A stretch of 64,000 bases of DNA from Lactobacillus amylovorus DSM 20531 (GTDB lineage Bacteria > Bacillota > Bacilli > Lactobacillales > Lactobacillaceae): assembly GCF_002706375.1 (NCBI RefSeq), contig NZ_CP017706.1:1798001-1862000 (forward strand), read 5' to 3'. A model generated the notes under the pieces. It saw nothing but the letters and a program-made list of their open reading frames with translations, ran no database searches and was not told the DNA's origin. A program made the position numbers and the translations under genes. Below, one piece after another: positions 1 to 64,000 of the stretch. Position 1 is the first letter of the stretch. Each line of letters opens with the position of its first letter.

Positions 1-25
1 AATCGCAAGCAACTAATTTGATCAT
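1..25 (-). CDS. HAD-family hydrolase, N-terminal fragment (runs off the window)
   Basis: Only the first eight codons are in the window, on the minus strand: ATG at 25-23 reading MIKLVACD, preceded by a strong GGGAGG ribosome site at about 32-37. MIKLVACD is how Cof-type HAD phosphatases begin (the D starts the DxDGT motif), and two such proteins occur at 12 kb. The family call is an inference from eight residues. Confidence 0.45.
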
Positions 26-92
26 AAATTTCCTCCCAATTACTGTTAAATTAATGATACCATAAAGAGGATTAGAAAAGAGGGTGTAAGAC

Positions 93-791
93 TTGGCTAA
101 AGAATTAATTGGCAATGATTGGGATCAAGTATTAGATCCAGTCTTTGCAAGTGAGAAATATCACGAACTTCATAACTTTCTAAGAGAAGAATACTCTACT
201 AAGCAAATTTATCCTGACATGTATCATATATTCACAGCTTTCAAATTAACTCCCTTTGCTAAAACAAAGGTAGTCATTTTGGGACAAGATCCATACCATA
301 ATCCTGGACAGGCAAATGGGATGAGTTTTTCTGTCATGCCAGGTACACCACTTCCGCCATCACTTAAAAACATCTATAAAGAACTTTATGATGATGTTGG
401 TGCACAGCCAGTTAACCATGGTTATTTGAAAAAATGGGCAGATCAAGGCGTATTGCTTTTGAATGCCGTTTTGACCGTACCATATGGACACGCAAATGGC
501 CATCAAGGTAAAGGCTGGGAAGATGTCACAGATACGGCAATTAAGGCGTTAAGTGAACGTGGCAAGGTGGTTTTCATCTTATGGGGCAGATTTGCGCAAA
601 ACAAAATCCCATTAATTGATCAAAGTAAGAACTTTATTATAAAATCATCTCATCCAAGTCCATTTTCGGCTGATCGTGGATTCTTTGGCTCAAGACCATT
701 TTCACGTTGTAATGCGGCATTAGTTAAATTTGGTGAGACACCGATTGATTGGCAATTGCCGAAAACTGTAAGTAAATCAGACATAGCATAA
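93..791 (+). CDS. ung: Uracil-DNA glycosylase (family 1)
   Basis: Removes uracil from DNA, starting base-excision repair of deaminated cytosine or misincorporated dUMP. The 232-aa protein has the family-1 water-activating loop GQDPYH at residues 64-69 (catalytic Asp66), the AxGMSFSV segment after it, and the HPSPFSA minor-groove loop near residue 190. Length is normal. The start is TTG at 93, supported by an AGAGGG ribosome site a few bases upstream and by the family N-terminus. It is followed after 13 bp by pta and then tsaE, an order usual in lactobacilli, so the three are probably cotranscribed. Confidence 0.95.
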
Positions 792-804
792 AAGAGGTAT
801 TAAA

Positions 805-1794
805 ATGAGCGTATTTTCATTATTTAAAAAACAAGTTGAAGCAGCACCAGAAAAAAAGAGAATCGTTTTTCCAGAAAGTGACGATCTTAGAGTTTTAACT
901 GCAGTATCAAATTTGAATAAAGATGGCATTATCGAACCAATTTTAATTGGTAAAAAAGAAGATGTTGAAAAGTTAGCTGCAGACAACAATTTAGATATTG
1001 AAGGCGTAAAGATTTATGATCAAAACAATTATGCTGATTTAGACGAAATGGCTGAAGCTTTTGTTAAGGCTAGAAGAAAGGATACCAGCATTGCTGAAGC
1101 TAAAGCCAAGTTGGCAAAAGGCAATTACTTTGGCACTATGCTGGTAAAAATGGGCCTAGCTGATGGGATGGTATCAGGTGCGGCTCATTCAACTGCCAAC
1201 ACTGTTTTACCTGCTTTACAACTTATTCACGCTGCTAAGTGGATGCACAGAGTATCAGGAGCCTTCGTTATGGAAAAAGGCGATGAAAGATATATCTTTG
1301 CCGACTGTGCAATTAATATCAATCCTGATGAAGAAACTTTAGCTGAAATTGGCTATCAATCAGCATTGACCGCTAAGATGGCAGATATTGATCCTAAGGT
1401 TGCCTTTTTAAGCTTTTCAACTAAAGGTTCTGCCGAAGGCCCAATGGTAGATAAGGTTCATGATGCAGCTGCCATGTTCCAAAAAGATCACCCAGAAATC
1501 CCTGGTGATGGTGAATTACAATTTGATGCCGCATTTGTTCCTGCTGTTGGTGAAAAGAAAGCTCCAGGTTCAAAGGTTGCTGGTCATGCAAATGTCTTTG
1601 TTTTCCCAGAACTTCAATCAGGTAACATTGCCTATAAGATGGTTCAACGTCTTGGTGGCTTTACTGCTGTTGGCCCAATTTTACAAGGACTTGCTGCTCC
1701 AGTAAATGACTTGTCTCGTGGCTGCAGTGAACAAGATATCTATGACTTGGCAATTGTTACCGCAGCTCAAGCTCTAGCAAAGGATGAAAATTAA
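805..1794 (+). CDS. pta: Phosphate acetyltransferase
   Basis: Interconverts acetyl-CoA and acetyl phosphate in the cytoplasm. With acetate kinase (ackA, 34.7 kb here) it forms the acetate/ATP branch of fermentation. The 329-aa protein has the compact single-domain PTA_PTB architecture, with the conserved GAAHSTANTVLPALQ segment around residue 130 and the SFSTKGSA segment near 196. It starts at ATG 805 behind an AGAGG site. Its stop codon overlaps the tsaE start by one base (TAATG), indicating translational coupling in the ung-pta-tsaE unit. Confidence 0.95.
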   Translation: MSVFSLFKKQVEAAPEKKRIVFPESDDLRVLTAVSNLNKDGIIEPILIGKKEDVEKLAADNNLDIEGVKIYDQNNYADLDEMAEAFVKARRKDTSIAEAKAKLAKGNYFGTMLVKMGLADGMVSGAAHSTANTVLPALQLIHAAKWMHRVSGAFVMEKGDERYIFADCAININPDEETLAEIGYQSALTAKMADIDPKVAFLSFSTKGSAEGPMVDKVHDAAAMFQKDHPEIPGDGELQFDAAFVPAVGEKKAPGSKVAGHANVFVFPELQSGNIAYKMVQRLGGFTAVGPILQGLAAPVNDLSRGCSEQDIYDLAIVTAAQALAKDEN

Positions 1795-2273
1795 TGACAA
1801 AATTAGAGATTAATTCTGCTGAGGATATGCAAAAATTAGGTGCTTCTTTGGCAAAAACTGCTAAACCACATGATTTGTTATTGCTAAATGGTGATTTAGG
1901 AGCTGGTAAAACTACTATGACTCAAGGATTGGGACGTGAGCTTGGGATTCATCGCCCAGTAAAAAGCCCAACTTTTACCATTGTCCGTGAATACCGTGAA
2001 GCTAAGATGCCGCTTTTTCATATGGACTTTTACCGTTTGGAAAATGATGATTTATCTTCAATCGATTTGGAAGGTTACTTAGCAGAACCTGGCTTGGTAG
2101 TCATTGAATGGCCACAATTGGTAATGAATGATTTGCCAGATGAATATTTGCAATTGACGATTACCAGAGTTGATGATAGTTGGGACTCAACCAAGCGTGT
2201 GGTTGAATTCAATGCTCATGGTAAGCGTAACAAAGAATGGGTTAAAGACGCATTAGCAGAATATAATAGATAA
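1794..2273 (+). CDS. tsaE: tRNA t6A37 threonylcarbamoyladenosine ATPase
   Basis: TsaE is the ATPase partner of TsaB/TsaD in t6A37 modification of ANN-decoding tRNAs. The 159-aa protein carries the P-loop GDLGAGKT at residues 33-40, the SPTFTIV switch motif near 59-65 and the HMDFYRL strand typical of the family. Length is normal. The pathway's first enzyme, Sua5, is at the far end of the window (62.9 kb). The gene is last in the ung-pta-tsaE unit and is followed immediately by a strong terminator hairpin. Confidence 0.93.
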   Translation: MTKLEINSAEDMQKLGASLAKTAKPHDLLLLNGDLGAGKTTMTQGLGRELGIHRPVKSPTFTIVREYREAKMPLFHMDFYRLENDDLSSIDLEGYLAEPGLVVIEWPQLVMNDLPDEYLQLTITRVDDSWDSTKRVVEFNAHGKRNKEWVKDALAEYNR

Positions 2274-2284
2274 TAGGATTGCTA

Positions 2285-2331
2285 AAAAAGATCTTGAATA
2301 AGTATTAGTGTTACTTGTTCAAGATCTTTTT
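2285..2331 (+). terminator. Rho-independent terminator after tsaE
   Basis: Arms AAAAAGATCTTGAA and TTCAAGATCTTTTT enclose a short loop, and the 3' arm ends in a T run. It closes the ung-pta-tsaE unit and may also serve the convergent esterase pseudogene. Confidence 0.85.
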
Positions 2332-2341
2332 GTGTAATAAA

Positions 2342-3331
2342 TTAGTTATTATTTATTTCGCTTGCGATTAATTGTAATAAATCCTCACTTTGATTACATG
2401 AACCTGAACGATCAAGAAAACTGTGGTCCATTCCTTTGTAGAAGACTTCTTCTACATTTTTACCGGCCTGACGTAATTTTGGGGCAAAGTATTTATTACT
2501 TTGTAAATAATAGTCAAATTCTGCTTCGTTAATAGTAATATCTGGAAATTTGCTAAAGTCATGCGAATAAACAGGACTGATTAAAGGATTTTCGACATTC
2601 TCAATGCCAGGATAAAGCAAACGAATGACATTATTAACATAAATAAATTTGTTTAGACGAGCGCGAATAAAAGGTTCATCGGTGGGATCCATGTCATAAT
2701 CAGAATATTGCCAATGATAAATTGTCTTGCTAGTGTCAGTAATATCTATAGCTGCATACATTGGAAAAAGATGCCGAATTTGATGCTTGTTGTCTGTTAA
2801 ACGGCAGGCAACGTAAAGCTCACCACCAGCACTATCGCCGGTCATATAAATTTGTGTATCATTAAAACCAATTTTATTTTGGTGAGTCATAATCCAATCA
2901 ATCGAATTTTTAATATCAAGATAGGCACCTGAAAATGGAGTTTCTGGAGCTAACCGATATGCTCATGAAACAATGATAAAGTCACCTGCATCTGCTAAAT
3001 ATCTACATCGAGGATTGAAACTATCAAGTGTTCCAGCATAAAAGCCCCCGCCATGAACAAAAATTAGACATTCGCCATTAGTTCTTTCAGGTGTGTAAAT
3101 TCGAGCAGGAATAGCATGATTATCTAATGGAATTAAAATATCATTTTCTGCAACTCTTAAAATATCGGTTTTAATTTCAGGATAGCCACCAAGCATAGAC
3201 TTGAAGTCCAGGTTGTCTAACGTAACGGGATGTTCAATATTCTTTTCACTATAAAGATGATTAGGATCTAGCCTTGCTTTAACTTTAGGATCAAGTAATC
3301 CAGTTTTATCACCATAAATCGTATTTTTTAT
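2342..3331 (-). pseudogene. Alpha/beta-hydrolase (hormone-sensitive-lipase type esterase), disrupted
   Basis: The two open pieces lie in the same minus-strand frame, separated by a single TGA at 2965-2963. The upstream piece has the oxyanion motif HGGGFYAG. Directly after the stop the frame resumes with AYRLAPETPF (normally xDYRLAPE), then the nucleophile motif GDSAGG and the C-terminal DH of the triad (GMDHSF). The stop therefore replaces one codon near the middle of a standard ~330-aa esterase. The 5' end also looks damaged: homologous-looking sequence reads upstream to about 3331 (KNTIYGDKTGLLDP) behind a GAAAGAAG-like site, but the codon where a start is expected is ATA. A shortened N-terminal product from ATG 3196 would lack the active site. 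Whether TGA is read through cannot be judged from sequence. Confidence 0.8.
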
Positions 3332-3350
3332 AATTATGAAATGCTTCTTT

Positions 3351-3884
3351 CTAAATTTGATAAATTAAATTCTTGATAGCTTCATCGCCGAATTGCTTTT
3401 CTTGATTAATCAAAATACCTGCACAGGCTTCGCTGTCACTTAGAGCGTTATGGTGATGCCATAATTCAACATCAAGTGCTTCAGATACCGTATCTAATTT
3501 ATGGTTAGGTAATTCCGGTTCAAATTTTTTGCTAGTTGCCAAAGTATCGATTACTAAATAATGCGGCTCAGAAATATTATAGCGAGCTAAACTTTGGCGC
3601 ATGACATTAGTATCAAATCTAGCATTGTGAGCTGCCACGAGCATGCCAGGTTGATATAGTCCTTTGATTTTAGGCCAAACTTCAGCCATAGTTGGGGCAT
3701 TTTTAACATCCTCCGCTGTAATTTGGTGTACTTGAATGTTACGTGCATCAAACGGCATTTGTGGATTAATTACCGTGTAAAAATGGTCAACGATTTTAGT
3801 ATTTCTAACCATAACTAAGGCGAGTGAGCAGGCACTTTCAGGATAATGGTTAGCTGTTTCGAAGTCCATTGCAATAAAGTTCAT
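3351..3884 (-). CDS. DEDDh 3'-5' exonuclease (DnaQ/PolC epsilon-like)
   Basis: A 177-aa single-domain exonuclease of the DnaQ fold. The acidic motif MDFET (Asp7, Glu9), the central HNARFD motif and the C-terminal HNALSDSEA motif (His and Asp) supply the four DEDDh metal ligands plus the general base. Homologues proofread or trim single-stranded 3' ends; the exact substrate here is unknown. The reading frame is open further upstream, but the start is placed at ATG 3884-3882 because an AAGGAG ribosome site lies 7 bases before it and the family begins at MxFIAMDFET. It is divergent from murB, with about 100 bp between the starts. Confidence 0.85.
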   Translation of the reverse strand: MNFIAMDFETANHYPESACSLALVMVRNTKIVDHFYTVINPQMPFDARNIQVHQITAEDVKNAPTMAEVWPKIKGLYQPGMLVAAHNARFDTNVMRQSLARYNISEPHYLVIDTLATSKKFEPELPNHKLDTVSEALDVELWHHHNALSDSEACAGILINQEKQFGDEAIKNLIYQI

Positions 3885-3981
3885 AAGATTCTCCTTTTGA
3901 AAAAGTATAACATTTTTAATGATGAAGCTAGGCCTTTTATGCGGTAAAATAAAACAAGAAACAAAACTAGGAGGCAAAATT

Positions 3982-4878
3982 GTGGAATTACTTGATTTAA
4001 AAGAGCAAGGAATTGATATTAAAGAGCAAATTCCATTAAGTAGATATACTTTTACCAAAACTGGTGGTGCGGCTGAATATTTAGCCTTTCCTAAAAGTAC
4101 TGAAGAAGTGGAAAAATTAGTAAAAGTTACTCGTGAAAATAAAATTCCATTAACAATTATTGGTAATGCCTCGAATTTAATCATTCGCGATGGCGGAATT
4201 GATGGCTTAGTTATAATTTTAACTGACTTAAAAAAGATTGAAGTAAAAGGTAATAAGGTAACTGCTGATGCTGGTGCAAGAATTATCGATACAGCATTTA
4301 CAGCAGCTCATCATGGTTTAAGTGGCATGGAATTTGCGGCAGGAATTCCTGGCAGCATTGGCGGCGGTGTGTTCATGAATGCTGGTGCCTATGGCGGTGA
4401 AATGCAAGAAGTTGTAGAGAGCGTTAAGGTTTTAACGCGCGATGACGAATTAAAAACATACTCTAATAAGGAAATGGAATTTTCATACCGTCATTCATTG
4501 GTGCAAGATAATGGCGATATCGTTTTAAGTGCAACCTTTAGTTTGAAGCCAGGCGACAAGCTCGAGATCTTGGACCACATGCATTATTTGAATGCCTTGC
4601 GTCAATATAAGCAGCCACTCGAATATCCTTCATGTGGTAGCGTATTTAAGCGTCCAACAGGACACTTCGTAGGTCCAATGATTATTAAAGCGGGACTGCA
4701 AGGTAAACAAATTGGTGGTGCGCAAGACTCAACTAAGCATGCCGGATTTATTGTCAATAAGGGTGGCGCCACTGCAACGGATTACCTTAATTTAATTCAC
4801 CTTATTCAAAAGACAATTAAAGAAAAGTTCGATATAGATTTACATACCGAAGTTCGTATTATCGGTAAGGAAAAATAG
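3982..4878 (+). CDS. murB: UDP-N-acetylmuramate dehydrogenase
   Basis: Reduces UDP-GlcNAc-enolpyruvate to UDP-MurNAc with NADPH and FAD, the second committed step of peptidoglycan precursor synthesis. The 298-aa protein shows the FAD-binding region ([12 protein letters not shown] near residue 56), the SYRHS motif, the catalytic Ser in SCGSVFKRP and the C-terminal Glu in HTEVRIIG. The start is GTG 3982 with a perfect AGGAGG 7 bases upstream; the frame is open earlier, but the extra residues are not family-like. A hairpin with a T run follows (4895-4927), separating it from potA. Confidence 0.93.
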
Positions 4879-4894
4879 AATAGATTACGAGACA

Positions 4895-4927
4895 AGCTAC
4901 AGGCTGCAAAGCTTATAGCTATTTTTT
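4895..4927 (+). terminator. Terminator-like hairpin between murB and potA
   Basis: Interrupted stem with outer arms AGCTA/TAGCT and inner GGCT/AGC around a GCAA loop, followed by ATTTTTT. The T run ends directly at the potA ribosome site, so it could act as the murB terminator or as an attenuator for potABCD. Confidence 0.6.
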
Positions 4928-4939
4928 ATGGGGATGGAA

Positions 4940-6037
4940 ATGGATATTATTAAGTTAAAGCATATTACCAAACAATATGACGATGGTTTTGTTGCACTTA
5001 AGGATATAAATTTAACAATTGAATCAGGTAAGTTTTATTCATTACTTGGTCCCAGCGGGTCAGGCAAATCCACTATCTTACGGATTATTGCTGGATTTAC
5101 TCAACCGACTGACGGAAAAGTTTATTTTGATGGAAAAGACATTACTAATCTTGATGCGGCAAAACGGCACATCAACACTGTCTTTCAGAATTACGCGCTT
5201 TTTCCGCATTTAAATGTTTTTGAGAACGTTGCCTTTGGTTTAAAAATAAAAAAGAAGCCGATGAATGAAATTAAACCGGCTGTCAAAGATGCTCTGCATA
5301 TGGTACGGCTGGACGGTTACGCAAACCGTGAAATTTCTGAACTTAGTGGTGGTCAGCAGCAGCGTGTAGCCATTGCACGGGCAATAGTAAATGAACCTAA
5401 GGTGCTTTTACTTGATGAATCATTATCTGCTTTAGATAAAAGATTGCGTAAGGATATGCAGTTTGAGTTAAGAGCAATTCAAAAGAAGCTGGGTATTACC
5501 TTCATTTTTGTTACGCACGATCAGGAAGAGGCTCTTTCGATGAGTGATGAGATTTTTGTCTTAAATGATGGCAAAATTCAGCAAAGTGGTAGTCCTGTAG
5601 CTATTTATGATGAACCGGTTAATGATTTTGTCGCTCGTTTTATTGGGGACTCAAATATTTTATCTGGTCGGATGATCAAAGACTATGAAGTAGAATTTGC
5701 CAATAATAAATTTAAATGTGCAGATGGTGGGATCAAGCCTAATGAAAAAGTGGAGGTCGTAATTCGACCAGAAGACTTAGATATCGTTGATCCTGAAAAG
5801 GGCAAGATTGTAGTTACTGCACAAACGCAATTGTTTTTAGGGGATCACTTCGAAATTAAGGCAATTGATGCTAATGAAAACGAATGGCTGATTCATTCAA
5901 CTAATGGCGTAAAACTGGGACAAAGAATAGGCTTATTCTTTGATCCAGAAGATATCCATGTAATGCGTCTCAATGAAAGCCAAGCAGACTTTGATGCCAG
6001 AATTGAGAAATACGAGGGGGATGAAAATGAAGACTAG
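4940..6037 (+). CDS. potA: Spermidine/putrescine ABC transporter, ATP-binding protein
   Basis: Energises polyamine uptake through PotBC. The 365-aa protein has Walker [10 protein letters not shown] at residues 37-45, the ABC signature LSGGQQQR, a Walker B reading [11 protein letters not shown] (DESL rather than the usual DEPL) and a C-terminal TOBE-type regulatory domain with RPEDLDI. Three in-frame ATGs occur (4928, 4934, 4940). The third is preferred because the GGGG at 4930-4933 is then correctly spaced and the product begins [11 protein letters not shown]. The potB gene starts inside its 3' end. Confidence 0.93.
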
Positions 6038-6839
6038 GAAAGCTCTATTCTTGATTCCTTATCTGATGTGGATCATCCTGTTTGTTTTTTTGCCAATTCT
6101 GTTGATCTTATGGTATTCATTCACGGATAGCAACAGAAGTTTTACCTTGAATAATTATGCCGCATTCTTTAGGAATGGTACCTTTTTGCGCATGATGCTT
6201 AATTCGTTCTGGTATGCGTTGTTGATAACTTTGATTACTTTACTAATATCTTATCCAGCGGCATATTTTTTAACCAAAATGAAAAATCAACAGTTATGGC
6301 TGCTGCTGATCATTTTGCCAACTTGGATTAATTTGCTTCTTAAGGCATATGCGTTTATTGGAATTTTAGGTAACAACGGCCTAGTTAATAAATTTCTACA
6401 GTTGTTTGGGATTGGACCGGTAAATATTCTCTTTACGGATTTTGCTTTTATTTTTGTAGCAACCTACATTGAAATTCCATTTATGATTTTGCCAATTTTT
6501 AATGCGATTAAAGAGATCAATCCGGCCGTTATTCAAGCCTCAGAAGATTTGGGTGCCAGTCGTTGGCAAACATTTAAATACGTATTGTGGCCACTATCTC
6601 GTCCAGGCGTAGAAAGCGGTGTTCAGGCGATTTTTATCCCATCGCTATCTTTGTTTATGCTCACCAGATTAATTGGTGGTAACCGTGTTATTACCTTAGG
6701 TACGGCAATTGAAGAGTATTTCATGACCACCATGAACTGGAATATGGGTGCGACGATTGGCGTAATTTTGATTGTATTGATGGTAATTGCCATGCTCATT
6801 ACCAGTAGAAAAGCTAGAAGAAAGAAGGTTGACTTATGA
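6027..6839 (+). CDS. potB: Spermidine/putrescine ABC transporter permease PotB
   Basis: A membrane permease of 270 aa with about six transmembrane segments. The first is at residues 7-28, and the EAA loop that docks PotA is present ([19 protein letters not shown] near residue 175). Start at ATG 6027 is favoured over ATG 6021 because GAGGGGG at 6014-6020 is then 6 bases away. It overlaps potA by 11 bases and potC by four (ATGA), showing tight coupling. Confidence 0.92.
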
Positions 6840-7651
6840 GAAACAGACATTTAATTGCTAGAGTCTACCTATCTTTGACACTAGTTTTGCTCTATGTTCC
6901 TATCTTTTATTTGATCTACTTTTCTTTTTCTAGTGGAAAGAACATGAATAAATTTGAGCATTTTACTTTTGTTCATTATCAAACGCTTTTTCAAGATAAT
7001 CGTTTGTTGGCTATCTTTTTGGAAACAATTTTGTTAGCACTTCTTTCTAGTTTAATTGCAACGATCATTGGTACTTTTGGTGCAATTGCGATTAATGGTA
7101 TGAGAAAAGAAGCACACATAAAGACCACTTTAGCATTAAATAATGTGTTGATGGTATCGCCAGATGTAATTATTGGTGCCAGCTTTTTGATCTTCTTCAC
7201 TGCACTGGGTATTGGCTTAAACTTTGGCTCAGTTTTGCTCAGTCACATTGCGTTTTCAATTCCAATTGTAGTGTTGATGGTTCTGCCGCGACTTAATGAA
7301 ATGGATACCTCTTTAATTGATGCGGCACGAGATTTAGGTGCCAACTCCTGGCAGGTATTTAGCAACGTGCTCATTCCGGCAATTATGCCAGGAATTTTTT
7401 CAGGCATGTTCATGGCATTGACATATTCGCTAGACGACTTTGCGGTAACGTTCTTTGTTACTGGTAACGGCTTTTCAACTTTGTCTGTAGAAATTTATTC
7501 AAGAGCGCGCCAAGGGATCGATCTAGAAATCAATGCTTTAAGTACAGTGATGTTTTTATTCGTATTACTTTTGGTAGGAAGTTATTACTTTATCACCACT
7601 AAAAAGAGCAGACGCAAGAATCATAGAGTGATAGGAGGATTGGTCAAATGA
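6836..7651 (+). CDS. potC: Spermidine/putrescine ABC transporter permease PotC
   Basis: The second channel subunit, 271 aa, with six predicted membrane segments and the EAA motif RDLGANSWQVFSNVLIPAIM near residue 165. ATG 6836 lies in the ATGA overlap with potB, and its own TGA overlaps the potD ATG. Gene order potA-B-C-D matches the canonical polyamine importer. Confidence 0.92.
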   Translation: MRNRHLIARVYLSLTLVLLYVPIFYLIYFSFSSGKNMNKFEHFTFVHYQTLFQDNRLLAIFLETILLALLSSLIATIIGTFGAIAINGMRKEAHIKTTLALNNVLMVSPDVIIGASFLIFFTALGIGLNFGSVLLSHIAFSIPIVVLMVLPRLNEMDTSLIDAARDLGANSWQVFSNVLIPAIMPGIFSGMFMALTYSLDDFAVTFFVTGNGFSTLSVEIYSRARQGIDLEINALSTVMFLFVLLLVGSYYFITTKKSRRKNHRVIGGLVK

Positions 7652-8721
7652 AAAAGATTTTCATTGCAATCATTTCAATTCTCTTAGTTTGCTTAGGTCT
7701 TGCTGGTCTGGCTCATCACTTAGAAAAACCGGCTGCCGGAGGAAAAGGCCAAAGCTTAATCATTTATAATTGGGGTGATTATCTAGACCCTAAGCTGATC
7801 AAGAAATTTGAGAAGCAATCTGGTTATCATGTGGTTTATGAAACATTTGATTCTAACGAAGCGATGTACACTAAGATTAAACAAGGTGGTACCGCATACG
7901 ATTTGACCATTCCATCTGAATATATGGTTACCAAGATGCGTAAAGCTCACTTGCTTGATCGATTAGATAAGCAAAAAATTCCTAATATGAAATATATTGG
8001 CAAAAACTTTTTGCATAAATCATTTGATGCAGAAAATGACTATTCAGTACCATATTTCTGGGGTACTTTAGGGATCGTCTACAATGATAAATTTGTCAAA
8101 AAAGGTGCAATTAAAACTTGGAATGATCTTTGGTCAAAGAAATATCGTCATCAGATCTTGCTAGTTGATTCAGCTAGGGATGCAATGGGTATGTCACTAG
8201 TATCATTAGGCTATTCAATGAATACGACTAGCAGCATGAAACTGAATTTAGCCCAAACTAAATTGGACGGATTAGGTCCTAATATTAAGGCGATTATTTC
8301 GGATGAAATGCGAATGTACATGATCCAAAATGAGGCTGCAATTGGTGTTACCTGGTCAGGGGAAGCGCACGAAATGATGGAAAGCAATCACCATTTGCAT
8401 TATGTAGTGCCAAAAGAGGGATCAAATTTGTGGTTTGATAACTTCGTTGTTCCTAAAACGGCTAAAAATAAAAAGGCCGCTTATGAGTTTATTAACTTCA
8501 TGCTAGAGCCAAAGAATGCAGCACAAAATGCCAAGTATGTTGGCTATGCCACTCCAAACGTAGCTGCTCAAAAATTGTTGCCTAAGTATATTAGAGAAGA
8601 TCGTCAATTTTACCCTGATCAAACTACGTTGCGTCACTTGCAAGTCTTTAAAGATTTAGGTCCAAAAAAGATGCAAGAATATAATGATCTATTTTTAGAA
8701 TTTAAAATGTATGCACGATAA
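7648..8721 (+). CDS. potD: Spermidine/putrescine-binding protein
   Basis: Extracytoplasmic substrate-binding subunit of PotABC, 357 aa. A hydrophobic N-terminus (residues 4-22) is followed by the family opening LIIYNWGDYLDP and the typical PYFWGTLGIVYN and WFDNFVVPKTAKN segments. Cys15 is present in the signal, but the flanking residues (ILLVC) do not form a good lipobox, so the protein may be held by an uncleaved signal anchor rather than a lipid; this is an inference. The start is ATG 7648 behind AGGAGG at 7633-7638. It is last in the potABCD operon. Confidence 0.92.
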   Translation: MKKIFIAIISILLVCLGLAGLAHHLEKPAAGGKGQSLIIYNWGDYLDPKLIKKFEKQSGYHVVYETFDSNEAMYTKIKQGGTAYDLTIPSEYMVTKMRKAHLLDRLDKQKIPNMKYIGKNFLHKSFDAENDYSVPYFWGTLGIVYNDKFVKKGAIKTWNDLWSKKYRHQILLVDSARDAMGMSLVSLGYSMNTTSSMKLNLAQTKLDGLGPNIKAIISDEMRMYMIQNEAAIGVTWSGEAHEMMESNHHLHYVVPKEGSNLWFDNFVVPKTAKNKKAAYEFINFMLEPKNAAQNAKYVGYATPNVAAQKLLPKYIREDRQFYPDQTTLRHLQVFKDLGPKKMQEYNDLFLEFKMYAR

Positions 8722-8759
8722 AAGAGGTTAGTTATAATTAAAGAAGAAAGGAGTTCTCA

Positions 8760-9602
8760 ATGCATTTTGATGTTTCTAATCTATTTACATGGAACAACCT
8801 GTCGATAGCGTTAGATGTATTAATCATTTGGTATTTGGTATACTGCTTGTTTATGATGATTCGCGGTACCAAGGCAGTGCAACTAGCTAAAGGTATTGTT
8901 TTCATTTTCATCGTTAGAATTGTAGCAGGATTACTCCAGCTGCATGCCGTAACCTATATCGTCGATCAGATTGTTTCGTGGGCGGTAATCGGAATTATTG
9001 TCATCTTCCAGCCTGAAATTCGTAGAGGGCTGGAGCGTTTAGGTCGAACTCCAATTTTTAATGGACGAGGCGAAAGTCCACATGATCAATCAGTAAGAAT
9101 GGTCAAAGAATTGGATAAAGCCATTCACTATATGTCCAAAAGAAGAATTGGTGCTTTGATCACAATTCAACAGGACACGGGATTGGATGATTATATTGAA
9201 ACCGGGATTAAGCTGGATGCAGATATTACGGGAGAATTACTAATCAATATTTTCATTCCAAATACTCCTCTGCATGATGGTGCGGTAATTATCAACAATA
9301 ATCGCATCGCCGTAGCTGCTGCCTATTTGCCTTTGTCCGACAACAATATGATTCCTAAGCGATTGGGAACAAGACACAGGGCTGCCGTCGGGATTTCAGA
9401 AGTAACGGACGCTGTTACTATCGTTGTTTCTGAAGAAACTGGTGGCGTAACTATTACTAAGAATGGTCGTTTTCTTTTAGACCTTTCACGAGATGAATAT
9501 TTGAAGTACCTCAATGCGCAATTGGTTCCTAAGGAAGAAAAGAAGATTCCTTGGTACAAGCGTGTAATTAACAAAGTTTGGAAATGGGGTGCAGACCGAT
9601 GA
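8760..9602 (+). CDS. cdaA: Diadenylate cyclase (c-di-AMP synthase)
   Basis: Makes c-di-AMP from two ATP at the membrane. The 280-aa protein has three N-terminal membrane helices (residues ~12-95), then the DAC domain with DGAVII (DGA motif, near 172) and GTRHRAAVG (RHR motif, near 204). The start ATG 8760 has AAAGGAG at the right distance. It heads the conserved cdaA-cdaR-glmM operon, which links second-messenger synthesis to UDP-GlcNAc supply; CdaR and GlmM are known regulators of CdaA in other Firmicutes. Confidence 0.95.
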   Translation: MHFDVSNLFTWNNLSIALDVLIIWYLVYCLFMMIRGTKAVQLAKGIVFIFIVRIVAGLLQLHAVTYIVDQIVSWAVIGIIVIFQPEIRRGLERLGRTPIFNGRGESPHDQSVRMVKELDKAIHYMSKRRIGALITIQQDTGLDDYIETGIKLDADITGELLINIFIPNTPLHDGAVIINNNRIAVAAAYLPLSDNNMIPKRLGTRHRAAVGISEVTDAVTIVVSEETGGVTITKNGRFLLDLSRDEYLKYLNAQLVPKEEKKIPWYKRVINKVWKWGADR

Positions 9603-10558
9603 AAGATTTTTGGAATAAACGTTGGTTTATTAAAGTGGTCTCACTACTATTGGCAATTTTATTGGTAATTTATATTGACTCAACGCAAACTGGTTTTGTA
9701 ACGCAAGGCGAACCGAGAAAAACAAGGGAAACAGCCAATGAAACTCAAACAATCAGTGTACCTTTGCAAGTTTCAATTGATACAGACAAGTATTATGTTG
9801 TTGGCTATCCAGAAAAAGTGAAGATCACTTTGGAAGGATCTAATGCATTAGTTACTTCAACGGTTAACACGCAGAGTTTCAGAGCCTACATCGATTTGAC
9901 TCATAGAAAAATAGGCAAGCAGATCGTTAAGGTGCAAGTTACTGGACTTAATAGTCAATTATCATATACGATTAATCCGGCAACGGTTAATGTGGATATT
10001 GAACGAAGAAAATCCCGTACCATGCCAGTTCAAATAGAGTATAATAAAAATGCTGTTGCAAATGGATATAATATTGGCAAGCCCACAGTTGATCCACAAA
10101 AAGTGGAGGTAACCGGTGCTAAGGGCGAAGTAAACCAAATTGATCAAATTGTTGCTAAGCTTCCGCTTCCTAATGGCATTAATCACACTTATGAAAGACA
10201 AGTGATTTTGGTTGCTGAAGATAGTAAGGGAAGACAATTAAATGCGGTCATTACTCCTTCGACTGCAACTGCCAAACTTCCTGTTTCACTATCTAAGAAA
10301 ACTGTTAAATTGAATCTAAGACCTAAGAATGAAAAGAATAATAAGGTCTATTCCGTAACGGCTAAAAGAGATAAGGTAACTTTATATGGGCAAAAATCCG
10401 TTTTAGCGAAAATCAATCAGCTAAATGTGGACGTCGATTTAAAGGGTATTGATTCGCCAACTGTAAGAAATTATTCTTTGGTATTGCCTAAGGGAGTTGC
10501 AAGAGCTGATCCTGCGGAAGTACAAATATCCATTAAGGTTAAAAACTCAAGCAATTAA
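9599..10558 (+). CDS. cdaR: YbbR-domain regulator of diadenylate cyclase
   Basis: A 319-aa membrane-anchored protein: a single N-terminal transmembrane helix (about residues 9-25, WFIKVVSLLLAILLVIY) and a long extracytoplasmic part made of repeated YbbR-like beta domains. CdaR binds CdaA and modulates its activity in related bacteria. ATG 9599 overlaps the cdaA stop (ATGA). The frame is open 21 bases further upstream, but those residues lack a ribosome site. Confidence 0.9.
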   Translation: MKDFWNKRWFIKVVSLLLAILLVIYIDSTQTGFVTQGEPRKTRETANETQTISVPLQVSIDTDKYYVVGYPEKVKITLEGSNALVTSTVNTQSFRAYIDLTHRKIGKQIVKVQVTGLNSQLSYTINPATVNVDIERRKSRTMPVQIEYNKNAVANGYNIGKPTVDPQKVEVTGAKGEVNQIDQIVAKLPLPNGINHTYERQVILVAEDSKGRQLNAVITPSTATAKLPVSLSKKTVKLNLRPKNEKNNKVYSVTAKRDKVTLYGQKSVLAKINQLNVDVDLKGIDSPTVRNYSLVLPKGVARADPAEVQISIKVKNSSN

Positions 10559-10586
10559 TAAAATAGCAAGAAAGGTTGTTTATTAG

Positions 10587-11942
10587 ATGTTAAAATATTT
10601 TGGAACTGATGGTGTTCGTGGCGTAGCAAATCAAGGCTTGACTCCAGAAATGGCCTTTAAATTAGGTCGTGACGGTGGTTACGTTTTAACCAAGAACAAA
10701 AAAGATGGTGAACAAGCTAAGGTATTAGTTTCTCGCGATACTCGTATTTCTGGTCAAATGCTTGAATACGCACTTATTTCAGGTCTTCTTTCAGTAGGTA
10801 TTGAAGTTCTTGAAGTTGGCGTAATTACCACTCCAGGTCTTTCATACTTGGTTCGTGCACAAGGTGCAGATGCTGGTGTGCAAATTTCTGCTTCTCACAA
10901 CCCAGTTGAAGATAACGGTATTAAGTTCTTTGGTAGCGATGGTTTGAAGCTTTCAGATGAAATGGAAGGCGAAATAGAAAAATTAATCGATGCTAAAGAA
11001 GACAAACTTCCTCGTCCATCTGCTGAAGGTTTAGGTACTGTTACTGACTTCCACGAAGGTAGTGCTAAGTACTTACAATTTATTGAAAACACTATTCCAG
11101 AAGACTTAGGCGGCATTAAGGTTGTTATTGATGGTGCCAACGGTGCTTCAAGTGCTCTTATTTCAAGATTGTTTGCTGACTGTGGCGTTGACTTTACTAC
11201 TATTTACACTCATCCAAATGGCCTGAACATTAACGACCACTGTGGTGCTACTCACACCGAAAACTTGCAAAAAGAAGTTGTTAAGCAAGGTGCACAACTT
11301 GGTTTAGCCTTTGACGGTGATGCCGACCGTTGTATTGCTGTCGACGAAAATGGTAACGAAGTTGATGGTGACCACATTATGTACGTAATCGGTTCATACT
11401 TAGCTGAACACGGTCGTCTTAAGAAGGATACTATCGTTACTACTGTAATGAGTAATCTTGGATTTACTAAGGCTCTTGAAAAGGAAGGGCTTAAGAATGT
11501 TCGTACCCAAGTTGGTGACCGTTACGTTTCAGAAGAAATGCGTGCACATGGTTACAACCTTGGTGGTGAACAATCAGGTCACGTTATTATGAGCGACTAC
11601 CACAACACCGGTGATGGTATGCTTACTGGTCTTCACTTGATGCTAGTAATGAAGAAGACTGGCAAGTCATTGAGCGAACTTTTGAAAGACTTCAAGGACT
11701 ACCCACAATGCTTAGTAAACGTTCCGGTTGCTGACAAGAAGAATTGGAAGAAGCACCAACCAATCCTTGATGTAATTGCTGAAGTAGAAAAAGACATGGG
11801 CGGCAATGGTCGTGTACTTGTTCGTCCTTCAGGTACTCAAGCTCTTCTTAGAGTTATGGCAGAAGGCCCAACTCAAGAAGAAACCGATGAATACGTAAAC
11901 CGTATCGTTAAGGTTGTTGAAAAAGAAATGGGTACTAAATAA
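10587..11942 (+). CDS. glmM: Phosphoglucosamine mutase
   Basis: Converts glucosamine-6-phosphate to glucosamine-1-phosphate for UDP-GlcNAc, feeding cell-wall synthesis. The 451-aa protein has the phosphoserine loop [11 protein letters not shown] near residue 100, the metal-binding DGDADR near 242, GGEQSGH near 325 and the phosphate-binding RPSGTQ near 410. It is the third gene of cdaA-cdaR-glmM, 28 bp after cdaR with an AAAGG site. Codon usage shifts to the strongly biased set seen in highly expressed genes of this window such as pgi. Confidence 0.96.
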
Positions 11943-11963
11943 TTAAACAAAATACCTGTGAAT

Positions 11964-11993
11964 AAAAAGTCGTGAGTTAGCTCACGGCTTTTT
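11964..11993 (+). terminator. Rho-independent terminator after glmM
   Basis: Arms AAAAGTCGTGAG and CTCACGGCTTTT around a TTAG loop, ending in T5. It ends the cdaA-cdaR-glmM operon. Confidence 0.9.
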
Positions 11994-12040
11994 GTATAAT
12001 TAAAGATGTGTGATTTTTAAAAGGTCGAGGGGGAATAAAA

Positions 12041-12856
12041 ATGGCAATTAAAATAATCGCGGTTGATCTAGACGGAACTTTATTATCAAGTGGAAATCTT
12101 ATTTTGCCTGAGACAGAAAGAGTTTTGCGAGTTGCCTCTGAAAATGGCATTAAAGTTGTCTTGGCCACTGGTAGACCTCTTTCAGGTACTTTGCCATTTA
12201 CACAGCAATTAGGATTATCCGGTGATGATCAGTATGCCATCGTGTTTAACGGAGCAGTGGTTCAAAGTCTTTCCGGTCGTGTATTAATGAGTCAAGAACT
12301 TGACTATCAAGACTTTAATAATATGCTTCGTTTCCAACGTTTAAGTCATGTTGATGTACATTTTGAAACTACCAAGTATTTCTTAACCTGCGACCGTGAT
12401 TTATCTGTCCAAATGCAAATCAATGCGGCTTTGACTAATAACGTACTTAAGGTTAGAGAGCGCAAAGAAATTCCACAAGATTTTACTTTCAATAAAGTGG
12501 GCTTCACTTCTGTTGAAGGTAGCGACCAAGTGGATAAATTATGGAACAGCTTGCCATCATGGGCATTTGATTCTTATGATATCGTACGTAGTTTTGATAG
12601 TATTATCGAATTAAATGCATTGGGTGCTTCCAAAGGTAATGCATTAATGGACCTAGCCTCACGTCTTAAAGTTAACCAAAAAGATGTCATGGTATTTGGC
12701 GATCAAGGCAACGATTTGTCGATGTTTGAAAATCCTAACTTCATGAAAATTGCGATGGGCAATGCAATTAGTGATATTAAAGAAAAAGCAGATTATGTGA
12801 CTGATGATAACGATCATAATGGTATTGCTAAGGCGATTAAGAAGTTTGTATTGTAA
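12041..12856 (+). CDS. Cof-type HAD phosphatase (YidA-like)
   Basis: A 271-aa HAD-superfamily sugar-phosphate phosphatase with a C2-type cap. Motif I is VDLDGTLL (Asp9, Asp11), motif II lies in LATGRPL, the motif III Lys is in GASKGNAL and motif IV is FGDQGNDLSMF. Substrate cannot be assigned; relatives hydrolyse diverse sugar phosphates or FMN. Start ATG 12041 behind GAGGGGG. A TATAAT at 11995-12000 lies just upstream. A close paralogue follows after 17 bp. Confidence 0.9.
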   Translation: MAIKIIAVDLDGTLLSSGNLILPETERVLRVASENGIKVVLATGRPLSGTLPFTQQLGLSGDDQYAIVFNGAVVQSLSGRVLMSQELDYQDFNNMLRFQRLSHVDVHFETTKYFLTCDRDLSVQMQINAALTNNVLKVRERKEIPQDFTFNKVGFTSVEGSDQVDKLWNSLPSWAFDSYDIVRSFDSIIELNALGASKGNALMDLASRLKVNQKDVMVFGDQGNDLSMFENPNFMKIAMGNAISDIKEKADYVTDDNDHNGIAKAIKKFVL

Positions 12857-12873
12857 ACAGAAGCAGGTATAAA

Positions 12874-13680
12874 ATGATTAAATTAATTGCGGTCGACATG
12901 GATGGCACTCTTTTACAATCAAATAATCAGATTGGCGAAGAGACCAAACAGGCCTTAAAAAAAGCGGATGAAGCTGGAATAAAGGTTGTACCTGCATCTG
13001 GTAGACCGCTGCCTGGAGTTATTCCTTACATGGGAGAACTAGCGATAAATGGCGATGACAACTATGCGGTACTCTATAATGGTGGCTTAGTTCAATCTAT
13101 TTCTGGTAATGTCTTAATTAGTCATCAATTCGATTATGATGAGTTTAGAAAGTTTATTCAGCTGCAAAAGCAAAATCCAGGCGTGAACCTTCATTTTATG
13201 AAGGAACATGATTATTGGACGCTAGACAGACGATTATCTACTAAAATGGCTAAAATGTCTGCTGTCAGTGGAGCGCCTTTTGTGGTTAAGGATTTTGATG
13301 AAGTTCCAGCAGATTTTCAGTTTATTAAGGCTGAATATACTGGGCCAAAAAATAAATTAGATAGATTGGAACAGAATATTCCTGAGTGGCTAAGGAATTA
13401 TAATGTTGCACGTAGTGATCCAATGATTTTAGAGATCAATAAGCGTGAAGCCTCAAAGGGTCGAGGCGTTCATCAATTAGCACAAAAATTGGGCATTAAA
13501 GATGATGAAGTCATGATTTTTGGTGACCAGGGCAATGATATGTCCATGTTTAAGAATCTTGATTTTAAGAAGGTTGCCATGGGCAACGCAATTGATGAAA
13601 TTAAGGAAAAAGCGGATTTCGTTACCAAGAGTAATGATGAAGCTGGTATAGCCTATGCAATTGATAAATTTATTTTTTAA
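12874..13680 (+). CDS. Cof-type HAD phosphatase (YidA-like), paralogue
   Basis: 268 aa, collinear with the preceding gene through its whole length: same VDMDGTLL, GRPLPGV, REASKGRGV and FGDQGNDMSMF motifs, and the same C-terminal AMGNAIDEIKEKADFVT segment. The pair is a tandem duplication. Substrate unknown. Probably cotranscribed with its twin and with the membrane protein that follows. Confidence 0.9.
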   Translation: MIKLIAVDMDGTLLQSNNQIGEETKQALKKADEAGIKVVPASGRPLPGVIPYMGELAINGDDNYAVLYNGGLVQSISGNVLISHQFDYDEFRKFIQLQKQNPGVNLHFMKEHDYWTLDRRLSTKMAKMSAVSGAPFVVKDFDEVPADFQFIKAEYTGPKNKLDRLEQNIPEWLRNYNVARSDPMILEINKREASKGRGVHQLAQKLGIKDDEVMIFGDQGNDMSMFKNLDFKKVAMGNAIDEIKEKADFVTKSNDEAGIAYAIDKFIF

Positions 13681-13700
13681 ATGTTAGAAAAGAACATTAG

Positions 13701-14423
13701 ATGAAGAATATGAAAAAGATTATTTTGCGTGTACTTATGGTAATCTGTACAGCAGTTTCCTTTTTCTTGCTGTTAACGAGCGTAATCAGTTTAAAAATTA
13801 ATGATACGCAAGCGATGGGGAAAGCAATCATAAATCGAGTCGTAGCTGATTCAGATAATCCTAATTTAAAAGATGGGGTTAGGTTCTTAGAGGCGTCTGG
13901 ATTAGAGCAAACGCTGTTAATGCAACTGCCTAAAAAATATCAGGTAGAAATGTCTTATGCAGACTTATATCGAGCATGCGAAAAATATAATGAACAAGGC
14001 AAACTGACGCCTAAAGATCTTAATTTATCTAGTAAAACCAAGCTGGAAGAAATAATTAATGAATATATGGTCAAGCAAATCAACCATAAATTAAAGGAAA
14101 AATCCGACGAAGTCTATCACGCAATTTCTATTTATGAGTATTCAATCTTCGTGGTTGCATTATTGTTCCTTTTGGCAGCGATTCTAATTGCTTTTGGTCG
14201 CGCATCGGCGTCGGTTCCACTCGCAATAGCATCAGTTGGTTCATTTATGGCCCTGTGGATTGCCGCAAATGATATTACAACTGTACTGCAGGCTAACGTA
14301 TATAGCGGTCTTAGAGTAACCTTGTCTCAAGGCGTTTGGATTGGTTTGATAGTTGGTTTAGCAACTACCATATTATGGCCGATTCTTTTAAAAGTAACGA
14401 AAGAAGTGAAAGTTAAGAAATGA
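13701..14423 (+). CDS. Hypothetical membrane protein, 240 aa
   Basis: I do not recognise the family. The protein has one N-terminal hydrophobic helix (residues ~8-28), a polar middle of about 110 residues predicted to be outside the membrane, and three hydrophobic helices near the C-terminus (residues ~148-170, 175-195, 210-232) ending in a short basic tail. Two starts are possible (ATG 13701 or 13710). Its stop overlaps the start of the tyrosine phosphatase (ATGA), so the two are coupled and may act together. Confidence 0.75.
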   Translation: MKNMKKIILRVLMVICTAVSFFLLLTSVISLKINDTQAMGKAIINRVVADSDNPNLKDGVRFLEASGLEQTLLMQLPKKYQVEMSYADLYRACEKYNEQGKLTPKDLNLSSKTKLEEIINEYMVKQINHKLKEKSDEVYHAISIYEYSIFVVALLFLLAAILIAFGRASASVPLAIASVGSFMALWIAANDITTVLQANVYSGLRVTLSQGVWIGLIVGLATTILWPILLKVTKEVKVKK

Positions 14424-14881
14424 AAAAAATTCTCTTTGTTTGTCATGGCAATATCTGTCGTTCACCTATGGCAGAAGCAATTATGCAATATCTAATCAAG
14501 CAAAATGGGTTAGAAGATCAGTATGTTGCTGAATCAAAGGCGACGACACAAGATGCATTGGGTAGAGGAATTGATCCACGTGCTCAACGAGAACTTGAAA
14601 AGAATAGAATGCCTTATGACCGTGGCCATCGTGCCAGTCAAATGACAGCAAAAGATTACGATGAATATGAATATTTAATTTGTATGGATGAAGAAAACTT
14701 CGCTGATATGAATCGAATTACCGGTGGGGATGCGCAAAGAAAAGAGCATAAGCTATTGGAATTCGCTGGTTCATATGACGATGTTGATGATCCTTGGTAC
14801 ACCAATGATTTTGATACGGCATATCAAGAGATTTATAAAGGATGCGAAGGATTAATCAAAAAGCTAAAAGAGGATAAATAA
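14420..14881 (+). CDS. Low-molecular-weight protein tyrosine phosphatase
   Basis: A 153-aa cytoplasmic phosphatase with the P-loop CHGNICRS at residues 8-15 (nucleophile Cys8, Arg14) and the general-acid loop DDPWY near residue 117, both intact. Such enzymes often dephosphorylate bacterial tyrosine kinases that control polysaccharide export, but no kinase is nearby, so the target is unknown. Its natural terminator has been split by the IS3-family copy that begins 7 bp downstream. Confidence 0.9.
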   Translation: MKKILFVCHGNICRSPMAEAIMQYLIKQNGLEDQYVAESKATTQDALGRGIDPRAQRELEKNRMPYDRGHRASQMTAKDYDEYEYLICMDEENFADMNRITGGDAQRKEHKLLEFAGSYDDVDDPWYTNDFDTAYQEIYKGCEGLIKKLKEDK

Positions 14882-14914
14882 AAGGATTGAACTGAGACCT
14901 AAAAATTAGACAGT

Positions 14915-16297
14915 TTAAAATACAGGATTAATAGAGGCTTGATTCCGATATTCTTTCGGAGTTAAGCCTTTTAATCTGCTCTTTATCCTTTCTTCGTTAT
15001 AGTATTCGATATATTCTTCGATTGCTTGAGCTAATTCTTGAAGACTATGGTACTTGTATTCTTGATCATAGAACATCTCTGTTTTGAGCAAGCCAAAGAA
15101 GTTTTCCATTAGCCCATCATCCATGGAATTACCTTTTCTAGACATGCTTTGAGTAATACCATGAAGCTTTAAAGCACGCTGATATCTTGGACTTTGGTAT
15201 TGACAGCCCTGATCAGTATGAAAGATGCAATTATTAAGAGCCGTTTCCTTGGCAAAAGCCCTATCAAGCATTGTCATTACTAACTCCATGTCTGGATGTT
15301 TGGAAATAGTGTAAGAGACTATATCGCCTCCACAACCATCCAAAATAGGTGATAGATAAAGCTTTTCACCATTGAGGTGAAATTCAGTAATGTCAGTGTA
15401 CCATTTCATGTTGGGCATTGGTGCAAAGAAATCACGACGAATTAAATTAGGGGCTATCTTGCCAATAGTTCCCTTGTAGCTTGAATACTTACGCTTGTTG
15501 CGTCTGATACCCTTAAGACCCAATTTATGCATCCAGTAACGGACTGTTTTCTCAGTAATATTCCAGCCTTCTTTTATTAACTGGAGTGCCACTCGACGAT
15601 AGCCATAGCGTCCTTTGTGACGATTAAATATTTCCTTGATCCTTGCAATAAGTTTGGAACGCTTGGGCTTCTTAGGCTTTCGTTTAATTATTTTATAGTA
15701 AGAACTTCTGGCAATCGTAGGCAGCTCTGGATGCTCTGAAATTGCATCTAAGACATAGTTCAAGCTAACCTTAAATTCATGCCTTAGATCAGTAATTGCC
15801 TTAGCTATTTCTTTCGATCTTTGTCTTGATCCAAGGCCTTCAGTTTTTTTACGTATTCGTTCACAATACGCAATCGCAAGTTTTCTTCTTTCAGCTTTTG
15901 GATCTCTTTCTCCAATTCCTTGCGTGATTTTTGAGTCTCTTTGATCACGGGCAGGGCGTCCTTTCTGTTTGATAATGACATTATACCCGTTTTCCTTATA
16001 TTCTCTAAGCCAAATACTAAGTGTGCCAATACTCTTAAGCCCCAGTTCTAGTGATACTTGTACATATGACTTGGTACTGAAAACAGCTTGCTCAATTGCT
16101 TGTTCTTTAAATTCCTTAGAATAAACCTGATAAGGCCTATCTAAAACATTGATTCCATACATATCAATTAATCTAAGCATGTAATCCAAATTAGCTACAT
16201 TCGTTTTATATGTTTTAGACAACTGACTTATTGAAATCTTTTCATCTTTCCATTTACGATAAATTTCTATTTTCTGTTCTTTATTAAATTTAGACAT
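14915..16297 (-). CDS. IS3-family transposase, fused single frame
   Basis: 460 aa. The N-terminus has two helix-turn-helix segments typical of OrfA (SISQLSKTYKTN and YVQVSLELGLKSIGTLSIW). The C-terminal part is an OrfB-type rve integrase domain with the DDE triad: WYTDITEF, FHTDQGCQYQ and MENFFGLLKTE. Unusually, OrfA and OrfB lie in one frame. Residues about 113-160 look like out-of-frame translation, whereas the +1 frame there encodes the expected leucine zipper (RKELEKEIQKLKEENLRLR). The product therefore lacks the zipper. No good ribosome site precedes the ATG. Confidence 0.9.
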   Translation of the reverse strand: MSKFNKEQKIEIYRKWKDEKISISQLSKTYKTNVANLDYMLRLIDMYGINVLDRPYQVYSKEFKEQAIEQAVFSTKSYVQVSLELGLKSIGTLSIWLREYKENGYNVIIKQKGRPARDQRDSKITQGIGERDPKAERRKLAIAYCERIRKKTEGLGSRQRSKEIAKAITDLRHEFKVSLNYVLDAISEHPELPTIARSSYYKIIKRKPKKPKRSKLIARIKEIFNRHKGRYGYRRVALQLIKEGWNITEKTVRYWMHKLGLKGIRRNKRKYSSYKGTIGKIAPNLIRRDFFAPMPNMKWYTDITEFHLNGEKLYLSPILDGCGGDIVSYTISKHPDMELVMTMLDRAFAKETALNNCIFHTDQGCQYQSPRYQRALKLHGITQSMSRKGNSMDDGLMENFFGLLKTEMFYDQEYKYHSLQELAQAIEEYIEYYNEERIKSRLKGLTPKEYRNQASINPVF

Positions 16298-16302
16298 AGT
16301 AA

Positions 16303-16331
16303 AGACCTAAAAGTGTCTCACTTTTAGGTCT
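16303..16331 (-). promoter_or_regulatory. Hairpin at the IS3 left end, before the transposase start
   Basis: A perfect 13-bp stem (AGACCTAAAAGTG with CACTTTTAGGTCT, loop AGA) lies 5 bp before the transposase ATG in both IS copies. The only Shine-Dalgarno-like TAGGT is in the 3' arm. Impinging transcripts would fold it and could block translation, as known for IS10/IS50; the role here is inferred. Confidence 0.6.
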
Positions 16332-16341
16332 CACTTCAGAT

Positions 16342-16360
16342 GAGCTTTGCTCATCCTTTT
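16342..16360. terminator. Right part of the terminator split by IS3 copy 1
   Basis: GAGC-TTT-GCTC plus ATCCTTTT and a T run overlapping the glycerate kinase stop. The matching left part AAAAGGAT is at 14880-14887 beyond the IS. On the minus strand the remaining short hairpin no longer has a T tract, so glycerate kinase transcripts may now read into the IS. Confidence 0.8.
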
Positions 16361-17492
16361 ATTTTTTTGCGATCAAACGAACGACATTTTCGGTAGTACG
16401 TTCAACATTTTGCGGCCCATCTTTTAAAGCTTGATCAATATTTTCGGCCTTGGCCAAAATACCAAAGATAGCGGTGAATCCTTTGTCATAGAGATGATCA
16501 ATTCCTTTACCAATATAACCGGCAAGTGAGATAACTGGGACGTCATATTTTTTAGCAATTTGAGCCACACCGTATGGTGTTTTACCGAATTGAGTTTGGA
16601 AATCAGTTCCGCCTTCACCTGTAAAAACATAGTCGGCTTCTTTTATTTTTTCAGCTAGGTGTACTTCATTGGCAACTAGCTTAACGCCAGGATAGATTTT
16701 GGCATGAGTAAAGGCCAACAGACCGGCACCTAAACCGCCAGCTGCACCGCTACCAGGAGTTTGTGCTATATTTTGACCAATAATTTTCGCGTAGTGACTT
16801 AAATTTTCATCCAACTCTTTAGCTGTTGCTTGGTCCGCACCTTTTTGGGGACCGAAGACATAAGAGGCACCATTCGTTCCTGTCAGAGGATTGGTTACAT
16901 CGCTAGCGAGCAAAAACTTAGTCTTTTTGATTTTGGGGTTAATATCTATCGTGTCAATTCTGGTAATTTGTTTTAAATCGCCGCCACCTAATTTTTGAGT
17001 AATTTCGTGATCATTATGGTCAAAGAATTTAACACCAATTGCTTGGGCCATGCCACTACCGCCATCATTAGTACTACTGCCGCCAAGGCCAATGATGACT
17101 CGCGTAACATCGTGCTTTAAAGCAGCATTGATTAATTCACCGGTACCAAAAGTAGTAGTTTTTTTAATAGTTGCAGGAGTTCTCTTATCCTGTGGCACAT
17201 AGGAAAGGCCACTGGCTTCTGCCATTTCAATGATTGCAGTCTTTTGATCACCCAAAATGCCATAATGAGCTGTTACTGGTGTACCTAATGGTTCGGTAAC
17301 TTTAACCGCATATTTTTGACCGTTAGTGGCATCAATTAGAGAATCCATTGTGCCTTCACCGCCGTCAGCCATGGGAACCGAAATAATTTTTGCGTCTGGC
17401 AATACTTTTCTAATGCCATTTTCCATTGCCTGACAAACTTCTTTAGCTGTCATGCTTTCCTTGAATGAATCGGATGCTAGTACGAATTTCAT
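16359..17492 (-). CDS. Glycerate kinase (GlxK/GarK family)
   Basis: Phosphorylates D-glycerate, giving 2- or 3-phosphoglycerate. The 377-aa protein begins MKFVLASDSFKESMTA and has the family segments PMADGGEGTMDSL, GLGGSSTNDGGSGMA and SGAAGGLGAGLLAF, which form the nucleotide and substrate sites. Length is normal. Start ATG 17492 is preceded by GAGGG. It is divergent from the beta-glucoside antiterminator; the 200 bp between them contain a perfect catabolite-response element. Confidence 0.92.
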   Translation of the reverse strand: MKFVLASDSFKESMTAKEVCQAMENGIRKVLPDAKIISVPMADGGEGTMDSLIDATNGQKYAVKVTEPLGTPVTAHYGILGDQKTAIIEMAEASGLSYVPQDKRTPATIKKTTTFGTGELINAALKHDVTRVIIGLGGSSTNDGGSGMAQAIGVKFFDHNDHEITQKLGGGDLKQITRIDTIDINPKIKKTKFLLASDVTNPLTGTNGASYVFGPQKGADQATAKELDENLSHYAKIIGQNIAQTPGSGAAGGLGAGLLAFTHAKIYPGVKLVANEVHLAEKIKEADYVFTGEGGTDFQTQFGKTPYGVAQIAKKYDVPVISLAGYIGKGIDHLYDKGFTAIFGILAKAENIDQALKDGPQNVERTTENVVRLIAKK

Positions 17493-17553
17493 TATTGTCC
17501 CTCACTTCTTTTTATTTAATTTTACGTCATTTTGCTTTTTTAACAAAATATTG

Positions 17554-17582
17554 TTGATACCGCTTACAAAATTGGCTATTAT
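17554..17582 (+). promoter_or_regulatory. Promoter with overlapping cre site for the beta-glucoside operon
   Basis: A -35 TTGATA (17554-17559) and -10 TATTAT (17577-17582) are 17 bp apart. TGATACCGCTTACA at 17555-17568 matches the cre consensus TGWNANCGNTNWCA at every position and covers the -35, so CcpA repression in glucose is expected. Confidence 0.7.
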
Positions 17583-17599
17583 AATAACTGTAAGTGAGC

Positions 17600-17682
17600 G
17601 GATTACTGATTCGATCAGGTCTAAGCTACTACAGTAAGATAGTATACGTTTAGTGTATAATCTTATTTGTAGTAGCTTTTTT
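17600..17682 (+). promoter_or_regulatory. RAT antiterminator site and leader terminator ahead of licT
   Basis: 17600-17626 resembles the ribonucleic antiterminator target of BglG/LicT proteins (GGATTACTGATTCGATCAGG...). Its end overlaps the 5' arm (AAGCTACTAC, 17623-17632) of a terminator whose 3' arm GTAGTAGCTT is at 17669-17678, followed by T6. This is the autoregulatory leader of the antiterminator gene. Confidence 0.8.
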
Positions 17683-17711
17683 ATAGCTCAGATGATTAAG
17701 GGTGATTTGTG

Positions 17712-18549
17712 ATGAATTTTCTAAAAGCATTTAATAATAGTGCTGCTTTAGTAGAGGATGATGGCACAGAAAAGATAGTTCTAGGTAAAGGAATTGGTTT
17801 TGGTCTTAAAAAAGGCCAAGATGTTGATCAATCGAAAATTGAACGCTGTTTTGTGACAATTGAGCAGTCAGATGAAGTAGAACAAGTTAAGGAGTTTACA
17901 GCCCAAACAATTGATGTAACTAATCAAATTGTGAAGCTAGTTGAACCTCTTCTACAAACTAAATTTTCTGATTATCAATACTTAGCCTTAGCCGATCATA
18001 TTGATTTTGCTGTAACCAGAATTAATGATCATATTGATATCGACCCAGCAAATAATGACTGGGAGGTTAAGAATTTGTTCCCCAAGGAATATGCAATTTC
18101 AAAAAAGTAATCGCGTTAATCAACAGAGAGCTCAACGTTAAATCGCCAAAAGTGAAACGACATTTATGACATATCACTTAGTTAACGCAGCCTCTGACGA
18201 CGCGCAAGTCCAGGAAACAATGCGGATCACTAATTTGATCAGCGGCATTATTAGTATTATTCAGTTTCAATATAAACTTACTCTAGATACGAATTCTTTT
18301 AACTATAGCCGTTTTATCACACACTTACGGATACTATTAGTTAGGTTGCTTAGAAATCAACCGAATCCAAATCAAAAGCTAGATCCTTCATTATTATCGT
18401 TTATGAAGATCAAATATAATAAAGCCTACGATACGGCAGAACGAATTGCGACTTACTTACATTCGAAGATGGGCTGGACATTAGATTCAGACGATAAATT
18501 TTATTTGGTGTTGCACATCTTTAGAGTGACATCAAGACAAGAAAAATAA
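17712..18549 (+). pseudogene. BglG/LicT-family transcriptional antiterminator, frameshifted
   Basis: The first piece (17712-18110) encodes the RNA-binding CAT domain, with N-terminal MNFLKAFNNSAAL and GKGIGFGLKKGQ, and most of PRD1. The second (18166-18549) encodes the end of PRD1 (MTYHLVNA) and PRD2. Between them the reading moves through two frames: after the A-run near 18101-18107 the sense continues as VIALINRELNVK, and near 18151-18156 it shifts again into SETTFMTYHLVNA. Two frameshifts within about 60 bp inactivate a gene of normal overall length (~280 codons). Sequencing error at both sites is possible but less likely, given the lesions in the next gene. Confidence 0.85.
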
Positions 18550-18563
18550 TATCTATTAACTTA

Positions 18564-18657
18564 GGTATGTTACTAAGAGAATTAGGCATGAACCCAAGTT
18601 ACTGAAAGACGTTGAACACTATTGGTGTTCTCTAGTTTTTAAGTAGCTTGGGTTTTT
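18564..18657 (+). promoter_or_regulatory. Second RAT and terminator, ahead of the PTS gene
   Basis: A RAT-like stretch at 18564-18594 (GGTATGTTACTAAG...AGGCATGAACC) overlaps the 5' arm AACCCAAG (18591-18598) of a terminator whose 3' arm CTTGGGTT ends in T5 near 18657. An inner hairpin GAACAC/GTGTTC sits in the loop. The architecture matches the licT-controlled bglP leader. Confidence 0.75.
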
Positions 18658-18664
18658 ATTTTGA

Positions 18665-20466
<1,802 letters not shown>

Positions 20467-20480
20467 CAACTTTTTGCAAA

Positions 20481-20494
20481 AGTAATCGCTTTCA
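20481..20494. promoter_or_regulatory. Probable cre site upstream of bglA
   Basis: Read on the minus strand, TGAAAGCGATTACT matches the cre consensus at 13 of 14 positions. It lies 55 bp before the bglA start, suggesting CcpA control of an internal promoter. Confidence 0.5.
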
Positions 20495-20518
20495 GATAAG
20501 ATAAGTGTTGAGTAATAA

Positions 20519-22024
<1,506 letters not shown>

Positions 22025-22026
22025 TA

Positions 22027-23399
22027 GAAACTGTCAAATAGTTTGTGTAAATAGATCTTTCTCGTAAATTGATTTTTTAATTTTTTCTTAGTCAAAGTAG
22101 GATTCCAATGTATCCTGCACTTGGCCGAAGCCTTTATGGATTCGGTTGAAGTAGCGATCATTGTAGCTTATTGCCTGAATGCCAATGAAAGTATCAAGTG
22201 ACTGCTCGCTTGGAAACTCTGCTTTGGGCTTTGCCTTGCGTTTAACGACATTGTTAAAGGATTCAATCATGTTGGTGGAATAGATTGAGGGTCTGATCTG
22301 TTTGGGATAGTTGTAAAAGACCAATAGATCAGGCTCAATGTCTTTTAGATTCCTAATGACATGATTGTATGCCTTGTTCCATTTGTCATAGAATGCATGA
22401 AGAGTTTGTACAGCGGCTGTCTTGTTAGGCTGCCTATGAATCTGCTTGAAATCGTTCATGATTGTCTCACGATCGTCAACACGCACTTTATTGCAAATAT
22501 TGCGCATGACATGAACCAGGCAGCGCTGAAAATGTGCTTTGGGATAAGTCTTTGCCAGAGCTGTTTTCATGCCGACAACACCGTCAGACAAGAAAAGCTC
22601 GACTTGCTTCAAACCCCGCGATCTCATGTTTTGAAGCATTTCAGTCCAAACTTCGACGTTTTCGCTGGGTGCTATGCAGTAGTCGATTACTTCTTTATGG
22701 CCATTGGGCATGATGCCGATGGCAATATAGACGGCTTCACGCTCAAACGTTTCTCGGCACAGCGGAAGATACGTTGCGTCAAGATAAACGCAAAAGAACC
22801 TGTCGCTAAGCTTGCGTTTGTGATAGGCTTCAACCTTTGGAATCATTTGCTTGGAAATATTTGATACCTGAGCCGGACTGTAATGGCTGCCGTACATCTT
22901 TTCAATCAGATCGGCTATTTCTCTGGTAGTGACGCCTTTGGCATAAAGCTTGATAATCATGCTTTCCAGGACGTCCGAGTGCTGCTTGTAGTCAGGCAGA
23001 GTGTGCTGATGAAATTCGCCGTTTCTGTCTCTGGGAACCTGAATTTCGATCTGGCCAAACTGCGTATCAACCTTGCGATAATAGATGCCGTTTCTGGAAT
23101 TGCCAGAGTTCCATCCGCTTTTTGCATAAGGATCATAGCCTAAAAAGGCAGTCAATTCAGCTTCAAGCAATTGATTAACTGCAGATTGAATTTCCTTGCG
23201 CAAAAAATCATTAACTTTGTCTTGATTATTGGAGTGCTTGAGCCATATTTTTGGTAAAATCATTCATGAAGGAGTTCTTCTTTCTGTATGTTGTTTTTTT
23301 GTTCAATCCAATCATACGAGAAAGGAACTCCTTTTTCTAATATTTTCAGAAATTAATTTAAGGAATCATTCATCCTTACACAAACTATTTTACAGTCCC
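22027..23399 (-). mobile_element. IS256-family insertion sequence (IS1201-like)
   Basis: 1373 bp with imperfect inverted ends sharing ACTGT-AAATAGTTTGTGTAA, flanked by an 8-bp target duplication GACTAATA (22019-22026 and 23400-23407). The left duplication includes the bglA stop codon, so bglA keeps its natural end. Length, 8-bp duplication and transposase place it in the IS256 family; IS1201 of L. helveticus is a known relative of similar size. Confidence 0.92.
22088..23263 (-). CDS. IS256-family (mutator-type) transposase
   Basis: 391 aa, full length. The catalytic acidic residues are visible in FFCVYLDATYLPL, ELFLSDGVVGMKTAL (Asp) and IYSTNMIESFNN (Glu of the DDE set). The ACLVHxxRN-like region reads RCLVHVMRNI. 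It starts at ATG 23263 with AAGGAG-like sequence in the inverted-repeat-proximal leader. No disruption seen, so the element may be active. Confidence 0.93.
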   Translation of the reverse strand: MILPKIWLKHSNNQDKVNDFLRKEIQSAVNQLLEAELTAFLGYDPYAKSGWNSGNSRNGIYYRKVDTQFGQIEIQVPRDRNGEFHQHTLPDYKQHSDVLESMIIKLYAKGVTTREIADLIEKMYGSHYSPAQVSNISKQMIPKVEAYHKRKLSDRFFCVYLDATYLPLCRETFEREAVYIAIGIMPNGHKEVIDYCIAPSENVEVWTEMLQNMRSRGLKQVELFLSDGVVGMKTALAKTYPKAHFQRCLVHVMRNICNKVRVDDRETIMNDFKQIHRQPNKTAAVQTLHAFYDKWNKAYNHVIRNLKDIEPDLLVFYNYPKQIRPSIYSTNMIESFNNVVKRKAKPKAEFPSEQSLDTFIGIQAISYNDRYFNRIHKGFGQVQDTLESYFD

Positions 23400-23420
23400 G
23401 ACTAATAAGATAACTAAAAT

Positions 23421-23450
23421 AAAAAGAGATGACTTGATCATCTCTTTTTT
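23421..23450 (+). terminator. Original bglA terminator, now downstream of the IS256 copy
   Basis: Arms AAAAAGAGATGA and TCATCTCTTTTTT around CTTGA. Before the IS insertion it lay about 20 bp after the bglA stop. Confidence 0.88.
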
Positions 23451-23544
23451 GTATAGGCAATAATTGTGAAAGAATGTCAATATACCATATGAAATTCAAA
23501 AGTGTATAATTAATTCTATATTATTTTATATAGGAGTTGACATT

Positions 23545-24492
23545 TTGAATAGAAAACACAAAAAAGTTTGGTGGATAGTAGGGATAGTTGTTGCAGTCCT
23601 GGTCGTCTTAATTGGAGTAGGAGAAGCATACTTTTTCAATGTTGCTTTTGTACCAGGTGAAAAAAGCGTGTTGAATAAATATTCCAGCAAGCAAAAGAAG
23701 GATCCGTTAGCACAAAATAAGAAATGGTATGCTAAAGCTAAAAAAGAACACTGGTATATGAAATCCGCTTCTTCAAATTATCGTCTTGATGCCAATTATA
23801 TTCCAGAAAAGAATTCAAATAAGACTGCAGTCTTGTTGCATGGATTTGGCAACAATAAAGACACAATGGCACCATATGCAGCAATGTTTCATCAACTAGG
23901 CTACAATGTTTTAATTCCAGATGCTCGTGCTCATGGTCAAAGTCAGGGTAAATATATTGGTTATGGTTGGCCTGAAAAGTACGACGTTCGAAAATGGGTT
24001 AAAAAGGACTTAGCTAAAAAGGGTAAAAAACAGAAAATCGTGATCTTCGGTGTAAGTATGGGTGGCGCGACTGCTATGATGACAAGTGGTATCAAGATGC
24101 CTAAACAAGTTAAAGCTTATGTTGAAGACTGTGGTTATTCGAGTGTTAAATCTGAATTCTTGTATGAAGCAAAAGATTTATACAATATGCCTAGCGCAGT
24201 TGCTAGTGGTGCGGTTGATCTCTTAAGCGGGATAAGTAAAGCTAACCTTGGCTTTTATTTAGGGGATGCATCTGCAGTCAACCAACTCAAGAAGAATAAA
24301 CAACCAATGCTGTTTATTCATGGCGGTAAGGATAACTTTGTACCAACTAAGATGGTCTATCAAAACTATCAGGCAAAAAATGGTCCTAAGGAATTATGGA
24401 TTGCTAAAAAAGCAGCACATGCGCGTTCATTTGAAACTTATCCGCAAGAATTTAAAGCTCATGTAGCTAAGTTTTTGAATAAATATATTTAG
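23545..24492 (+). CDS. Membrane-anchored alpha/beta hydrolase
   Basis: A 315-aa protein with a basic N-terminus and one hydrophobic helix (residues ~8-30), then an extracytoplasmic alpha/beta-hydrolase fold: oxyanion HGFGNNKDT, nucleophile elbow FGVSMGGATAM, the Asp region HGGKDNFVP and the catalytic His in KKAAHARSF. Basic-rich sequence after the anchor fits a surface location. Substrate unknown; relatives are called cell-surface hydrolases. Start TTG 23545 is supported by TAGGAG 8 bases upstream. A TATAAT at 23505-23510 is the likely -10. Confidence 0.88.
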   Translation: MNRKHKKVWWIVGIVVAVLVVLIGVGEAYFFNVAFVPGEKSVLNKYSSKQKKDPLAQNKKWYAKAKKEHWYMKSASSNYRLDANYIPEKNSNKTAVLLHGFGNNKDTMAPYAAMFHQLGYNVLIPDARAHGQSQGKYIGYGWPEKYDVRKWVKKDLAKKGKKQKIVIFGVSMGGATAMMTSGIKMPKQVKAYVEDCGYSSVKSEFLYEAKDLYNMPSAVASGAVDLLSGISKANLGFYLGDASAVNQLKKNKQPMLFIHGGKDNFVPTKMVYQNYQAKNGPKELWIAKKAAHARSFETYPQEFKAHVAKFLNKYI

Positions 24493-24497
24493 AAAAT

Positions 24498-24534
24498 AAA
24501 AAATCATTAGATCAAGATGATCTAATGATTTTTT
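24498..24534. terminator. Bidirectional terminator between the hydrolase and the permease
   Basis: Perfect inverted repeat with arms AAAATCATTAGATCA and TGATCTAATGATTTT, with A and T runs on both sides, between convergent genes. Confidence 0.9.
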
Positions 24535-24548
24535 ATCTATTCTATTTA

Positions 24549-26174
24549 TTATTTAGTAGCGTTTTGTGGTTTTCTGCGACCAACGAGCCAAGTAGCAATC
24601 AGGGCAAGAATAGCTTCAACAATAATCATCGTAATTCTCATAGGAATCTTTGTACTGCCAAGCCATACATCAAGAATGATAGAACCGATAATTAAAATTC
24701 CCATCCAAATCCATTGTGATTTGTCAAAGGCAATACCGTATTCTTCTTCACGACGTCTAATACCTGGCAAAATTGCACCCAAACCGATCAGTACGATTAC
24801 GGCTACAATGTTGATGATCAATTCGTACCACCAAAGGCCACTGCCTTGCTTAACATCTTGTGGTGCAAAACCAAGGATGGTTGCTACGGCAGTAACAACT
24901 AACAAGGCAAGACCAACAAGCCAAGCAAGTTTATCGTTTTTAATGTAGACATATTTTGATGGGTACTTCTTTGAGTTCTTTCTCACTCTCATGAATGAGT
25001 AAAAGATCCAGCAGGTAACACCTGGTGAAACGATTGAGTTCAAGTTAAGCAACCAGTTGAAGATATCGTTCATGTCAGGTAAGAAGATACCTAAGATCAT
25101 GATGAATGATGAAAGGGCAACAGTTAAGATGTAACCGTTAATTGGTAAGCCGTTTTTGTCCTTCTTACGTAAGAACTTAGGCATGTACTTATCACCAGTG
25201 TCGGAGATAAGCATTCTAGTCATGGCATCAAGCAATACGGCAACCAAGGCACAGTTGAACAATAATGATGTCCAAGCCCAGAGGTAAAGCAAGAATTTAC
25301 CCATACCAAATTGTTTACCAACCATGTCGAATACGTAGTAAGCACCGTTCATCTTCAAGTCGTTTGGAATGTGGTATGCGTCAAAGTAGATACCAAGTGC
25401 AAATGAACCAAGGATAGTTAAGAAAGCAGTCATGATAGCTAAAGTAATCATTGCCTTAGGGAAGTCTGATTTAGGTTTCTTCATCTTAGTTACATATGGT
25501 GCAACCAGTTCACACCCGTTCATGGCATAGATTAACATTCCGACGGTTGACCAGTAGTGCAAGTCGAATTTAGGAATGATTGTGTGCCAAGTAAATGGTT
25601 GGGTAGCCATGTGACCGCCTGATTTTGCCAAACCAACAAAGGCAAGGAAAACAAACAAGACAGTCATAATAACCATCAACCCACCACCAATACTGGAAAG
25701 GAATTCCATTGAGTTGGCAAAGTGGTGTTCAACGATAATGAAAACAATGAACACAACGAAAGTCAAAGCAGCAAACATGGTAGTAGGAATTTTATCTTGG
25801 AATCCCTTTGAACCGGTTAATGCCCAACCTAGATCGACAATGATTTCGTTAGCGGAGTCTACAGCATAAGGAATTGAGGCTGCCCAGTATGTCCAAGCAG
25901 TGAAGTAACCTAAAAATTCTCCGTCAGTACCGCGGACCCATGATGAAAGTCCACCACCTTCTTCACTAAACGTAGAACCTAATTGTCCTACCATTAATGA
26001 GTAAGGTGTTACATAAAGCAAACACATGATAATCCAAGAGGTGATAACTGGCATCCCTTGGTTTTGGAAGTTGTACATGATATCGTCCAAGCCGATAACA
26101 GTACAAAGTGCCATCAAGGTCAAAACAGGCCAAGTGATGGCTTTCATTTTATTTGTTGATGTTAAATCGTCCAA
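24549..26174 (-). CDS. APC-superfamily amino-acid permease
   Basis: A 541-aa polytopic membrane protein with about 12-14 transmembrane helices. It has the N-terminal APC region (VIGLDDIMYNF in place of the usual glycine-rich helix 1) and FSEEGGGLSSWVRG, which resembles the glutamate/GABA-antiporter and yeeF-type branches. A long C-terminus with two more helices ends RRKPQNATK. Substrate cannot be set from sequence. The start is TTG at 26174 with AGAAGGA about 10 bases away. The upstream region has an AAACGCTTT core resembling a weak cre near 26330-26345. Confidence 0.87.
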   Translation of the reverse strand: MDDLTSTNKMKAITWPVLTLMALCTVIGLDDIMYNFQNQGMPVITSWIIMCLLYVTPYSLMVGQLGSTFSEEGGGLSSWVRGTDGEFLGYFTAWTYWAASIPYAVDSANEIIVDLGWALTGSKGFQDKIPTTMFAALTFVVFIVFIIVEHHFANSMEFLSSIGGGLMVIMTVLFVFLAFVGLAKSGGHMATQPFTWHTIIPKFDLHYWSTVGMLIYAMNGCELVAPYVTKMKKPKSDFPKAMITLAIMTAFLTILGSFALGIYFDAYHIPNDLKMNGAYYVFDMVGKQFGMGKFLLYLWAWTSLLFNCALVAVLLDAMTRMLISDTGDKYMPKFLRKKDKNGLPINGYILTVALSSFIMILGIFLPDMNDIFNWLLNLNSIVSPGVTCWIFYSFMRVRKNSKKYPSKYVYIKNDKLAWLVGLALLVVTAVATILGFAPQDVKQGSGLWWYELIINIVAVIVLIGLGAILPGIRRREEEYGIAFDKSQWIWMGILIIGSIILDVWLGSTKIPMRITMIIVEAILALIATWLVGRRKPQNATK

Positions 26175-26361
26175 GTAATTTTCATCCTTCTCTATATCTA
26201 AATCTAAAAATTATTTACTCCCACTAGATAGACGAAAATACCGGCGATTTATTTTTAAATTTTTCGCGCATTCGGTCTCCTCTCTTGTTACAACTATAAA
26301 TTTTACCTACAAATCACTATTAGGACCAGTGTAAAACGCTTTCCATTTTTTATTTAGAACG

Positions 26362-26389
26362 TTACTTATTTAATGTAAGTAAGTATAAT
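26362..26389 (+). promoter_or_regulatory. Palindromic operator candidate beside a TATAAT box
   Basis: Seven-base arms TTACTTA and TAAGTAA separated by 7 bp (26362-26382), touching TATAAT at 26384-26389, about 55 bp before the small gene at 26444. A repressor site for the peptide/S14 unit is plausible; the regulator is unknown. Confidence 0.45.
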
Positions 26390-26443
26390 AAAACTAACAA
26401 AAAGTAAGAAAAATAAAAATGAAAATGAAAGGGGAGGATGCTA

Positions 26444-26545
26444 ATGAACGCTCAATTTATTGCAATCGGTATTATTTTTGTAGGCTTGTATTTCTTAACT
26501 AAGGAGAAGAAGCTTGCTGTAGAAAGAGTTAGAAAGCATAGATAG
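26444..26545 (+). CDS. Small single-helix membrane peptide, 33 aa
   Basis: ATG 26444 is preceded by a perfect GGGGAGG site. The product has a short polar start (MNAQ), one hydrophobic helix (residues 5-18, [14 protein letters not shown]) and a strongly basic tail ([14 protein letters not shown]). The ribosome site and amphipathic layout support a real gene, though it is too short for homology by eye. It lies 8 bp before the S14 paralogue and is probably cotranscribed. Function unknown. Confidence 0.65.
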
Positions 26546-26553
26546 AGTTTTTT

Positions 26554-26727
26554 ATGGCAAAAACATCACAAATTATTCGTAATAAAAAAGTAGCAAAATT
26601 TTCAACTAGAGAATACACTCGCTGTGAGCGCTGCGGTCGACCACATTCTGTTTACCGTAAATTTGGTCTTTGCAGAGAATTGGCTCACAAGGGTCAACTT
26701 CCTGGTGTTAAGAAAGCTAGTTGGTAA
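26554..26727 (+). CDS. rpsN: Ribosomal protein S14 (type Z-like), internally shortened
   Basis: 57 aa. The sequence follows zinc-type S14 closely ([41 protein letters not shown]), but four residues are missing where the family reads [13 protein letters not shown]; here it is CRELAHKGQ. The first CxxC pair (24, 27) remains, and the second pair is reduced to one Cys (40), so the four-Cys zinc site is incomplete. Zinc-type S14 normally sits in the spc ribosomal operon, so this isolated copy is likely a paralogue rather than the main S14. The ribosome site is weak and it may rely on coupling to the 33-aa gene. Functional status uncertain. Confidence 0.75.
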
Positions 26728-26737
26728 AATTTACAGC

Positions 26738-26767
26738 AGGTTTGAATAATGATTCAGGTCTTTTTTG
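26738..26767 (+). terminator. Terminator after the S14 paralogue
   Basis: Arms AGGTTTGAAT and ATTCAGGTCT (with G-T pairs) around AATG, followed by T6. Confidence 0.7.
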
Positions 26768-26857
26768 TTAAGATTTATTTTTTCTTATTAAATTAACAGC
26801 ATTATTTTTGGTAAAGTAAAAACAAAACTGAATGAGATTGGATAGGGAAAGATTTTA

Positions 26858-27379
26858 ATGAATAAATTTAACTTTACTAAATGGGAAAAAATATTCTTAG
26901 TGTTGGCTTTCTTAGTTATCTTGATGCTGTTTGTTTCAAGTTCAATGACGTATCAGCAACAAGAGCTTCATGAAGGAGTCATGAATAAGCGATTTGGCTG
27001 GTTAGAAAATATTGTTGCCGGTTGGAATTTTACTTATGGCGGACGCGTGCATAATGTTCAAGTAGACGGCAGAGCTGGGCTTGCTCAATTCGTTTTACGG
27101 AAGATGGCACACTTTGGTTCTTATTTCTTGCTAGGTGGTTTCGGCTATTTAGGGATGCGTCGCATTTTTAAGATTAAATGGGTTGCCCCGATTTTAACTT
27201 GGTTTATCACGATTGCATTAGCTGCATTTGATGAATATCACCAATTTTTAACAGGTGATCGTACTCCTAGTGTGCACGACGTAATGCTTGATGGAGCAGG
27301 AGCTCTGTGTGCGATTCTTTTAGTAATGCTAATCCTCTTTATTAGGAATAAACATCTTGCCAAGAAAAAATCAGTTTAA
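26858..27379 (+). CDS. VanZ-family membrane protein
   Basis: A 173-aa integral membrane protein with four hydrophobic segments and the VanZ family hallmarks KMAHFGSYFLLG and DEYHQFLTGDRTPSVHDVMLDGAGA. VanZ gives low-level teicoplanin resistance in enterococci, but the housekeeping role of the many VanZ-like proteins is unsettled. Single gene. A second VanZ-like protein is at 46371. Confidence 0.85.
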   Translation: MNKFNFTKWEKIFLVLAFLVILMLFVSSSMTYQQQELHEGVMNKRFGWLENIVAGWNFTYGGRVHNVQVDGRAGLAQFVLRKMAHFGSYFLLGGFGYLGMRRIFKIKWVAPILTWFITIALAAFDEYHQFLTGDRTPSVHDVMLDGAGALCAILLVMLILFIRNKHLAKKKSV

Positions 27380-27383
27380 ATAT

Positions 27384-27411
27384 TTGACACCATTGAATTT
27401 CTTAGTACTGT
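27384..27411 (+). promoter_or_regulatory. Candidate yebC promoter
   Basis: A consensus -35 TTGACA (27384-27389), with TACTGT 16 bp downstream (27406-27411) as a weak -10, about 50 bp before the yebC start. Confidence 0.4.
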
Positions 27412-27463
27412 GAGTTAAGATAATAACGTTAATTAATATTAGAAAAAAGAAAGAAGGATCCTT

Positions 27464-28192
27464 ATGTCAGGACATTCAAAATGGCACAATATTCAAGGCC
27501 GCAAGAATGCGCAAGACGCAAAGAGAGGTAAAATTTTCCAAAAGTTATCTCGTGAAATTTACATGGCTGCAAAGAGTGGTGGTCCTGATCCTGATGGGAA
27601 TCCTACATTACGTATGGTAATTGATAAGGCACGTTCAAACAACATGCCTAAGGATAACATCAAGCGTGCGATCAAGAAGGCCGAAGGTGGATCAGAAGAA
27701 CATTACGACGAAATCACTTACGAAGGCTACGCTCCAGGTGGTGTTGCTGTCTTTGTAGAAGCATTGACTGACAACAAGAACCGTACTGCTTCAGATGTTC
27801 GTGTTGCATTCACTCGTAATGGTGGATCACTTGGTGCTACTGGTTCAGTTGCATACATGTTTGACCGTAAAGGCTACATCGTAATTGACCGTTCAACTAC
27901 TGATGCTGATGAAGATCAAATGTTGCTTGATGTTATGAATGCTGGTGGTGACGACTTACAAACCAGTGATGATGCATACGAAATCTACACTGATCCTAAG
28001 GAATTCGCAGCAGTTCGTGACGCTCTTATCAAGGACGGCTACAAGCTTGCTGATGCTGAGTTAACTATGATTCCACAAAACACCACTCCTGTTCCAGCAG
28101 ATAAGAAGGAACAATTTGAACACTTAGTTGATGCTTTGGAAGACAACGACGACGTTCAAAATGTTTACACTGCTGCAGCTGATGAAGACTAA
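27464..28192 (+). CDS. YebC/PmpR-family DNA-binding regulator or translation factor
   Basis: 242 aa, normal length, with the family start [20 protein letters not shown], the RAIKKAEGG segment and GPGGVAVxVE-like [16 protein letters not shown]. Long described as a transcription regulator (PmpR); recent work on relatives points to a role in translation through proline-rich stretches. Start ATG 27464 behind AGAAGGA. In lactobacilli it precedes the comG operon, as here. Its terminator has been split by the IS4-family element. Confidence 0.92.
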
Positions 28193-28203
28193 TTAAAATA
28201 AAA

Positions 28204-28223
28204 GATAGCTTAGTCCTAGTGAC
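28204..28223 (+). terminator. Left half of the yebC terminator, split by the IS4 element
   Basis: GATAGCTTAGTC plus the duplicated GTCCTAGTGAC. The right half GACTGAGCTAT and T7 is at 29891-29907. Joined with one target copy, arms ATAGCTTAGTC and GACTGAGCTAT pair over 11 bp (one G-T) around a CTAGT loop. Confidence 0.8.
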
Positions 28224-28269
28224 CAATGTCATTAAGTTAAGACATTGACTAATCTGATGACACTTTTTG

Positions 28270-28311
28270 AGACATTTATCGAATTATTTTATTTGATAAA
28301 TGTCTTTTTTT
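28270..28311 (+). terminator. Terminator inside the IS4 right end (plus strand)
   Basis: Arms AGACATTTATC and GATAAATGTCT followed by T7 on the plus strand. It would stop yebC transcripts that have lost their own terminator and prevent antisense transcription of the transposase. Confidence 0.85.
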
Positions 28312-28354
28312 GATAGCACAAATAAGCCATCTTAAGATAGCCGTTTAAATTAGT

Positions 28355-29725
28355 TCAAGCTGCTAGACGATAAGGAAAGCCAACTACTAATTTAACTTTT
28401 AGATTTCGTTTATCTTTTCTTCCTGGTCGAATGGGCGTTAAATAAAATGCCACATCTAGCAGTAATTGTGTGAAGTTTTTATCTGAATTATCACTTATAC
28501 TAAAATATCGTCGCCAGATACAACAGGCCATTTTAAAATCTATTTGATATTGATATTTTCCCTGAGTATACGGTTTTGAGCTCGCAATTATTGATAAACT
28601 CACGGCATTATACATTGCAAAATGGGCGTATATTTCCATATAAACAAATTGATCTTTTTTAGAATGAAACTGTATGCCGCTTAAGTCATATTTAAGCTCC
28701 CTAAAAGAAGTTTCTATTCCCCAGCGAAGATGATAGATCTCTTTCATTCTAGCTAAAGGATATTCATTTCGATCTAAATTGGTGATGAGGACTTCCCACT
28801 CATCGTCTGAACCTGGTGGATTGATTCTAAACTTACAAACTCTAAATCTAACATCACACATATCCTCAAAATCCCAGCGTTGATCTCTGGTATTTTTAGA
28901 ACGAACAGCTTTATAGTGATGCTTTTTGTGAAGAATCAGGTGAAGAAACTTTTCTGTATCTTTATGGGTGACATAATAATAATGTGACGAAGTTACTCTG
29001 CATGATAAGTCAATATCGTATTCATGATTCGACATAGCTACAATTTCTTTAAAAGCACCATCTCCGGATTTTGATCGCATAACATAGTGGCAATGTTTTA
29101 ATCGATTGCAATTTTCAATTAAATTAAAGCTAATGTAGCCACGATCCATCAGGACTAGAAAATCTTTTTCTTGCTGGGCTAATTTCTTTATCATGGTTAA
29201 AGCTGCCTCACGTTCATCCATTTTTTGTCTAGGTTGGATAACCATGTCTAAATATAATTTATTCAAAACATCATAAAAAGCGTTTACATGTATCTGGCAA
29301 TATTTTCTACCATCTTTGCCTTGAAAAATATTCTTTGATTTTGGATTAAAAGGCTGATCAAAATCGGAACCATCAATCGCTACAACTAAGTATTTGTCAT
29401 CTAGTAATTGCGGTGCATTGTTTGCCTGACTAAGCTCAGCCATAATTTCTTTAAAGCATTCAGGCTTTAATTTAGCCTTTTGTTGTTCAAAAGCCGAAGC
29501 AGTCATTCTAGAATTTATGTCAGGAAAAGCATGAAAAATTTCCGAATTCAGGCTGCCAGCTCCCATGTTAAGAATTAACTTAATCAAATCAGTGGAATTG
29601 AGCTTACGACAGCGAATAAAAGCTTGATCAGATACAGAGAAATCGTGAATGTTGTCAGCGATTTTATTGATAATACTATCCATCAGCTTTAAAATATTTG
29701 AGTGAAGGGATTTCATAAGAGGCAC
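28355..29725 (-). CDS. IS4-family transposase
   Basis: 456 aa, intact. DDE region: VVAIDGSDFDQP (first Asp), FLVLMDRGYISF (second Asp) and the Y-(2)-R-(3)-E-(6)-K signature in YHLRWGIETSFRELKYDLSG, which defines IS4-type enzymes. Start ATG 29725. Nothing suggests inactivation. Confidence 0.93.
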   Translation of the reverse strand: MPLMKSLHSNILKLMDSIINKIADNIHDFSVSDQAFIRCRKLNSTDLIKLILNMGAGSLNSEIFHAFPDINSRMTASAFEQQKAKLKPECFKEIMAELSQANNAPQLLDDKYLVVAIDGSDFDQPFNPKSKNIFQGKDGRKYCQIHVNAFYDVLNKLYLDMVIQPRQKMDEREAALTMIKKLAQQEKDFLVLMDRGYISFNLIENCNRLKHCHYVMRSKSGDGAFKEIVAMSNHEYDIDLSCRVTSSHYYYVTHKDTEKFLHLILHKKHHYKAVRSKNTRDQRWDFEDMCDVRFRVCKFRINPPGSDDEWEVLITNLDRNEYPLARMKEIYHLRWGIETSFRELKYDLSGIQFHSKKDQFVYMEIYAHFAMYNAVSLSIIASSKPYTQGKYQYQIDFKMACCIWRRYFSISDNSDKNFTQLLLDVAFYLTPIRPGRKDKRNLKVKLVVGFPYRLAA

Positions 29726-29800
29726 AGCTTTCTATGAAAGACCAGATAATATGACGAAAGTGAGCAGAAGGGCAAATAAACTCTGCTTACTTTTTATTTT

Positions 29801-29838
29801 AAAAAGAAAAAAGACCGAATCAAAATGATTCGATCTTT
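29801..29838 (-). terminator. Terminator inside the IS4 left end (minus strand)
   Basis: Arms AAAGATCGAATCA and TGATTCGGTCTTT (one mismatch) followed on the minus strand by a T-rich tract, upstream of the transposase. It shields the transposase gene from outside transcription. Confidence 0.75.
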
Positions 29839-29932
29839 AAAAGCTGTCGATATAATGTCAATGTCTTAACTTAATGACATTGGTCCTAGTGACTGAGCTA
29901 TTTTTTTGTGCTCAAATTTAATAATTGCTTAA

Positions 29933-29981
29933 TTTACAAACGGCTTTAAATTAACATTTTTAGCTGTTTGTAAATTTTTTT
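29933..29981 (+). terminator. Terminator upstream of the comG operon
   Basis: Arms TTTACAAACGGCT and AGCTGTTTGTAAA (one mismatch) with T7. It lies between the split yebC terminator and comGA; it may insulate the competence operon or end a short transcript. No gene is visible before it. Confidence 0.75.
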
Positions 29982-30048
29982 ATTTTTCTCAGAAAAAAAT
30001 CGCCTTTTTTTGCGTAATAAATAGTGTGGGGTGAAAAAGGAGGTTTTT

Positions 30049-31023
30049 ATGAAGACTAAAGAGATTATCAATGAATTGCTCGTTTCTGCTGTTGCAGATA
30101 AAGTCAGTGATATTTTCTTTTTTCCGAAAAGAGAAGAAACTGTGGTGGAATTTAGAACTATTAAAGGCGTTGAAAGACAAAAATCTTTTCCGCTAAATGA
30201 GGGACAAGAGATCATCAATTTCTTTAAATATAGTGCTCAAATGGATATTGCAGAACACCGTCGTCCGCAAGTTGGGGCGATGATATTTAATGCAGATGAG
30301 CAAGAATACTACTTAAGGTTGTCTAGCTTGGGTGATTTTTCCGATCAAGAATCGTTGGTGGTCAGAATCATTTATGGCATTGACCACAGTCAGTATTTTA
30401 TGGACAAACAATTGGAAAATATAAAGAGTTTAGCTTCGCGCAGAGGTTTGATCATTACAAGCGGTCCTACTGGTTCTGGAAAGACTACTACGATGTACGA
30501 AGTTGCTAAAGAAATAGGCAAGAATAAAGTCGTGATGACAATTGAGGATCCAGTTGAAGTTCATGAAGCCACTTTTTTGCAATCACAAGTCAATAATGAA
30601 GCCGGGATTGACTATCAAAGCCTGCTTAAGGCAGCGTTGCGGCACCGTCCGGATATCTTGATTATTGGTGAAATCCGGGATGCTGGGACGGCGCGTCTAG
30701 CAGTGGATGCGGCCTTAAGTGGACACTTAGTGTTTGCAACTGTTCACGCTAAAAGTACGCTGCAAACGGTATCCAGATTAGAAGGACTAGGCATTAGAAA
30801 AGATGAACTGGCAAACTGTTTAACCGCAGTTTCATATCAACGTTTAATGCCTAGCCATGAGCAGACGAAATGTTTGATGGATATTGCAAGTGGTGAGGTT
30901 TTGAAAGAAGCAATGGAGCAGGAAATCCGCGGAGAATTCATTGATTGGCAAAAGAATATGCACCTATTGCAGAAGGGAGGAGAAATTAGTGATGAGGTAT
31001 ATTGGCAATTCCAACAAGGATAA
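30049..31023 (+). CDS. comGA: Competence pseudopilus assembly ATPase ComGA
   Basis: A GspE/PilB-type secretion ATPase powering the competence pseudopilus that binds DNA. 324 aa with Walker A GPTGSGKTT near residue 146, the Asp box (TIEDPVE), Walker B (ILIIGEIRDAGTA) and the His box (GHLVFATVHAK). The start is ATG 30049 with a perfect AAGGAGG 7 bases away; an earlier in-frame ATG (30031) lies before that site. It is first of the comGA-GB-GC-GD-GE-GF-GG series, all overlapping or nearly so. The promoter is not obvious; expression is presumably under a competence regulator. Confidence 0.93.
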   Translation: MKTKEIINELLVSAVADKVSDIFFFPKREETVVEFRTIKGVERQKSFPLNEGQEIINFFKYSAQMDIAEHRRPQVGAMIFNADEQEYYLRLSSLGDFSDQESLVVRIIYGIDHSQYFMDKQLENIKSLASRRGLIITSGPTGSGKTTTMYEVAKEIGKNKVVMTIEDPVEVHEATFLQSQVNNEAGIDYQSLLKAALRHRPDILIIGEIRDAGTARLAVDAALSGHLVFATVHAKSTLQTVSRLEGLGIRKDELANCLTAVSYQRLMPSHEQTKCLMDIASGEVLKEAMEQEIRGEFIDWQKNMHLLQKGGEISDEVYWQFQQG

Positions 31024-31993
31024 GCTGAATGGCGAGGAACAGTTGGCTTTTTTAGATTATTTAAAGCACAGTTTGGATAATGGTTTTTCACTGATTAACT
31101 CAATTGAATTAATGCCGGCTCTGTGGCCTAAGAGAAAAGAACTAATGGGAAAATTAGCAATGCGGATGAAAGAGGGGGCTAATTTTAGTAGCGAATTAGT
31201 GAAACTGGGCTTTTCTAAGACAACGGTGACCCAGGTTAATTTGGCCTTGCAGCAGGGAAATCTAACGGAATGCCTGAACCAGCTGGCAACTTTAAATCGC
31301 TTAAAACAAGAACAAGTTAAGAAATTGCGATCGGAACTGTCATATCCGTTTGTTTTAGCAATTATGATGGTGGTTTTGCTGGTGTTCATGCAATCGTTTA
31401 TTTCTACGCAGTTTAGCGATACTAGTGAACATTCTGGGGATCTAGTAATGCTGGTATTGATAGGTCTAGTTTTAGTAGGAATTTATTTTTTAGTCAAGAT
31501 CGTAACTTTGCTGAATAAGCAGGATTATGACTCGATGAAGAAGCTGGTGAAGTATCCGATTATTGGACCAGTTATTAAGCTATATGTGAATTATTTGTTG
31601 GTCTATGATATCGGGATGCTTTTGGCTAGTGGATTTTCATTGCAGCGAATGTGTGAATATGCTTCAGAACAAGAAGAGGGATCATTGCAGCAGGCTTTGG
31701 GTCAGAAGATTGGCAGTCAACTAGCTGAAGGGAAGAACTTGGAAGAGATCATTAAGCAGGAAGAATTCTTGCCTAATAGTTTGTTGATCATGTTGCAGAC
31801 GGGATCGGAAAGAAAGAGCTTGAGTCAGAGATGCTTGGTTTTGGGACGCAGTCTGTTTATTGATTTAACAGGAAAAATAGAGAAGCTGGTCGTGAATGTA
31901 CAACCAATTTGTTTTATTTTGATTGGCGTCTGCATTATTGGGATGTATTTGAAATTGTTGTTACCGATGTATTCGATGATGCAGGGGATTTAG
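30992..31993 (+). CDS. comGB: Competence pseudopilus membrane protein ComGB
   Basis: GspF/PilC-type inner-membrane platform, 333 aa, with duplicated T2SSF domains. Three hydrophobic helices lie near residues ~108-130, ~152-175 and the C-terminus. Start at ATG 30992 (or GTG 30989) behind GGGAGGAG; it overlaps the end of comGA by 32 bases. The C-terminal IGMYLKLLLPMY is typical. Confidence 0.9.
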   Translation: MRYIGNSNKDKLNGEEQLAFLDYLKHSLDNGFSLINSIELMPALWPKRKELMGKLAMRMKEGANFSSELVKLGFSKTTVTQVNLALQQGNLTECLNQLATLNRLKQEQVKKLRSELSYPFVLAIMMVVLLVFMQSFISTQFSDTSEHSGDLVMLVLIGLVLVGIYFLVKIVTLLNKQDYDSMKKLVKYPIIGPVIKLYVNYLLVYDIGMLLASGFSLQRMCEYASEQEEGSLQQALGQKIGSQLAEGKNLEEIIKQEEFLPNSLLIMLQTGSERKSLSQRCLVLGRSLFIDLTGKIEKLVVNVQPICFILIGVCIIGMYLKLLLPMYSMMQGI

Positions 31994-32003
31994 GAGTATA
32001 GAA

Positions 32004-32348
32004 ATGAAGAAAAGATTTAAACAATATTTGTTGAATATTTTAGCAAAGAGCCGCCGACAAGAAGGCTTTACTTTGATTGAAATGGTTGTGGTGATTGCCA
32101 TTATCGTAATTTTGATTTTGCTCATTGTGCCAAATTTGATTGGACAAAAGCAGAAGGCGGAAGACAAGTCTATGGATGCGTTTAGAAATACGATTTTGAC
32201 GCAAGTAGAGTTGTATAAGGATGATCATCCAGAAAAGACAAATATAAGTTTAGAAGACTTAGAAGGTGATCACTATTTAACTTCAGATCAGGTAAAAAAA
32301 GCAAAGAAAAATAATATAACCGTAGAAAATGTTAATAAACCGCAATAA
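32004..32348 (+). CDS. comGC: Major pseudopilin ComGC
   Basis: 114 aa. The class-3 prepilin peptide is long and basic and ends QEG, cut before FTLIEMVVVIAIIVILILLIVPNL (the conserved Phe+1 and Glu+5 are both present). It forms the shaft of the DNA-uptake pseudopilus after cleavage by the prepilin peptidase. It overlaps comGD by 20 bases. Confidence 0.92.
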   Translation: MKKRFKQYLLNILAKSRRQEGFTLIEMVVVIAIIVILILLIVPNLIGQKQKAEDKSMDAFRNTILTQVELYKDDHPEKTNISLEDLEGDHYLTSDQVKKAKKNNITVENVNKPQ

Positions 32349-32748
32349 TTTACCCGCTTTTTCCTTAATCGAAACAATAATCACCTTAGGTATCTGCTGT
32401 GGCATATTACTAATCGGAACTTTGCAACTGAAAAAGTACCAAGAACGTCTGATTTTCGATAATACCGTTAAAGAAGTGACTACTGCAATCGATCAAGCTT
32501 CAAGAGTTAGCACAATCACGGGAGAGGGCGTAGTAATTATTTTTTCACAAAGTGAACATTACTTGAGGCTCAGTGGGAGAACAAGTAACAAAAAAATTGA
32601 TATCGATGAAAACATGGAAATATCAGGACTTAGAAATTTTCATTTTGATAAACACGGCTATTCATCACCTGGTACTGTGACCTTCACGGGGTATGGGATG
32701 GAAAAGAAAATAAAGTACCAAATGCTATGGGGACGGGTGCCAAAATGA
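32329..32748 (+). CDS. comGD: Minor pseudopilin ComGD
   Basis: 139 aa with a prepilin-like N-terminus, NLPA then FSLIETIITLGICCGILLIG. Glu+5 is present, but the residue before the cleavage site is Ala instead of Gly. The rest is a short globular domain. Start ATG 32329 within the comGC end; the stop overlaps comGE (ATGA). Confidence 0.82.
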   Translation: MLINRNNLPAFSLIETIITLGICCGILLIGTLQLKKYQERLIFDNTVKEVTTAIDQASRVSTITGEGVVIIFSQSEHYLRLSGRTSNKKIDIDENMEISGLRNFHFDKHGYSSPGTVTFTGYGMEKKIKYQMLWGRVPK

Positions 32749-33014
32749 GGAAAGTAAAAGGATTCTTAATGGCGGAAAGTATTGTTGCACTGATTATTGC
32801 TACTGTTGCCGTAAGCTGTATGTATTTGACGGTTGCCGAAAGCCAAGAGAACGGAAGAGAGATTGAGCTAAAAACAGATCGCGCTTATGCCTACCATGTT
32901 TTACAAGAAAGCAATCTAAATCAAGTTACGGTTCACGATCGAATTTATGAAAAGGCAGGGCATAACTATGTTTATGATCGGGATGCAAAACAAGAATTCG
33001 CAGTTGAAGACTAA
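32745..33014 (+). CDS. comGE: Minor pseudopilin ComGE
   Basis: 89 aa. Its N-terminus, MRKVKG then FLMAESIVALIIATVAVSCM, fits a prepilin helix with Glu+5. Placed by position between ComGD-like and ComGF-like genes; sequence conservation in this family is low. Start ATG 32745 in an ATGA overlap, with GGGACGGG upstream. Confidence 0.75.
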   Translation: MRKVKGFLMAESIVALIIATVAVSCMYLTVAESQENGREIELKTDRAYAYHVLQESNLNQVTVHDRIYEKAGHNYVYDRDAKQEFAVED

Positions 33015-33528
33015 AGGCTTTGTGCTTGCTGAAGCAATCTTTTCCTTATTTGTGACCATGCTAGTCTTATTTATTTTGCAGAATTTATTATTAAGCGTTA
33101 AAAAGGCTAACCTGAGTGAAAATCAACATATGAATGAAGTTGCTTATGCGTATGTGCAATTAGATCGCTACATGCACGATGAAGATACTAAGATGGTTTA
33201 TCCGTTAGTAAATGAAGGAAAAGCTAAAAGTGCAACATTCGTCAAAGTAAATAAAGATAAAAGTGAAGTAGAATACAAGATTGAATATTATTTGTCAAAA
33301 CGCGTTTTAAAAGTTTCCAAATCTAACGGTGGTGGTTACATGCCGTTAATTTTTAATGTCCAGAGTGCAAAATTTATTATTAGAAAAGATAAGATTATCA
33401 TTCGCATTAATGAGTACAAGAAGGGAGAATCTGATTTAGTCTTTCAACTTGATGAAGAACCAGATGAGGATAGGAATGTTAGAAAGAATAAAAAAGAAGA
33501 CCAAGGTAAAAGGAAGCGCACTATTTAG
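32968..33528 (+). CDS. comGF: Competence protein ComGF
   Basis: About 186 aa with a hydrophobic segment KGFVLAEAIFSLFVTMLVLFI and a ComGF-like globular part (YVQLDRYMHDED, NVQSAKFIIRKDKIIIRI). It overlaps comGE by 47 bases. The start is uncertain: ATG 32968 and ATG 32983 are both possible and neither has a strong ribosome site. Confidence 0.75.
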   Translation: MFMIGMQNKNSQLKTKGFVLAEAIFSLFVTMLVLFILQNLLLSVKKANLSENQHMNEVAYAYVQLDRYMHDEDTKMVYPLVNEGKAKSATFVKVNKDKSEVEYKIEYYLSKRVLKVSKSNGGGYMPLIFNVQSAKFIIRKDKIIIRINEYKKGESDLVFQLDEEPDEDRNVRKNKKEDQGKRKRTI

Positions 33529-33637
33529 CAGCATCTTAGTATTAATCACGACATTATTGTTTATTAAAATGTATCAGGATATCTATCAAACCAGCATGGA
33601 AAACAATATCTTACTTATTAAATATCTATCTAATTAA
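33476..33637 (+). CDS. Small membrane protein at the ComGG position
   Basis: 53 aa: basic start MLERIKKKTKVKG, one hydrophobic helix (SALFSSILVLITTLLFIKMY) and a short polar end. It overlaps comGF by 53 bases and has AGGATAGGA before ATG 33476. The position fits ComGG, which is poorly conserved; the assignment is by context only. Confidence 0.6.
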   Translation: MLERIKKKTKVKGSALFSSILVLITTLLFIKMYQDIYQTSMENNILLIKYLSN

Positions 33638-33701
33638 ATGACTTTTCTTGCACCTCAACTTGCCTTTCTTTAAAATATTAAAGGTAATGGAGGGCTACTA
33701 G

Positions 33702-34703
33702 ATGGAAAATTTTGAAAAACTTTTTAATCAATTTTTAGATTGCGTACAAACTTTGCAAAATGCATTGAATGTTTCATTTACAGAAGCATTGGTTGAAACA
33801 TTTGACAACTTAGAACAAGGTAAGATAAAAGTTGAAAACGGTGCACCCGATGAAAAGACCATCGAAGAATTAAGCAAGAAGTATCAAGCAATTGATTATG
33901 ATCACATCAGTCAAAAAGATAAGGCACAAGTATTTACTTTTTTGACCTTAAAGGCAGTTAATGACGATGGCTTAGATGCTAACCAAATGCCAACACCACC
34001 AGCTATTTCTACTGTTGTAGCAATGCTGATGCATAAGTTGCTTAAAGATGAAAAGATGGAAATCATAGATCCAGCAGTTGGTACAGGGAACTTGCTCTTC
34101 TCAATAATTTCTCAATTGAAGGCTTTAAATCACTCCAAAGACAACTATCAATTAGTTGGAATTGATAACGACGAAGAAATGTTGAACTTAACGGACGTTG
34201 CTGCTCACTTAAATGACATTGATATTGAGCTATACTGTCAAGATGCTTTAATGCCTTGGATGTGTCCTAATGCTGATGCGATTGTCAGCGATTTGCCAAT
34301 TGGTTATTACCCAATTGATGAGAACGCTAAGAACTTTGAAAATCATGCTAAAAAGGGTCACTCATTTGCTCATTTATTATTGATTGAACAAATTATCAAG
34401 AATCTTAAGTCAGATGGTTATGCTTTCTTAGTTGTTCCTAAGTCAATTTTGTCCGGTAAGATTGGTGCGGACTTTATGCCATGGCTCACCAAAAAGGTAT
34501 ATTTGAAGGCGATCGTAGAATTGCCTGATGATATGTTCAGAAATAAATTTAATCAAAAGTCTATTCTTGTCTTCCAAAATCATGGTTCAGAAGCTAAATC
34601 TAGTGAAGTTTTGTTGACCAAGTTGGATTCATTGAAGAAAGAACAATCTTTGATTCAATTTAATGTGAAATTGAACGAGTGGTATACTAAAATCAATCAT
34701 TAA
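33702..34703 (+). CDS. Class I SAM-dependent methyltransferase (YtxK-like)
   Basis: 333 aa, an N6-adenine-MTase-type fold: SAM-binding motif DPAVGTGNLLF near residue 126, acidic loop VGIDNDEEM, and SDLPIGYYP at the place of the catalytic (D/N)PPF/Y motif. The motif deviates (SDLPIG), as in the YtxK family next to comG operons in bacilli, so DNA methylation is doubtful and the substrate unknown. It has its own ATGGAGGG site and lies 64 bp after the comG series. Confidence 0.85.
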   Translation: MENFEKLFNQFLDCVQTLQNALNVSFTEALVETFDNLEQGKIKVENGAPDEKTIEELSKKYQAIDYDHISQKDKAQVFTFLTLKAVNDDGLDANQMPTPPAISTVVAMLMHKLLKDEKMEIIDPAVGTGNLLFSIISQLKALNHSKDNYQLVGIDNDEEMLNLTDVAAHLNDIDIELYCQDALMPWMCPNADAIVSDLPIGYYPIDENAKNFENHAKKGHSFAHLLLIEQIIKNLKSDGYAFLVVPKSILSGKIGADFMPWLTKKVYLKAIVELPDDMFRNKFNQKSILVFQNHGSEAKSSEVLLTKLDSLKKEQSLIQFNVKLNEWYTKINH

Positions 34704-34748
34704 TTCGTAAAGCACGTAACTTTATTGAAAGTAGAGGAATTTATTTTT

Positions 34749-35933
34749 ATGGAAAAAGTTTTGGCAATCAACTCTGGTAGTTCATCTTTCAAGTACAAGC
34801 TATTTTCTTTGCCAGATGAAAAAGTAATTGCAAAAGGAATGGCCGATCGTGTAGGCCTTGATGATGCTTCATTTGAAATTAAATTGGCTGATGGAACAAA
34901 GCATGTTGAAAAAACAGAAATTCCAGATCAAGAAGCTGCAGTTAGTTTATTGCTTAAATTCTTGAAGCAATTTAATGTTGTTGAAGATTTAAATGAAATT
35001 GTTGGTGTTGGTCACCGTGTAGTTAATGGTGGTGAATTCTTTAAAGATTCAACTATCATTACTAAGGAAAACCTTCACGAAATTTATGAATTGGAAGATT
35101 ATGCTCCACTTCATAACCCAGCAGAAGGTCGCGGCATTGAAGCATTTATGAACGTATTGCCAAACGTTCCTCAAGTTGCTGTCTTTGATACAACTTATCA
35201 CCGTGCTCTTGATCCAGTACATTACTTATATTCTCTTCCATACGAATATTATGAAAAATACGGCGTACGTAAGTATGGTGCACATGGTACTTCAGTTCGC
35301 TATGTTGCCCCACGTGCCGCAGATATGATGGGCAAAGATCTTAAAGATTTAAAATTGATTGTATGTCACTTGGGTTCAGGTGCTTCAATCACTGCTGTTA
35401 AGGATGCAAAATCATATGATACTTCAATGGGCTTTAGTCCACTTGCTGGTATTACTATGGCTACGCGTTCAGGTGATATTGATCCATCTCTTATTCAACA
35501 CTTAATGCATGTTGAACATAAATCAATGGATGAAATGATCTATATGTTGAACCATAAATCTGGTTTGTTAGGTCTTTCTGGTATTTCACCAGACATGCGT
35601 GACGTTAGAGAAAGCGATAGCGACCGTGCAAAGTTAGCTAGAAACATCTTTATTAACCGTATTGTTCGCTATGTTGGTTCATACATTGCTGAGATGGGTG
35701 GTGTAGATGGAATTATCTTTACCGCCGGTATTGGTGAACACGACATGGGCGTACGCGAGGCTGTAATGGATGCATTTAAGTACATGGGTGTAGATCCAGA
35801 TTACGAAGCTAACAATAAAATCAGTGAAGGCTTTATTACTAAGCCCGATTCTAAGGTTAAAGTAATGGTTATTCCAACCAATGAAGAATTAATGATTGAA
35901 CGTGACGTTGTTCGTTTAACTCACATTAATTAA
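34749..35933 (+). CDS. ackA: Acetate kinase
   Basis: Converts acetyl phosphate and ADP to acetate and ATP, completing the branch begun by Pta. The 394-aa protein has the acetokinase signatures VLAINSGSSSFKYKLF at the N-terminus and VFDTTYHRAL near residue 157, plus HLGSGAS and the C-terminal GIGEHDMGVRE. The start is ATG 34749 behind GAGGAA; the frame is open 24 bases upstream without support. The gene follows the comG/methyltransferase cluster as in other lactobacilli. Confidence 0.95.
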   Translation: MEKVLAINSGSSSFKYKLFSLPDEKVIAKGMADRVGLDDASFEIKLADGTKHVEKTEIPDQEAAVSLLLKFLKQFNVVEDLNEIVGVGHRVVNGGEFFKDSTIITKENLHEIYELEDYAPLHNPAEGRGIEAFMNVLPNVPQVAVFDTTYHRALDPVHYLYSLPYEYYEKYGVRKYGAHGTSVRYVAPRAADMMGKDLKDLKLIVCHLGSGASITAVKDAKSYDTSMGFSPLAGITMATRSGDIDPSLIQHLMHVEHKSMDEMIYMLNHKSGLLGLSGISPDMRDVRESDSDRAKLARNIFINRIVRYVGSYIAEMGGVDGIIFTAGIGEHDMGVREAVMDAFKYMGVDPDYEANNKISEGFITKPDSKVKVMVIPTNEELMIERDVVRLTHIN

Positions 35934-35942
35934 GCCTTTTTG

Positions 35943-35972
35943 TTCGCACATTGTGTAGGTCTATGCTACAAT
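35943..35972 (+). promoter_or_regulatory. Candidate ssrA promoter
   Basis: TACAAT at 35967-35972 is a good -10 14 bp before the tmRNA 5' end; TTCGCA at 35943-35948 with an 18-bp spacer is a weak -35. Confidence 0.45.
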
Positions 35973-35985
35973 ATTAGAGTCTCAA

Positions 35986-36349
35986 GGGGATGTTTTGGGA
36001 ATCGACAGGCGTAGACTCGCATTGACTGCGGTTCGTAGGTTACGTCTACGTAAAAACGTTACAGTTAAATATAACTGCAAATAACAAAAATTCTTACGCA
36101 TTAGCTGCTTAATTTAGCGCATGCGTTGCTCTTTGTCGGTTTACTCGTGGCTGACACTGAGTATCAACTTAGCGAGTTACGTTTAACTACCTCACCTGAA
36201 TAGTTGAAAAGAGTCTTAGCAGGTTAGCTAGTCCATACTAGCCCTGTTATATGGCGTTTTGGACTAGTAAAGTTCAAGTAATATAACTATGATCGTAGAG
36301 GTCAGTGACGAGCTGCGTTTGGACAGGGGTTCAATTCCCCTCATCTCCA
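35986..36349 (+). ncRNA. ssrA: Transfer-messenger RNA
   Basis: Rescues stalled ribosomes and tags the incomplete protein. The 5' end GGGGATG pairs with CATCTCC at the 3' end, the T-arm GGTTCAATTCC precedes it, and CCA is encoded (36347-36349). The tag frame begins at GCA 36077 and reads ANNKNSYALAA then TAA (36110-36112), ending in the typical LAA degron. The last bases served as an attachment site for an integrated element: the same 18 bp recur at 36653-36670. Confidence 0.95.
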
Positions 36350-36359
36350 TAGATAAGAA
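36342..36359 (+). repeat. Attachment repeat at the tmRNA 3' end (attL of a lost island)
   Basis: CATCTCCATAGATAAGAA, identical to 36653-36670. The pair encloses about 290 bp of island-like sequence. Confidence 0.75.
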
Positions 36360-36670
36360 AATGCTTTAATGTCAACATGCTAGAAACATTGATATTAAAG
36401 CATTTTTGTTTTGTTGAATTAGTTGAAATCAAATATGAAGCCTAAAAAAGACTTCATATTAAGCTTCATATTTTCGTGAAGTCTACAGAATTATTTTTGT
36501 TGTGTAGGTAGGCTAATCTTAGATATTTAGCTGTAATAGATTTATATCATTGTTTATGTTAACCAACATTGTAGGGCGTTGGTTTTATTTTTAGGTTATA
36601 CATACTTATAAATTATTAGTAAAAGGGACGCATAAATAAAATGAATACCAAACATCTCCATAGATAAGAA
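36350..36670 (+). mobile_element. Relic of an integrated island at ssrA
   Basis: No gene fits here. From left: a terminator (arms AATGCTTTAATGTCAA and TTGATATTAAAGCATT, 36361-36405, T5); a repeated TTCATATTAAGCTTCATATT stretch near 36456-36475; a 30-bp box (36502-36531) matching boxes in the tRNA-Gln island; a leader with a terminator hairpin CCAAC/GTTGG at 36563-36592; then the duplicated tmRNA end. The same order (post-RNA terminator, paired repeat, box, leader terminator) occurs at 51260-51540 in the tRNA-Gln island. I infer the left end of a related element whose body was deleted. Confidence 0.7.
36653..36670 (+). repeat. Attachment repeat, right copy (attR of the lost island)
   Basis: Second CATCTCCATAGATAAGAA. 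It is followed by AAGCTTTGTTAGGA, the left arm of what must be the original tmRNA terminator, now also cut by IS3 copy 2. Confidence 0.75.
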
Positions 36671-36674
36671 GAAA

Positions 36675-36691
36675 GCTTTGTTAGGAAAGTA
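36675..36691 (+). terminator. Left half of the original tmRNA terminator, split by IS3 copy 2
   Basis: Arm AAGCTTTGTTAGGA, then AA and the duplicated GTA. The partner arm TCCTAGCAAAGCTT with a T run starts at 38146. With the IS removed the arms pair over 14 bp (one G-T) around an AAGTA loop. Confidence 0.85.
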
Positions 36692-36698
36692 TGAAGTG

Positions 36699-36727
36699 AG
36701 ACCTAAAAGTGAGACACTTTTAGGTCT
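36699..36727 (+). promoter_or_regulatory. Hairpin before the transposase start, IS3 copy 2
   Basis: The same 13-bp perfect stem as in copy 1, ending 5 bp before ATG 36733. Confidence 0.6.
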
Positions 36728-36732
36728 TTACT

Positions 36733-38115
36733 ATGTCTAAATTTAATAAAGAACAGAAAATAGAAATTTATCGTAAATGGAAAGATGAAAAGATTTCAAT
36801 AAGTCAGTTGTCTAAAACATATAAAACGAATGTAGCTAATTTGGATTACATGCTTAGATTAATTGATATGTATGGAATCAATGTTTTAGATAGGCCTTAT
36901 CAGGTTTATTCTAAGGAATTTAAAGAACAAGCAATTGAGCAAGCTGTTTTCAGTACCAAGTCATATGTACAAGTATCACTAGAACTGGGGCTTAAGAGTA
37001 TTGGCACACTTAGTATTTGGCTTAGAGAATATAAGGAAAACGGGTATAATGTCATTATCAAACAGAAAGGACGCCCTGCCCGTGATCAAAGAGACTCAAA
37101 AATCACGCAAGGAATTGGAGAAAGAGATCCAAAAGCTGAAAGAAGAAAACTTGCGATTGCGTATTGTGAACGAATACGTAAAAAAACTGAAGGCCTTGGA
37201 TCAAGACAAAGATCGAAAGAAATAGCTAAGGCAATTACTGATCTAAGGCATGAATTTAAGGTTAGCTTGAACTATGTCTTAGATGCAATTTCAGAGCATC
37301 CAGAGCTGCCTACGATTGCCAGAAGTTCTTACTATAAAATAATTAAACGAAAGCCTAAGAAGCCCAAGCGTTCCAAACTTATTGCAAGGATCAAGGAAAT
37401 ATTTAATCGTCACAAAGGACGCTATGGCTATCGTCGAGTGGCACTCCAGTTAATAAAAGAAGGCTGGAATATTACTGAGAAAACAGTCCGTTACTGGATG
37501 CATAAATTGGGTCTTAAGGGTATCAGACGCAACAAGCGTAAGTATTCAAGCTACAAGGGAACTATTGGCAAGATAGCCCCTAATTTAATTCGTCGTGATT
37601 TCTTTGCACCAATGCCCAACATGAAATGGTACACTGACATTACTGAATTTCACCTCAATGGTGAAAAGCTTTATCTATCACCTATTTTGGATGGTTGTGG
37701 AGGCGATATAGTCTCTTACACTATTTCCAAACATCCAGACATGGAGTTAGTAATGACAATGCTTGATAGGGCTTTTGCCAAGGAAACGGCTCTTAATAAT
37801 TGCATCTTTCATACTGATCAGGGCTGTCAATACCAAAGTCCAAGATATCAGCGTGCTTTAAAGCTTCATGGTATTACTCAAAGCATGTCTAGAAAAGGTA
37901 ATTCCATGGATGATGGGCTAATGGAAAACTTCTTTGGCTTGCTCAAAACAGAGATGTTCTATGATCAAGAATACAAGTACCATAGTCTTCAAGAATTAGC
38001 TCAAGCAATCGAAGAATATATCGAATACTATAACGAAGAAAGGATAAAGAGCAGATTAAAAGGCTTAACTCCGAAAGAATATCGGAATCAAGCCTCTATT
38101 AATCCTGTATTTTAA
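36733..38115 (+). CDS. IS3-family transposase, fused single frame (copy 2)
   Basis: 460 aa, identical in sequence to the product at 14915-16297, including the anomalous segment at residues ~113-160. The DDE triad is intact. The alternative frame 37070-37225 again encodes the leucine zipper KELEKEIQKLKEENLRL and stops at 37225. Two identical copies with the same fused frame suggest the fusion was present before the latest transposition and may be functional. Confidence 0.9.
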   Translation: MSKFNKEQKIEIYRKWKDEKISISQLSKTYKTNVANLDYMLRLIDMYGINVLDRPYQVYSKEFKEQAIEQAVFSTKSYVQVSLELGLKSIGTLSIWLREYKENGYNVIIKQKGRPARDQRDSKITQGIGERDPKAERRKLAIAYCERIRKKTEGLGSRQRSKEIAKAITDLRHEFKVSLNYVLDAISEHPELPTIARSSYYKIIKRKPKKPKRSKLIARIKEIFNRHKGRYGYRRVALQLIKEGWNITEKTVRYWMHKLGLKGIRRNKRKYSSYKGTIGKIAPNLIRRDFFAPMPNMKWYTDITEFHLNGEKLYLSPILDGCGGDIVSYTISKHPDMELVMTMLDRAFAKETALNNCIFHTDQGCQYQSPRYQRALKLHGITQSMSRKGNSMDDGLMENFFGLLKTEMFYDQEYKYHSLQELAQAIEEYIEYYNEERIKSRLKGLTPKEYRNQASINPVF

Positions 38116-38293
38116 ACTGTCTAATTTTTAGGTCTCAGTTCAGTATCCTAGCAAAGCTTTTTTATTATTTTTTACTATAACTTTTAGTTATTTACTAATG
38201 CTAAAAATAAGTATTAAACATTATTGGCAAGGGCTTGTACAATTATCATAGTTAAAAATGAAATTAAGCATATTAAATACACGGAGAAAAATA

Positions 38294-39184
38294 ATGAGAG
38301 GAATTAAGAATAGATATTTTGAAGGGGAAAGAATCCTTTACGGCTTAAATGACGCCAACTTAGAAGGTATAACTTTTGGTGAAGGTGAATCACCATTAAA
38401 AGAAGCAACAAATATTACTTTAAAAAATTCAATTTTTAAGTGGAAATATCCTCTTTGGTACGATGAAAATGTCAATGTAGAAAATACAACTTTCGAAACA
38501 ATGTCTAGAAGTGGTATTTGGTACACTAAAAATATTTCAATTAAAAACAGTGCGTTGCAAGCACCAAAGTTGTTCAGAAGAGCTAGTCATATCACTTTAG
38601 ATAATGTTCATTTTGCTGATGCTGAAGAAACAATGTGGACTTGTGACGATATTAGAATTACTAATTCTCAAATCAACGGTGATTATTTTGGTAAAGATAG
38701 TAAAAATATTTACCTTGATAATGTAAGTGTAATTGGCAACTACGTCTTTGACGGTGCCGAAAATATTGAAGTTCATAATTCAACTTTTGTATCTAAAGAT
38801 GCGTTTTGGAACTGTAAGAACGTTACAATTTATGATTCAATTATTGATGGTGAATATTTAGCTTGGAATACTAACAATATTAAGTTCATTAATTGTAAAA
38901 TTGAAAGTGATCAAGGATTAAATTATATTGATCAACTTGAAATCAAAAATAGTTCACTCATCCATACAGATTTGGCTTTCGAAAAAGTTTCTAACATGGA
39001 TATGGAACTGGATGCCAAAATCGATAGTGTAAAGAATCCAATTTCAGGTAAGCTTGTCGCTCCTGAAATCGGTACTTTAATCATGGATCCTAACAAGATT
39101 GATCCTGCAAAGACGATTATTGATTGTCCCAAAATTGGTAAAAAGGTTAATCAATCAGATATGAATCAAGAACCAAAGGACTAG
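38294..39184 (+). CDS. DUF3737 family protein (predicted beta-helix)
   Basis: 296 aa. Repeated units of the form NI-x-L-x-N/NV-x-I-x-S at about 20-residue spacing through most of the chain suggest a right-handed parallel beta-helix. It matches what I know of the DUF3737 family, whose function is unknown. No signal peptide. Start ATG 38294 with GGAGA upstream; the frame is open 36 bases earlier without support. The aminotransferase gene follows after 7 bp, so the two are probably one transcript. Confidence 0.8.
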   Translation: MRGIKNRYFEGERILYGLNDANLEGITFGEGESPLKEATNITLKNSIFKWKYPLWYDENVNVENTTFETMSRSGIWYTKNISIKNSALQAPKLFRRASHITLDNVHFADAEETMWTCDDIRITNSQINGDYFGKDSKNIYLDNVSVIGNYVFDGAENIEVHNSTFVSKDAFWNCKNVTIYDSIIDGEYLAWNTNNIKFINCKIESDQGLNYIDQLEIKNSSLIHTDLAFEKVSNMDMELDAKIDSVKNPISGKLVAPEIGTLIMDPNKIDPAKTIIDCPKIGKKVNQSDMNQEPKD

Positions 39185-39191
39185 TGATAAT

Positions 39192-40355
39192 ATGCAATAT
39201 GATTTTGTAAATGCTCCAGACAGAACGCATACTGATTCTGTAAAGTGGGATGTTAAGCCAGGCGAATTGCCAATGTGGATCGCAGACATGGACTTTAAGA
39301 CTGCACCGGAAATAACTGCTGCGATGAAAGAAAAAATTGCTTTGGGTGCATTTGGCTATGAATTTCCTAAAGATGATTACTTTAATGAAGTAGCTGATTG
39401 GTATGAAACTGAACACAACCATCGTCCAAAAAATGAATGGATGATTTTTACTACAGGTGTTGTACCAGCAATTTCTTCAATTGTTCGTCGTATTTCACAC
39501 ATCGGTGACAATGTCTTAGTACAAGAACCTGTTTACAATATTTTTTATAATTCCATTTTGAATAATGGACGTCACGTTTTATCAAGTGATTTGCAATTCG
39601 ACGGTGAAAAATATGCAGTCGATTGGCAAGACTTAGAACAAAAGTTAGCCGAGCCTTTGACTACCTTAATGATTTTCTGCAATCCTCATAATCCAGTAGG
39701 CAAGGTTTGGACGGCAGAAGAAGTACAAAGAATCGCAGATTTGTGTCACAAGCATCACGTAACTTTGCTCTCAGATGAAATTCACGGCGATTTAGTTAGA
39801 AAGGGCCCTGATTATACACCAGCATTTTCAGTTGAGGGGCCAGCTAAGCAGAGCGTGATCTCACTTGTTTCACCAAGTAAGACCTTTAATGTGGCTGCTC
39901 TTCATGCCGCTACTGCAATTGTTCCAGACGAAAATTTGCGTGAAATGGTGAGCCGCGGCTTAAATAGCGATGAAGTAGCTGAACCTAATCTGTTAGCTAT
40001 TCCCGCAACCATTGCTGCTTATGAACAAGGCCATGACTGGCTGAAGGGATTGAAAGCACAATTAAATGATAATTTTGATTATGCAGCTGAATTTATTCAG
40101 GCTAAAATCCCAACTGCAAAGGTGATTTCAGGTACCGCTACTTACTTAATGTGGATTGATGTACATGAAATAACTGATAACTCAAAAAAACTAGTTAACT
40201 TTATTAGAGAAGAAACTGGTTTGATTGTTTCTGCCGGTAGTATTTATCGCGGTGATGGTCATGACTTTATCCGAATTAATTTGGCTTGTCCACTAGAAAT
40301 GGTTAAAGATGGGATGGACCGTTTAGCCACAGGAATTAGTAAGTATAGCAAATAG
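39192..40355 (+). CDS. MalY/PatB-type PLP aminotransferase (probable cystathionine beta-lyase)
   Basis: 387 aa, fold-type I PLP enzyme. Substrate-side segment LPMWIADMDFKTAP, cofactor-side CNPHNPVGKVW, DEIHGDL (Asp binding the pyridine N) and the PLP lysine in SPSKTFNVAAL, all typical of MalY/PatB C-S lyases that act on cystathionine or cysteine. Exact substrate not certain. Confidence 0.88.
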   Translation: MQYDFVNAPDRTHTDSVKWDVKPGELPMWIADMDFKTAPEITAAMKEKIALGAFGYEFPKDDYFNEVADWYETEHNHRPKNEWMIFTTGVVPAISSIVRRISHIGDNVLVQEPVYNIFYNSILNNGRHVLSSDLQFDGEKYAVDWQDLEQKLAEPLTTLMIFCNPHNPVGKVWTAEEVQRIADLCHKHHVTLLSDEIHGDLVRKGPDYTPAFSVEGPAKQSVISLVSPSKTFNVAALHAATAIVPDENLREMVSRGLNSDEVAEPNLLAIPATIAAYEQGHDWLKGLKAQLNDNFDYAAEFIQAKIPTAKVISGTATYLMWIDVHEITDNSKKLVNFIREETGLIVSAGSIYRGDGHDFIRINLACPLEMVKDGMDRLATGISKYSK

Positions 40356-40445
40356 CTTTACATGTAAAGAAAAAAGTATATATAATTGAGAAAAGGGTTT
40401 CATTTCTTTTACCTTAAAGTATATACTTTATATGAGGTGATTTAA

Positions 40446-41411
40446 ATGGAACCATTATTTTTAACCCCGTACTTTAGACCTAAGATTTGGGGCGGTCGTA
40501 AATTAAAGGATATTTTTAACTATGATATTCCGGATGGAAAAGTTGGCGAAGCCTGGATTATTTCCGGCTATAAGGATGATGCTTCAACTGTAACTGAAGG
40601 CCCACTTAAGGGCATGTCACTTAGAGATGTTTACTTAAAGCACCCAGAACTTTTTGGCAATCCTAAAGCTAAAGAATTCCCACTTTTGGTAAAATTCTTG
40701 GACGCTAACGATAACTTATCAGTTCAAGTGCACCCTGACGATGACTATGCTCGCAAGGTGGAAAATGACTCAGGTAAAACTGAAAGTTGGTACGTCATGC
40801 AAGCCGATCCAGGTGCCTACATTATTTATGGTCACCATGCTAAGACTCGCGAAGAATTAGCAGACATGATTCACAAGGGTGAATGGGACAAGCTTCTTAG
40901 AAAAGTTCCAGTAAAAGCTGGCGACTTCTTCTATGTTCCTGCAGGTACAATTCACGCTTTGACTAAGGGATGCTTGGTAATTGAAACTCAACAATCAAGT
41001 GACGTTACTTACCGTTTGTACGACTACGATCGTGTAGACAAGAAGACTGGCAAGAAGCGTGAACTTCACACCCAAAAGTCAATTGATGTCACGACTGTAC
41101 CACATGTTGATCCAAAGCTTGATGTTAAAACCAGCAAGGATCAAGATGCAGAAATTAAGACTTGCGTAAAACCACCAGTTTCACCACACTTTTACTTATG
41201 GCAAATCGATCTTGACGGTACTTGGAAGACCGGTTTGAACAACCATCCATATCTTTTGGTATCAGTAATCAAGGGCGAAGGTAAACTTGAAGCTGATGGC
41301 AAATCATACGATTTAAAGATGGGAACTAATTTAATTATTCCAAATGAGATGAAGAAATTCACATTCACTGGTAAAATGAGAATAGTTATGTCTGCACCTG
41401 GTGAGGGATAA
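40446..41411 (+). CDS. manA: Mannose-6-phosphate isomerase, class I
   Basis: Interconverts mannose-6-P and fructose-6-P. 321 aa, short firmicute form, starting PLFLTPYFRPKIWGGRKL. Zinc ligands are visible in VQVHPDDDYA (Gln, His), in the following Glu/His stretch, and in AGTIHAL. The C-terminal cupin is present. Start ATG 40446 with GAGGTGA. The upstream 90 bp contain short palindromes (CTTTACATGTAAAG and AAAGTATATACTTT) of unknown meaning. Confidence 0.93.
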   Translation: MEPLFLTPYFRPKIWGGRKLKDIFNYDIPDGKVGEAWIISGYKDDASTVTEGPLKGMSLRDVYLKHPELFGNPKAKEFPLLVKFLDANDNLSVQVHPDDDYARKVENDSGKTESWYVMQADPGAYIIYGHHAKTREELADMIHKGEWDKLLRKVPVKAGDFFYVPAGTIHALTKGCLVIETQQSSDVTYRLYDYDRVDKKTGKKRELHTQKSIDVTTVPHVDPKLDVKTSKDQDAEIKTCVKPPVSPHFYLWQIDLDGTWKTGLNNHPYLLVSVIKGEGKLEADGKSYDLKMGTNLIIPNEMKKFTFTGKMRIVMSAPGEG

Positions 41412-41446
41412 CCGTTTTAATTTATCAGAATTAGGAGTGAGAATTT

Positions 41447-41839
41447 GTGATCTATGTCGCTTGTGGCTTAATTATGATGGTGATTGGGATACTTTGGCTG
41501 ATTTCGCCAGCTAAAAGACCTAATCGAATTTATGGTTATTTATCTTATCTGGCGCAAGTCAATAAAGAGAGCTTTAAATTTGCCCAAAGAAGGGCGAGTT
41601 TATATTGTATTCTCTTTGGCTTGATTCAAGTTGTGATTGGTTTAATTATTCACTTTTTGAATTGGGATCGCTATTTTCTCATTTGGCTATTAACTTTTTA
41701 TTTGTTTATCTTGTTGCCAATTGTTTATACAGAAAAAAGCTTGAAAAAGTTTCTGCTTAAACGACACGAATTGCCACCTGACTATGTCGATCCCGATAAA
41801 GTGAAACGTCAAAGAACAAAGGGATTTAGGGATCGATAA
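41447..41839 (+). CDS. SdpI-like small membrane protein
   Basis: 130 aa with an N-terminal membrane helix, the SdpI-type loop SPAKRPNRIYGYLSYLAQVNKESFKFAQR, two further helices and a basic tail. SdpI in Bacillus is an immunity/signal protein for a killing peptide; whether that applies here is unknown. Start GTG 41447 with AGGAG. The stop overlaps the response-regulator start by one base (TAATG), so it may be part of that signalling unit. Confidence 0.75.
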   Translation: MIYVACGLIMMVIGILWLISPAKRPNRIYGYLSYLAQVNKESFKFAQRRASLYCILFGLIQVVIGLIIHFLNWDRYFLIWLLTFYLFILLPIVYTEKSLKKFLLKRHELPPDYVDPDKVKRQRTKGFRDR

Positions 41840-42561
41840 TGAGTTTGAAAATATTAATGGTTGAAGATGACAATTCCGTCGCTGAAATGATGGGAATGTT
41901 TTTCAAAAAGGAAGGCTGGGAACAAGATATTGCTGTCGACGGTGTCGAAGCCGTCGATATGTTTAAAGAAAATGCGGATAAGTATGATTTGATTACGCTA
42001 GACTTGAATTTGCCTAAAAAAGACGGAATTCAAGTGGCCAAGGAAGTAAGAGCAATTTCTCCTACTGTTCCAATTATCATGCTTACTGCAAGAGGCAGTG
42101 AATCAGATCAAGTACTCGGTTTAGGTATCGGAGCCGACGAGTATGTCACTAAGCCTTTTAGTCCAATTGCCTTAATTGCTAGAATTAAGGCTCTTCATCG
42201 TCGAGTAATGATGGAGGAAAAGCCTGCACTTCCGCAAGAAAAGAAGCAAGACTATGATATTGAAACTGAGCACTTAAAGATTTCAAAGAGTAGACGTGAA
42301 GTCTTATTCGACGCTCAGCCTGTGACCGATTTAACACCTAAAGAATTTGACTTGCTTTATACGATGGCACAAAAGCCTAAGCAAGTCTTTTCGCGTGATC
42401 AGCTTTTGGAATTGGTGTGGGGCTATGAATATTACGGTGAGGAAAGAACCGTAGATGCCCACATTAAGAAGTTGCGTCAAAAGCTCGAAAAGGTTGGAGC
42501 TAAAGTGATCCAAACTGTTTGGGGCGTCGGTTATAAATTTGATGATTCACAGGCAAAATAA
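41839..42561 (+). CDS. OmpR/PhoB-family response regulator
   Basis: 240 aa. Receiver domain with acidic pocket VEDDN, phospho-acceptor Asp in DLITLDLNLPKKDG, Thr in MLTARG and Lys in YVTKPF; then a winged-helix effector domain (DLTPKEFDLL, VDAHIKKLRQKL, VWGVGYKF). Translationally coupled to the kinase after it (TAATG). Signal and regulon unknown; the downstream LtaS-type gene is convergent, so not in the operon. Confidence 0.92.
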   Translation: MSLKILMVEDDNSVAEMMGMFFKKEGWEQDIAVDGVEAVDMFKENADKYDLITLDLNLPKKDGIQVAKEVRAISPTVPIIMLTARGSESDQVLGLGIGADEYVTKPFSPIALIARIKALHRRVMMEEKPALPQEKKQDYDIETEHLKISKSRREVLFDAQPVTDLTPKEFDLLYTMAQKPKQVFSRDQLLELVWGYEYYGEERTVDAHIKKLRQKLEKVGAKVIQTVWGVGYKFDDSQAK

Positions 42562-44012
42562 TGAAATTAATTTATCAAAACATGCTAGGTTTCTTACTGA
42601 TAATCGTAACGACTATTTCGATTATTGGTTATTCCGAAATTGGTTATGCGCGTAATCAAGCGTATATGCAAAATTATCAGCGAATGGAAGGCTATGCAGA
42701 ATCGCTGGGTGATTTGGCTGAAGCTGATGGAAAAAATGGCACGGCACTGCTTAATAATAATTTCTTAAATCAATTAGAGTTTGTGTTGCGTGGTGAAGAT
42801 GTTCATTTGCGTATTTTTAATGATAAAAACGAGCAAATCTATCCTAAGGTTAATGCCAAAGTTCAACTGTCCAAGAACGTTTTTGCTACGTTAAAGACTG
42901 GCCAAGAAATTCGTATTCAAAATAATCATAATGAACAATCACCTATTAGGTCCACTAAGGATGCATATACTGGTGTGCTTGTTCCTTGGATGAATGGTAA
43001 AAACTTAGTAGGTGTAGCTTGGATTAGTTCACGAGTTACTCATGTTGAACGACCAATTTACATGGCTAAACGTAATTTGTTGAGAGCATTATTAATGACC
43101 GTGGCAGTTGGTTTGATCTTAAGTTTTATTATTTCATATTATTCAACCAAACGAATCAAGCGGCTCTCTCGGGCAACACAAAAGGTTGCTTCTGGTAACT
43201 TTAATGTGCAGATTCAACATAAAGATAGCGATGAAATTGACCAGTTGGCAGAGAACTTCAATAAGATGGTTCAAGCTTTAAAACAGTCCAATGAGGAAGT
43301 TAAGGCGCAAGAAAAACGGCGAGATCAATTTATGGCAGATGCGGCTCATGAAATGAGAACGCCGCTAACTACGATTAACGGCATTTTAGAAGGCTTGCAA
43401 TATGATGCGATTCCAGAAGAGTCTAAACCAAAATCGATTGCTTTGATGCAGAGAGAAACTAAGCGTTTAATTCGTCTGGTTAATGAAAATCTGGATTACG
43501 AAAAGATTCGCAATAATCAAATCAATTTGATTAAGACTAACTTCAATGCTACACCAATTTTGCAAGATCTGAAATCTCAGCTTAGTCAAAATGCTGAAAA
43601 GGCCAATGATGAGCTGGAAGTAATAGCTCCTGATGATTTGCCAATCTATGCTGATCGTGATCGTTTCACTCAAGTAATGGTCAACTTGGTTCAAAATGCC
43701 ATTCAGTTTACCCATGATGGCAAGATCGAAATTAAAGGAGAACGCATGGTACATGCGACTGTGCTGTCAGTTAAAGATAATGGTATTGGAATGAGCAAAG
43801 ATCAAATTAAGTATATCTTTGAACGTTTCTTCAAGGCTGATCCGTCTAGAGCACGAATGGGCACGGGAGAATCCGGTCTAGGTTTAGCGATAGTATCATC
43901 TTTAATTAAGCAACATGGTGGTAAAGTAACTGTTGAATCAGAGCCTGGCAAAGGTTCGACATTTACCGTAGTTTTTTATGATAAAGGCTTTGAACAATTT
44001 GTTGAAAAATAA
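42561..44012 (+). CDS. Sensor histidine kinase
   Basis: 483 aa: two membrane helices (residues ~7-27 and ~172-192) around a ~145-residue extracytoplasmic sensor, then HAMP, the HisKA box DAAHEMRTPLTTI (phospho-His), N box NLVQNAIQFTHDG, G1 VKDNGIGM and G2 GTGESGLGLAIV. BaeS/PhoR-like layout. Coupled to the response regulator before it. Confidence 0.92.
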   Translation: MKLIYQNMLGFLLIIVTTISIIGYSEIGYARNQAYMQNYQRMEGYAESLGDLAEADGKNGTALLNNNFLNQLEFVLRGEDVHLRIFNDKNEQIYPKVNAKVQLSKNVFATLKTGQEIRIQNNHNEQSPIRSTKDAYTGVLVPWMNGKNLVGVAWISSRVTHVERPIYMAKRNLLRALLMTVAVGLILSFIISYYSTKRIKRLSRATQKVASGNFNVQIQHKDSDEIDQLAENFNKMVQALKQSNEEVKAQEKRRDQFMADAAHEMRTPLTTINGILEGLQYDAIPEESKPKSIALMQRETKRLIRLVNENLDYEKIRNNQINLIKTNFNATPILQDLKSQLSQNAEKANDELEVIAPDDLPIYADRDRFTQVMVNLVQNAIQFTHDGKIEIKGERMVHATVLSVKDNGIGMSKDQIKYIFERFFKADPSRARMGTGESGLGLAIVSSLIKQHGGKVTVESEPGKGSTFTVVFYDKGFEQFVEK

Positions 44013-44049
44013 AAAAATAGTCTGGAAATATTTTTCCAGGCTATTTTTA
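44013..44049. terminator. Bidirectional terminator between the kinase and the LtaS-type gene
   Basis: Arms AAATAGTCTGGAAA and TTTCCAGGCTATTT (one mismatch) around ATATT, with A and T runs on either side. Confidence 0.85.
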
Positions 44050-46227
44050 TTGGTCATCTTCACTGCTACTGCTTGTAGCGGAATTTTTACTGCTGTTGTT
44101 TTTTATCACTTCAGAGACTTGATCAATTTCCTCTTGGCGACCTTTTAGTTCTGGTGCATCAGTTTTATAGAGGCTAGTAGTTGAACCGTGGTGTCTGCTA
44201 TAGAGGGAAGTAGAATGGCCTGCAAGTTGCTGTCTAATATTGATCATTCTTCGATAGTTCTCAGAATAATTAAATTGATCTGGATCTACTGGGATAAAGC
44301 CCTTAGGCGTGTAGAAGCGCAACAGGTTGTGATTGTTTAATAGATCTGAGTAGCGCAAGGAGTTTTTACCCTTTTTGGCTAGTTCCGCAATTTCTTTCTT
44401 TTCTTGAGGGGTAAAGTTGATAATCTGTTTACCATTTTTACGGTCATAGACAGTACCCTTGATTCCTTTGGCACCAACAATGACGTACTTGGAACTAACG
44501 ATTGTGCCGTTTCTAAAGACTACCCAATTTTGTCTGTGAGGTGAAAGCAAGTCATTTCCGAATTGAATGTAGTCTTTTGTATTAACGCCAAGCAAATGAA
44601 GTAGAGTAGGTAAAACGTCAATTTCACCACCGACTTCATGATTGATTTGTCCCTTAAGATTATTAGCATGAATCATGAATGGCACACGTTGCATTTGGAC
44701 GTTGTTGTAAGTATTCCAAGTATCAGAACTTTCGCCGATAATTGGAGCTAAAGTTTCATTTTCTGAATTGCTTAAACCATAGTGGTCACCATAAATTACT
44801 ACCATGGTATTCTTGTATAAACCAGAAGATTTAAGGTAATTGAAGAATTCACGAATTGCTTCATCAAGGTAGTGAGCCGTTACAAAATAATTATTGATGG
44901 TTTGATCCGTAGTATTTGTAGTCTTAAAGTTAGGATCTTGATCTTCTTTATCCAAATTGAACGGAATGTGGTTAGTAACCGTAATAAATTTAGTGTAGAA
45001 CGGTTGCTGCATCTGTTCTAGGTATTTAATACTTTCGGCAAAGAACAGTTTATCTTTTAAACCATAGCCACTAGCATCTTTAGGCTGTGTAGAGTAATAG
45101 TTTTTGTCGAAGAAATAATTGTAGCCCATGTTTTTATAGACATCATTTCTGTTCCAAAAAGTACCTACGTTGCCATGGAAGACGGCTGAAGTGTAACCAT
45201 CCTGGCGCAAAATTTGAGGTGCGGCCTGGAATGTATTTTCTGAACCCAATGAAGTAAAAAGCGAACCGTCTGAAATACCATATGTGCCAGTTTCAAGCAT
45301 GTTTTCTGCATCACTGGTACGGCCTAGACCTACTTGATGGTAAAAGTTACAGAAGCTAATGGTATGTTTATTCTTGTATAACGAGTTTAAAAATGGGGTT
45401 ACTTCTTTACCGTTAACCTTAAGATTGATCAAAAACTGTTGGAAACTTTCAAGGTGAATCACGATTACATTGCGATTTTTCTCAATGCCAAAATATGAAG
45501 AAGAAGGAGCGGCATAATTTTGCTTGGTGAAATTCAGAATATTGTTTAAATCTGAAGCGTTAGCATTTCTGGTTACCTGACCATTTTGAGCACTTTTAAT
45601 TCCGTCATAAGCGGTAAAAGTATCGACACCTAAATATTTAACTACGTAGGAACGATCAAAAGTATTACGCAAAAGTCGAGGACGAGACGTTTCGGCTAAG
45701 AAGATGTTTATGGTGGTCAGAAGTGCACCAATGGAGGTAATAGCCAAAGACATTGATAAACCGTATGACTTTTGATCAATTTTAATTTTATGAATGATCA
45801 AAAGGGTAATGATGATGACTAGATCTATCCAAATAATGATATCGCTGGGATGAAGCAGGGCAACGGTACTTTTACCTAATCCCTGTGATACTTTGCCAGC
45901 ATTGGTCATTGTTTTGATGGTTAGGAAATCCGTGAATTGCCGGTAGTAAATGATGTTGGCAAATAATAATGCAGTATTGGCAAAATCCATCACCAGCATT
46001 GCAATGTATGACACGATTGGTCTTGGAAAATAAAAACCGATACTGATAAGGATGATTGCTGTTCCGATAGGACTGAGCCACATGATAATGTGCTGATAAG
46101 GATCAGTTAGTCCTAAATTAAAGTCGAAATAAGCAGCAAAAATGTATTTTACCCAAAAGCAGAAAACTAGCAGTGCTAAAAAGCCAGGTCTAGTTTGGAT
46201 AAAAGCGATGATTTTCTTTTTCTTCAT
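44047..46227 (-). CDS. LtaS-type lipoteichoic acid synthase / phosphoglycerol transferase
   Basis: 726 aa. Five N-terminal membrane helices (residues ~8-185) are followed by an extracellular sulfatase-fold domain: IVIHLESFQQF (metal Glu), nucleophile Thr in GLGRTSDAENM, GNVGTFWNRNDVYKNMG and the metal-binding VIYGDHYGLS. These match enzymes that polymerise glycerol phosphate from phosphatidylglycerol onto lipoteichoic acid. The C-terminus is extended, ending in a Ser/Asn-rich tail of ~40 residues beyond the usual end. Lactobacilli often have several paralogues, so main synthase versus primase-like role is open. Confidence 0.88.
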   Translation of the reverse strand: MKKKKIIAFIQTRPGFLALLVFCFWVKYIFAAYFDFNLGLTDPYQHIIMWLSPIGTAIILISIGFYFPRPIVSYIAMLVMDFANTALLFANIIYYRQFTDFLTIKTMTNAGKVSQGLGKSTVALLHPSDIIIWIDLVIIITLLIIHKIKIDQKSYGLSMSLAITSIGALLTTINIFLAETSRPRLLRNTFDRSYVVKYLGVDTFTAYDGIKSAQNGQVTRNANASDLNNILNFTKQNYAAPSSSYFGIEKNRNVIVIHLESFQQFLINLKVNGKEVTPFLNSLYKNKHTISFCNFYHQVGLGRTSDAENMLETGTYGISDGSLFTSLGSENTFQAAPQILRQDGYTSAVFHGNVGTFWNRNDVYKNMGYNYFFDKNYYSTQPKDASGYGLKDKLFFAESIKYLEQMQQPFYTKFITVTNHIPFNLDKEDQDPNFKTTNTTDQTINNYFVTAHYLDEAIREFFNYLKSSGLYKNTMVVIYGDHYGLSNSENETLAPIIGESSDTWNTYNNVQMQRVPFMIHANNLKGQINHEVGGEIDVLPTLLHLLGVNTKDYIQFGNDLLSPHRQNWVVFRNGTIVSSKYVIVGAKGIKGTVYDRKNGKQIINFTPQEKKEIAELAKKGKNSLRYSDLLNNHNLLRFYTPKGFIPVDPDQFNYSENYRRMINIRQQLAGHSTSLYSRHHGSTTSLYKTDAPELKGRQEEIDQVSEVIKNNSSKNSATSSSSEDDQ

Positions 46228-46370
46228 ATAATTAACTCCTTAACAAACATTAATTTTAAAGGTTAAGCTGGGTTAAAACAACGTTTTGCTAATAGTTATC
46301 TCTTTTTTAATAATTTAGTTATTAAAAAGTGGGTATAATTTTATAGGAATAACTTGGAAAGAGGCAGAGC

Positions 46371-46973
46371 ATGCTATTTTTTGGCCCAATATATAATTTT
46401 CTAGCAAAACAATATGCGACCAGTATCAATCATTTCGCTTTAGTTAAGTTGACTTTAATGGCATTAGATAAAACAGTTTTTTATTTTTTGATTTTTGCTG
46501 TTTTACGCTTAATCTGGCTTCTTTTTATTCGCAGAAGACGTTCACTTAAATCAGAAGCTAGTGTTTGGATATTTGCATTTTATATGATTCTGGTTTTGAT
46601 GTTAACGACTTTCCGAGATACGTATTTCCCTTGGCAGCTCGTTTTTAATTTCAACAGGCCACTTAGCGATGTTAATTTAGTCTTTATGAAAGAAACCTGG
46701 AAATTAGTGTATGCTCCTAGCAGGCTGGACTTCTTTTATAATTCATTCGGCAATATTCTTTGCTTTGTACCATTTGGTATCCTGTTTCCAATTGTATTTT
46801 CCAAGAAGCAGTCGTTTGTTAAGACTGTGTTAATAGGGATGCTCTTTTCAATTAATATTGAAACTTTGCAGTTTTTATTGGAAACCGGCGTAAGCGATAT
46901 TGATGATGTCTTCTTTAATACCTGCGGTGCCGTTTTAGGCTATTTAATTTATCGTTTGTTTCGAAAAAAATGA
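46371..46973 (+). CDS. VanZ-family membrane protein
   Basis: 200 aa, about five hydrophobic segments. VanZ core: NSFGNILCFVPFGILFPIVF, then SINIETLQFLLETGVSDIDDVFFNTCGAVLGYLIY, with the family's Asp-rich turn. Function unknown. Starts at ATG 46371 behind AAGAGG, with TATAAT at 46335-46340 as probable -10; divergent from the LtaS-type gene. Confidence 0.85.
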   Translation: MLFFGPIYNFLAKQYATSINHFALVKLTLMALDKTVFYFLIFAVLRLIWLLFIRRRRSLKSEASVWIFAFYMILVLMLTTFRDTYFPWQLVFNFNRPLSDVNLVFMKETWKLVYAPSRLDFFYNSFGNILCFVPFGILFPIVFSKKQSFVKTVLIGMLFSINIETLQFLLETGVSDIDDVFFNTCGAVLGYLIYRLFRKK

Positions 46974-47060
46974 ATGCGCTTGTACTTTGAGACTGGTATT
47001 CATTAAATAAGATTGTTAAAATAGGGTTGTAAACATTTTTTATAGTTAGGAAGCAGATTT

Positions 47061-48398
47061 ATGAGTTTAATTAAATTTGATAGTAGTAAATTAACTCCAT
47101 TTGTTCACGAAAATGAATTAAGTGAAATGCAAGCAATGGTAAACGCTGCTAACACTGAACTCCGTGAAGGTACTGGTGCTGGTAACGATTTCCGTGGTTG
47201 GCTTAATTTGCCAGTAGATTACGACAAGGATGAATTCGCTCGTATCAAGAAGGCTGCCAAGAAGATTCAAAACGATTCAGATGTTTTAATTTGTATCGGT
47301 ATTGGTGGTTCATACCTTGGTGCACAAGCTGCAATTGAATTCTTGAACAGCAACTTCTACGGCAAGGTTGACAGTGATATGCCAACTGTTGTCTTCTGTG
47401 GTAACTCACTTTCAGGTTCATACCTTTACGACTTAATCGAATGGTTAGGCGACAAGGACTTCAGCATTAACGTAATTTCTAAGTCAGGTACTACTACTGA
47501 ACCATCAGTAGCATTCAGAATCTTCAAAGACAAGTTAATCAAGAAGTACGGTAAAGAAGAAGCTGCCAAGAGAATTTACGCAACTACTGACCGTCAAAAG
47601 GGTGCTTTGAAGACTGAAGCTGACGCAGAAGGTTACGAAGAATTCGTAGTTCCAGATGACGTTGGTGGTCGTTACAGTGTTCTTTCAGCTGTTGGTTTAC
47701 TTCCAATCGCTGCTTCAGGTGCTGACATTGACGAATTAATGAAAGGTGCTGCAGACGCTCGTGCTGACTACACTGACACTGATTTGTCAAAGAACTCACC
47801 ATACCAATACGCAGCACTTCGTAACATCCTTTACCGTAAGGGTTACACTACTGAAATTGTTGAAAACTATGAACCAAGCCTTAGAATGTTTGGTGAATGG
47901 TGCAAGCAATTAATGGGTGAATCAGAAGGTAAGGACCAAAAGGGGATTTACCCATCAAGTGCTAACTTCACTACTGACCTTCACTCACTTGGCCAATACA
48001 TCCAAGAAGGTTTACGTAACTTGTTCGAAACTGTTATCCGTGTTGAAAACCCACGCCACGACGTTAAGATCCCAGGCGATGAAAAGAACCTTGACCAACT
48101 TAACTTCTTGGAAGGCAAGAGCTTGAACTACGTAAACGACCGTGCTTACGAAGGTGTTGTTTTGGCTCACACTGACGGTGGTGTTCCAGTTATGACTGTT
48201 AACATTCCAGACCAATCAGCACATACTTTAGGTTACATGATTTACTTCTTCGAATTAGCTATTGCTATTTCAGGTTATTTGAACGGTATCAACCCATTCA
48301 ACCAACCAGGTGTTGAAGCTTACAAGCGTAACATGTTTGGTCTTCTTAACAAGCCAGGTTACGAAAACTTACACGACGATTTAGCTAAGCGTCTTTAA
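47061..48398 (+). CDS. pgi: Glucose-6-phosphate isomerase
   Basis: Interconverts glucose-6-P and fructose-6-P. 445 aa, the usual firmicute length, with [22 protein letters not shown] (phosphate site), catalytic Glu in the GESEGK region and His in [10 protein letters not shown]. Very strong codon bias (AAC, GGT, GTT, CCA), as for a highly expressed glycolytic gene. Monocistronic, with a terminator at 48464. Confidence 0.96.
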
Positions 48399-48463
48399 TA
48401 ATTAGCTTTACTCAGCATATTTGATAGTATGCGTTTTAATATAATTGGTTTTACCAATTAAAG

Positions 48464-48499
48464 AAAGAGTAGAAACCCGATTAGTTTCTACTCTTTTTG
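48464..48499 (+). terminator. Terminator after pgi
   Basis: Arms AAAGAGTAGAAAC and GTTTCTACTCTTT around CCGATTA, followed by T5. Confidence 0.9.
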
Positions 48500-48525
48500 T
48501 TTGATTATTTATGAAGGAAGAGATT

Positions 48526-49905
48526 ATGAAAAAGAGCACAAAAAATATTTTGGCTGTTTTATCCGCGGCTTTTATGTCTTTTGTAGGAATTTTGACGGAA
48601 ACAAGTTTAAACGTTACATTTCCGACCATGATGAAAGAATTCAAAGTGTCGCTTGATACTATTCAGTGGACGACAACGGGCTATTTATTGATGATCGCCA
48701 TTATTATGATTTGTTCATCCTATTTAAATGACCGTTTTACTGCTAGACAGTTATTTATCATTGCCTGTGTTGGCTTTATGGTAGGTAGCGTTATTAGTGC
48801 GATTGCACCTAACTTTCCAATTTTGCTTTTGGGCAGACTGATTTCCGCATTAGGTGCTGGCTTAAGTACGCCACTAATGTTCAACTTGGTAACGGAGATT
48901 ATGCCACGATCTAAGTGGGGCGTTTATATGGGAATCGCTGGTTTAGTTGTCGCAATGGCACCAACCTTAGGGCCTGCCTTTGGTGGTATTACTACCTTCT
49001 ATCTAAACTGGCGTTGGATCTTTGTTTTCGTTACTATTTTTGCTCTGATTGCATTTGTTGCTGGAACACCAGTAATAGGGAAATATCATGATCAAGTTAA
49101 GAGTAGTTTTGATTATCTCTCATTTATTACATTAGCTGCAGCATTCATCACCTTAACATTGGGCGTTAACCAAATTAGCTATGGCATGGCTAATCCACTA
49201 TTATGGATTTTGTTAGTAGTTACCGCCTTATTAGTATGGGCTTTTGTAAAATTATCACAAAAATCATCCAAAAAATTATTGGATTTAGCAGTATTTAAAC
49301 AAAAAGCCTTTGTTTTTGGGGCACTAGCATACTTTCTTTTGCAATTTAACAATATTGGTATCAGTTTCGTTTTGCCTAACTATATCCAAATTGTAGGTAA
49401 ACAAAGTTCACTGGTTGGTGGCTTGGTATTACTTCCAGGAAGTATTATTGCTGGTTTACTTAACCCATATTTTGGTAGCTTATATGATAAACGTGGTGCT
49501 AAATTACCATTGTATCTAGGTGGCTTTTTTATGGCTCTTAGTTGTTTATTATTTGCTATTTTTGGTTTGAACCTAAGTGCAATGATGATCATAATTTTCT
49601 ATGGCATTATGATGATGGGTAACAGAATGTCTTTCAGTAATACTATGGCGGAAGCTTTAAAGGTAGAAACAGGTAAGTTGCGTGCTGACGCCACCGCTGT
49701 TTGTCAAACTAGTCAACAGCTTGCCGGTTCAGTTGGTACGACCATCCTTGCTTCAATTATGTCAGTTTGGCAAAAACAAGGTCATGGTTCTTATATAATG
49801 GCTACAGCTCAAGGTAGTCAAGCAGCCTTTTGCTTTACTTTGCTGATGAGTTTGATCATTATGTTTAGTTATTGGAAAATGTTTAGAGCAGAAAAAGCTA
49901 AATAA
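48526..49905 (+). CDS. MFS multidrug transporter, DHA2 (EmrB/QacA) type
   Basis: 459 aa, about 14 membrane helices. It has the DHA2 opening LTETSLNVTFPTMMKEF with TIQWTTTGYLL, motif A-like LNDRFTARQLF, and motif C AMAPTLGPAFGG, typical of drug/proton antiporters. Start ATG 48526 is chosen because AAGGAAGAGA lies just upstream; an earlier in-frame ATG precedes it. Substrate unknown. Confidence 0.87.
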   Translation: MKKSTKNILAVLSAAFMSFVGILTETSLNVTFPTMMKEFKVSLDTIQWTTTGYLLMIAIIMICSSYLNDRFTARQLFIIACVGFMVGSVISAIAPNFPILLLGRLISALGAGLSTPLMFNLVTEIMPRSKWGVYMGIAGLVVAMAPTLGPAFGGITTFYLNWRWIFVFVTIFALIAFVAGTPVIGKYHDQVKSSFDYLSFITLAAAFITLTLGVNQISYGMANPLLWILLVVTALLVWAFVKLSQKSSKKLLDLAVFKQKAFVFGALAYFLLQFNNIGISFVLPNYIQIVGKQSSLVGGLVLLPGSIIAGLLNPYFGSLYDKRGAKLPLYLGGFFMALSCLLFAIFGLNLSAMMIIIFYGIMMMGNRMSFSNTMAEALKVETGKLRADATAVCQTSQQLAGSVGTTILASIMSVWQKQGHGSYIMATAQGSQAAFCFTLLMSLIIMFSYWKMFRAEKAK

Positions 49906-49966
49906 ATTAGGCTAGATAAAGAAAATAAGTTATAATAATAGGCGGATGATGAAATTTAGTGAGAGA

Positions 49967-50000
49967 TAAAAAGACGGCTGACACACAGTCGTCTTTTTTC
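49967..50000. terminator. Bidirectional terminator between the MFS pump and the serine hydrolase
   Basis: Arms AAAAAGACGGCTG and AGTCGTCTTTTTT around ACACAC. Confidence 0.88.
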
Positions 50001-51013
50001 TATGCTTTGGAATTTTCTGCGAGGAAACTACGGATAATTTTTTCGCGCATGGCCAGGAAGATAGTGTTGTGACCAGTGGGATGCACGCGGTTAGTTAGCA
50101 AAATCAAACCTGTTTGTTTTAGTCGATCGAGAATGATCAAAGTACCGGTAAAACCAGTATGTAAAATGATGGGGGAATTTTGTTTAGGATCAAAGCGTAG
50201 GTCCCAGCCCCATGAACGTGGCTTAACACCTCTAGGTGTTTTGTCATCGAATAATTGGCTGACAGTATCTTGGCTAAAAGGAAGAACATCTCGCTTAAGA
50301 CCTAAGTATCCTTGACTAAAGGTGATTAGATCACGCATGTTGGAGAAAAGTCCAGCGGAGCCGCAATCACTGCCTAGTTGCCTTGCTTTGGGATCATGAG
50401 GGATGCCTTGCAACACCGTACCATCAACAATGGCAGTAGGTACGCAATCTTCTTTTTTTGGAGAAAAAGTCGTGTTAACAAGTGGCATTTGATCTAATAC
50501 CTCTTGAGTAGCCACTTCCTGCACTGGTTTGCCATAAATGCTTTTGATTACCAAGCCGAGTAGAATGAAGTTAGTGTCAGCATAGCGCATCTTGTGTTCA
50601 AAATCATCGGTAACAGGCAAGTTAATCAATGCTTTTAATAGTTCATCATGATTTAACTCATCGCGATGAGGAATCCAGCCGCGAATACCGCTGGTGTGAG
50701 TTAATAGATGGTAAAGTCGAATTCGTGGATCTTTGAATTCAGGAATGAATTGTTGCAAGGGCTCAGTGAAATTGAGTTTGCCTTGATCATAAAGCTTAAG
50801 CAGTACATTTTCTGTGGCTAACACCTTAGTTAGACTAGCAAGATCATATTCTGCGAAGGGGCTAAGTTGTGTAACCTCAGGATAAATGCTAGCAAAGCCC
50901 GTTGTCGAGGTGAAGATTTGTTTTTTATTAATAAAGGTATAATTAACACCAGGAACAATGCGATCAAACACCATTGACTCGATTAAATGTTGCGTTTTAT
51001 TGTAATTGATCAT
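50000..51013 (-). CDS. Beta-lactamase-family serine hydrolase (class C/PBP-like)
   Basis: 337 aa. The catalytic SxxK is SLTK near residue 60, the Tyr motif is YAD (MRYADTNFILLG, where class C enzymes usually have YSN), and the third motif is HTGFTG near residue 285. No signal peptide. Such proteins act as esterases, D-aminopeptidases or carboxypeptidases; true beta-lactamase activity is unlikely. Start ATG 51013, with GGTGAAA upstream. Confidence 0.85.
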   Translation of the reverse strand: MINYNKTQHLIESMVFDRIVPGVNYTFINKKQIFTSTTGFASIYPEVTQLSPFAEYDLASLTKVLATENVLLKLYDQGKLNFTEPLQQFIPEFKDPRIRLYHLLTHTSGIRGWIPHRDELNHDELLKALINLPVTDDFEHKMRYADTNFILLGLVIKSIYGKPVQEVATQEVLDQMPLVNTTFSPKKEDCVPTAIVDGTVLQGIPHDPKARQLGSDCGSAGLFSNMRDLITFSQGYLGLKRDVLPFSQDTVSQLFDDKTPRGVKPRSWGWDLRFDPKQNSPIILHTGFTGTLIILDRLKQTGLILLTNRVHPTGHNTIFLAMREKIIRSFLAENSKA

Positions 51014-51101
51014 TTGTATTTTTCACCGTCCATTACCACTAATTATAGACAAAATGACTTGACAAGCCTAGCAGAAAAAAGCATAATTATGAGTGTTGAT
51101 T

Positions 51102-51173
51102 CGCCCGTTGGTCAAATGGTTAAGACGCCACCCTCTCAAGGTGGAGTTATGAGTTCAATTCTCGTACGGGTGA
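51102..51173 (+). tRNA. tRNA-Glu (CTC)
   Basis: Cloverleaf with acceptor CGCCCGT/ACGGGTG, anticodon stem CCACC/GGTGG and loop CTCTCAA giving anticodon CTC, and T-arm GAGTTCAATTCTC. CCA is not encoded. It lies 5 bp before tRNA-Gln. Confidence 0.85.
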
Positions 51174-51178
51174 TTTAC

Positions 51179-51251
51179 TGGGATATAGCCAAATTGGTAA
51201 GGCACAGGATTCTGGTTCCTGGATGTTTGGGTTCGAGCCCCAATATCCCAA
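51179..51251 (+). tRNA. tRNA-Gln (CTG), island insertion site
   Basis: Acceptor TGGGATA/TATCCCA, anticodon stem CAGGA/TCCTG, loop TTCTGGT with anticodon CTG, and T-arm GGGTTCGAGCCCC. The island's attachment core begins in the T-loop (51232), so integration preserves the tRNA 3' end. Confidence 0.9.
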
Positions 51252-51254
51252 TAA
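51232..51254 (+). repeat. attL core of the tRNA-Gln island
   Basis: 23 bp beginning TTCGAGCCCCAATATCCC, identical to 58741-58763. It is the 3' end of tRNA-Gln. Confidence 0.9.
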
Positions 51255-51259
51255 TAGGA

Positions 51260-51308
51260 AAATGTCTTAATGCTGAAAGCTTCAAAAGCCCAGTGTTAAG
51301 GCATTTTT
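51260..51308 (+). terminator. Island-supplied terminator after tRNA-Gln
   Basis: Arms AAATGTCTTAATGCTG and CAGTGTTAAGGCATTT (with G-T pairs), then T5. Similar in layout to the one after tmRNA at 36361. The original tRNA terminator is at 58781, beyond attR. Confidence 0.7.
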
Positions 51309-51354
51309 GTTTTTTACGATTTTCTGAAATTAGGTGAAAATAAGCAAAATAATA

Positions 51355-51373
51355 CAATATTCTAAGCAATATT
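51355..51373 (+). repeat. Integrase-arm candidate repeat, left
   Basis: CAATATTCTAAGCAATATT, identical and in the same orientation at 58672-58690, each close to an attachment core. Confidence 0.65.
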
Positions 51374-51433
51374 TTTACTGGCATTTACTAGCACCAAAAA
51401 ATATAAAATTGGTCTAGTTGAAATTGTTTTAGT

Positions 51434-51463
51434 GTGTAGGTGGGCTAATCTTAGATGTTTAAC
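51434..51463 (+). repeat. Island box 1 (~30-bp dispersed repeat)
   Basis: GTGTAGGTGGGCTAATCTTA and the following 10 bases up to GTTTAAC. Related copies: 36502-36531 (plus), 55208-55239 (minus), 57456-57487 (minus). A TATAAT follows at 51470-51475. Confidence 0.75.
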
Positions 51464-51509
51464 CATGATATAATAAGCATGTATCATATTTATGTTAATA
51501 ACCAACGAA

Positions 51510-51540
51510 CCAACGTTGTGGGGCGTTGGTTTTATTTTTA
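51510..51540 (+). terminator. Leader terminator before the ArpU-like gene
   Basis: CCAACG/CGTTGG hairpin followed by TTTTATTTTTA, about 35 bp after a likely start of transcription and 45 bp before the gene. It may attenuate the gene or end a small RNA. A near copy is at 36563-36592 in the relic. Confidence 0.65.
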
Positions 51541-51584
51541 TCTGTGCCATAATCAATAGCTATAGAGTAGGCGAGTTAATAATT

Positions 51585-51971
51585 ATGAAGCATCAACAAG
51601 TAAGAAATTTCTTTAAAGAAGATTATCCTAGATTAGCATTGTTAGCCACTGGGCGATGCTTGTCCGAATCTTCAGTAAAAACCATCAAAGTAAACATAAG
51701 CGAGAAGGGTGGTTTTGCTTACTATCAGAACGTTTACGCCTTGGCTAGTACTACCATAGCGGAATTAGAAAATACCGCTGTGCATCCCTATAGAACGCTT
51801 ATTATTGAACACTACATCAAGCATACAAGGCTAAAAGACCTTGAGCCATTAATAGGCTTTAAGCATAGCGCTACATGTAAGAAAATAAATGAAGCCTTAG
51901 TTTGTTTTGCTAATGAGTACAATAAGCAAGCAGATAGATATAATTTAGAATTTAGATTTCAATTAAAATAA
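51585..51971 (+). CDS. ArpU-family phage-type transcriptional regulator
   Basis: 128 aa. The start VRNFFKEDYPRLALLATGR resembles the V(R/K)xFFxxDYPRLxRMA opening of ArpU proteins. The C-terminal third (YIKHTRLKDLEPLIGFKHSATCKKINEALVCFANEY) looks like a sigma-region-4 type helix-turn-helix. ArpU-type proteins activate late/packaging genes in phages of Gram-positive bacteria. Start ATG 51585 is used because the family begins there; the ribosome site is weak (GGCGAG). In a capsid-less island it could act on helper-phage late promoters; this is an inference. Confidence 0.65.
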   Translation: MKHQQVRNFFKEDYPRLALLATGRCLSESSVKTIKVNISEKGGFAYYQNVYALASTTIAELENTAVHPYRTLIIEHYIKHTRLKDLEPLIGFKHSATCKKINEALVCFANEYNKQADRYNLEFRFQLK

Positions 51972-52479
51972 GCACCAGTAAAAATTAATTACTGGTGCTT
52001 ATGCGTAATTTTAAGAGGGGTTAGGGCTGTTAAATTGGTTAATGAAGTAGATTATCCTAGAGCCTGCTAAAGCCCATTATATCGAAGATTTAGAGGTCAA
52101 ACCCTATAAACATAAAAGCCTAGAAAGTTAACAATAATTAACATTTTTATATTATTTATTAATGCAACATTAGCATCTTATCAAAATAGGGCTAAACCTT
52201 GATAAATACTGGCATTAAGCTATCAATAAAAAGCCCTTATTTGTTTGAAAATGTTAGATTTTTAATAGCGACATAAAAGCCCCCAAACCTGTAAAAATAT
52301 GAACCTAATTAATTGAAGAAATGCTGTTATATCAATACTTTCAAATGAATTAATCAAGTTCATATTTAACAAGTTAAAAAGGGGCTATTTTGCGTTATTT
52401 TGCTTCTTTAGAACCTGACAAAACCTGACGTTATTGCAATAAAAAAGAACCGCTGTAAAACAGTTCTCTTAAATAATAG
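51972..52479. other. Noncoding, strongly structured island segment
   Basis: No credible gene. It holds a hairpin just after the ArpU-like gene (arms AAGCACCAGTAA and TTACTGGTGCTT), then AT-rich DNA with several AAAGCCC tracts. A nested inverted repeat follows: outer AAAAGCCCC (about 52275) with GGGGCTATTTT (52381-52391), inner AAATATGAAC (52295-52304) with GTTCATATTT (52358-52367), and ATTAATT with AATTAAT inside. Last is a minus-strand terminator (arms AGAACTG/CGGTTCT, T6) at 52443-52466. Confidence 0.6.
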
Positions 52480-52644
52480 TTATGATCTATTTTTATTCTT
52501 AGCTTTATCATTCCAATATTTACGGCTTTCAGCCATCTTCTTTTTCATTTTCTTTCTATCCTTTTCAAATTGTTCAGGTGGGATACTGTCTATAATTTCA
52601 TCTACATTATCTAAAGTTATAGGTGTTTTCTTGTCTTTTTCCAT
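52480..52644 (-). CDS. Small charged protein, 54 aa
   Basis: ATG at 52644-52642 with GAGGTGG 7 bases before it. Starts MEKDKKTPITLDNVDEIIDS, followed by PPEQFEKDRKKMKKKMAESR and a basic end. No membrane segment; a charged helix is likely. Followed by a terminator at 52466-52443, so it forms the end of a minus-strand unit. Family not recognised; the ribosome site, charge pattern and terminator argue for a real gene. Confidence 0.65.
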   Translation of the reverse strand: MEKDKKTPITLDNVDEIIDSIPPEQFEKDRKKMKKKMAESRKYWNDKAKNKNRS

Positions 52645-52805
52645 TTATTAACCACCTCACTTAACATCATAGTAACAAAATAGGTGCATCCCTGAAAAGG
52701 AATACACCTTGATTAGTGCCGATTTCGACATTTATTAAACTTTACCTAAATGCAAGCACACCACCGCCCGAGGGCTTATTTTCTGGTCAACTAAAAGCCC
52801 CCGAA

Positions 52806-53021
52806 TTAGGACCTAAGGTAAATAATTAATGCTGAATACTCAACGTAGACGTCCATATCCTCACCAGAACCGTACGGGCTTGCACAAGTATTGTATTTGA
52901 TTTCTTGGATAACCAATTTAGGATTATTTTCTAAAAAGTAGTTGACTTGATTAGTTAGCTGTTCTTTAGTTTTGGCGCTAATGGTTTCAACTTTTAAATT
53001 ACGTGCTGTTTGTTTAGTCAT
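52806..53021 (-). CDS. Small protein, 71 aa (Cse60-like)
   Basis: MTKQTARNLKVETISAKTKE, then EQLTNQVNYFLENNPKLVIQ, an I-x-E-I-K-Y strand and the end VYVEYSALIIYLRS. The pattern of an N-terminal helix and a closing YSALIIY strand recalls the small Cse60-like proteins common in phages and bacilli; assignment tentative. It overlaps the next gene upstream by 8 bases, with AGAAAGAAGG before its start. Confidence 0.6.
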   Translation of the reverse strand: MTKQTARNLKVETISAKTKEQLTNQVNYFLENNPKLVIQEIKYNTCASPYGSGEDMDVYVEYSALIIYLRS

Positions 53022-53328
53022 AATTGACCTTCTTTCTATTTACTTTACTTGGTGTAAATGTATAACGATAGCCTTTCATTTTGTCGTTAATGGTTTCAAC
53101 GATTAACCTACCAGTAGTGGGATGAAGCTTGAACCTAATAATAAATCGTGGCGAATCTAGTTCGCTTAAATAATCGTTTGTTTGAGCTACAACCGCCAGT
53201 CGTGTTAAATCATTAGCCATATTTCTGGCTATGGTATGACCGTAATTACATTCAGTTTCTTTAATGAATTGCATAATGTTAGACTGTATGGAATCAGGAT
53301 TAGTTATTTTTGCTCTTCTATGTGTCAT
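53014..53328 (-). CDS. Hypothetical island protein, 104 aa
   Basis: Start placed at ATG 53328 (MTHRRAKITN) after GAAAGAAAA; the frame is open 30 bases further. Mixed alpha/beta composition with a C-terminal half of alternating strands (RFIIRFKLHPTTGRLIVETI). Not recognised. It lies just downstream of the rep/ori segment and overlaps the 71-aa gene. Confidence 0.6.
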   Translation of the reverse strand: MTHRRAKITNPDSIQSNIMQFIKETECNYGHTIARNMANDLTRLAVVAQTNDYLSELDSPRFIIRFKLHPTTGRLIVETINDKMKGYRYTFTPSKVNRKKVNYD

Positions 53329-53352
53329 AAGTAATTTTCTTTCTATTCTGCT

Positions 53353-53382
53353 AGCCACCGCTATTGGCGTAGCGAGGTGGTT
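53353..53382. repeat. GC-rich inverted repeat beside the putative origin
   Basis: CCACC...GGTGG with inner GCT/AGC. It stands out in an AT-rich stretch and has no T tract, so it is not an obvious terminator. Confidence 0.45.
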
Positions 53383-53419
53383 TGCTGTTTTGGCGAGTTG
53401 TTTAATTCAAATGTGAGGT

Positions 53420-53675
53420 AGTAGACACAAAAACATGTCCAATGGACATAAATTAAAATCTTGTAAACCCTTGTGGCTGTAGGCTAGGACACAAAGACAC
53501 AAAATACACTTTTTTTTAAAAGCTATATATATGTGTGTAAAATTTTTAGATCTATATATATTTATTACTTTTATGTCTTTTAAGTCCAAAGTATATATAG
53601 AGTAGTAATAACAAGGCTTGAGCATGGACACAAACGGTTTATTTTCGTGTCCTTTCTATGTCCTTTATGTCCACT
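53420..53675. other. Putative replication origin of the island
   Basis: At the 3' end of rep, short repeats flank about 90 bp of very AT-rich DNA. Left set: GACACAAAA near 53424, a palindrome ATGTCC-AAT-GGACAT at 53435-53449, GGACACAAA at 53487-53495 and GACACAAAA at 53496-53504. Right set: GGACACAAA at 53626-53634, then inverted GTGTCC (53647), ATGTCC (53658) and ATGTCC (53667) inside the rep 3' end. SaPI origins have this form: iteron sets either side of an AT-rich core, 3' of rep. No credible gene lies in 53329-53638. Confidence 0.65.
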
Positions 53676-55132
53676 TCGTTTATGTTTCCTGAATAAGTAT
53701 TAAATTCAATATTTAGCCAAACTTGTAATTTATGGTTATCTCTCCATCTTCTACCTTGTTTAATATCTGTATCTTTGCGAATCCTTTTATTAAATTCTCT
53801 ATCAGTTTCAAGCCCTAGTTTATGACCCGTAACTTCAAACCATCTTTTATAGACTTGATAGGTAGTATCCTGAAATTTATAACCATGGTCAGTGGGAACA
53901 ATGATTTCATTTACAAACTGTAAAAATGGGTCACTGTCTATTTTATTTTGTTCAAGAATTTCATTACTTTCTTTAGTGCGAATCATAACACCATCAATTT
54001 TTACATCTATAGCTTTTTTTACAATCCATTCTAGTAATTCCTTGTTGTAAATATATTCATCTTTGATTTTTCTATTATCAGCATTTTCAATGTAATGTTT
54101 ATTAAATTTAATTACTCGAATACGTCTATAGTTGGCACCAGTATTGTCTTTAAATTTTGGTAACTCATTTAAAGATTGAACAATTAAACATGTAGGCTTA
54201 TAAGAGTATACCTTTTCAAATTTGTCATTAATAACGATAGTGTCACCAGTAGCTGCACTTTTAAAATTCTCGCTAGAATCAATAGGCTTTTTAGGGTCGT
54301 TATCATCTCCTATAACAAGAGGCTTGTTAACTATGGTAGCTAATACGGCATCTTTTTCAAATTGATTTAATTTAATTGACGCATAATTATTTTTACCTGC
54401 TATATTTTGTAATAGCTGTTCAAATGTCCCTTTACCCGCCGAACCGTTAGCATTATCTAGTAAAAATACAGAAGAATGATAACTATAATTGCTATTAATT
54501 ACAGCTTTGAAAGTTTGCCATATAAGTTTAATTTTATCTTCTTTATTTTCTGCAATATCTTCATTAATCCACTTGCTAAAGCTCCAATTATCGAAGGCGG
54601 GTTCTTTGGCGTTGGGATTATAATTTACAGCTATCTTAGATGTAAAAACATATTTAGGGGAATATGCTAATAGCTTATGCTTTTTAGCATCAAAAATTCC
54701 ATTGCCTAAAGCATATAAATTAGGGTCATTTGTTAGAAAAAGCCTTTTGCTCTCGATCCTAAGTTTAGATTTAACTTCTCTTATATTTCTTTCTGTAATT
54801 TGAGGTTCAACTATATTAATTAGTTCTTCAATTAGTAAAGTATTCTTTTCATAAATACCAGATTCAGGATTATAAAAATATAATGCTGATTTTTGCCAAT
54901 CTTCTATATCATTACCCAAAACCGCCCAAATAATGTGGTCTTCAAGAATATTTGTTACTGTTCTCATAGGCAAAACAATGTTCTTGTCTTTCTTATCGCT
55001 TTTATCTTTTAATAGCTGTCTTCTCTCATGACCATCATTTCTCAATATACTTTTAAGGTATGTTAAACTAATAGGAGAATTATTAAATTCATCTACGAGT
55101 TTTTGATCTAATTTAGGTGTTATATTTTCCAT
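53639..55132 (-). CDS. Replication helicase/primase-like protein (P4/D5 type)
   Basis: 497 aa. The N-terminal region resembles the D5_N domain. The central SF3-type helicase has a P-loop-like ANGSAGKGTFEQ near residue 235 (the usual reading is GxGxNGKST, so it deviates), an acidic VIGDDNDP Walker B region and LIVQSLNELPKFKD with YRRIRVIKF. A C-terminal winged-helix part begins DPFLQFVNEIIVP. No archaeo-eukaryotic or TOPRIM primase domain is seen. Start either ATG 55132 or TTG 55138 after AAAGGA. Island replication initiator by context. Confidence 0.8.
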   Translation of the reverse strand: MENITPKLDQKLVDEFNNSPISLTYLKSILRNDGHERRQLLKDKSDKKDKNIVLPMRTVTNILEDHIIWAVLGNDIEDWQKSALYFYNPESGIYEKNTLLIEELINIVEPQITERNIREVKSKLRIESKRLFLTNDPNLYALGNGIFDAKKHKLLAYSPKYVFTSKIAVNYNPNAKEPAFDNWSFSKWINEDIAENKEDKIKLIWQTFKAVINSNYSYHSSVFLLDNANGSAGKGTFEQLLQNIAGKNNYASIKLNQFEKDAVLATIVNKPLVIGDDNDPKKPIDSSENFKSAATGDTIVINDKFEKVYSYKPTCLIVQSLNELPKFKDNTGANYRRIRVIKFNKHYIENADNRKIKDEYIYNKELLEWIVKKAIDVKIDGVMIRTKESNEILEQNKIDSDPFLQFVNEIIVPTDHGYKFQDTTYQVYKRWFEVTGHKLGLETDREFNKRIRKDTDIKQGRRWRDNHKLQVWLNIEFNTYSGNINEVDIKDIERTRK

Positions 55133-55207
55133 GTACAAAAGTTCCTTTCACATAAATTATTAATAATCCGATATTATATGTAGCTCAATTTAAACCACCA
55201 CCTTTTA

Positions 55208-55239
55208 GTTAAATACTTAAGATTAATCTACCTGCACAC
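55208..55239 (-). repeat. Island box 2
   Basis: Minus-strand copy reading GTGTGCAGGTAGATTAATCT and on to TATTTAAC, between the HTH gene and rep, pointing toward rep. Confidence 0.75.
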
Positions 55240-55253
55240 TTAATATATTTTCC

Positions 55254-55562
55254 TTAGTCCTTAACTACGCCCATAGTTACGGGCTTTTTATTTTGCTTTT
55301 GTGACGGCATCTCATGGGACGCAAGCCACGCTGTTATACTTGCTTTTCCATAGAGTTTGCGACCGTCAATGTTTGCCACTGGCATTCCTAAAGAAGCCCA
55401 GTATGTAATAGTTGAATCAGCAACGCCAAAATATTTAGCGATTTCTTTGCGGTTTAAATATGGTTTGCTTGAGGTAGTAGCTTGCTTGATTGCGTCCCTC
55501 ACAACGTTAAGCACATAGGTTTTAATTTCTGTTTCTTGTTGTTGGTCTAACTTAAATTCCAT
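55254..55562 (-). CDS. HTH DNA-binding protein (excisionase/AlpA-like)
   Basis: 102 aa; ATG 55562 after AAGGAG. The middle has a MerR/excisionase-type helix-turn-helix: YLNRKEIAKYFGVADSTITYW followed by LGMPVANIDGRKLYGKASI, the short wing that binds DNA in Xis/AlpA proteins. The N-terminal 40 residues are helical. Likely excision factor and/or transcription activator; it is a good candidate for the protein that binds the 30-bp boxes, one of which follows its own gene. Confidence 0.75.
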   Translation of the reverse strand: MEFKLDQQQETEIKTYVLNVVRDAIKQATTSSKPYLNRKEIAKYFGVADSTITYWASLGMPVANIDGRKLYGKASITAWLASHEMPSQKQNKKPVTMGVVKD

Positions 55563-55566
55563 TGTG

Positions 55567-55791
55567 TTAGTTCTCCTTAATTGCTTTAGCATTGTCCGTT
55601 AAGTCGGTTGAATAATCAGCAAGTTCATTGGTTAAATGCTGTAGCATCTTTTTAGTACTCATAGGGTCGGACGGGTCATCTTCCGGCACATTTTCAATTA
55701 TCTTAGACAATAACCCATAGCTAACAAATAATTGTTCTGCAATTCTGTTCATTTCATATAATGCTTGATGCAATTTAATTTCATTGTTCAT
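55567..55791 (-). CDS. Hypothetical island protein, 74 aa
   Basis: MNNEIKLHQALYEMNRIAEQ and a helical, acidic remainder ending NAKAIKEN. GGAGG 8 bases before ATG 55791. Reads as two or three helices; not recognised. Part of the tightly packed early leftward operon, 4 bp before the HTH gene. Confidence 0.65.
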   Translation of the reverse strand: MNNEIKLHQALYEMNRIAEQLFVSYGLLSKIIENVPEDDPSDPMSTKKMLQHLTNELADYSTDLTDNAKAIKEN

Positions 55792-55793
55792 TG

Positions 55794-56012
55794 TTAAGCC
55801 TCCATAGGTTCTAATTCATCAAAATCATATTCATTGCTTTGTAGTTCTTGAATGGTTTGGGCTAGTTCATTTCTCATAACCTCTATATATCTTTCAGGAA
55901 TCTTATTTCGTCCATATTCCATAATCGTACCGTCTACAAATGCACAATAGAGGCAACCGTCCTTATACCAACGATTTACCACGTTTGAACCGTCTGCACT
56001 GTAATTAGTCAT
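55794..56012 (-). CDS. Hypothetical island protein, 72 aa
   Basis: Begins MTNYSADGSNVVNRWYKDGC, then a short beta hairpin and an acidic C-terminal helix (NELAQTIQELQSNEYDFDELEPMEA). Overlaps the Cro-like gene by 8 bases, so translationally coupled. Not recognised. Confidence 0.65.
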   Translation of the reverse strand: MTNYSADGSNVVNRWYKDGCLYCAFVDGTIMEYGRNKIPERYIEVMRNELAQTIQELQSNEYDFDELEPMEA

Positions 56013-56244
56013 GGTTTACCACCGCCTTAGTGGGATGCACTCTAGTAGACAATTCATATTCATTAATTAACCAGTCATTTAACTTTTTGAACGTCTTTGA
56101 ATTAACGTTGCGGTGGTCATGCTTGAAAATATCTATCAAAGTCCAACGACTTACACCAGTTGCTCTTTCTAGTCCCCTGATAGACATATTCAGTTCGCCA
56201 CGTTTTCTCTTAATTGCGATTACTTGATTTTCTGTTAGTTTCAT
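56005..56244 (-). CDS. Cro-like HTH regulator
   Basis: 79 aa. A lambda-type helix-turn-helix in MSIRGLERATGVSRWTLIDIF, followed by a short tail. First gene of the leftward operon, starting 17 bp from the operator cluster and opposite the repressor gene. AAAGGAC precedes ATG 56244. Expected to act against the repressor at the shared operators. Confidence 0.8.
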   Translation of the reverse strand: MKLTENQVIAIKRKRGELNMSIRGLERATGVSRWTLIDIFKHDHRNVNSKTFKKLNDWLINEYELSTRVHPTKAVVNHD

Positions 56245-56260
56245 TTTGTTTTGTCCTTTC

Positions 56261-56327
56261 TACCAATCTGGTAACATTATAATTCCCAAAACGGGAGAAA
56301 GTCAACATAAATATTCCCAATTCGGTA
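56261..56327. promoter_or_regulatory. Three operator sites between cro-like and repressor genes
   Basis: Three 13-bp near-palindromes: TACCAATCTGGTA (56261-56273), TCCCAAAACGGGA (56284-56296) and TCCCAATTCGGTA (56315-56327). All have 4-bp arms around 5 bp, with centres 23 and 31 bp apart. The layout is that of a phage genetic switch. Confidence 0.8.
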
Positions 56328-56367
56328 AAATAATGTTAAACTCATTTTGTAAAGAGGTGAAAACAAT

Positions 56368-56964
56368 ATGAACCGAATAAAAGAAGTAAGAAAGAAAAAA
56401 GGTTTGTCCTTGCAACAAGTAGCGGATGCTGTTGGCGTGGGGAACAATACTATTTCTAGGTATGAAACAGGTAAACGTGAACCAAAATTAGAGACATGGA
56501 ATAAATTAGCCGAATATTTTAAAGTTCCTACATCTTACTTGATGGGCTTATCTGATGATATAGAAGGTTGGGATGAATGGGCTAAAAATACAGGCTATTC
56601 AGTAAAACAAATCAAAGATGAAATTCAAAGACTAATAAAAACTAAAAGGCTTGATAGTTCTGCAAATATTCAATATCAAATAGGTCAAGCGGTTAAAAGC
56701 TTAGATAGTGCTTCATATTCAACAACTCAAGGCGTACAACATGAGTTGGTATTTCAACTAACTAGTTTAATATCTAAGGTTAACGGAGCTTTTCTAGAGC
56801 CAATAAATAAAAAGAACATGTCATTTGAAGAAATATCTAAAGCTAACTCAAACCGAAAAGTTAGAAAAGATATGGATGAAAAAGCCTATAAAGAAATTAT
56901 TGACGCCTTAACGGATGCCAAAAATAAGATTGGACAAATTCCAATAGATAAACGTTACTTATAA
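56368..56964 (+). CDS. CI-like repressor (XRE family) without a peptidase domain
   Basis: 198 aa. N-terminal XRE helix-turn-helix (GLSLQQVADAVGVGNNTISRYETGKREP) near residues 13-40. The C-terminal part is mostly helical and shows no S24/LexA Ser-Lys autocleavage motifs. So it is unlikely to be cleaved after DNA damage; release by a helper-phage protein, as for SaPI Stl, is an inference. GAGGTGAAA precedes ATG 56368. Confidence 0.82.
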   Translation: MNRIKEVRKKKGLSLQQVADAVGVGNNTISRYETGKREPKLETWNKLAEYFKVPTSYLMGLSDDIEGWDEWAKNTGYSVKQIKDEIQRLIKTKRLDSSANIQYQIGQAVKSLDSASYSTTQGVQHELVFQLTSLISKVNGAFLEPINKKNMSFEEISKANSNRKVRKDMDEKAYKEIIDALTDAKNKIGQIPIDKRYL

Positions 56965-57455
56965 AATTCCTTATCCATCACATGGATAACGAACCCTTAA
57001 ATAATCCGCTCTTGCTCAGAACAATAGCGACTGTGTTAAATAACCCCGTGGTCGCTAGAAACGACCTTAAATATTCCTAAATGCTCCAGACGCATTAAGA
57101 ACCCGTGGTCATTCAATTAATTTAATGCTGACATCGCAAAACAGATGCGTCTGACGCATTTAAATGCTGACATCGCAATTCTACAGCCTTGTTCGTCCTG
57201 ATTAACTGATAATTATTGAACTCGCATCCCTTAGTACTGTTGGTTATATTTCGACCGATTGATTGAAAACAATAGAAGTCGATTTAAAGACGGAATTGAC
57301 ATCATTGATCTTCTAAATCAATCTGATGGATTTAGAAATTTTGCAAAAGAAAACGGCTTAATTGGAAGTATTAATAAATATGTTTCAGATTTGCCCAATT
57401 TAAATTTGAATTGAGGGCCCAATTTTGAACTTTGCATCCCTAACCACCAATTCAT
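56965..57455. other. Degraded stretch between repressor and integrase
   Basis: No intact gene. It holds a small hairpin after the repressor (TTATCCA/TGGATAA, 56971-56989) and a repeat-rich part: CCCGTGGTC at 57045 and 57102, AATGCTGACATCGCAA at 57124-57139 and 57163-57178, and a GATGCGTC/GACGCAT inverted repeat between the latter pair. At 57238-57414 is a plus-strand coding fragment. The repeats and GC-richer sequence differ from the rest of the island. Confidence 0.5.
57238..57414 (+). pseudogene. C-terminal coding fragment of unknown gene
   Basis: An open frame that enters after an in-frame TAG and ends TGA at about 57412-57414. It reads DGIDIIDLLNQSDGFRNFAK and then ENGLIGSINKYVSDLPNLNLN. 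No start or ribosome site. Codon pattern and composition look coding, so it is probably the tail of a gene whose front was deleted. Family not recognised. Confidence 0.4.
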
Positions 57456-57487
57456 GTTAAATATTTAAGATTAGTCTACCTGCACAC
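57456..57487 (-). repeat. Island box 3
   Basis: Minus-strand copy reading GTGTGCAGGTAGACTAATCT and on to TATTTAAC, ending 25 bp before the integrase start codon, over its probable promoter. Confidence 0.75.
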
Positions 57488-57512
57488 GTACTACTTAAAA
57501 GAGGTTATTAAC

Positions 57513-58670
57513 ATGAATAATGATATTAAGGAATACACCACGCCGAGCGGTAAAAAGCGCTATAGATTTAATTTATATGTGGGTGTTGATGAAACAACAG
57601 GACATTCAATTCAAATTAGAAAACAAGGCTATAAATCAAAGAAAGAAGCACAAGAGGCATATTTAAACTATCAACTTAAAGTAATTAAGGGTGAGTATAT
57701 CCCAGAAAGTAAAGGGCATATTACTTTTAATAAGTTGTATGTAATGTGGCTTAAGATTTATCGTGAAACCGTTAAGACTAGCACATATGCTACTACTACA
57801 CGTTATTTTGAAGACCATATTCTAAAGCAATTAGGTAGTAAGTATATTGATAAATTAACCGTTTTAGACTGTCAGAAAGCCGTAAATATTTGGTTTAATG
57901 ATGCGCCTAAGACTTATAAGCGGTTCATGCGTTATACGAATAATGTTTTGAACTACGGCATCAATAATTTAGAACTGATTAGTAAGAATCCAATGAATAA
58001 GGTTATCCCACCTAAAGCTAAAAATAAGCCTAAACCATTCACCGACTTTTACTCTAAAGATGAATTAAACATCTTTCTAAGGGATGCAAAAGAATACAAC
58101 TTCAAGTATTTTGTTTTCTTTAGATTGTTAGCTTATTCAGGGATGCGCAAAGGTGAGGCATTGGCGCTTAAATGGTCGGATATTAATTTCAAGGATAATA
58201 CTATTAGTATTAATAAAGATGTTACCGTTGGTTTAAATAATGAATTGTATGAAGACACGCCTAAAACTGAAAATAGTTTCAGAACTTTAGACATGGATGC
58301 AACCACAATGGAATATTTAAAAGAGTGGCGGTTAATGCAACAAAAGACCATGCTTAAATTAGGTTATAACTTCTTAAATAGTGATAATTTACTTTTTTCT
58401 ACTATTAATAATGGTTATCTTTCAATGTCAAAACCACGTCAATGGAATGTAGCTATTTGTAAGAAGTACAAACTAAGAAGAATTAAGATTCACGGCTTTA
58501 GACATACTCACGCTTCTTTATTATTTGAAGCTGGTGCATCAATGAATGAAGTTAAAGCACGTTTAGGGCATGCGGATATTAACACGACCATGAATATTTA
58601 TACCCACGTTACAGACGACCAGAAAAAAGATACAGCTAACAAGCTTGTGCGTCTGTTAGAGGGTAAATAA
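57513..58670 (+). CDS. Tyrosine-recombinase integrase
   Basis: 385 aa. N-terminal arm-binding domain (YTTPSGKKRYRFNLYVGVD and KQGYKSKKEA), SAM-like core-binding domain, and a catalytic domain with Arg in AYSGMRKGEALALKW, HGFRHTHAS (His-x-x-Arg) and the nucleophile Tyr in LGHADINTTMNIYTHVT. Similar in plan to Tn916/phage integrases. AGAGG before ATG 57513. It lies next to attR and targets the tRNA-Gln 3' end. Confidence 0.93.
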   Translation: MNNDIKEYTTPSGKKRYRFNLYVGVDETTGHSIQIRKQGYKSKKEAQEAYLNYQLKVIKGEYIPESKGHITFNKLYVMWLKIYRETVKTSTYATTTRYFEDHILKQLGSKYIDKLTVLDCQKAVNIWFNDAPKTYKRFMRYTNNVLNYGINNLELISKNPMNKVIPPKAKNKPKPFTDFYSKDELNIFLRDAKEYNFKYFVFFRLLAYSGMRKGEALALKWSDINFKDNTISINKDVTVGLNNELYEDTPKTENSFRTLDMDATTMEYLKEWRLMQQKTMLKLGYNFLNSDNLLFSTINNGYLSMSKPRQWNVAICKKYKLRRIKIHGFRHTHASLLFEAGASMNEVKARLGHADINTTMNIYTHVTDDQKKDTANKLVRLLEGK

Positions 58671-58671
58671 T

Positions 58672-58690
58672 CAATATTCTAAGCAATATT
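58672..58690 (+). repeat. Integrase-arm candidate repeat, right
   Basis: CAATATTCTAAGCAATATT, beginning 1 bp after the integrase stop and 50 bp before attR; same orientation as 51355-51373. Confidence 0.65.
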
Positions 58691-58740
58691 ATTTTTTAGG
58701 TTTAAAAATGCAGATATACCAAGGCATTGAGACAATGTGA

Positions 58741-58763
58741 TTCGAGCCCCAATATCCCAATAA
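58741..58763 (+). repeat. attR core of the tRNA-Gln island
   Basis: Exact 23-bp copy of the tRNA-Gln 3' end at 51232-51254; the bases before it no longer form a tRNA. Confidence 0.9.
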
Positions 58764-58780
58764 GGATGAATGAATAATCA

Positions 58781-58810
58781 AAGGCTGGATCGGTTTGATC
58801 CAGCTTTTTT
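58781..58810 (+). terminator. Original terminator of the tRNA-Glu/Gln unit
   Basis: Arms AGGCTGGATC and GATCCAGCTT around GGTTT, then T6; displaced 7.5 kb from the tRNAs by the island. Confidence 0.85.
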
Positions 58811-58814
58811 GATA

Positions 58815-58848
58815 CAAAAAAACGATCCATAAACATTATGGATCGTTT
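58815..58848 (-). terminator. Terminator after murT
   Basis: Arms AAACGATCCATAA and TTATGGATCGTTT around ACA, with T7 on the minus strand, directly after the murT stop. Confidence 0.85.
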
Positions 58849-58852
58849 AGTT

Positions 58853-60205
58853 TTACATACCAGCTTTGATAATTTTCTTTTCAGCCATGGTCTTACGTAA
58901 GGCAAGCATAGCAGTATAAGTGGAAAGAATGTAAACTTTCTTAGTTGGTAATTTCTTAATTTCTTCAATCAAGCTGTCATCGTCAGGATTGATGTTCATT
59001 GCACCAGGATCAAATCCAGCAATTTCAAGTCTAAAGCCCATGTCGTGCCAACGTTGACCACCAACAAGTACTTTCTTGATCTTGCTACAATCTAATCCTT
59101 CGAAATCAGCATCCCAAATCCAAGAAGTATCAATACCATCCGCATGGTTGGCATTAAGTAAAGCGACTAATGAGTAGTCATCTTTTTCGGTATTAAGCAT
59201 ATGCAAAACTTCATCAAGACCAACAGGGTTTTTAACTAAGATCAAGTCGATGTCTTTACCACCATAGTGGATTAATTCTTGACGACCGAAGATACGCTTG
59301 TTTTCTGCAAAGGCTTGTGCAACTTCAGCTTCAGTCAAACCAAAGTGACGAGCAACTGAGTAAGCAGCTAAAGCATTGTAGATGTTGTAAGTACCACCGA
59401 TGTTGATTGAGTAGTCCTTGTTGCCCATTTGGAACTTTAGGCTGTTAGGCGTTTGCTCAATAATCTTGTTAACTGTAAAGGTTAAATCAGGACGATGGTA
59501 GCCACAGTTAGGGCAGAAGAAATCGCCTAAGTTAGCGTAAATTCTTTCATGGTAGTGCAAGATGTGATCACATTTAGGACAAAGCACACCATCTGTGTTA
59601 ACAGGTGCCTTAAAGTCATTTTCTGGCTTGTCATCAGGCAACTTGAAACCATAGAAAATCTTTTTGTTAGGCAACTCAACTGATGAAAAGATGCTGGCAT
59701 CACCGTTAGCAATAATTGTTGCATCTGGTGCTAATTTAATACCGTTAACGATCTTTTCATAAGTAGTATAAATTTCACCGTAACGATCCATCTGATCACG
59801 GAAGATATTGGTCAAAACAAATACGCTAGGGTGAAGCAACTTAGTTACCATTTTAACGTTGGCTTCGTCTACTTCAAGCACAGCAATCTTGCGCTTAACG
59901 CGTTTGTGCTTATGTGCTAAAAATGCTGTAACAATTCCTTGTTGCATGTTGGAACCAGATGGATTTGTTAAGACATCACCATATTTTTTCTTTAAAGCTT
60001 CAACGATTAAAGCAGTGGTCATAGTCTTACCGTTAGTACCGGTAACAATAACAGTTTCGTAACCTTTAGCTAAAGAATTCAGCACGTCTGGATCGATTTT
60101 CATCGCTAATTTTCCAGGAAAACTAGTACCGCCTTTCATGACGTTATGCAAAAACCAATAACTAGATTTTCCGGCAACTTTGGCGACTCCTGATTTAAAA
60201 CTCAT
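58853..60205 (-). CDS. murT: Lipid II isoglutaminyl synthase subunit MurT
   Basis: With GatD it amidates the D-Glu of lipid II. The 450-aa protein has a Mur-ligase P-loop (VTGTNGKTMTT near residue 58), the MurT-specific zinc ribbon (CPKCDH ... CPNCGY near residues 215-245), the Mur-ligase centre SINIGGTYNIYNALAAYSVA and a C-terminal DUF1727 domain. The start is ATG 60205 because GAGGG is then 6 bases away; ATG 60211 is too close. The partner gatD is usually adjacent but is absent on both sides here. Confidence 0.9.
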   Translation of the reverse strand: MSFKSGVAKVAGKSSYWFLHNVMKGGTSFPGKLAMKIDPDVLNSLAKGYETVIVTGTNGKTMTTALIVEALKKKYGDVLTNPSGSNMQQGIVTAFLAHKHKRVKRKIAVLEVDEANVKMVTKLLHPSVFVLTNIFRDQMDRYGEIYTTYEKIVNGIKLAPDATIIANGDASIFSSVELPNKKIFYGFKLPDDKPENDFKAPVNTDGVLCPKCDHILHYHERIYANLGDFFCPNCGYHRPDLTFTVNKIIEQTPNSLKFQMGNKDYSINIGGTYNIYNALAAYSVARHFGLTEAEVAQAFAENKRIFGRQELIHYGGKDIDLILVKNPVGLDEVLHMLNTEKDDYSLVALLNANHADGIDTSWIWDADFEGLDCSKIKKVLVGGQRWHDMGFRLEIAGFDPGAMNINPDDDSLIEEIKKLPTKKVYILSTYTAMLALRKTMAEKKIIKAGM

Positions 60206-60352
60206 GTACATCCCTCACTTTAAAACTATGATTTAGTTTAGCATAGAAAACGAGTTTTACCATCTATTTAACTGCACAAATTTTATTTTTCTACTATACT
60301 ATTAAAGCGAAGACTAAAGCGAAGACTTTTTTGAGCAAAGGGGAGGACAGAA

Positions 60353-60952
60353 GTGGCGCAATTATTTTTTCGTTATGGTGCAATGAGCAGCGGTAAGACG
60401 ATTGAAATATTAAAGGTAGCGCACAATTATGAAGCACAAGGACGTAAGATTGCTTTAATGACTAGCGGCCTGGATAATCGTAGCGGCGTTGGTACGGTTG
60501 CTTCAAGAATTGGCCTTCATCGAAAAGCAATTCCAATTACCAGTGAAATGAATTTGTTCGAGTATATCAAAAAAATGAACGATCATGACTTAGCTGATGG
60601 TGATGGAAAACTAGCTTGCGTTTTAATTGATGAAGCTCAGTTTTTAAAGAGACATCATGTCTTAGAATGCGCTAAAATTGTTGATGATTTCAATATACCT
60701 GTGATGACTTTTGGTCTTAAGAATGATTTCCAAAATCATTTGTTCGAAGGTAGCGAGAATTTATTGATTTTTGCTGATAAGATAGAGGAAATGAAGACTA
60801 TTTGTCATTATTGCGGGCATAAGGCAACAATGAATTTGAGAGTAAATAATGGCAAACCTGTATATGAAGGTGAACAAGTACAAATCGGTGGTGACGAAAG
60901 TTACTATCCCGTTTGTCGCTATCATTATTTTCACCCAGGTAACAAGAGATAG
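60353..60952 (+). CDS. tdk: Thymidine kinase
   Basis: Salvages thymidine to dTMP. 199 aa with P-loop GAMSSGKT at 8-15, the Walker B-like [10 protein letters not shown], the lasso-loop region, and zinc ligands CHYC plus the C-terminal CRYHYFH (the fourth ligand appears to be His instead of Cys). GTG start at 60353, confirmed by GGGGAGGA 8 bases before. Head of the tdk-prfA-prmC-sua5 unit. Confidence 0.92.
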
Positions 60953-60969
60953 AGAGGATAATTAAGTTT

Positions 60970-62058
60970 ATGGATAACGTTATGGCTCAATTAGAGGGTT
61001 TAGTAGCCCACTATGAAGAACTACAAGAAATGATGGCCGATCCAGAAGTTATTAGCGATACTAAGCGTTACATGGAAATTTCCAAGGAAGAAGCCGACTT
61101 GCGTGAAGTTGTACAAAAGTACAAGAAGTACAAGCAAGATAAAAAGGAATTAGAAGACAACAAGAAAATTATTGCTAATGAATCAGATGCAGATTTGATC
61201 GAAATGGCTAAGGAAGAAAACTCAGAAATTGAAAAAGAAATTCCTGAACTAGAAGATCAAATCAAGATTTTGATGCTTCCTAAAGACCCTAATGATGATA
61301 AAGACATCATCATGGAAATTCGTGGAGCTGCTGGTGGTGATGAAGCTTCATTGTTTGCAGGCGATCTTCTTAGAATGTATGAAAAATACGCTGAAAGACA
61401 AGGCTGGAAGGTTTCATTGATTGATTCTGAACCAACTGAAGTTGGTGGTTATAAGCGTGTAGCTATTATGATCACTGGTGACAAGGTTTACTCAAAGTTA
61501 AAGTATGAAAATGGTGCACACCGTGTTCAACGTATCCCAGTAACTGAATCACAAGGTCGTGTTCATACTTCAACTGCTACTGTTGCTGTTATGCCTGAAT
61601 ACGAGCAAGTAGATATTGATATCGATCCAAAGGATATTCGTGTCGATGTTTACCGTTCAAGTGGTGCCGGTGGTCAGCACATTAACAAGACTTCAAGTGC
61701 CGTTCGTATGACTCACCTTCCAACTGGTATCGTAGTTGCCATGCAGGATCAACGTAGTCAGCAACAAAACCGTGAAAAAGCTATGCAAATTTTGAAATCA
61801 CGTGTTTATGACTACTACGAAAGTCAAAACCAAGCTAAATACGATGCAAAACGTAAGAATGCTGTAGGTACTGGTGACCGTTCAGAAAGAATTAGAACTT
61901 ACAACTACCCACAAAACAGAGTTACTGACCACCGTATTGGTTTGACTATTAACAAGCTTGACCGTGTAATGAACGGCGAACTTGACGAAATTATCGATGC
62001 ATTGATTCTTTACAACCAAACTAAGCAATTGGAGGAGTTGGCTGATAAAAATGCCTAA
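60970..62058 (+). CDS. prfA: Peptide chain release factor 1
   Basis: Terminates translation at UAA/UAG. 362 aa, with the GGQ loop [14 protein letters not shown] near residue 235 and the anticodon tripeptide PVT in [18 protein letters not shown] before ATG 60970. It overlaps prmC by 8 bases; PrmC methylates the GGQ glutamine, so enzyme and substrate are coupled. Confidence 0.95.
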
Positions 62059-62890
62059 GTTGACTTTAAAGCAAATCAGAATTAAGGTAGGAGAGGCTGC
62101 CGAAGATGTTCGACCAGAGGATATTGATTTTGTTTTGGCTGAACGTCTTAATTTGACTCCTAGCGAGTTTGAATTAAAGCAAGATATGGTTTTGTCAGAA
62201 GATCAAGTCAAGCAGGCCAATAAAGACATTAAGAAGCTGGCTAGAGGCGTTTCACCACAATACATTTTGGGTTATGCTTGGTTTTTAGGCTACAAAATCA
62301 TGGTGCAGCGTGGTGTATTAATTCCACGTTTTGAAACTGAAGAGTTGGTTGAATGGGCATTAAAGTCACTTAAAAGTGGTGATAAGGTGCTTGATTTAGG
62401 TACCGGCTCTGGTTGCATTACCGTTGCCCTTGCTAAAGAAGCAGAAAAGAAGGGAATCAATAATCTGACCCTTTATGCTAGTGACATTACCGATAGTGCT
62501 TTAAGAACAAGTGAAGAAAACTTTTTAAACTATGATCTTGACGTCACTACCCGTAAAGCCAATGTATTAATTGGTCTTGAAAAGTTCGACAAAATTATTT
62601 CTAATCCACCATATATCAAGACAAATGAGAAGCAAGACATGGATAAGAATGTCTTGCAAAATGAGCCTAGAGAAGCTCTGTTTGCTGGTAAAGATGGATT
62701 GGACTTTTACAAGAAGTTCGCTAAACAAGTTCGTGACCACTTGAATGGTCACGGTGAATTTTTCTTAGAATTCGGCTTTAGTGAAGAAGAACAATTGAAA
62801 GAATTATTTGCTAAAGAATTGCCTGATTTTGAGATTGAATTTAGAAAAGATATGGCCGGAAGGCCACGCATGGTTCATGGAAGGTGGTAA
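62051..62890 (+). CDS. prmC: Release factor glutamine methyltransferase
   Basis: N5-methylates the GGQ Gln of release factors. 279 aa: helical N-terminal domain, SAM motif [15 protein letters not shown] near residue 115 and the catalytic NPPY in ISNPPYIKT near 188. GGAGG upstream lies within the prfA end. Confidence 0.94.
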
Positions 62891-62898
62891 AAATAGAG

Positions 62899-63900
62899 AT
62901 GGAAACAAAGATTTTAAAAAAGGATCAACTTGATGAAGCCGTTAAGCTATTAGCCAAGGGTGAATTAGTTGCTTTCCCTACAGAAACTGTTTATGGCCTA
63001 GGTGCGATTGCAACCAATGAAAAGTCAGTTAAAGGCGTTTATGCAGCTAAGGGTCGTCCTAGCGATAATCCTTTGATTGTAACGGTTTCTGATGAAAAGA
63101 TGATGGAACGCTACGCTAAAGAGGTTCCAGAACGGGCTAAAAAGCTAATTAAGCACTTCTGGCCAGGTCCTTTGACTCTTCTTTTGTTTGTAAAACCAGG
63201 TACGCTTCCTGATGCTGTAACCGGCGGTCTTAAGACCGTTGCTTTTCGTTGCCCAGACGATCAATTGACTCACGATTTGATTGCTAAATTGGGTTACCCA
63301 ATTGTAGGACCTTCTGCTAACACTTCAACTAAGCCAAGTCCTACTACGGCTGAACACGTATATCATGATTTAAAGGGTAAAATTGCCGGCATTATCGATG
63401 GCGGTCCTACTCGTGTTGGACTTGAATCAACAATTATCGATTTGTCTGTTAAAACACCAATCGTGCTTCGTCCTGGTGAAATTACGCCAGAAGAATTGAG
63501 CGAAGTTTTAGGTGAAAAAGTATTAATCAACACAGGCAAGGTTTCAGATAAAGACGTGCCAAAAGCACCAGGCATGAAGTATCGTCACTATGCTCCAAGT
63601 GAACCTGTAATCGTAGTTGATAATCCAGCTGATTTTGCCAAAATTGATTTTAACGAAAAAACTGGTGTAGCTGCTTTAGGCTCAGTTTTAGCTAAAATCG
63701 ATTTAAGCGATGACAATAAATTTGATTTAGGTAAAAACTTAGTTGACGCTGATCATAATTTATTTGGTGCATTGCGCTATTTCGATGACAAAGATAACAT
63801 TGAAACCATTTATGTACAAGGCTTCAATGAAGGTGAAGAAAGTTTAGCTTACATGAACCGTCTTAACAAAGCAGCGGGCGGTCATCATTTGAATAAATAA
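62899..63900 (+). CDS. Threonylcarbamoyl-AMP synthase (Sua5 type)
   Basis: First step of t6A37 synthesis (tsaE, a later-step partner, is at 1.8 kb). 333 aa: YrdC domain (KGRPSDNPL, SANTSTKPSPT, GLESTIID) joined by a linker (APGMKYRHYAPSEPV) to the Sua5 C-terminal domain, hence the long form and not TsaC. Start ATG 62899 preferred with GGTGG upstream; GTG 62884, overlapping the prmC stop, is the alternative. Confidence 0.9.
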   Translation: METKILKKDQLDEAVKLLAKGELVAFPTETVYGLGAIATNEKSVKGVYAAKGRPSDNPLIVTVSDEKMMERYAKEVPERAKKLIKHFWPGPLTLLLFVKPGTLPDAVTGGLKTVAFRCPDDQLTHDLIAKLGYPIVGPSANTSTKPSPTTAEHVYHDLKGKIAGIIDGGPTRVGLESTIIDLSVKTPIVLRPGEITPEELSEVLGEKVLINTGKVSDKDVPKAPGMKYRHYAPSEPVIVVDNPADFAKIDFNEKTGVAALGSVLAKIDLSDDNKFDLGKNLVDADHNLFGALRYFDDKDNIETIYVQGFNEGEESLAYMNRLNKAAGGHHLNK

Positions 63901-63908
63901 AAAAATAA

Positions 63909-63942
63909 AACGCAAAGGGCTTTAAACCCTTTGCGTTTTTGA
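63909..63942 (+). terminator. Terminator after sua5
   Basis: Arms AAACGCAAAGGG and CCCTTTGCGTTT, with T5; closes the tdk-prfA-prmC-sua5 operon. Confidence 0.9.
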
Positions 63943-63987
63943 TTAAAATGTTTAGTGAATTATGTTATTTGTTAATAGGAGGCATAT

Positions 63988-64000
63988 ATGGGAAAGTTCG
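63988..64000 (+). CDS. Start of a gene, probably uracil phosphoribosyltransferase
   Basis: ATG 63988 behind a perfect AGGAGG; only MGKF is visible. Lactobacillus upp begins this way and commonly follows sua5, so upp is likely but not proven. Confidence 0.45.

Follow-up and report, generated by a model that had tools for sequence, protein, structure and literature searches.

For some members of the IS4 family, a review describes a 'spectacular' specificity for the arms of the target (De Palmenaer et al. 2008, PMC2266710). Its Table 1 gives subgroup IS4 ends of the form -AATR and duplications of 10-13 bp; the word 'terminator' does not occur in the text of the review, and its passages on these targets do not name dyads. 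The IS4-group element described here shares with E. coli IS4 and its subgroup, as presented there, the -AATR ends, a duplication of about 10-13 bp and a single-frame DDE transposase, and differs in that its target arms are shown to be the stems of terminators. Other elements with related habits have been described. IS1272/TnSha1, of the IS1182 family, also goes into terminator hairpins with little sequence conservation, but, as reported by Furi et al. (2016, PMC4923244), this unrelated family leaves no duplication and removes part of the hairpin in a blunt deletion; the 28 IS4-group and 36 IS3-group sites studied here, which were chosen for an exact duplication, keep their hairpins whole. ISPsy8, ISRm22, IS1397 and ISKpn1, members of the IS3 and IS4 families, insert into palindromes at their axis of symmetry (Tobes and Pareja 2006, PMC1525189), but the targets treated there belong to one repeated sequence family (REP), whereas here the stems differ and it is the terminators of genes that are hit. 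Bacterial class C group II introns likewise use intrinsic terminators as a niche, but are described as moving by RNA-based retrohoming and entering downstream of the stem, not in the loop (PMC3522654). Terminator targeting is thus already known from IS1272 and the class C introns; what is new is that IS4 itself inserts centred on the dyad and makes a full duplication. In the open-access literature we found no prior report of IS4, or of the IS3 group treated below, targeting terminator loops. An IS4 insertion in the pheST attenuator has reportedly been seen.

The window analysed here is a stretch of 64,000 bp (positions 1,798,001-1,862,000) of the genome of Lactobacillus amylovorus DSM 20531, a single contig of 2,172,769 bases. 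A sequence-only reading had claimed that three of the four insertion sequences in the window split terminator hairpins, and the rebuilt sites bear this out, the element borders and hairpin arms given there proving correct (Table 1). IS3 copy 1 lies in the left arm of its hairpin (3-bp duplication GAT) and copy 2 in the loop (GTA), while the 11-bp target of the IS4-group element comprises the loop and the top of the stem. The remaining element, of the IS256 group, is not in a hairpin; a terminator hairpin starts about 20 bp downstream of it. In appearance the rebuilt sites are natural terminators, and at the two that were compared with relatives, those of the IS4 element and IS3 copy 1, orthologous loci bear hairpins. 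In the best 29 of the 39 relatives with a match at the yebC locus, a hairpin with a T tract follows the stop within 50 nt in 28, and the yebC terminator of one relative (L368) is almost the same hairpin as the rebuilt IS4 site. At the locus of IS3 copy 1, 17 relatives were read, with some hairpin in 10 and none in 7; the five nearest (L397-L401) have one of the GATGAG..CTCATC type.

Table 1. Insertion sequences of the window, the terminators that they split and the terminator-like hairpins that they carry (positions in the window)
Feature	Position	Strand	Remark
IS4-group element, 1659 bp, ends CAATGTCATTAAGTTAAG	28224..29882	-	PF01609; NF033592 over cut-off
IS4-group transposase, one 456-aa frame	28355-29725	-
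Left half of IS4-split terminator (ATAGCTTAGTC..)	28205..28223	+	natural terminator in yebC orthologues
Left copy of 11-bp IS4 duplication GTCCTAGTGAC	28213-28223	+
Right side of IS4-split terminator incl. T tract	29883..29907	+
Right copy of 11-bp IS4 duplication GTCCTAGTGAC	29883-29893	+
Right arm GACTGAGCTAT of IS4-split terminator	29891-29901	+
Terminator-like hairpin in IS4 element, facing transcription from yebC side	28267..28312	+	L366
Terminator-like hairpin in IS4 element, facing opposite entry	29811..29838	-	A_L016, centre 58 bp from end
IS3-group element copy 1, 1451 bp	14888..16338	-	NF033516 over cut-off
Transposase frame of IS3 copy 1	14915-16297	-
Part of left arm AAAAGGAT, terminator split by IS3 copy 1	14880..14887	+	ends in GAT, 14885-14887
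Rest of hairpin GAGCTTTGCTCATCCTTTT and T tract, right of IS3 copy 1	16339..16367	+	GAT 16339-16341
IS3-group element copy 2, 1451 bp	36692..38142	+
Transposase frame of IS3 copy 2	36733-38115	+
Left arm AAGCTTTGTTAGGA and loop, terminator split by IS3 copy 2	36673..36691	+	GTA 36689-36691
Right arm TCCTAGCAAAGCTT and T tract, right of IS3 copy 2	38143..38164	+	GTA 38143-38145
Inward-facing hairpin GACCTAAAAGTG/CACTTTTAGGTC and T's, IS3 left end	36700..36728	+	IS3_L001, centre 21
Inward-facing hairpin near IS3 right end	38059..38095	-	IS3_L001, 65 bp from right end
IS256-group element, used as control	22027..23399	-
IS256 8-bp duplication GACTAATA	22019-22026 and 23400-23407

The IS4-group element shows traits of its subgroup, namely a single-frame IS4-type DDE transposase (PF01609, NF033592) and ends CAATG against the printed -AATR, with duplications of 9-11 bp, mostly 10 bp, of which those of 9 bp fall just under the printed range of 10-13 bp. 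Its genome holds seven copies at 97-100% identity, four at 85% and one at 79%, plus more distant ones. Every fetched locus whose ends could be recognised and whose duplication is exact was taken, giving 28 sites (17 from the own genome and 11 from relatives); L027, L033, L055, L106, L115, L141, L204 and L206 were dropped for lack of an exact duplication or an end, and L207, where one end base differs, was dropped although its hairpin is centred. Hairpins were scored at every centre (GC 3, AT 2, GT 1, mismatch -4, loop 3-10), and a site was counted as centred if the midpoint of its duplication was no more than 2.5 bp from the axis of a hairpin scoring at least 20, thresholds that were chosen once the own-genome sites had been inspected a first time. 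By this measure 24 of the 28 duplications are centred on a dyad (16/17 own, 8/11 others), while the share of positions in the window that pass is 2.18% for intergenic and 0.84% for coding DNA (binomial 2.6e-36 for 24/28 against 2.2%). The four misses are L026 and L124, which lie in open frames, L050, which is 4 bp off within a hairpin, and L056, whose hairpin is weak. The sequence of the stem varies from one site to the next. Elements from two other genera, whose transposases share 52% and 31% identity, are centred at all seven of their duplication-bearing sites.

The type element of the family behaves in the same way. IS4 has a match in 2,659 of 5,426 E. coli genomes; 26 loci were fetched, 21 submitted to scoring and 20 scored, which amount to nine distinct places (L454, with no exact duplication, went unscored; L447, L460 and L461, in genes, were left out, as were L456 and L465 on account of the genes beside them). 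The hairpin is centred at seven of the nine, a ratio that becomes 7/13 if the four unscored places are taken as misses, against 1.2% of 14,000 positions in the E. coli flanks. The centred places are those of glgP, crr, raiA, fumC, adhE and glcA and one beside metK; L458, a terminator by eye, scores 18 and was counted as a miss. At the adhE terminator IS4 sits in opposite orientations in two strains and therefore probably arrived in two events. The target preference is thus real and strong, more exact than the sequence-only reading had seen, and common to the type element.

It is not shared by every element with such ends. A scan with the common end sequence returned at least 118 stretches, with 22 places bearing a duplication, mostly outside lactobacilli. 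Among the matches listed, same-end elements of other phyla are dyad-centred in only 4 of these 22 places (L246, L264, L274 and L294), one of them with a T tract (L274), so the trait is not general to elements with these ends; terminator choice is shown for E. coli IS4 and the Lactobacillaceae. By eye, the short same-end elements L221, L239, L245, L277 and L326 lie in small GC palindromes, and three from Allobaculum show neither a dyad-centred site nor a GC palindrome. The tree of IS4-group transposases has long branches, and we make no claim on the trait as one clade.

The IS3-group element belongs to its family by the transposase (NF033516 over cut-off) and by the TGAA/TTCA ends and 3-bp duplication of all seven full copies in the own genome. 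In the IS3 family a programmed frameshift joins two frames; this transposase has one open frame of 460 aa, with a zipper-like part in another frame. A wider family search with this transposase added few new genera. Four of the seven own copies are inside strong hairpins, one is in a weak hairpin and two, with near-identical flanks (L005 and L007, each counted as a miss), adjoin a short one. From 70 loci, those of relatives included, we obtained 36 sites, 27 others giving none and seven repeating a site already counted. Twenty-five of the 36 are inside a hairpin scoring at least 24, compared with 7.7% of 1,500 random intergenic positions; eleven, three of them among the seven in the own genome, are not inside one of that strength. 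The placement within the hairpin is looser than for IS4: 14 of the 25 are within 2 bp of the dyad (10.6% expected), ten are 3.5-7 bp away in one arm, and one is 11 bp away.

We propose, at a probability of roughly 0.7, that the IS4-group transposase picks its targets by two-fold symmetry and that the distinct IS3 group of lactobacilli does likewise, less strictly. The two-ended, two-fold symmetric IS4 complex would settle on DNA in which an A tract and a T tract stand on opposite sides of a dyad, about equally far from it (mostly 9-17 bp), and its staggered cut of 9-14 bp would be centred on that dyad. Intrinsic terminators have this layout of dyad and tracts, so that IS4 would be expected to accumulate in their loops. 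The target would be read as linear duplex DNA, because the duplication (9-14 bp) is about one helix turn and covers both the loop and paired bases of the stem. The same duplication, which fits a staggered cut in linear duplex, argues against extruded cruciforms or single-stranded hairpins as the substrate. Such a substrate would account for the use of strong stems of unlike sequence, and secondary structure in DNA is regarded as the target of IS1272 (PMC4923244), but it is at odds with the sites that have only tracts, and we consider it unlikely.

Slightly more doubtful is the reading that the elements recognise only symmetric A/T tracts, as bent or narrow-groove duplex, the hairpin being incidental to terminators having tracts. 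When sites were sorted by whether the dyad is centred and whether A4/T4 tracts lie on either side at 8-19 bp, 18 IS4-group sites had both cues, six the dyad only, three tracts only and one neither, against 34, 123, 165 and 6,866 positions, respectively, of the intergenic background. Each cue is enriched alone, and the combination is enriched most. Tracts as the sole cue are favoured by the three sites that have tracts and no centred dyad, of which two lie in open frames, and by the widespread K-12 place of E. coli IS4, which has no terminator and, by eye, the layout AAA-N20-TTT; a consensus of this form is known for E. coli IS4. Against it stand the six dyad-only sites, compared with 123 such background positions, and the 18 with both cues, compared with 34; tracts alone account for three sites, compared with 165 background positions.

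It is improbable that the element is guided by an RNA polymerase in the act of terminating, or by its RNA. At least five T's in 8 nt are found at 23 of the 24 dyad-centred IS4-group sites, which speaks for such guidance, but the insertion sits on the dyad, whereas release takes place at the T tract, and the hairpin beside metK was used although it has few T's. Moreover, the IS4 element shows no orientation bias relative to the terminator (11 the same, 10 opposite, 4 tied), on which ground we rejected orientation- or transcription-directed targeting.

The sequence-only reading had left it open whether these elements recognise hairpins or survive mostly in terminators, where damage is least. As a control we took the IS256 group from the own genome, related genomes and the genus: 56 loci gave 11 usable sites, 42 without a duplication, many of them fragments, and three repeats or loci near an end, so the control is small because most loci gave no duplication. 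ISL3 was dropped as a second control, as its four copies are unlike and their borders could not be fixed. Only one of the 11 IS256 sites is inside a strong hairpin. That the elements insert at random and persist only where they do no harm is very improbable and was rejected as a sole cause: terminators are intergenic and tolerate some interruption, and 11 IS3-group sites do lie elsewhere, but of the 25 IS4-group sites that fall in a hairpin, 24 are no more than 2.5 bp from the dyad, where a uniform spread predicts 15%, and IS256, which is subject to the same survival filter, is centred in none of 11 (Fisher tests, 8e-7 against IS4 and 0.001 against IS3), so that survival in harmless places is not sufficient. 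Recognition of hairpins is therefore the part of the earlier alternative that is supported; it is only part of the rule, because the IS4 sites also show symmetric A/T tracts and the IS3 group is looser.

Besides splitting terminators, the elements carry terminator-like hairpins of their own. Of the 15 IS4-group elements counted, including two from Allobaculum of unsure orientation and with broken frames, 14 have an inward-facing hairpin and T tract at the left, 36-62 bp from the end, and ten have one at the right, at 41-109 bp, which the other five lack. All eight IS3-group elements have inward-facing hairpins about 21-23 and 64-66 bp from their ends, the right-end hairpin of copy 2 overlapping the end of the transposase frame, and E. 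coli IS4 carries such hairpins near both ends. Of three IS256 elements, one has a weak hairpin and two have none in the 150 bp next to either end. Because the IS4 and IS3 elements carry inward-facing hairpins near their ends, insertion may swap one terminator for another, the predicted hairpins restoring termination: host transcription would still stop, with yebC transcription meeting the carried IS4 hairpin about 95 nt past the stop (L366), and the insertion would be nearly neutral. The landings of both elements may thus be nearly harmless to the host, which hints at how elements of this kind can spread cheaply. We give even odds to the broader proposal that the IS4 lineage, from E. coli IS4 to the lactobacilli, includes terminator-swapping elements that recognise a terminator by its dyad and tracts, enter on its axis and bring their own terminators, in a near-neutral niche which the IS3 group of lactobacilli reached independently; as it is, two unrelated transposase families share one niche in one genome. 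For one of the longest-known insertion sequences this gives a target rule open to immediate testing, and the terminator loop, as a sequence-independent and position-exact address, might be of use for neutral integration. The stems of the carried hairpins differ between elements on both sides and, by eye, the differences seem to compensate each other.

The transposase of the IS3-group elements is a single open frame of about 460 to 480 residues, both in the window copies and at the fetched loci L145, L146, L152, L155, L164 and L172, and the middle of this frame resembles a leucine-zipper-like stretch read out of frame. In the window's IS3 element the zipper is KELEKEIQKLKEENLRLRIVNEYVKKLKAL, encoded in a different frame from the transposase. 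Since the transposase frame and the zipper frame were both open in all the elements examined (7/7), this suggests dual coding, with a frameshift that would give a short zipper protein.

Features of the window
Feature	Position	Strand	Remark
IS3-group transposase frame, copy 1	14915-16297	-	
Ends of the IS4 element	28224-28247 and 29859-29882		each an imperfect palindrome (CAATGTC...GACATTG)
IS3-group transposase frame, copy 2	36733-38115	+	
Phage-like region	51100-58670		named by eye from translations
Tyrosine-recombinase-like integrase	57513-58670	+	by eye from translation

The end of E. coli IS4 is likewise an imperfect palindrome, as in the window's IS4 element. Three IS4-group copies (loci L027, L033 and L106) lack a target duplication and have a common flank, AAGCGTTGAGA.., across two species, which perhaps represents a single old insertion or a recombined site. 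Among the matches listed from the scan for IS4-type ends were short elements of roughly 120-220 bp (L221, L239, L245, L277 and L326), in Flavobacterium and other hosts, flanked by 8-9-bp duplications and, by eye, located within small GC palindromes, e.g. GCCCTGTAAGGGC. A tandem IS256 pair with 14 bp between the copies was found in genome G009 (contig 1, 1133029-1135780).

The phage-like region, which is preceded by a tRNA-Glu/tRNA-Gln pair, also encodes a putative helix-turn-helix regulator and a replication-like protein, both named by eye from translations.
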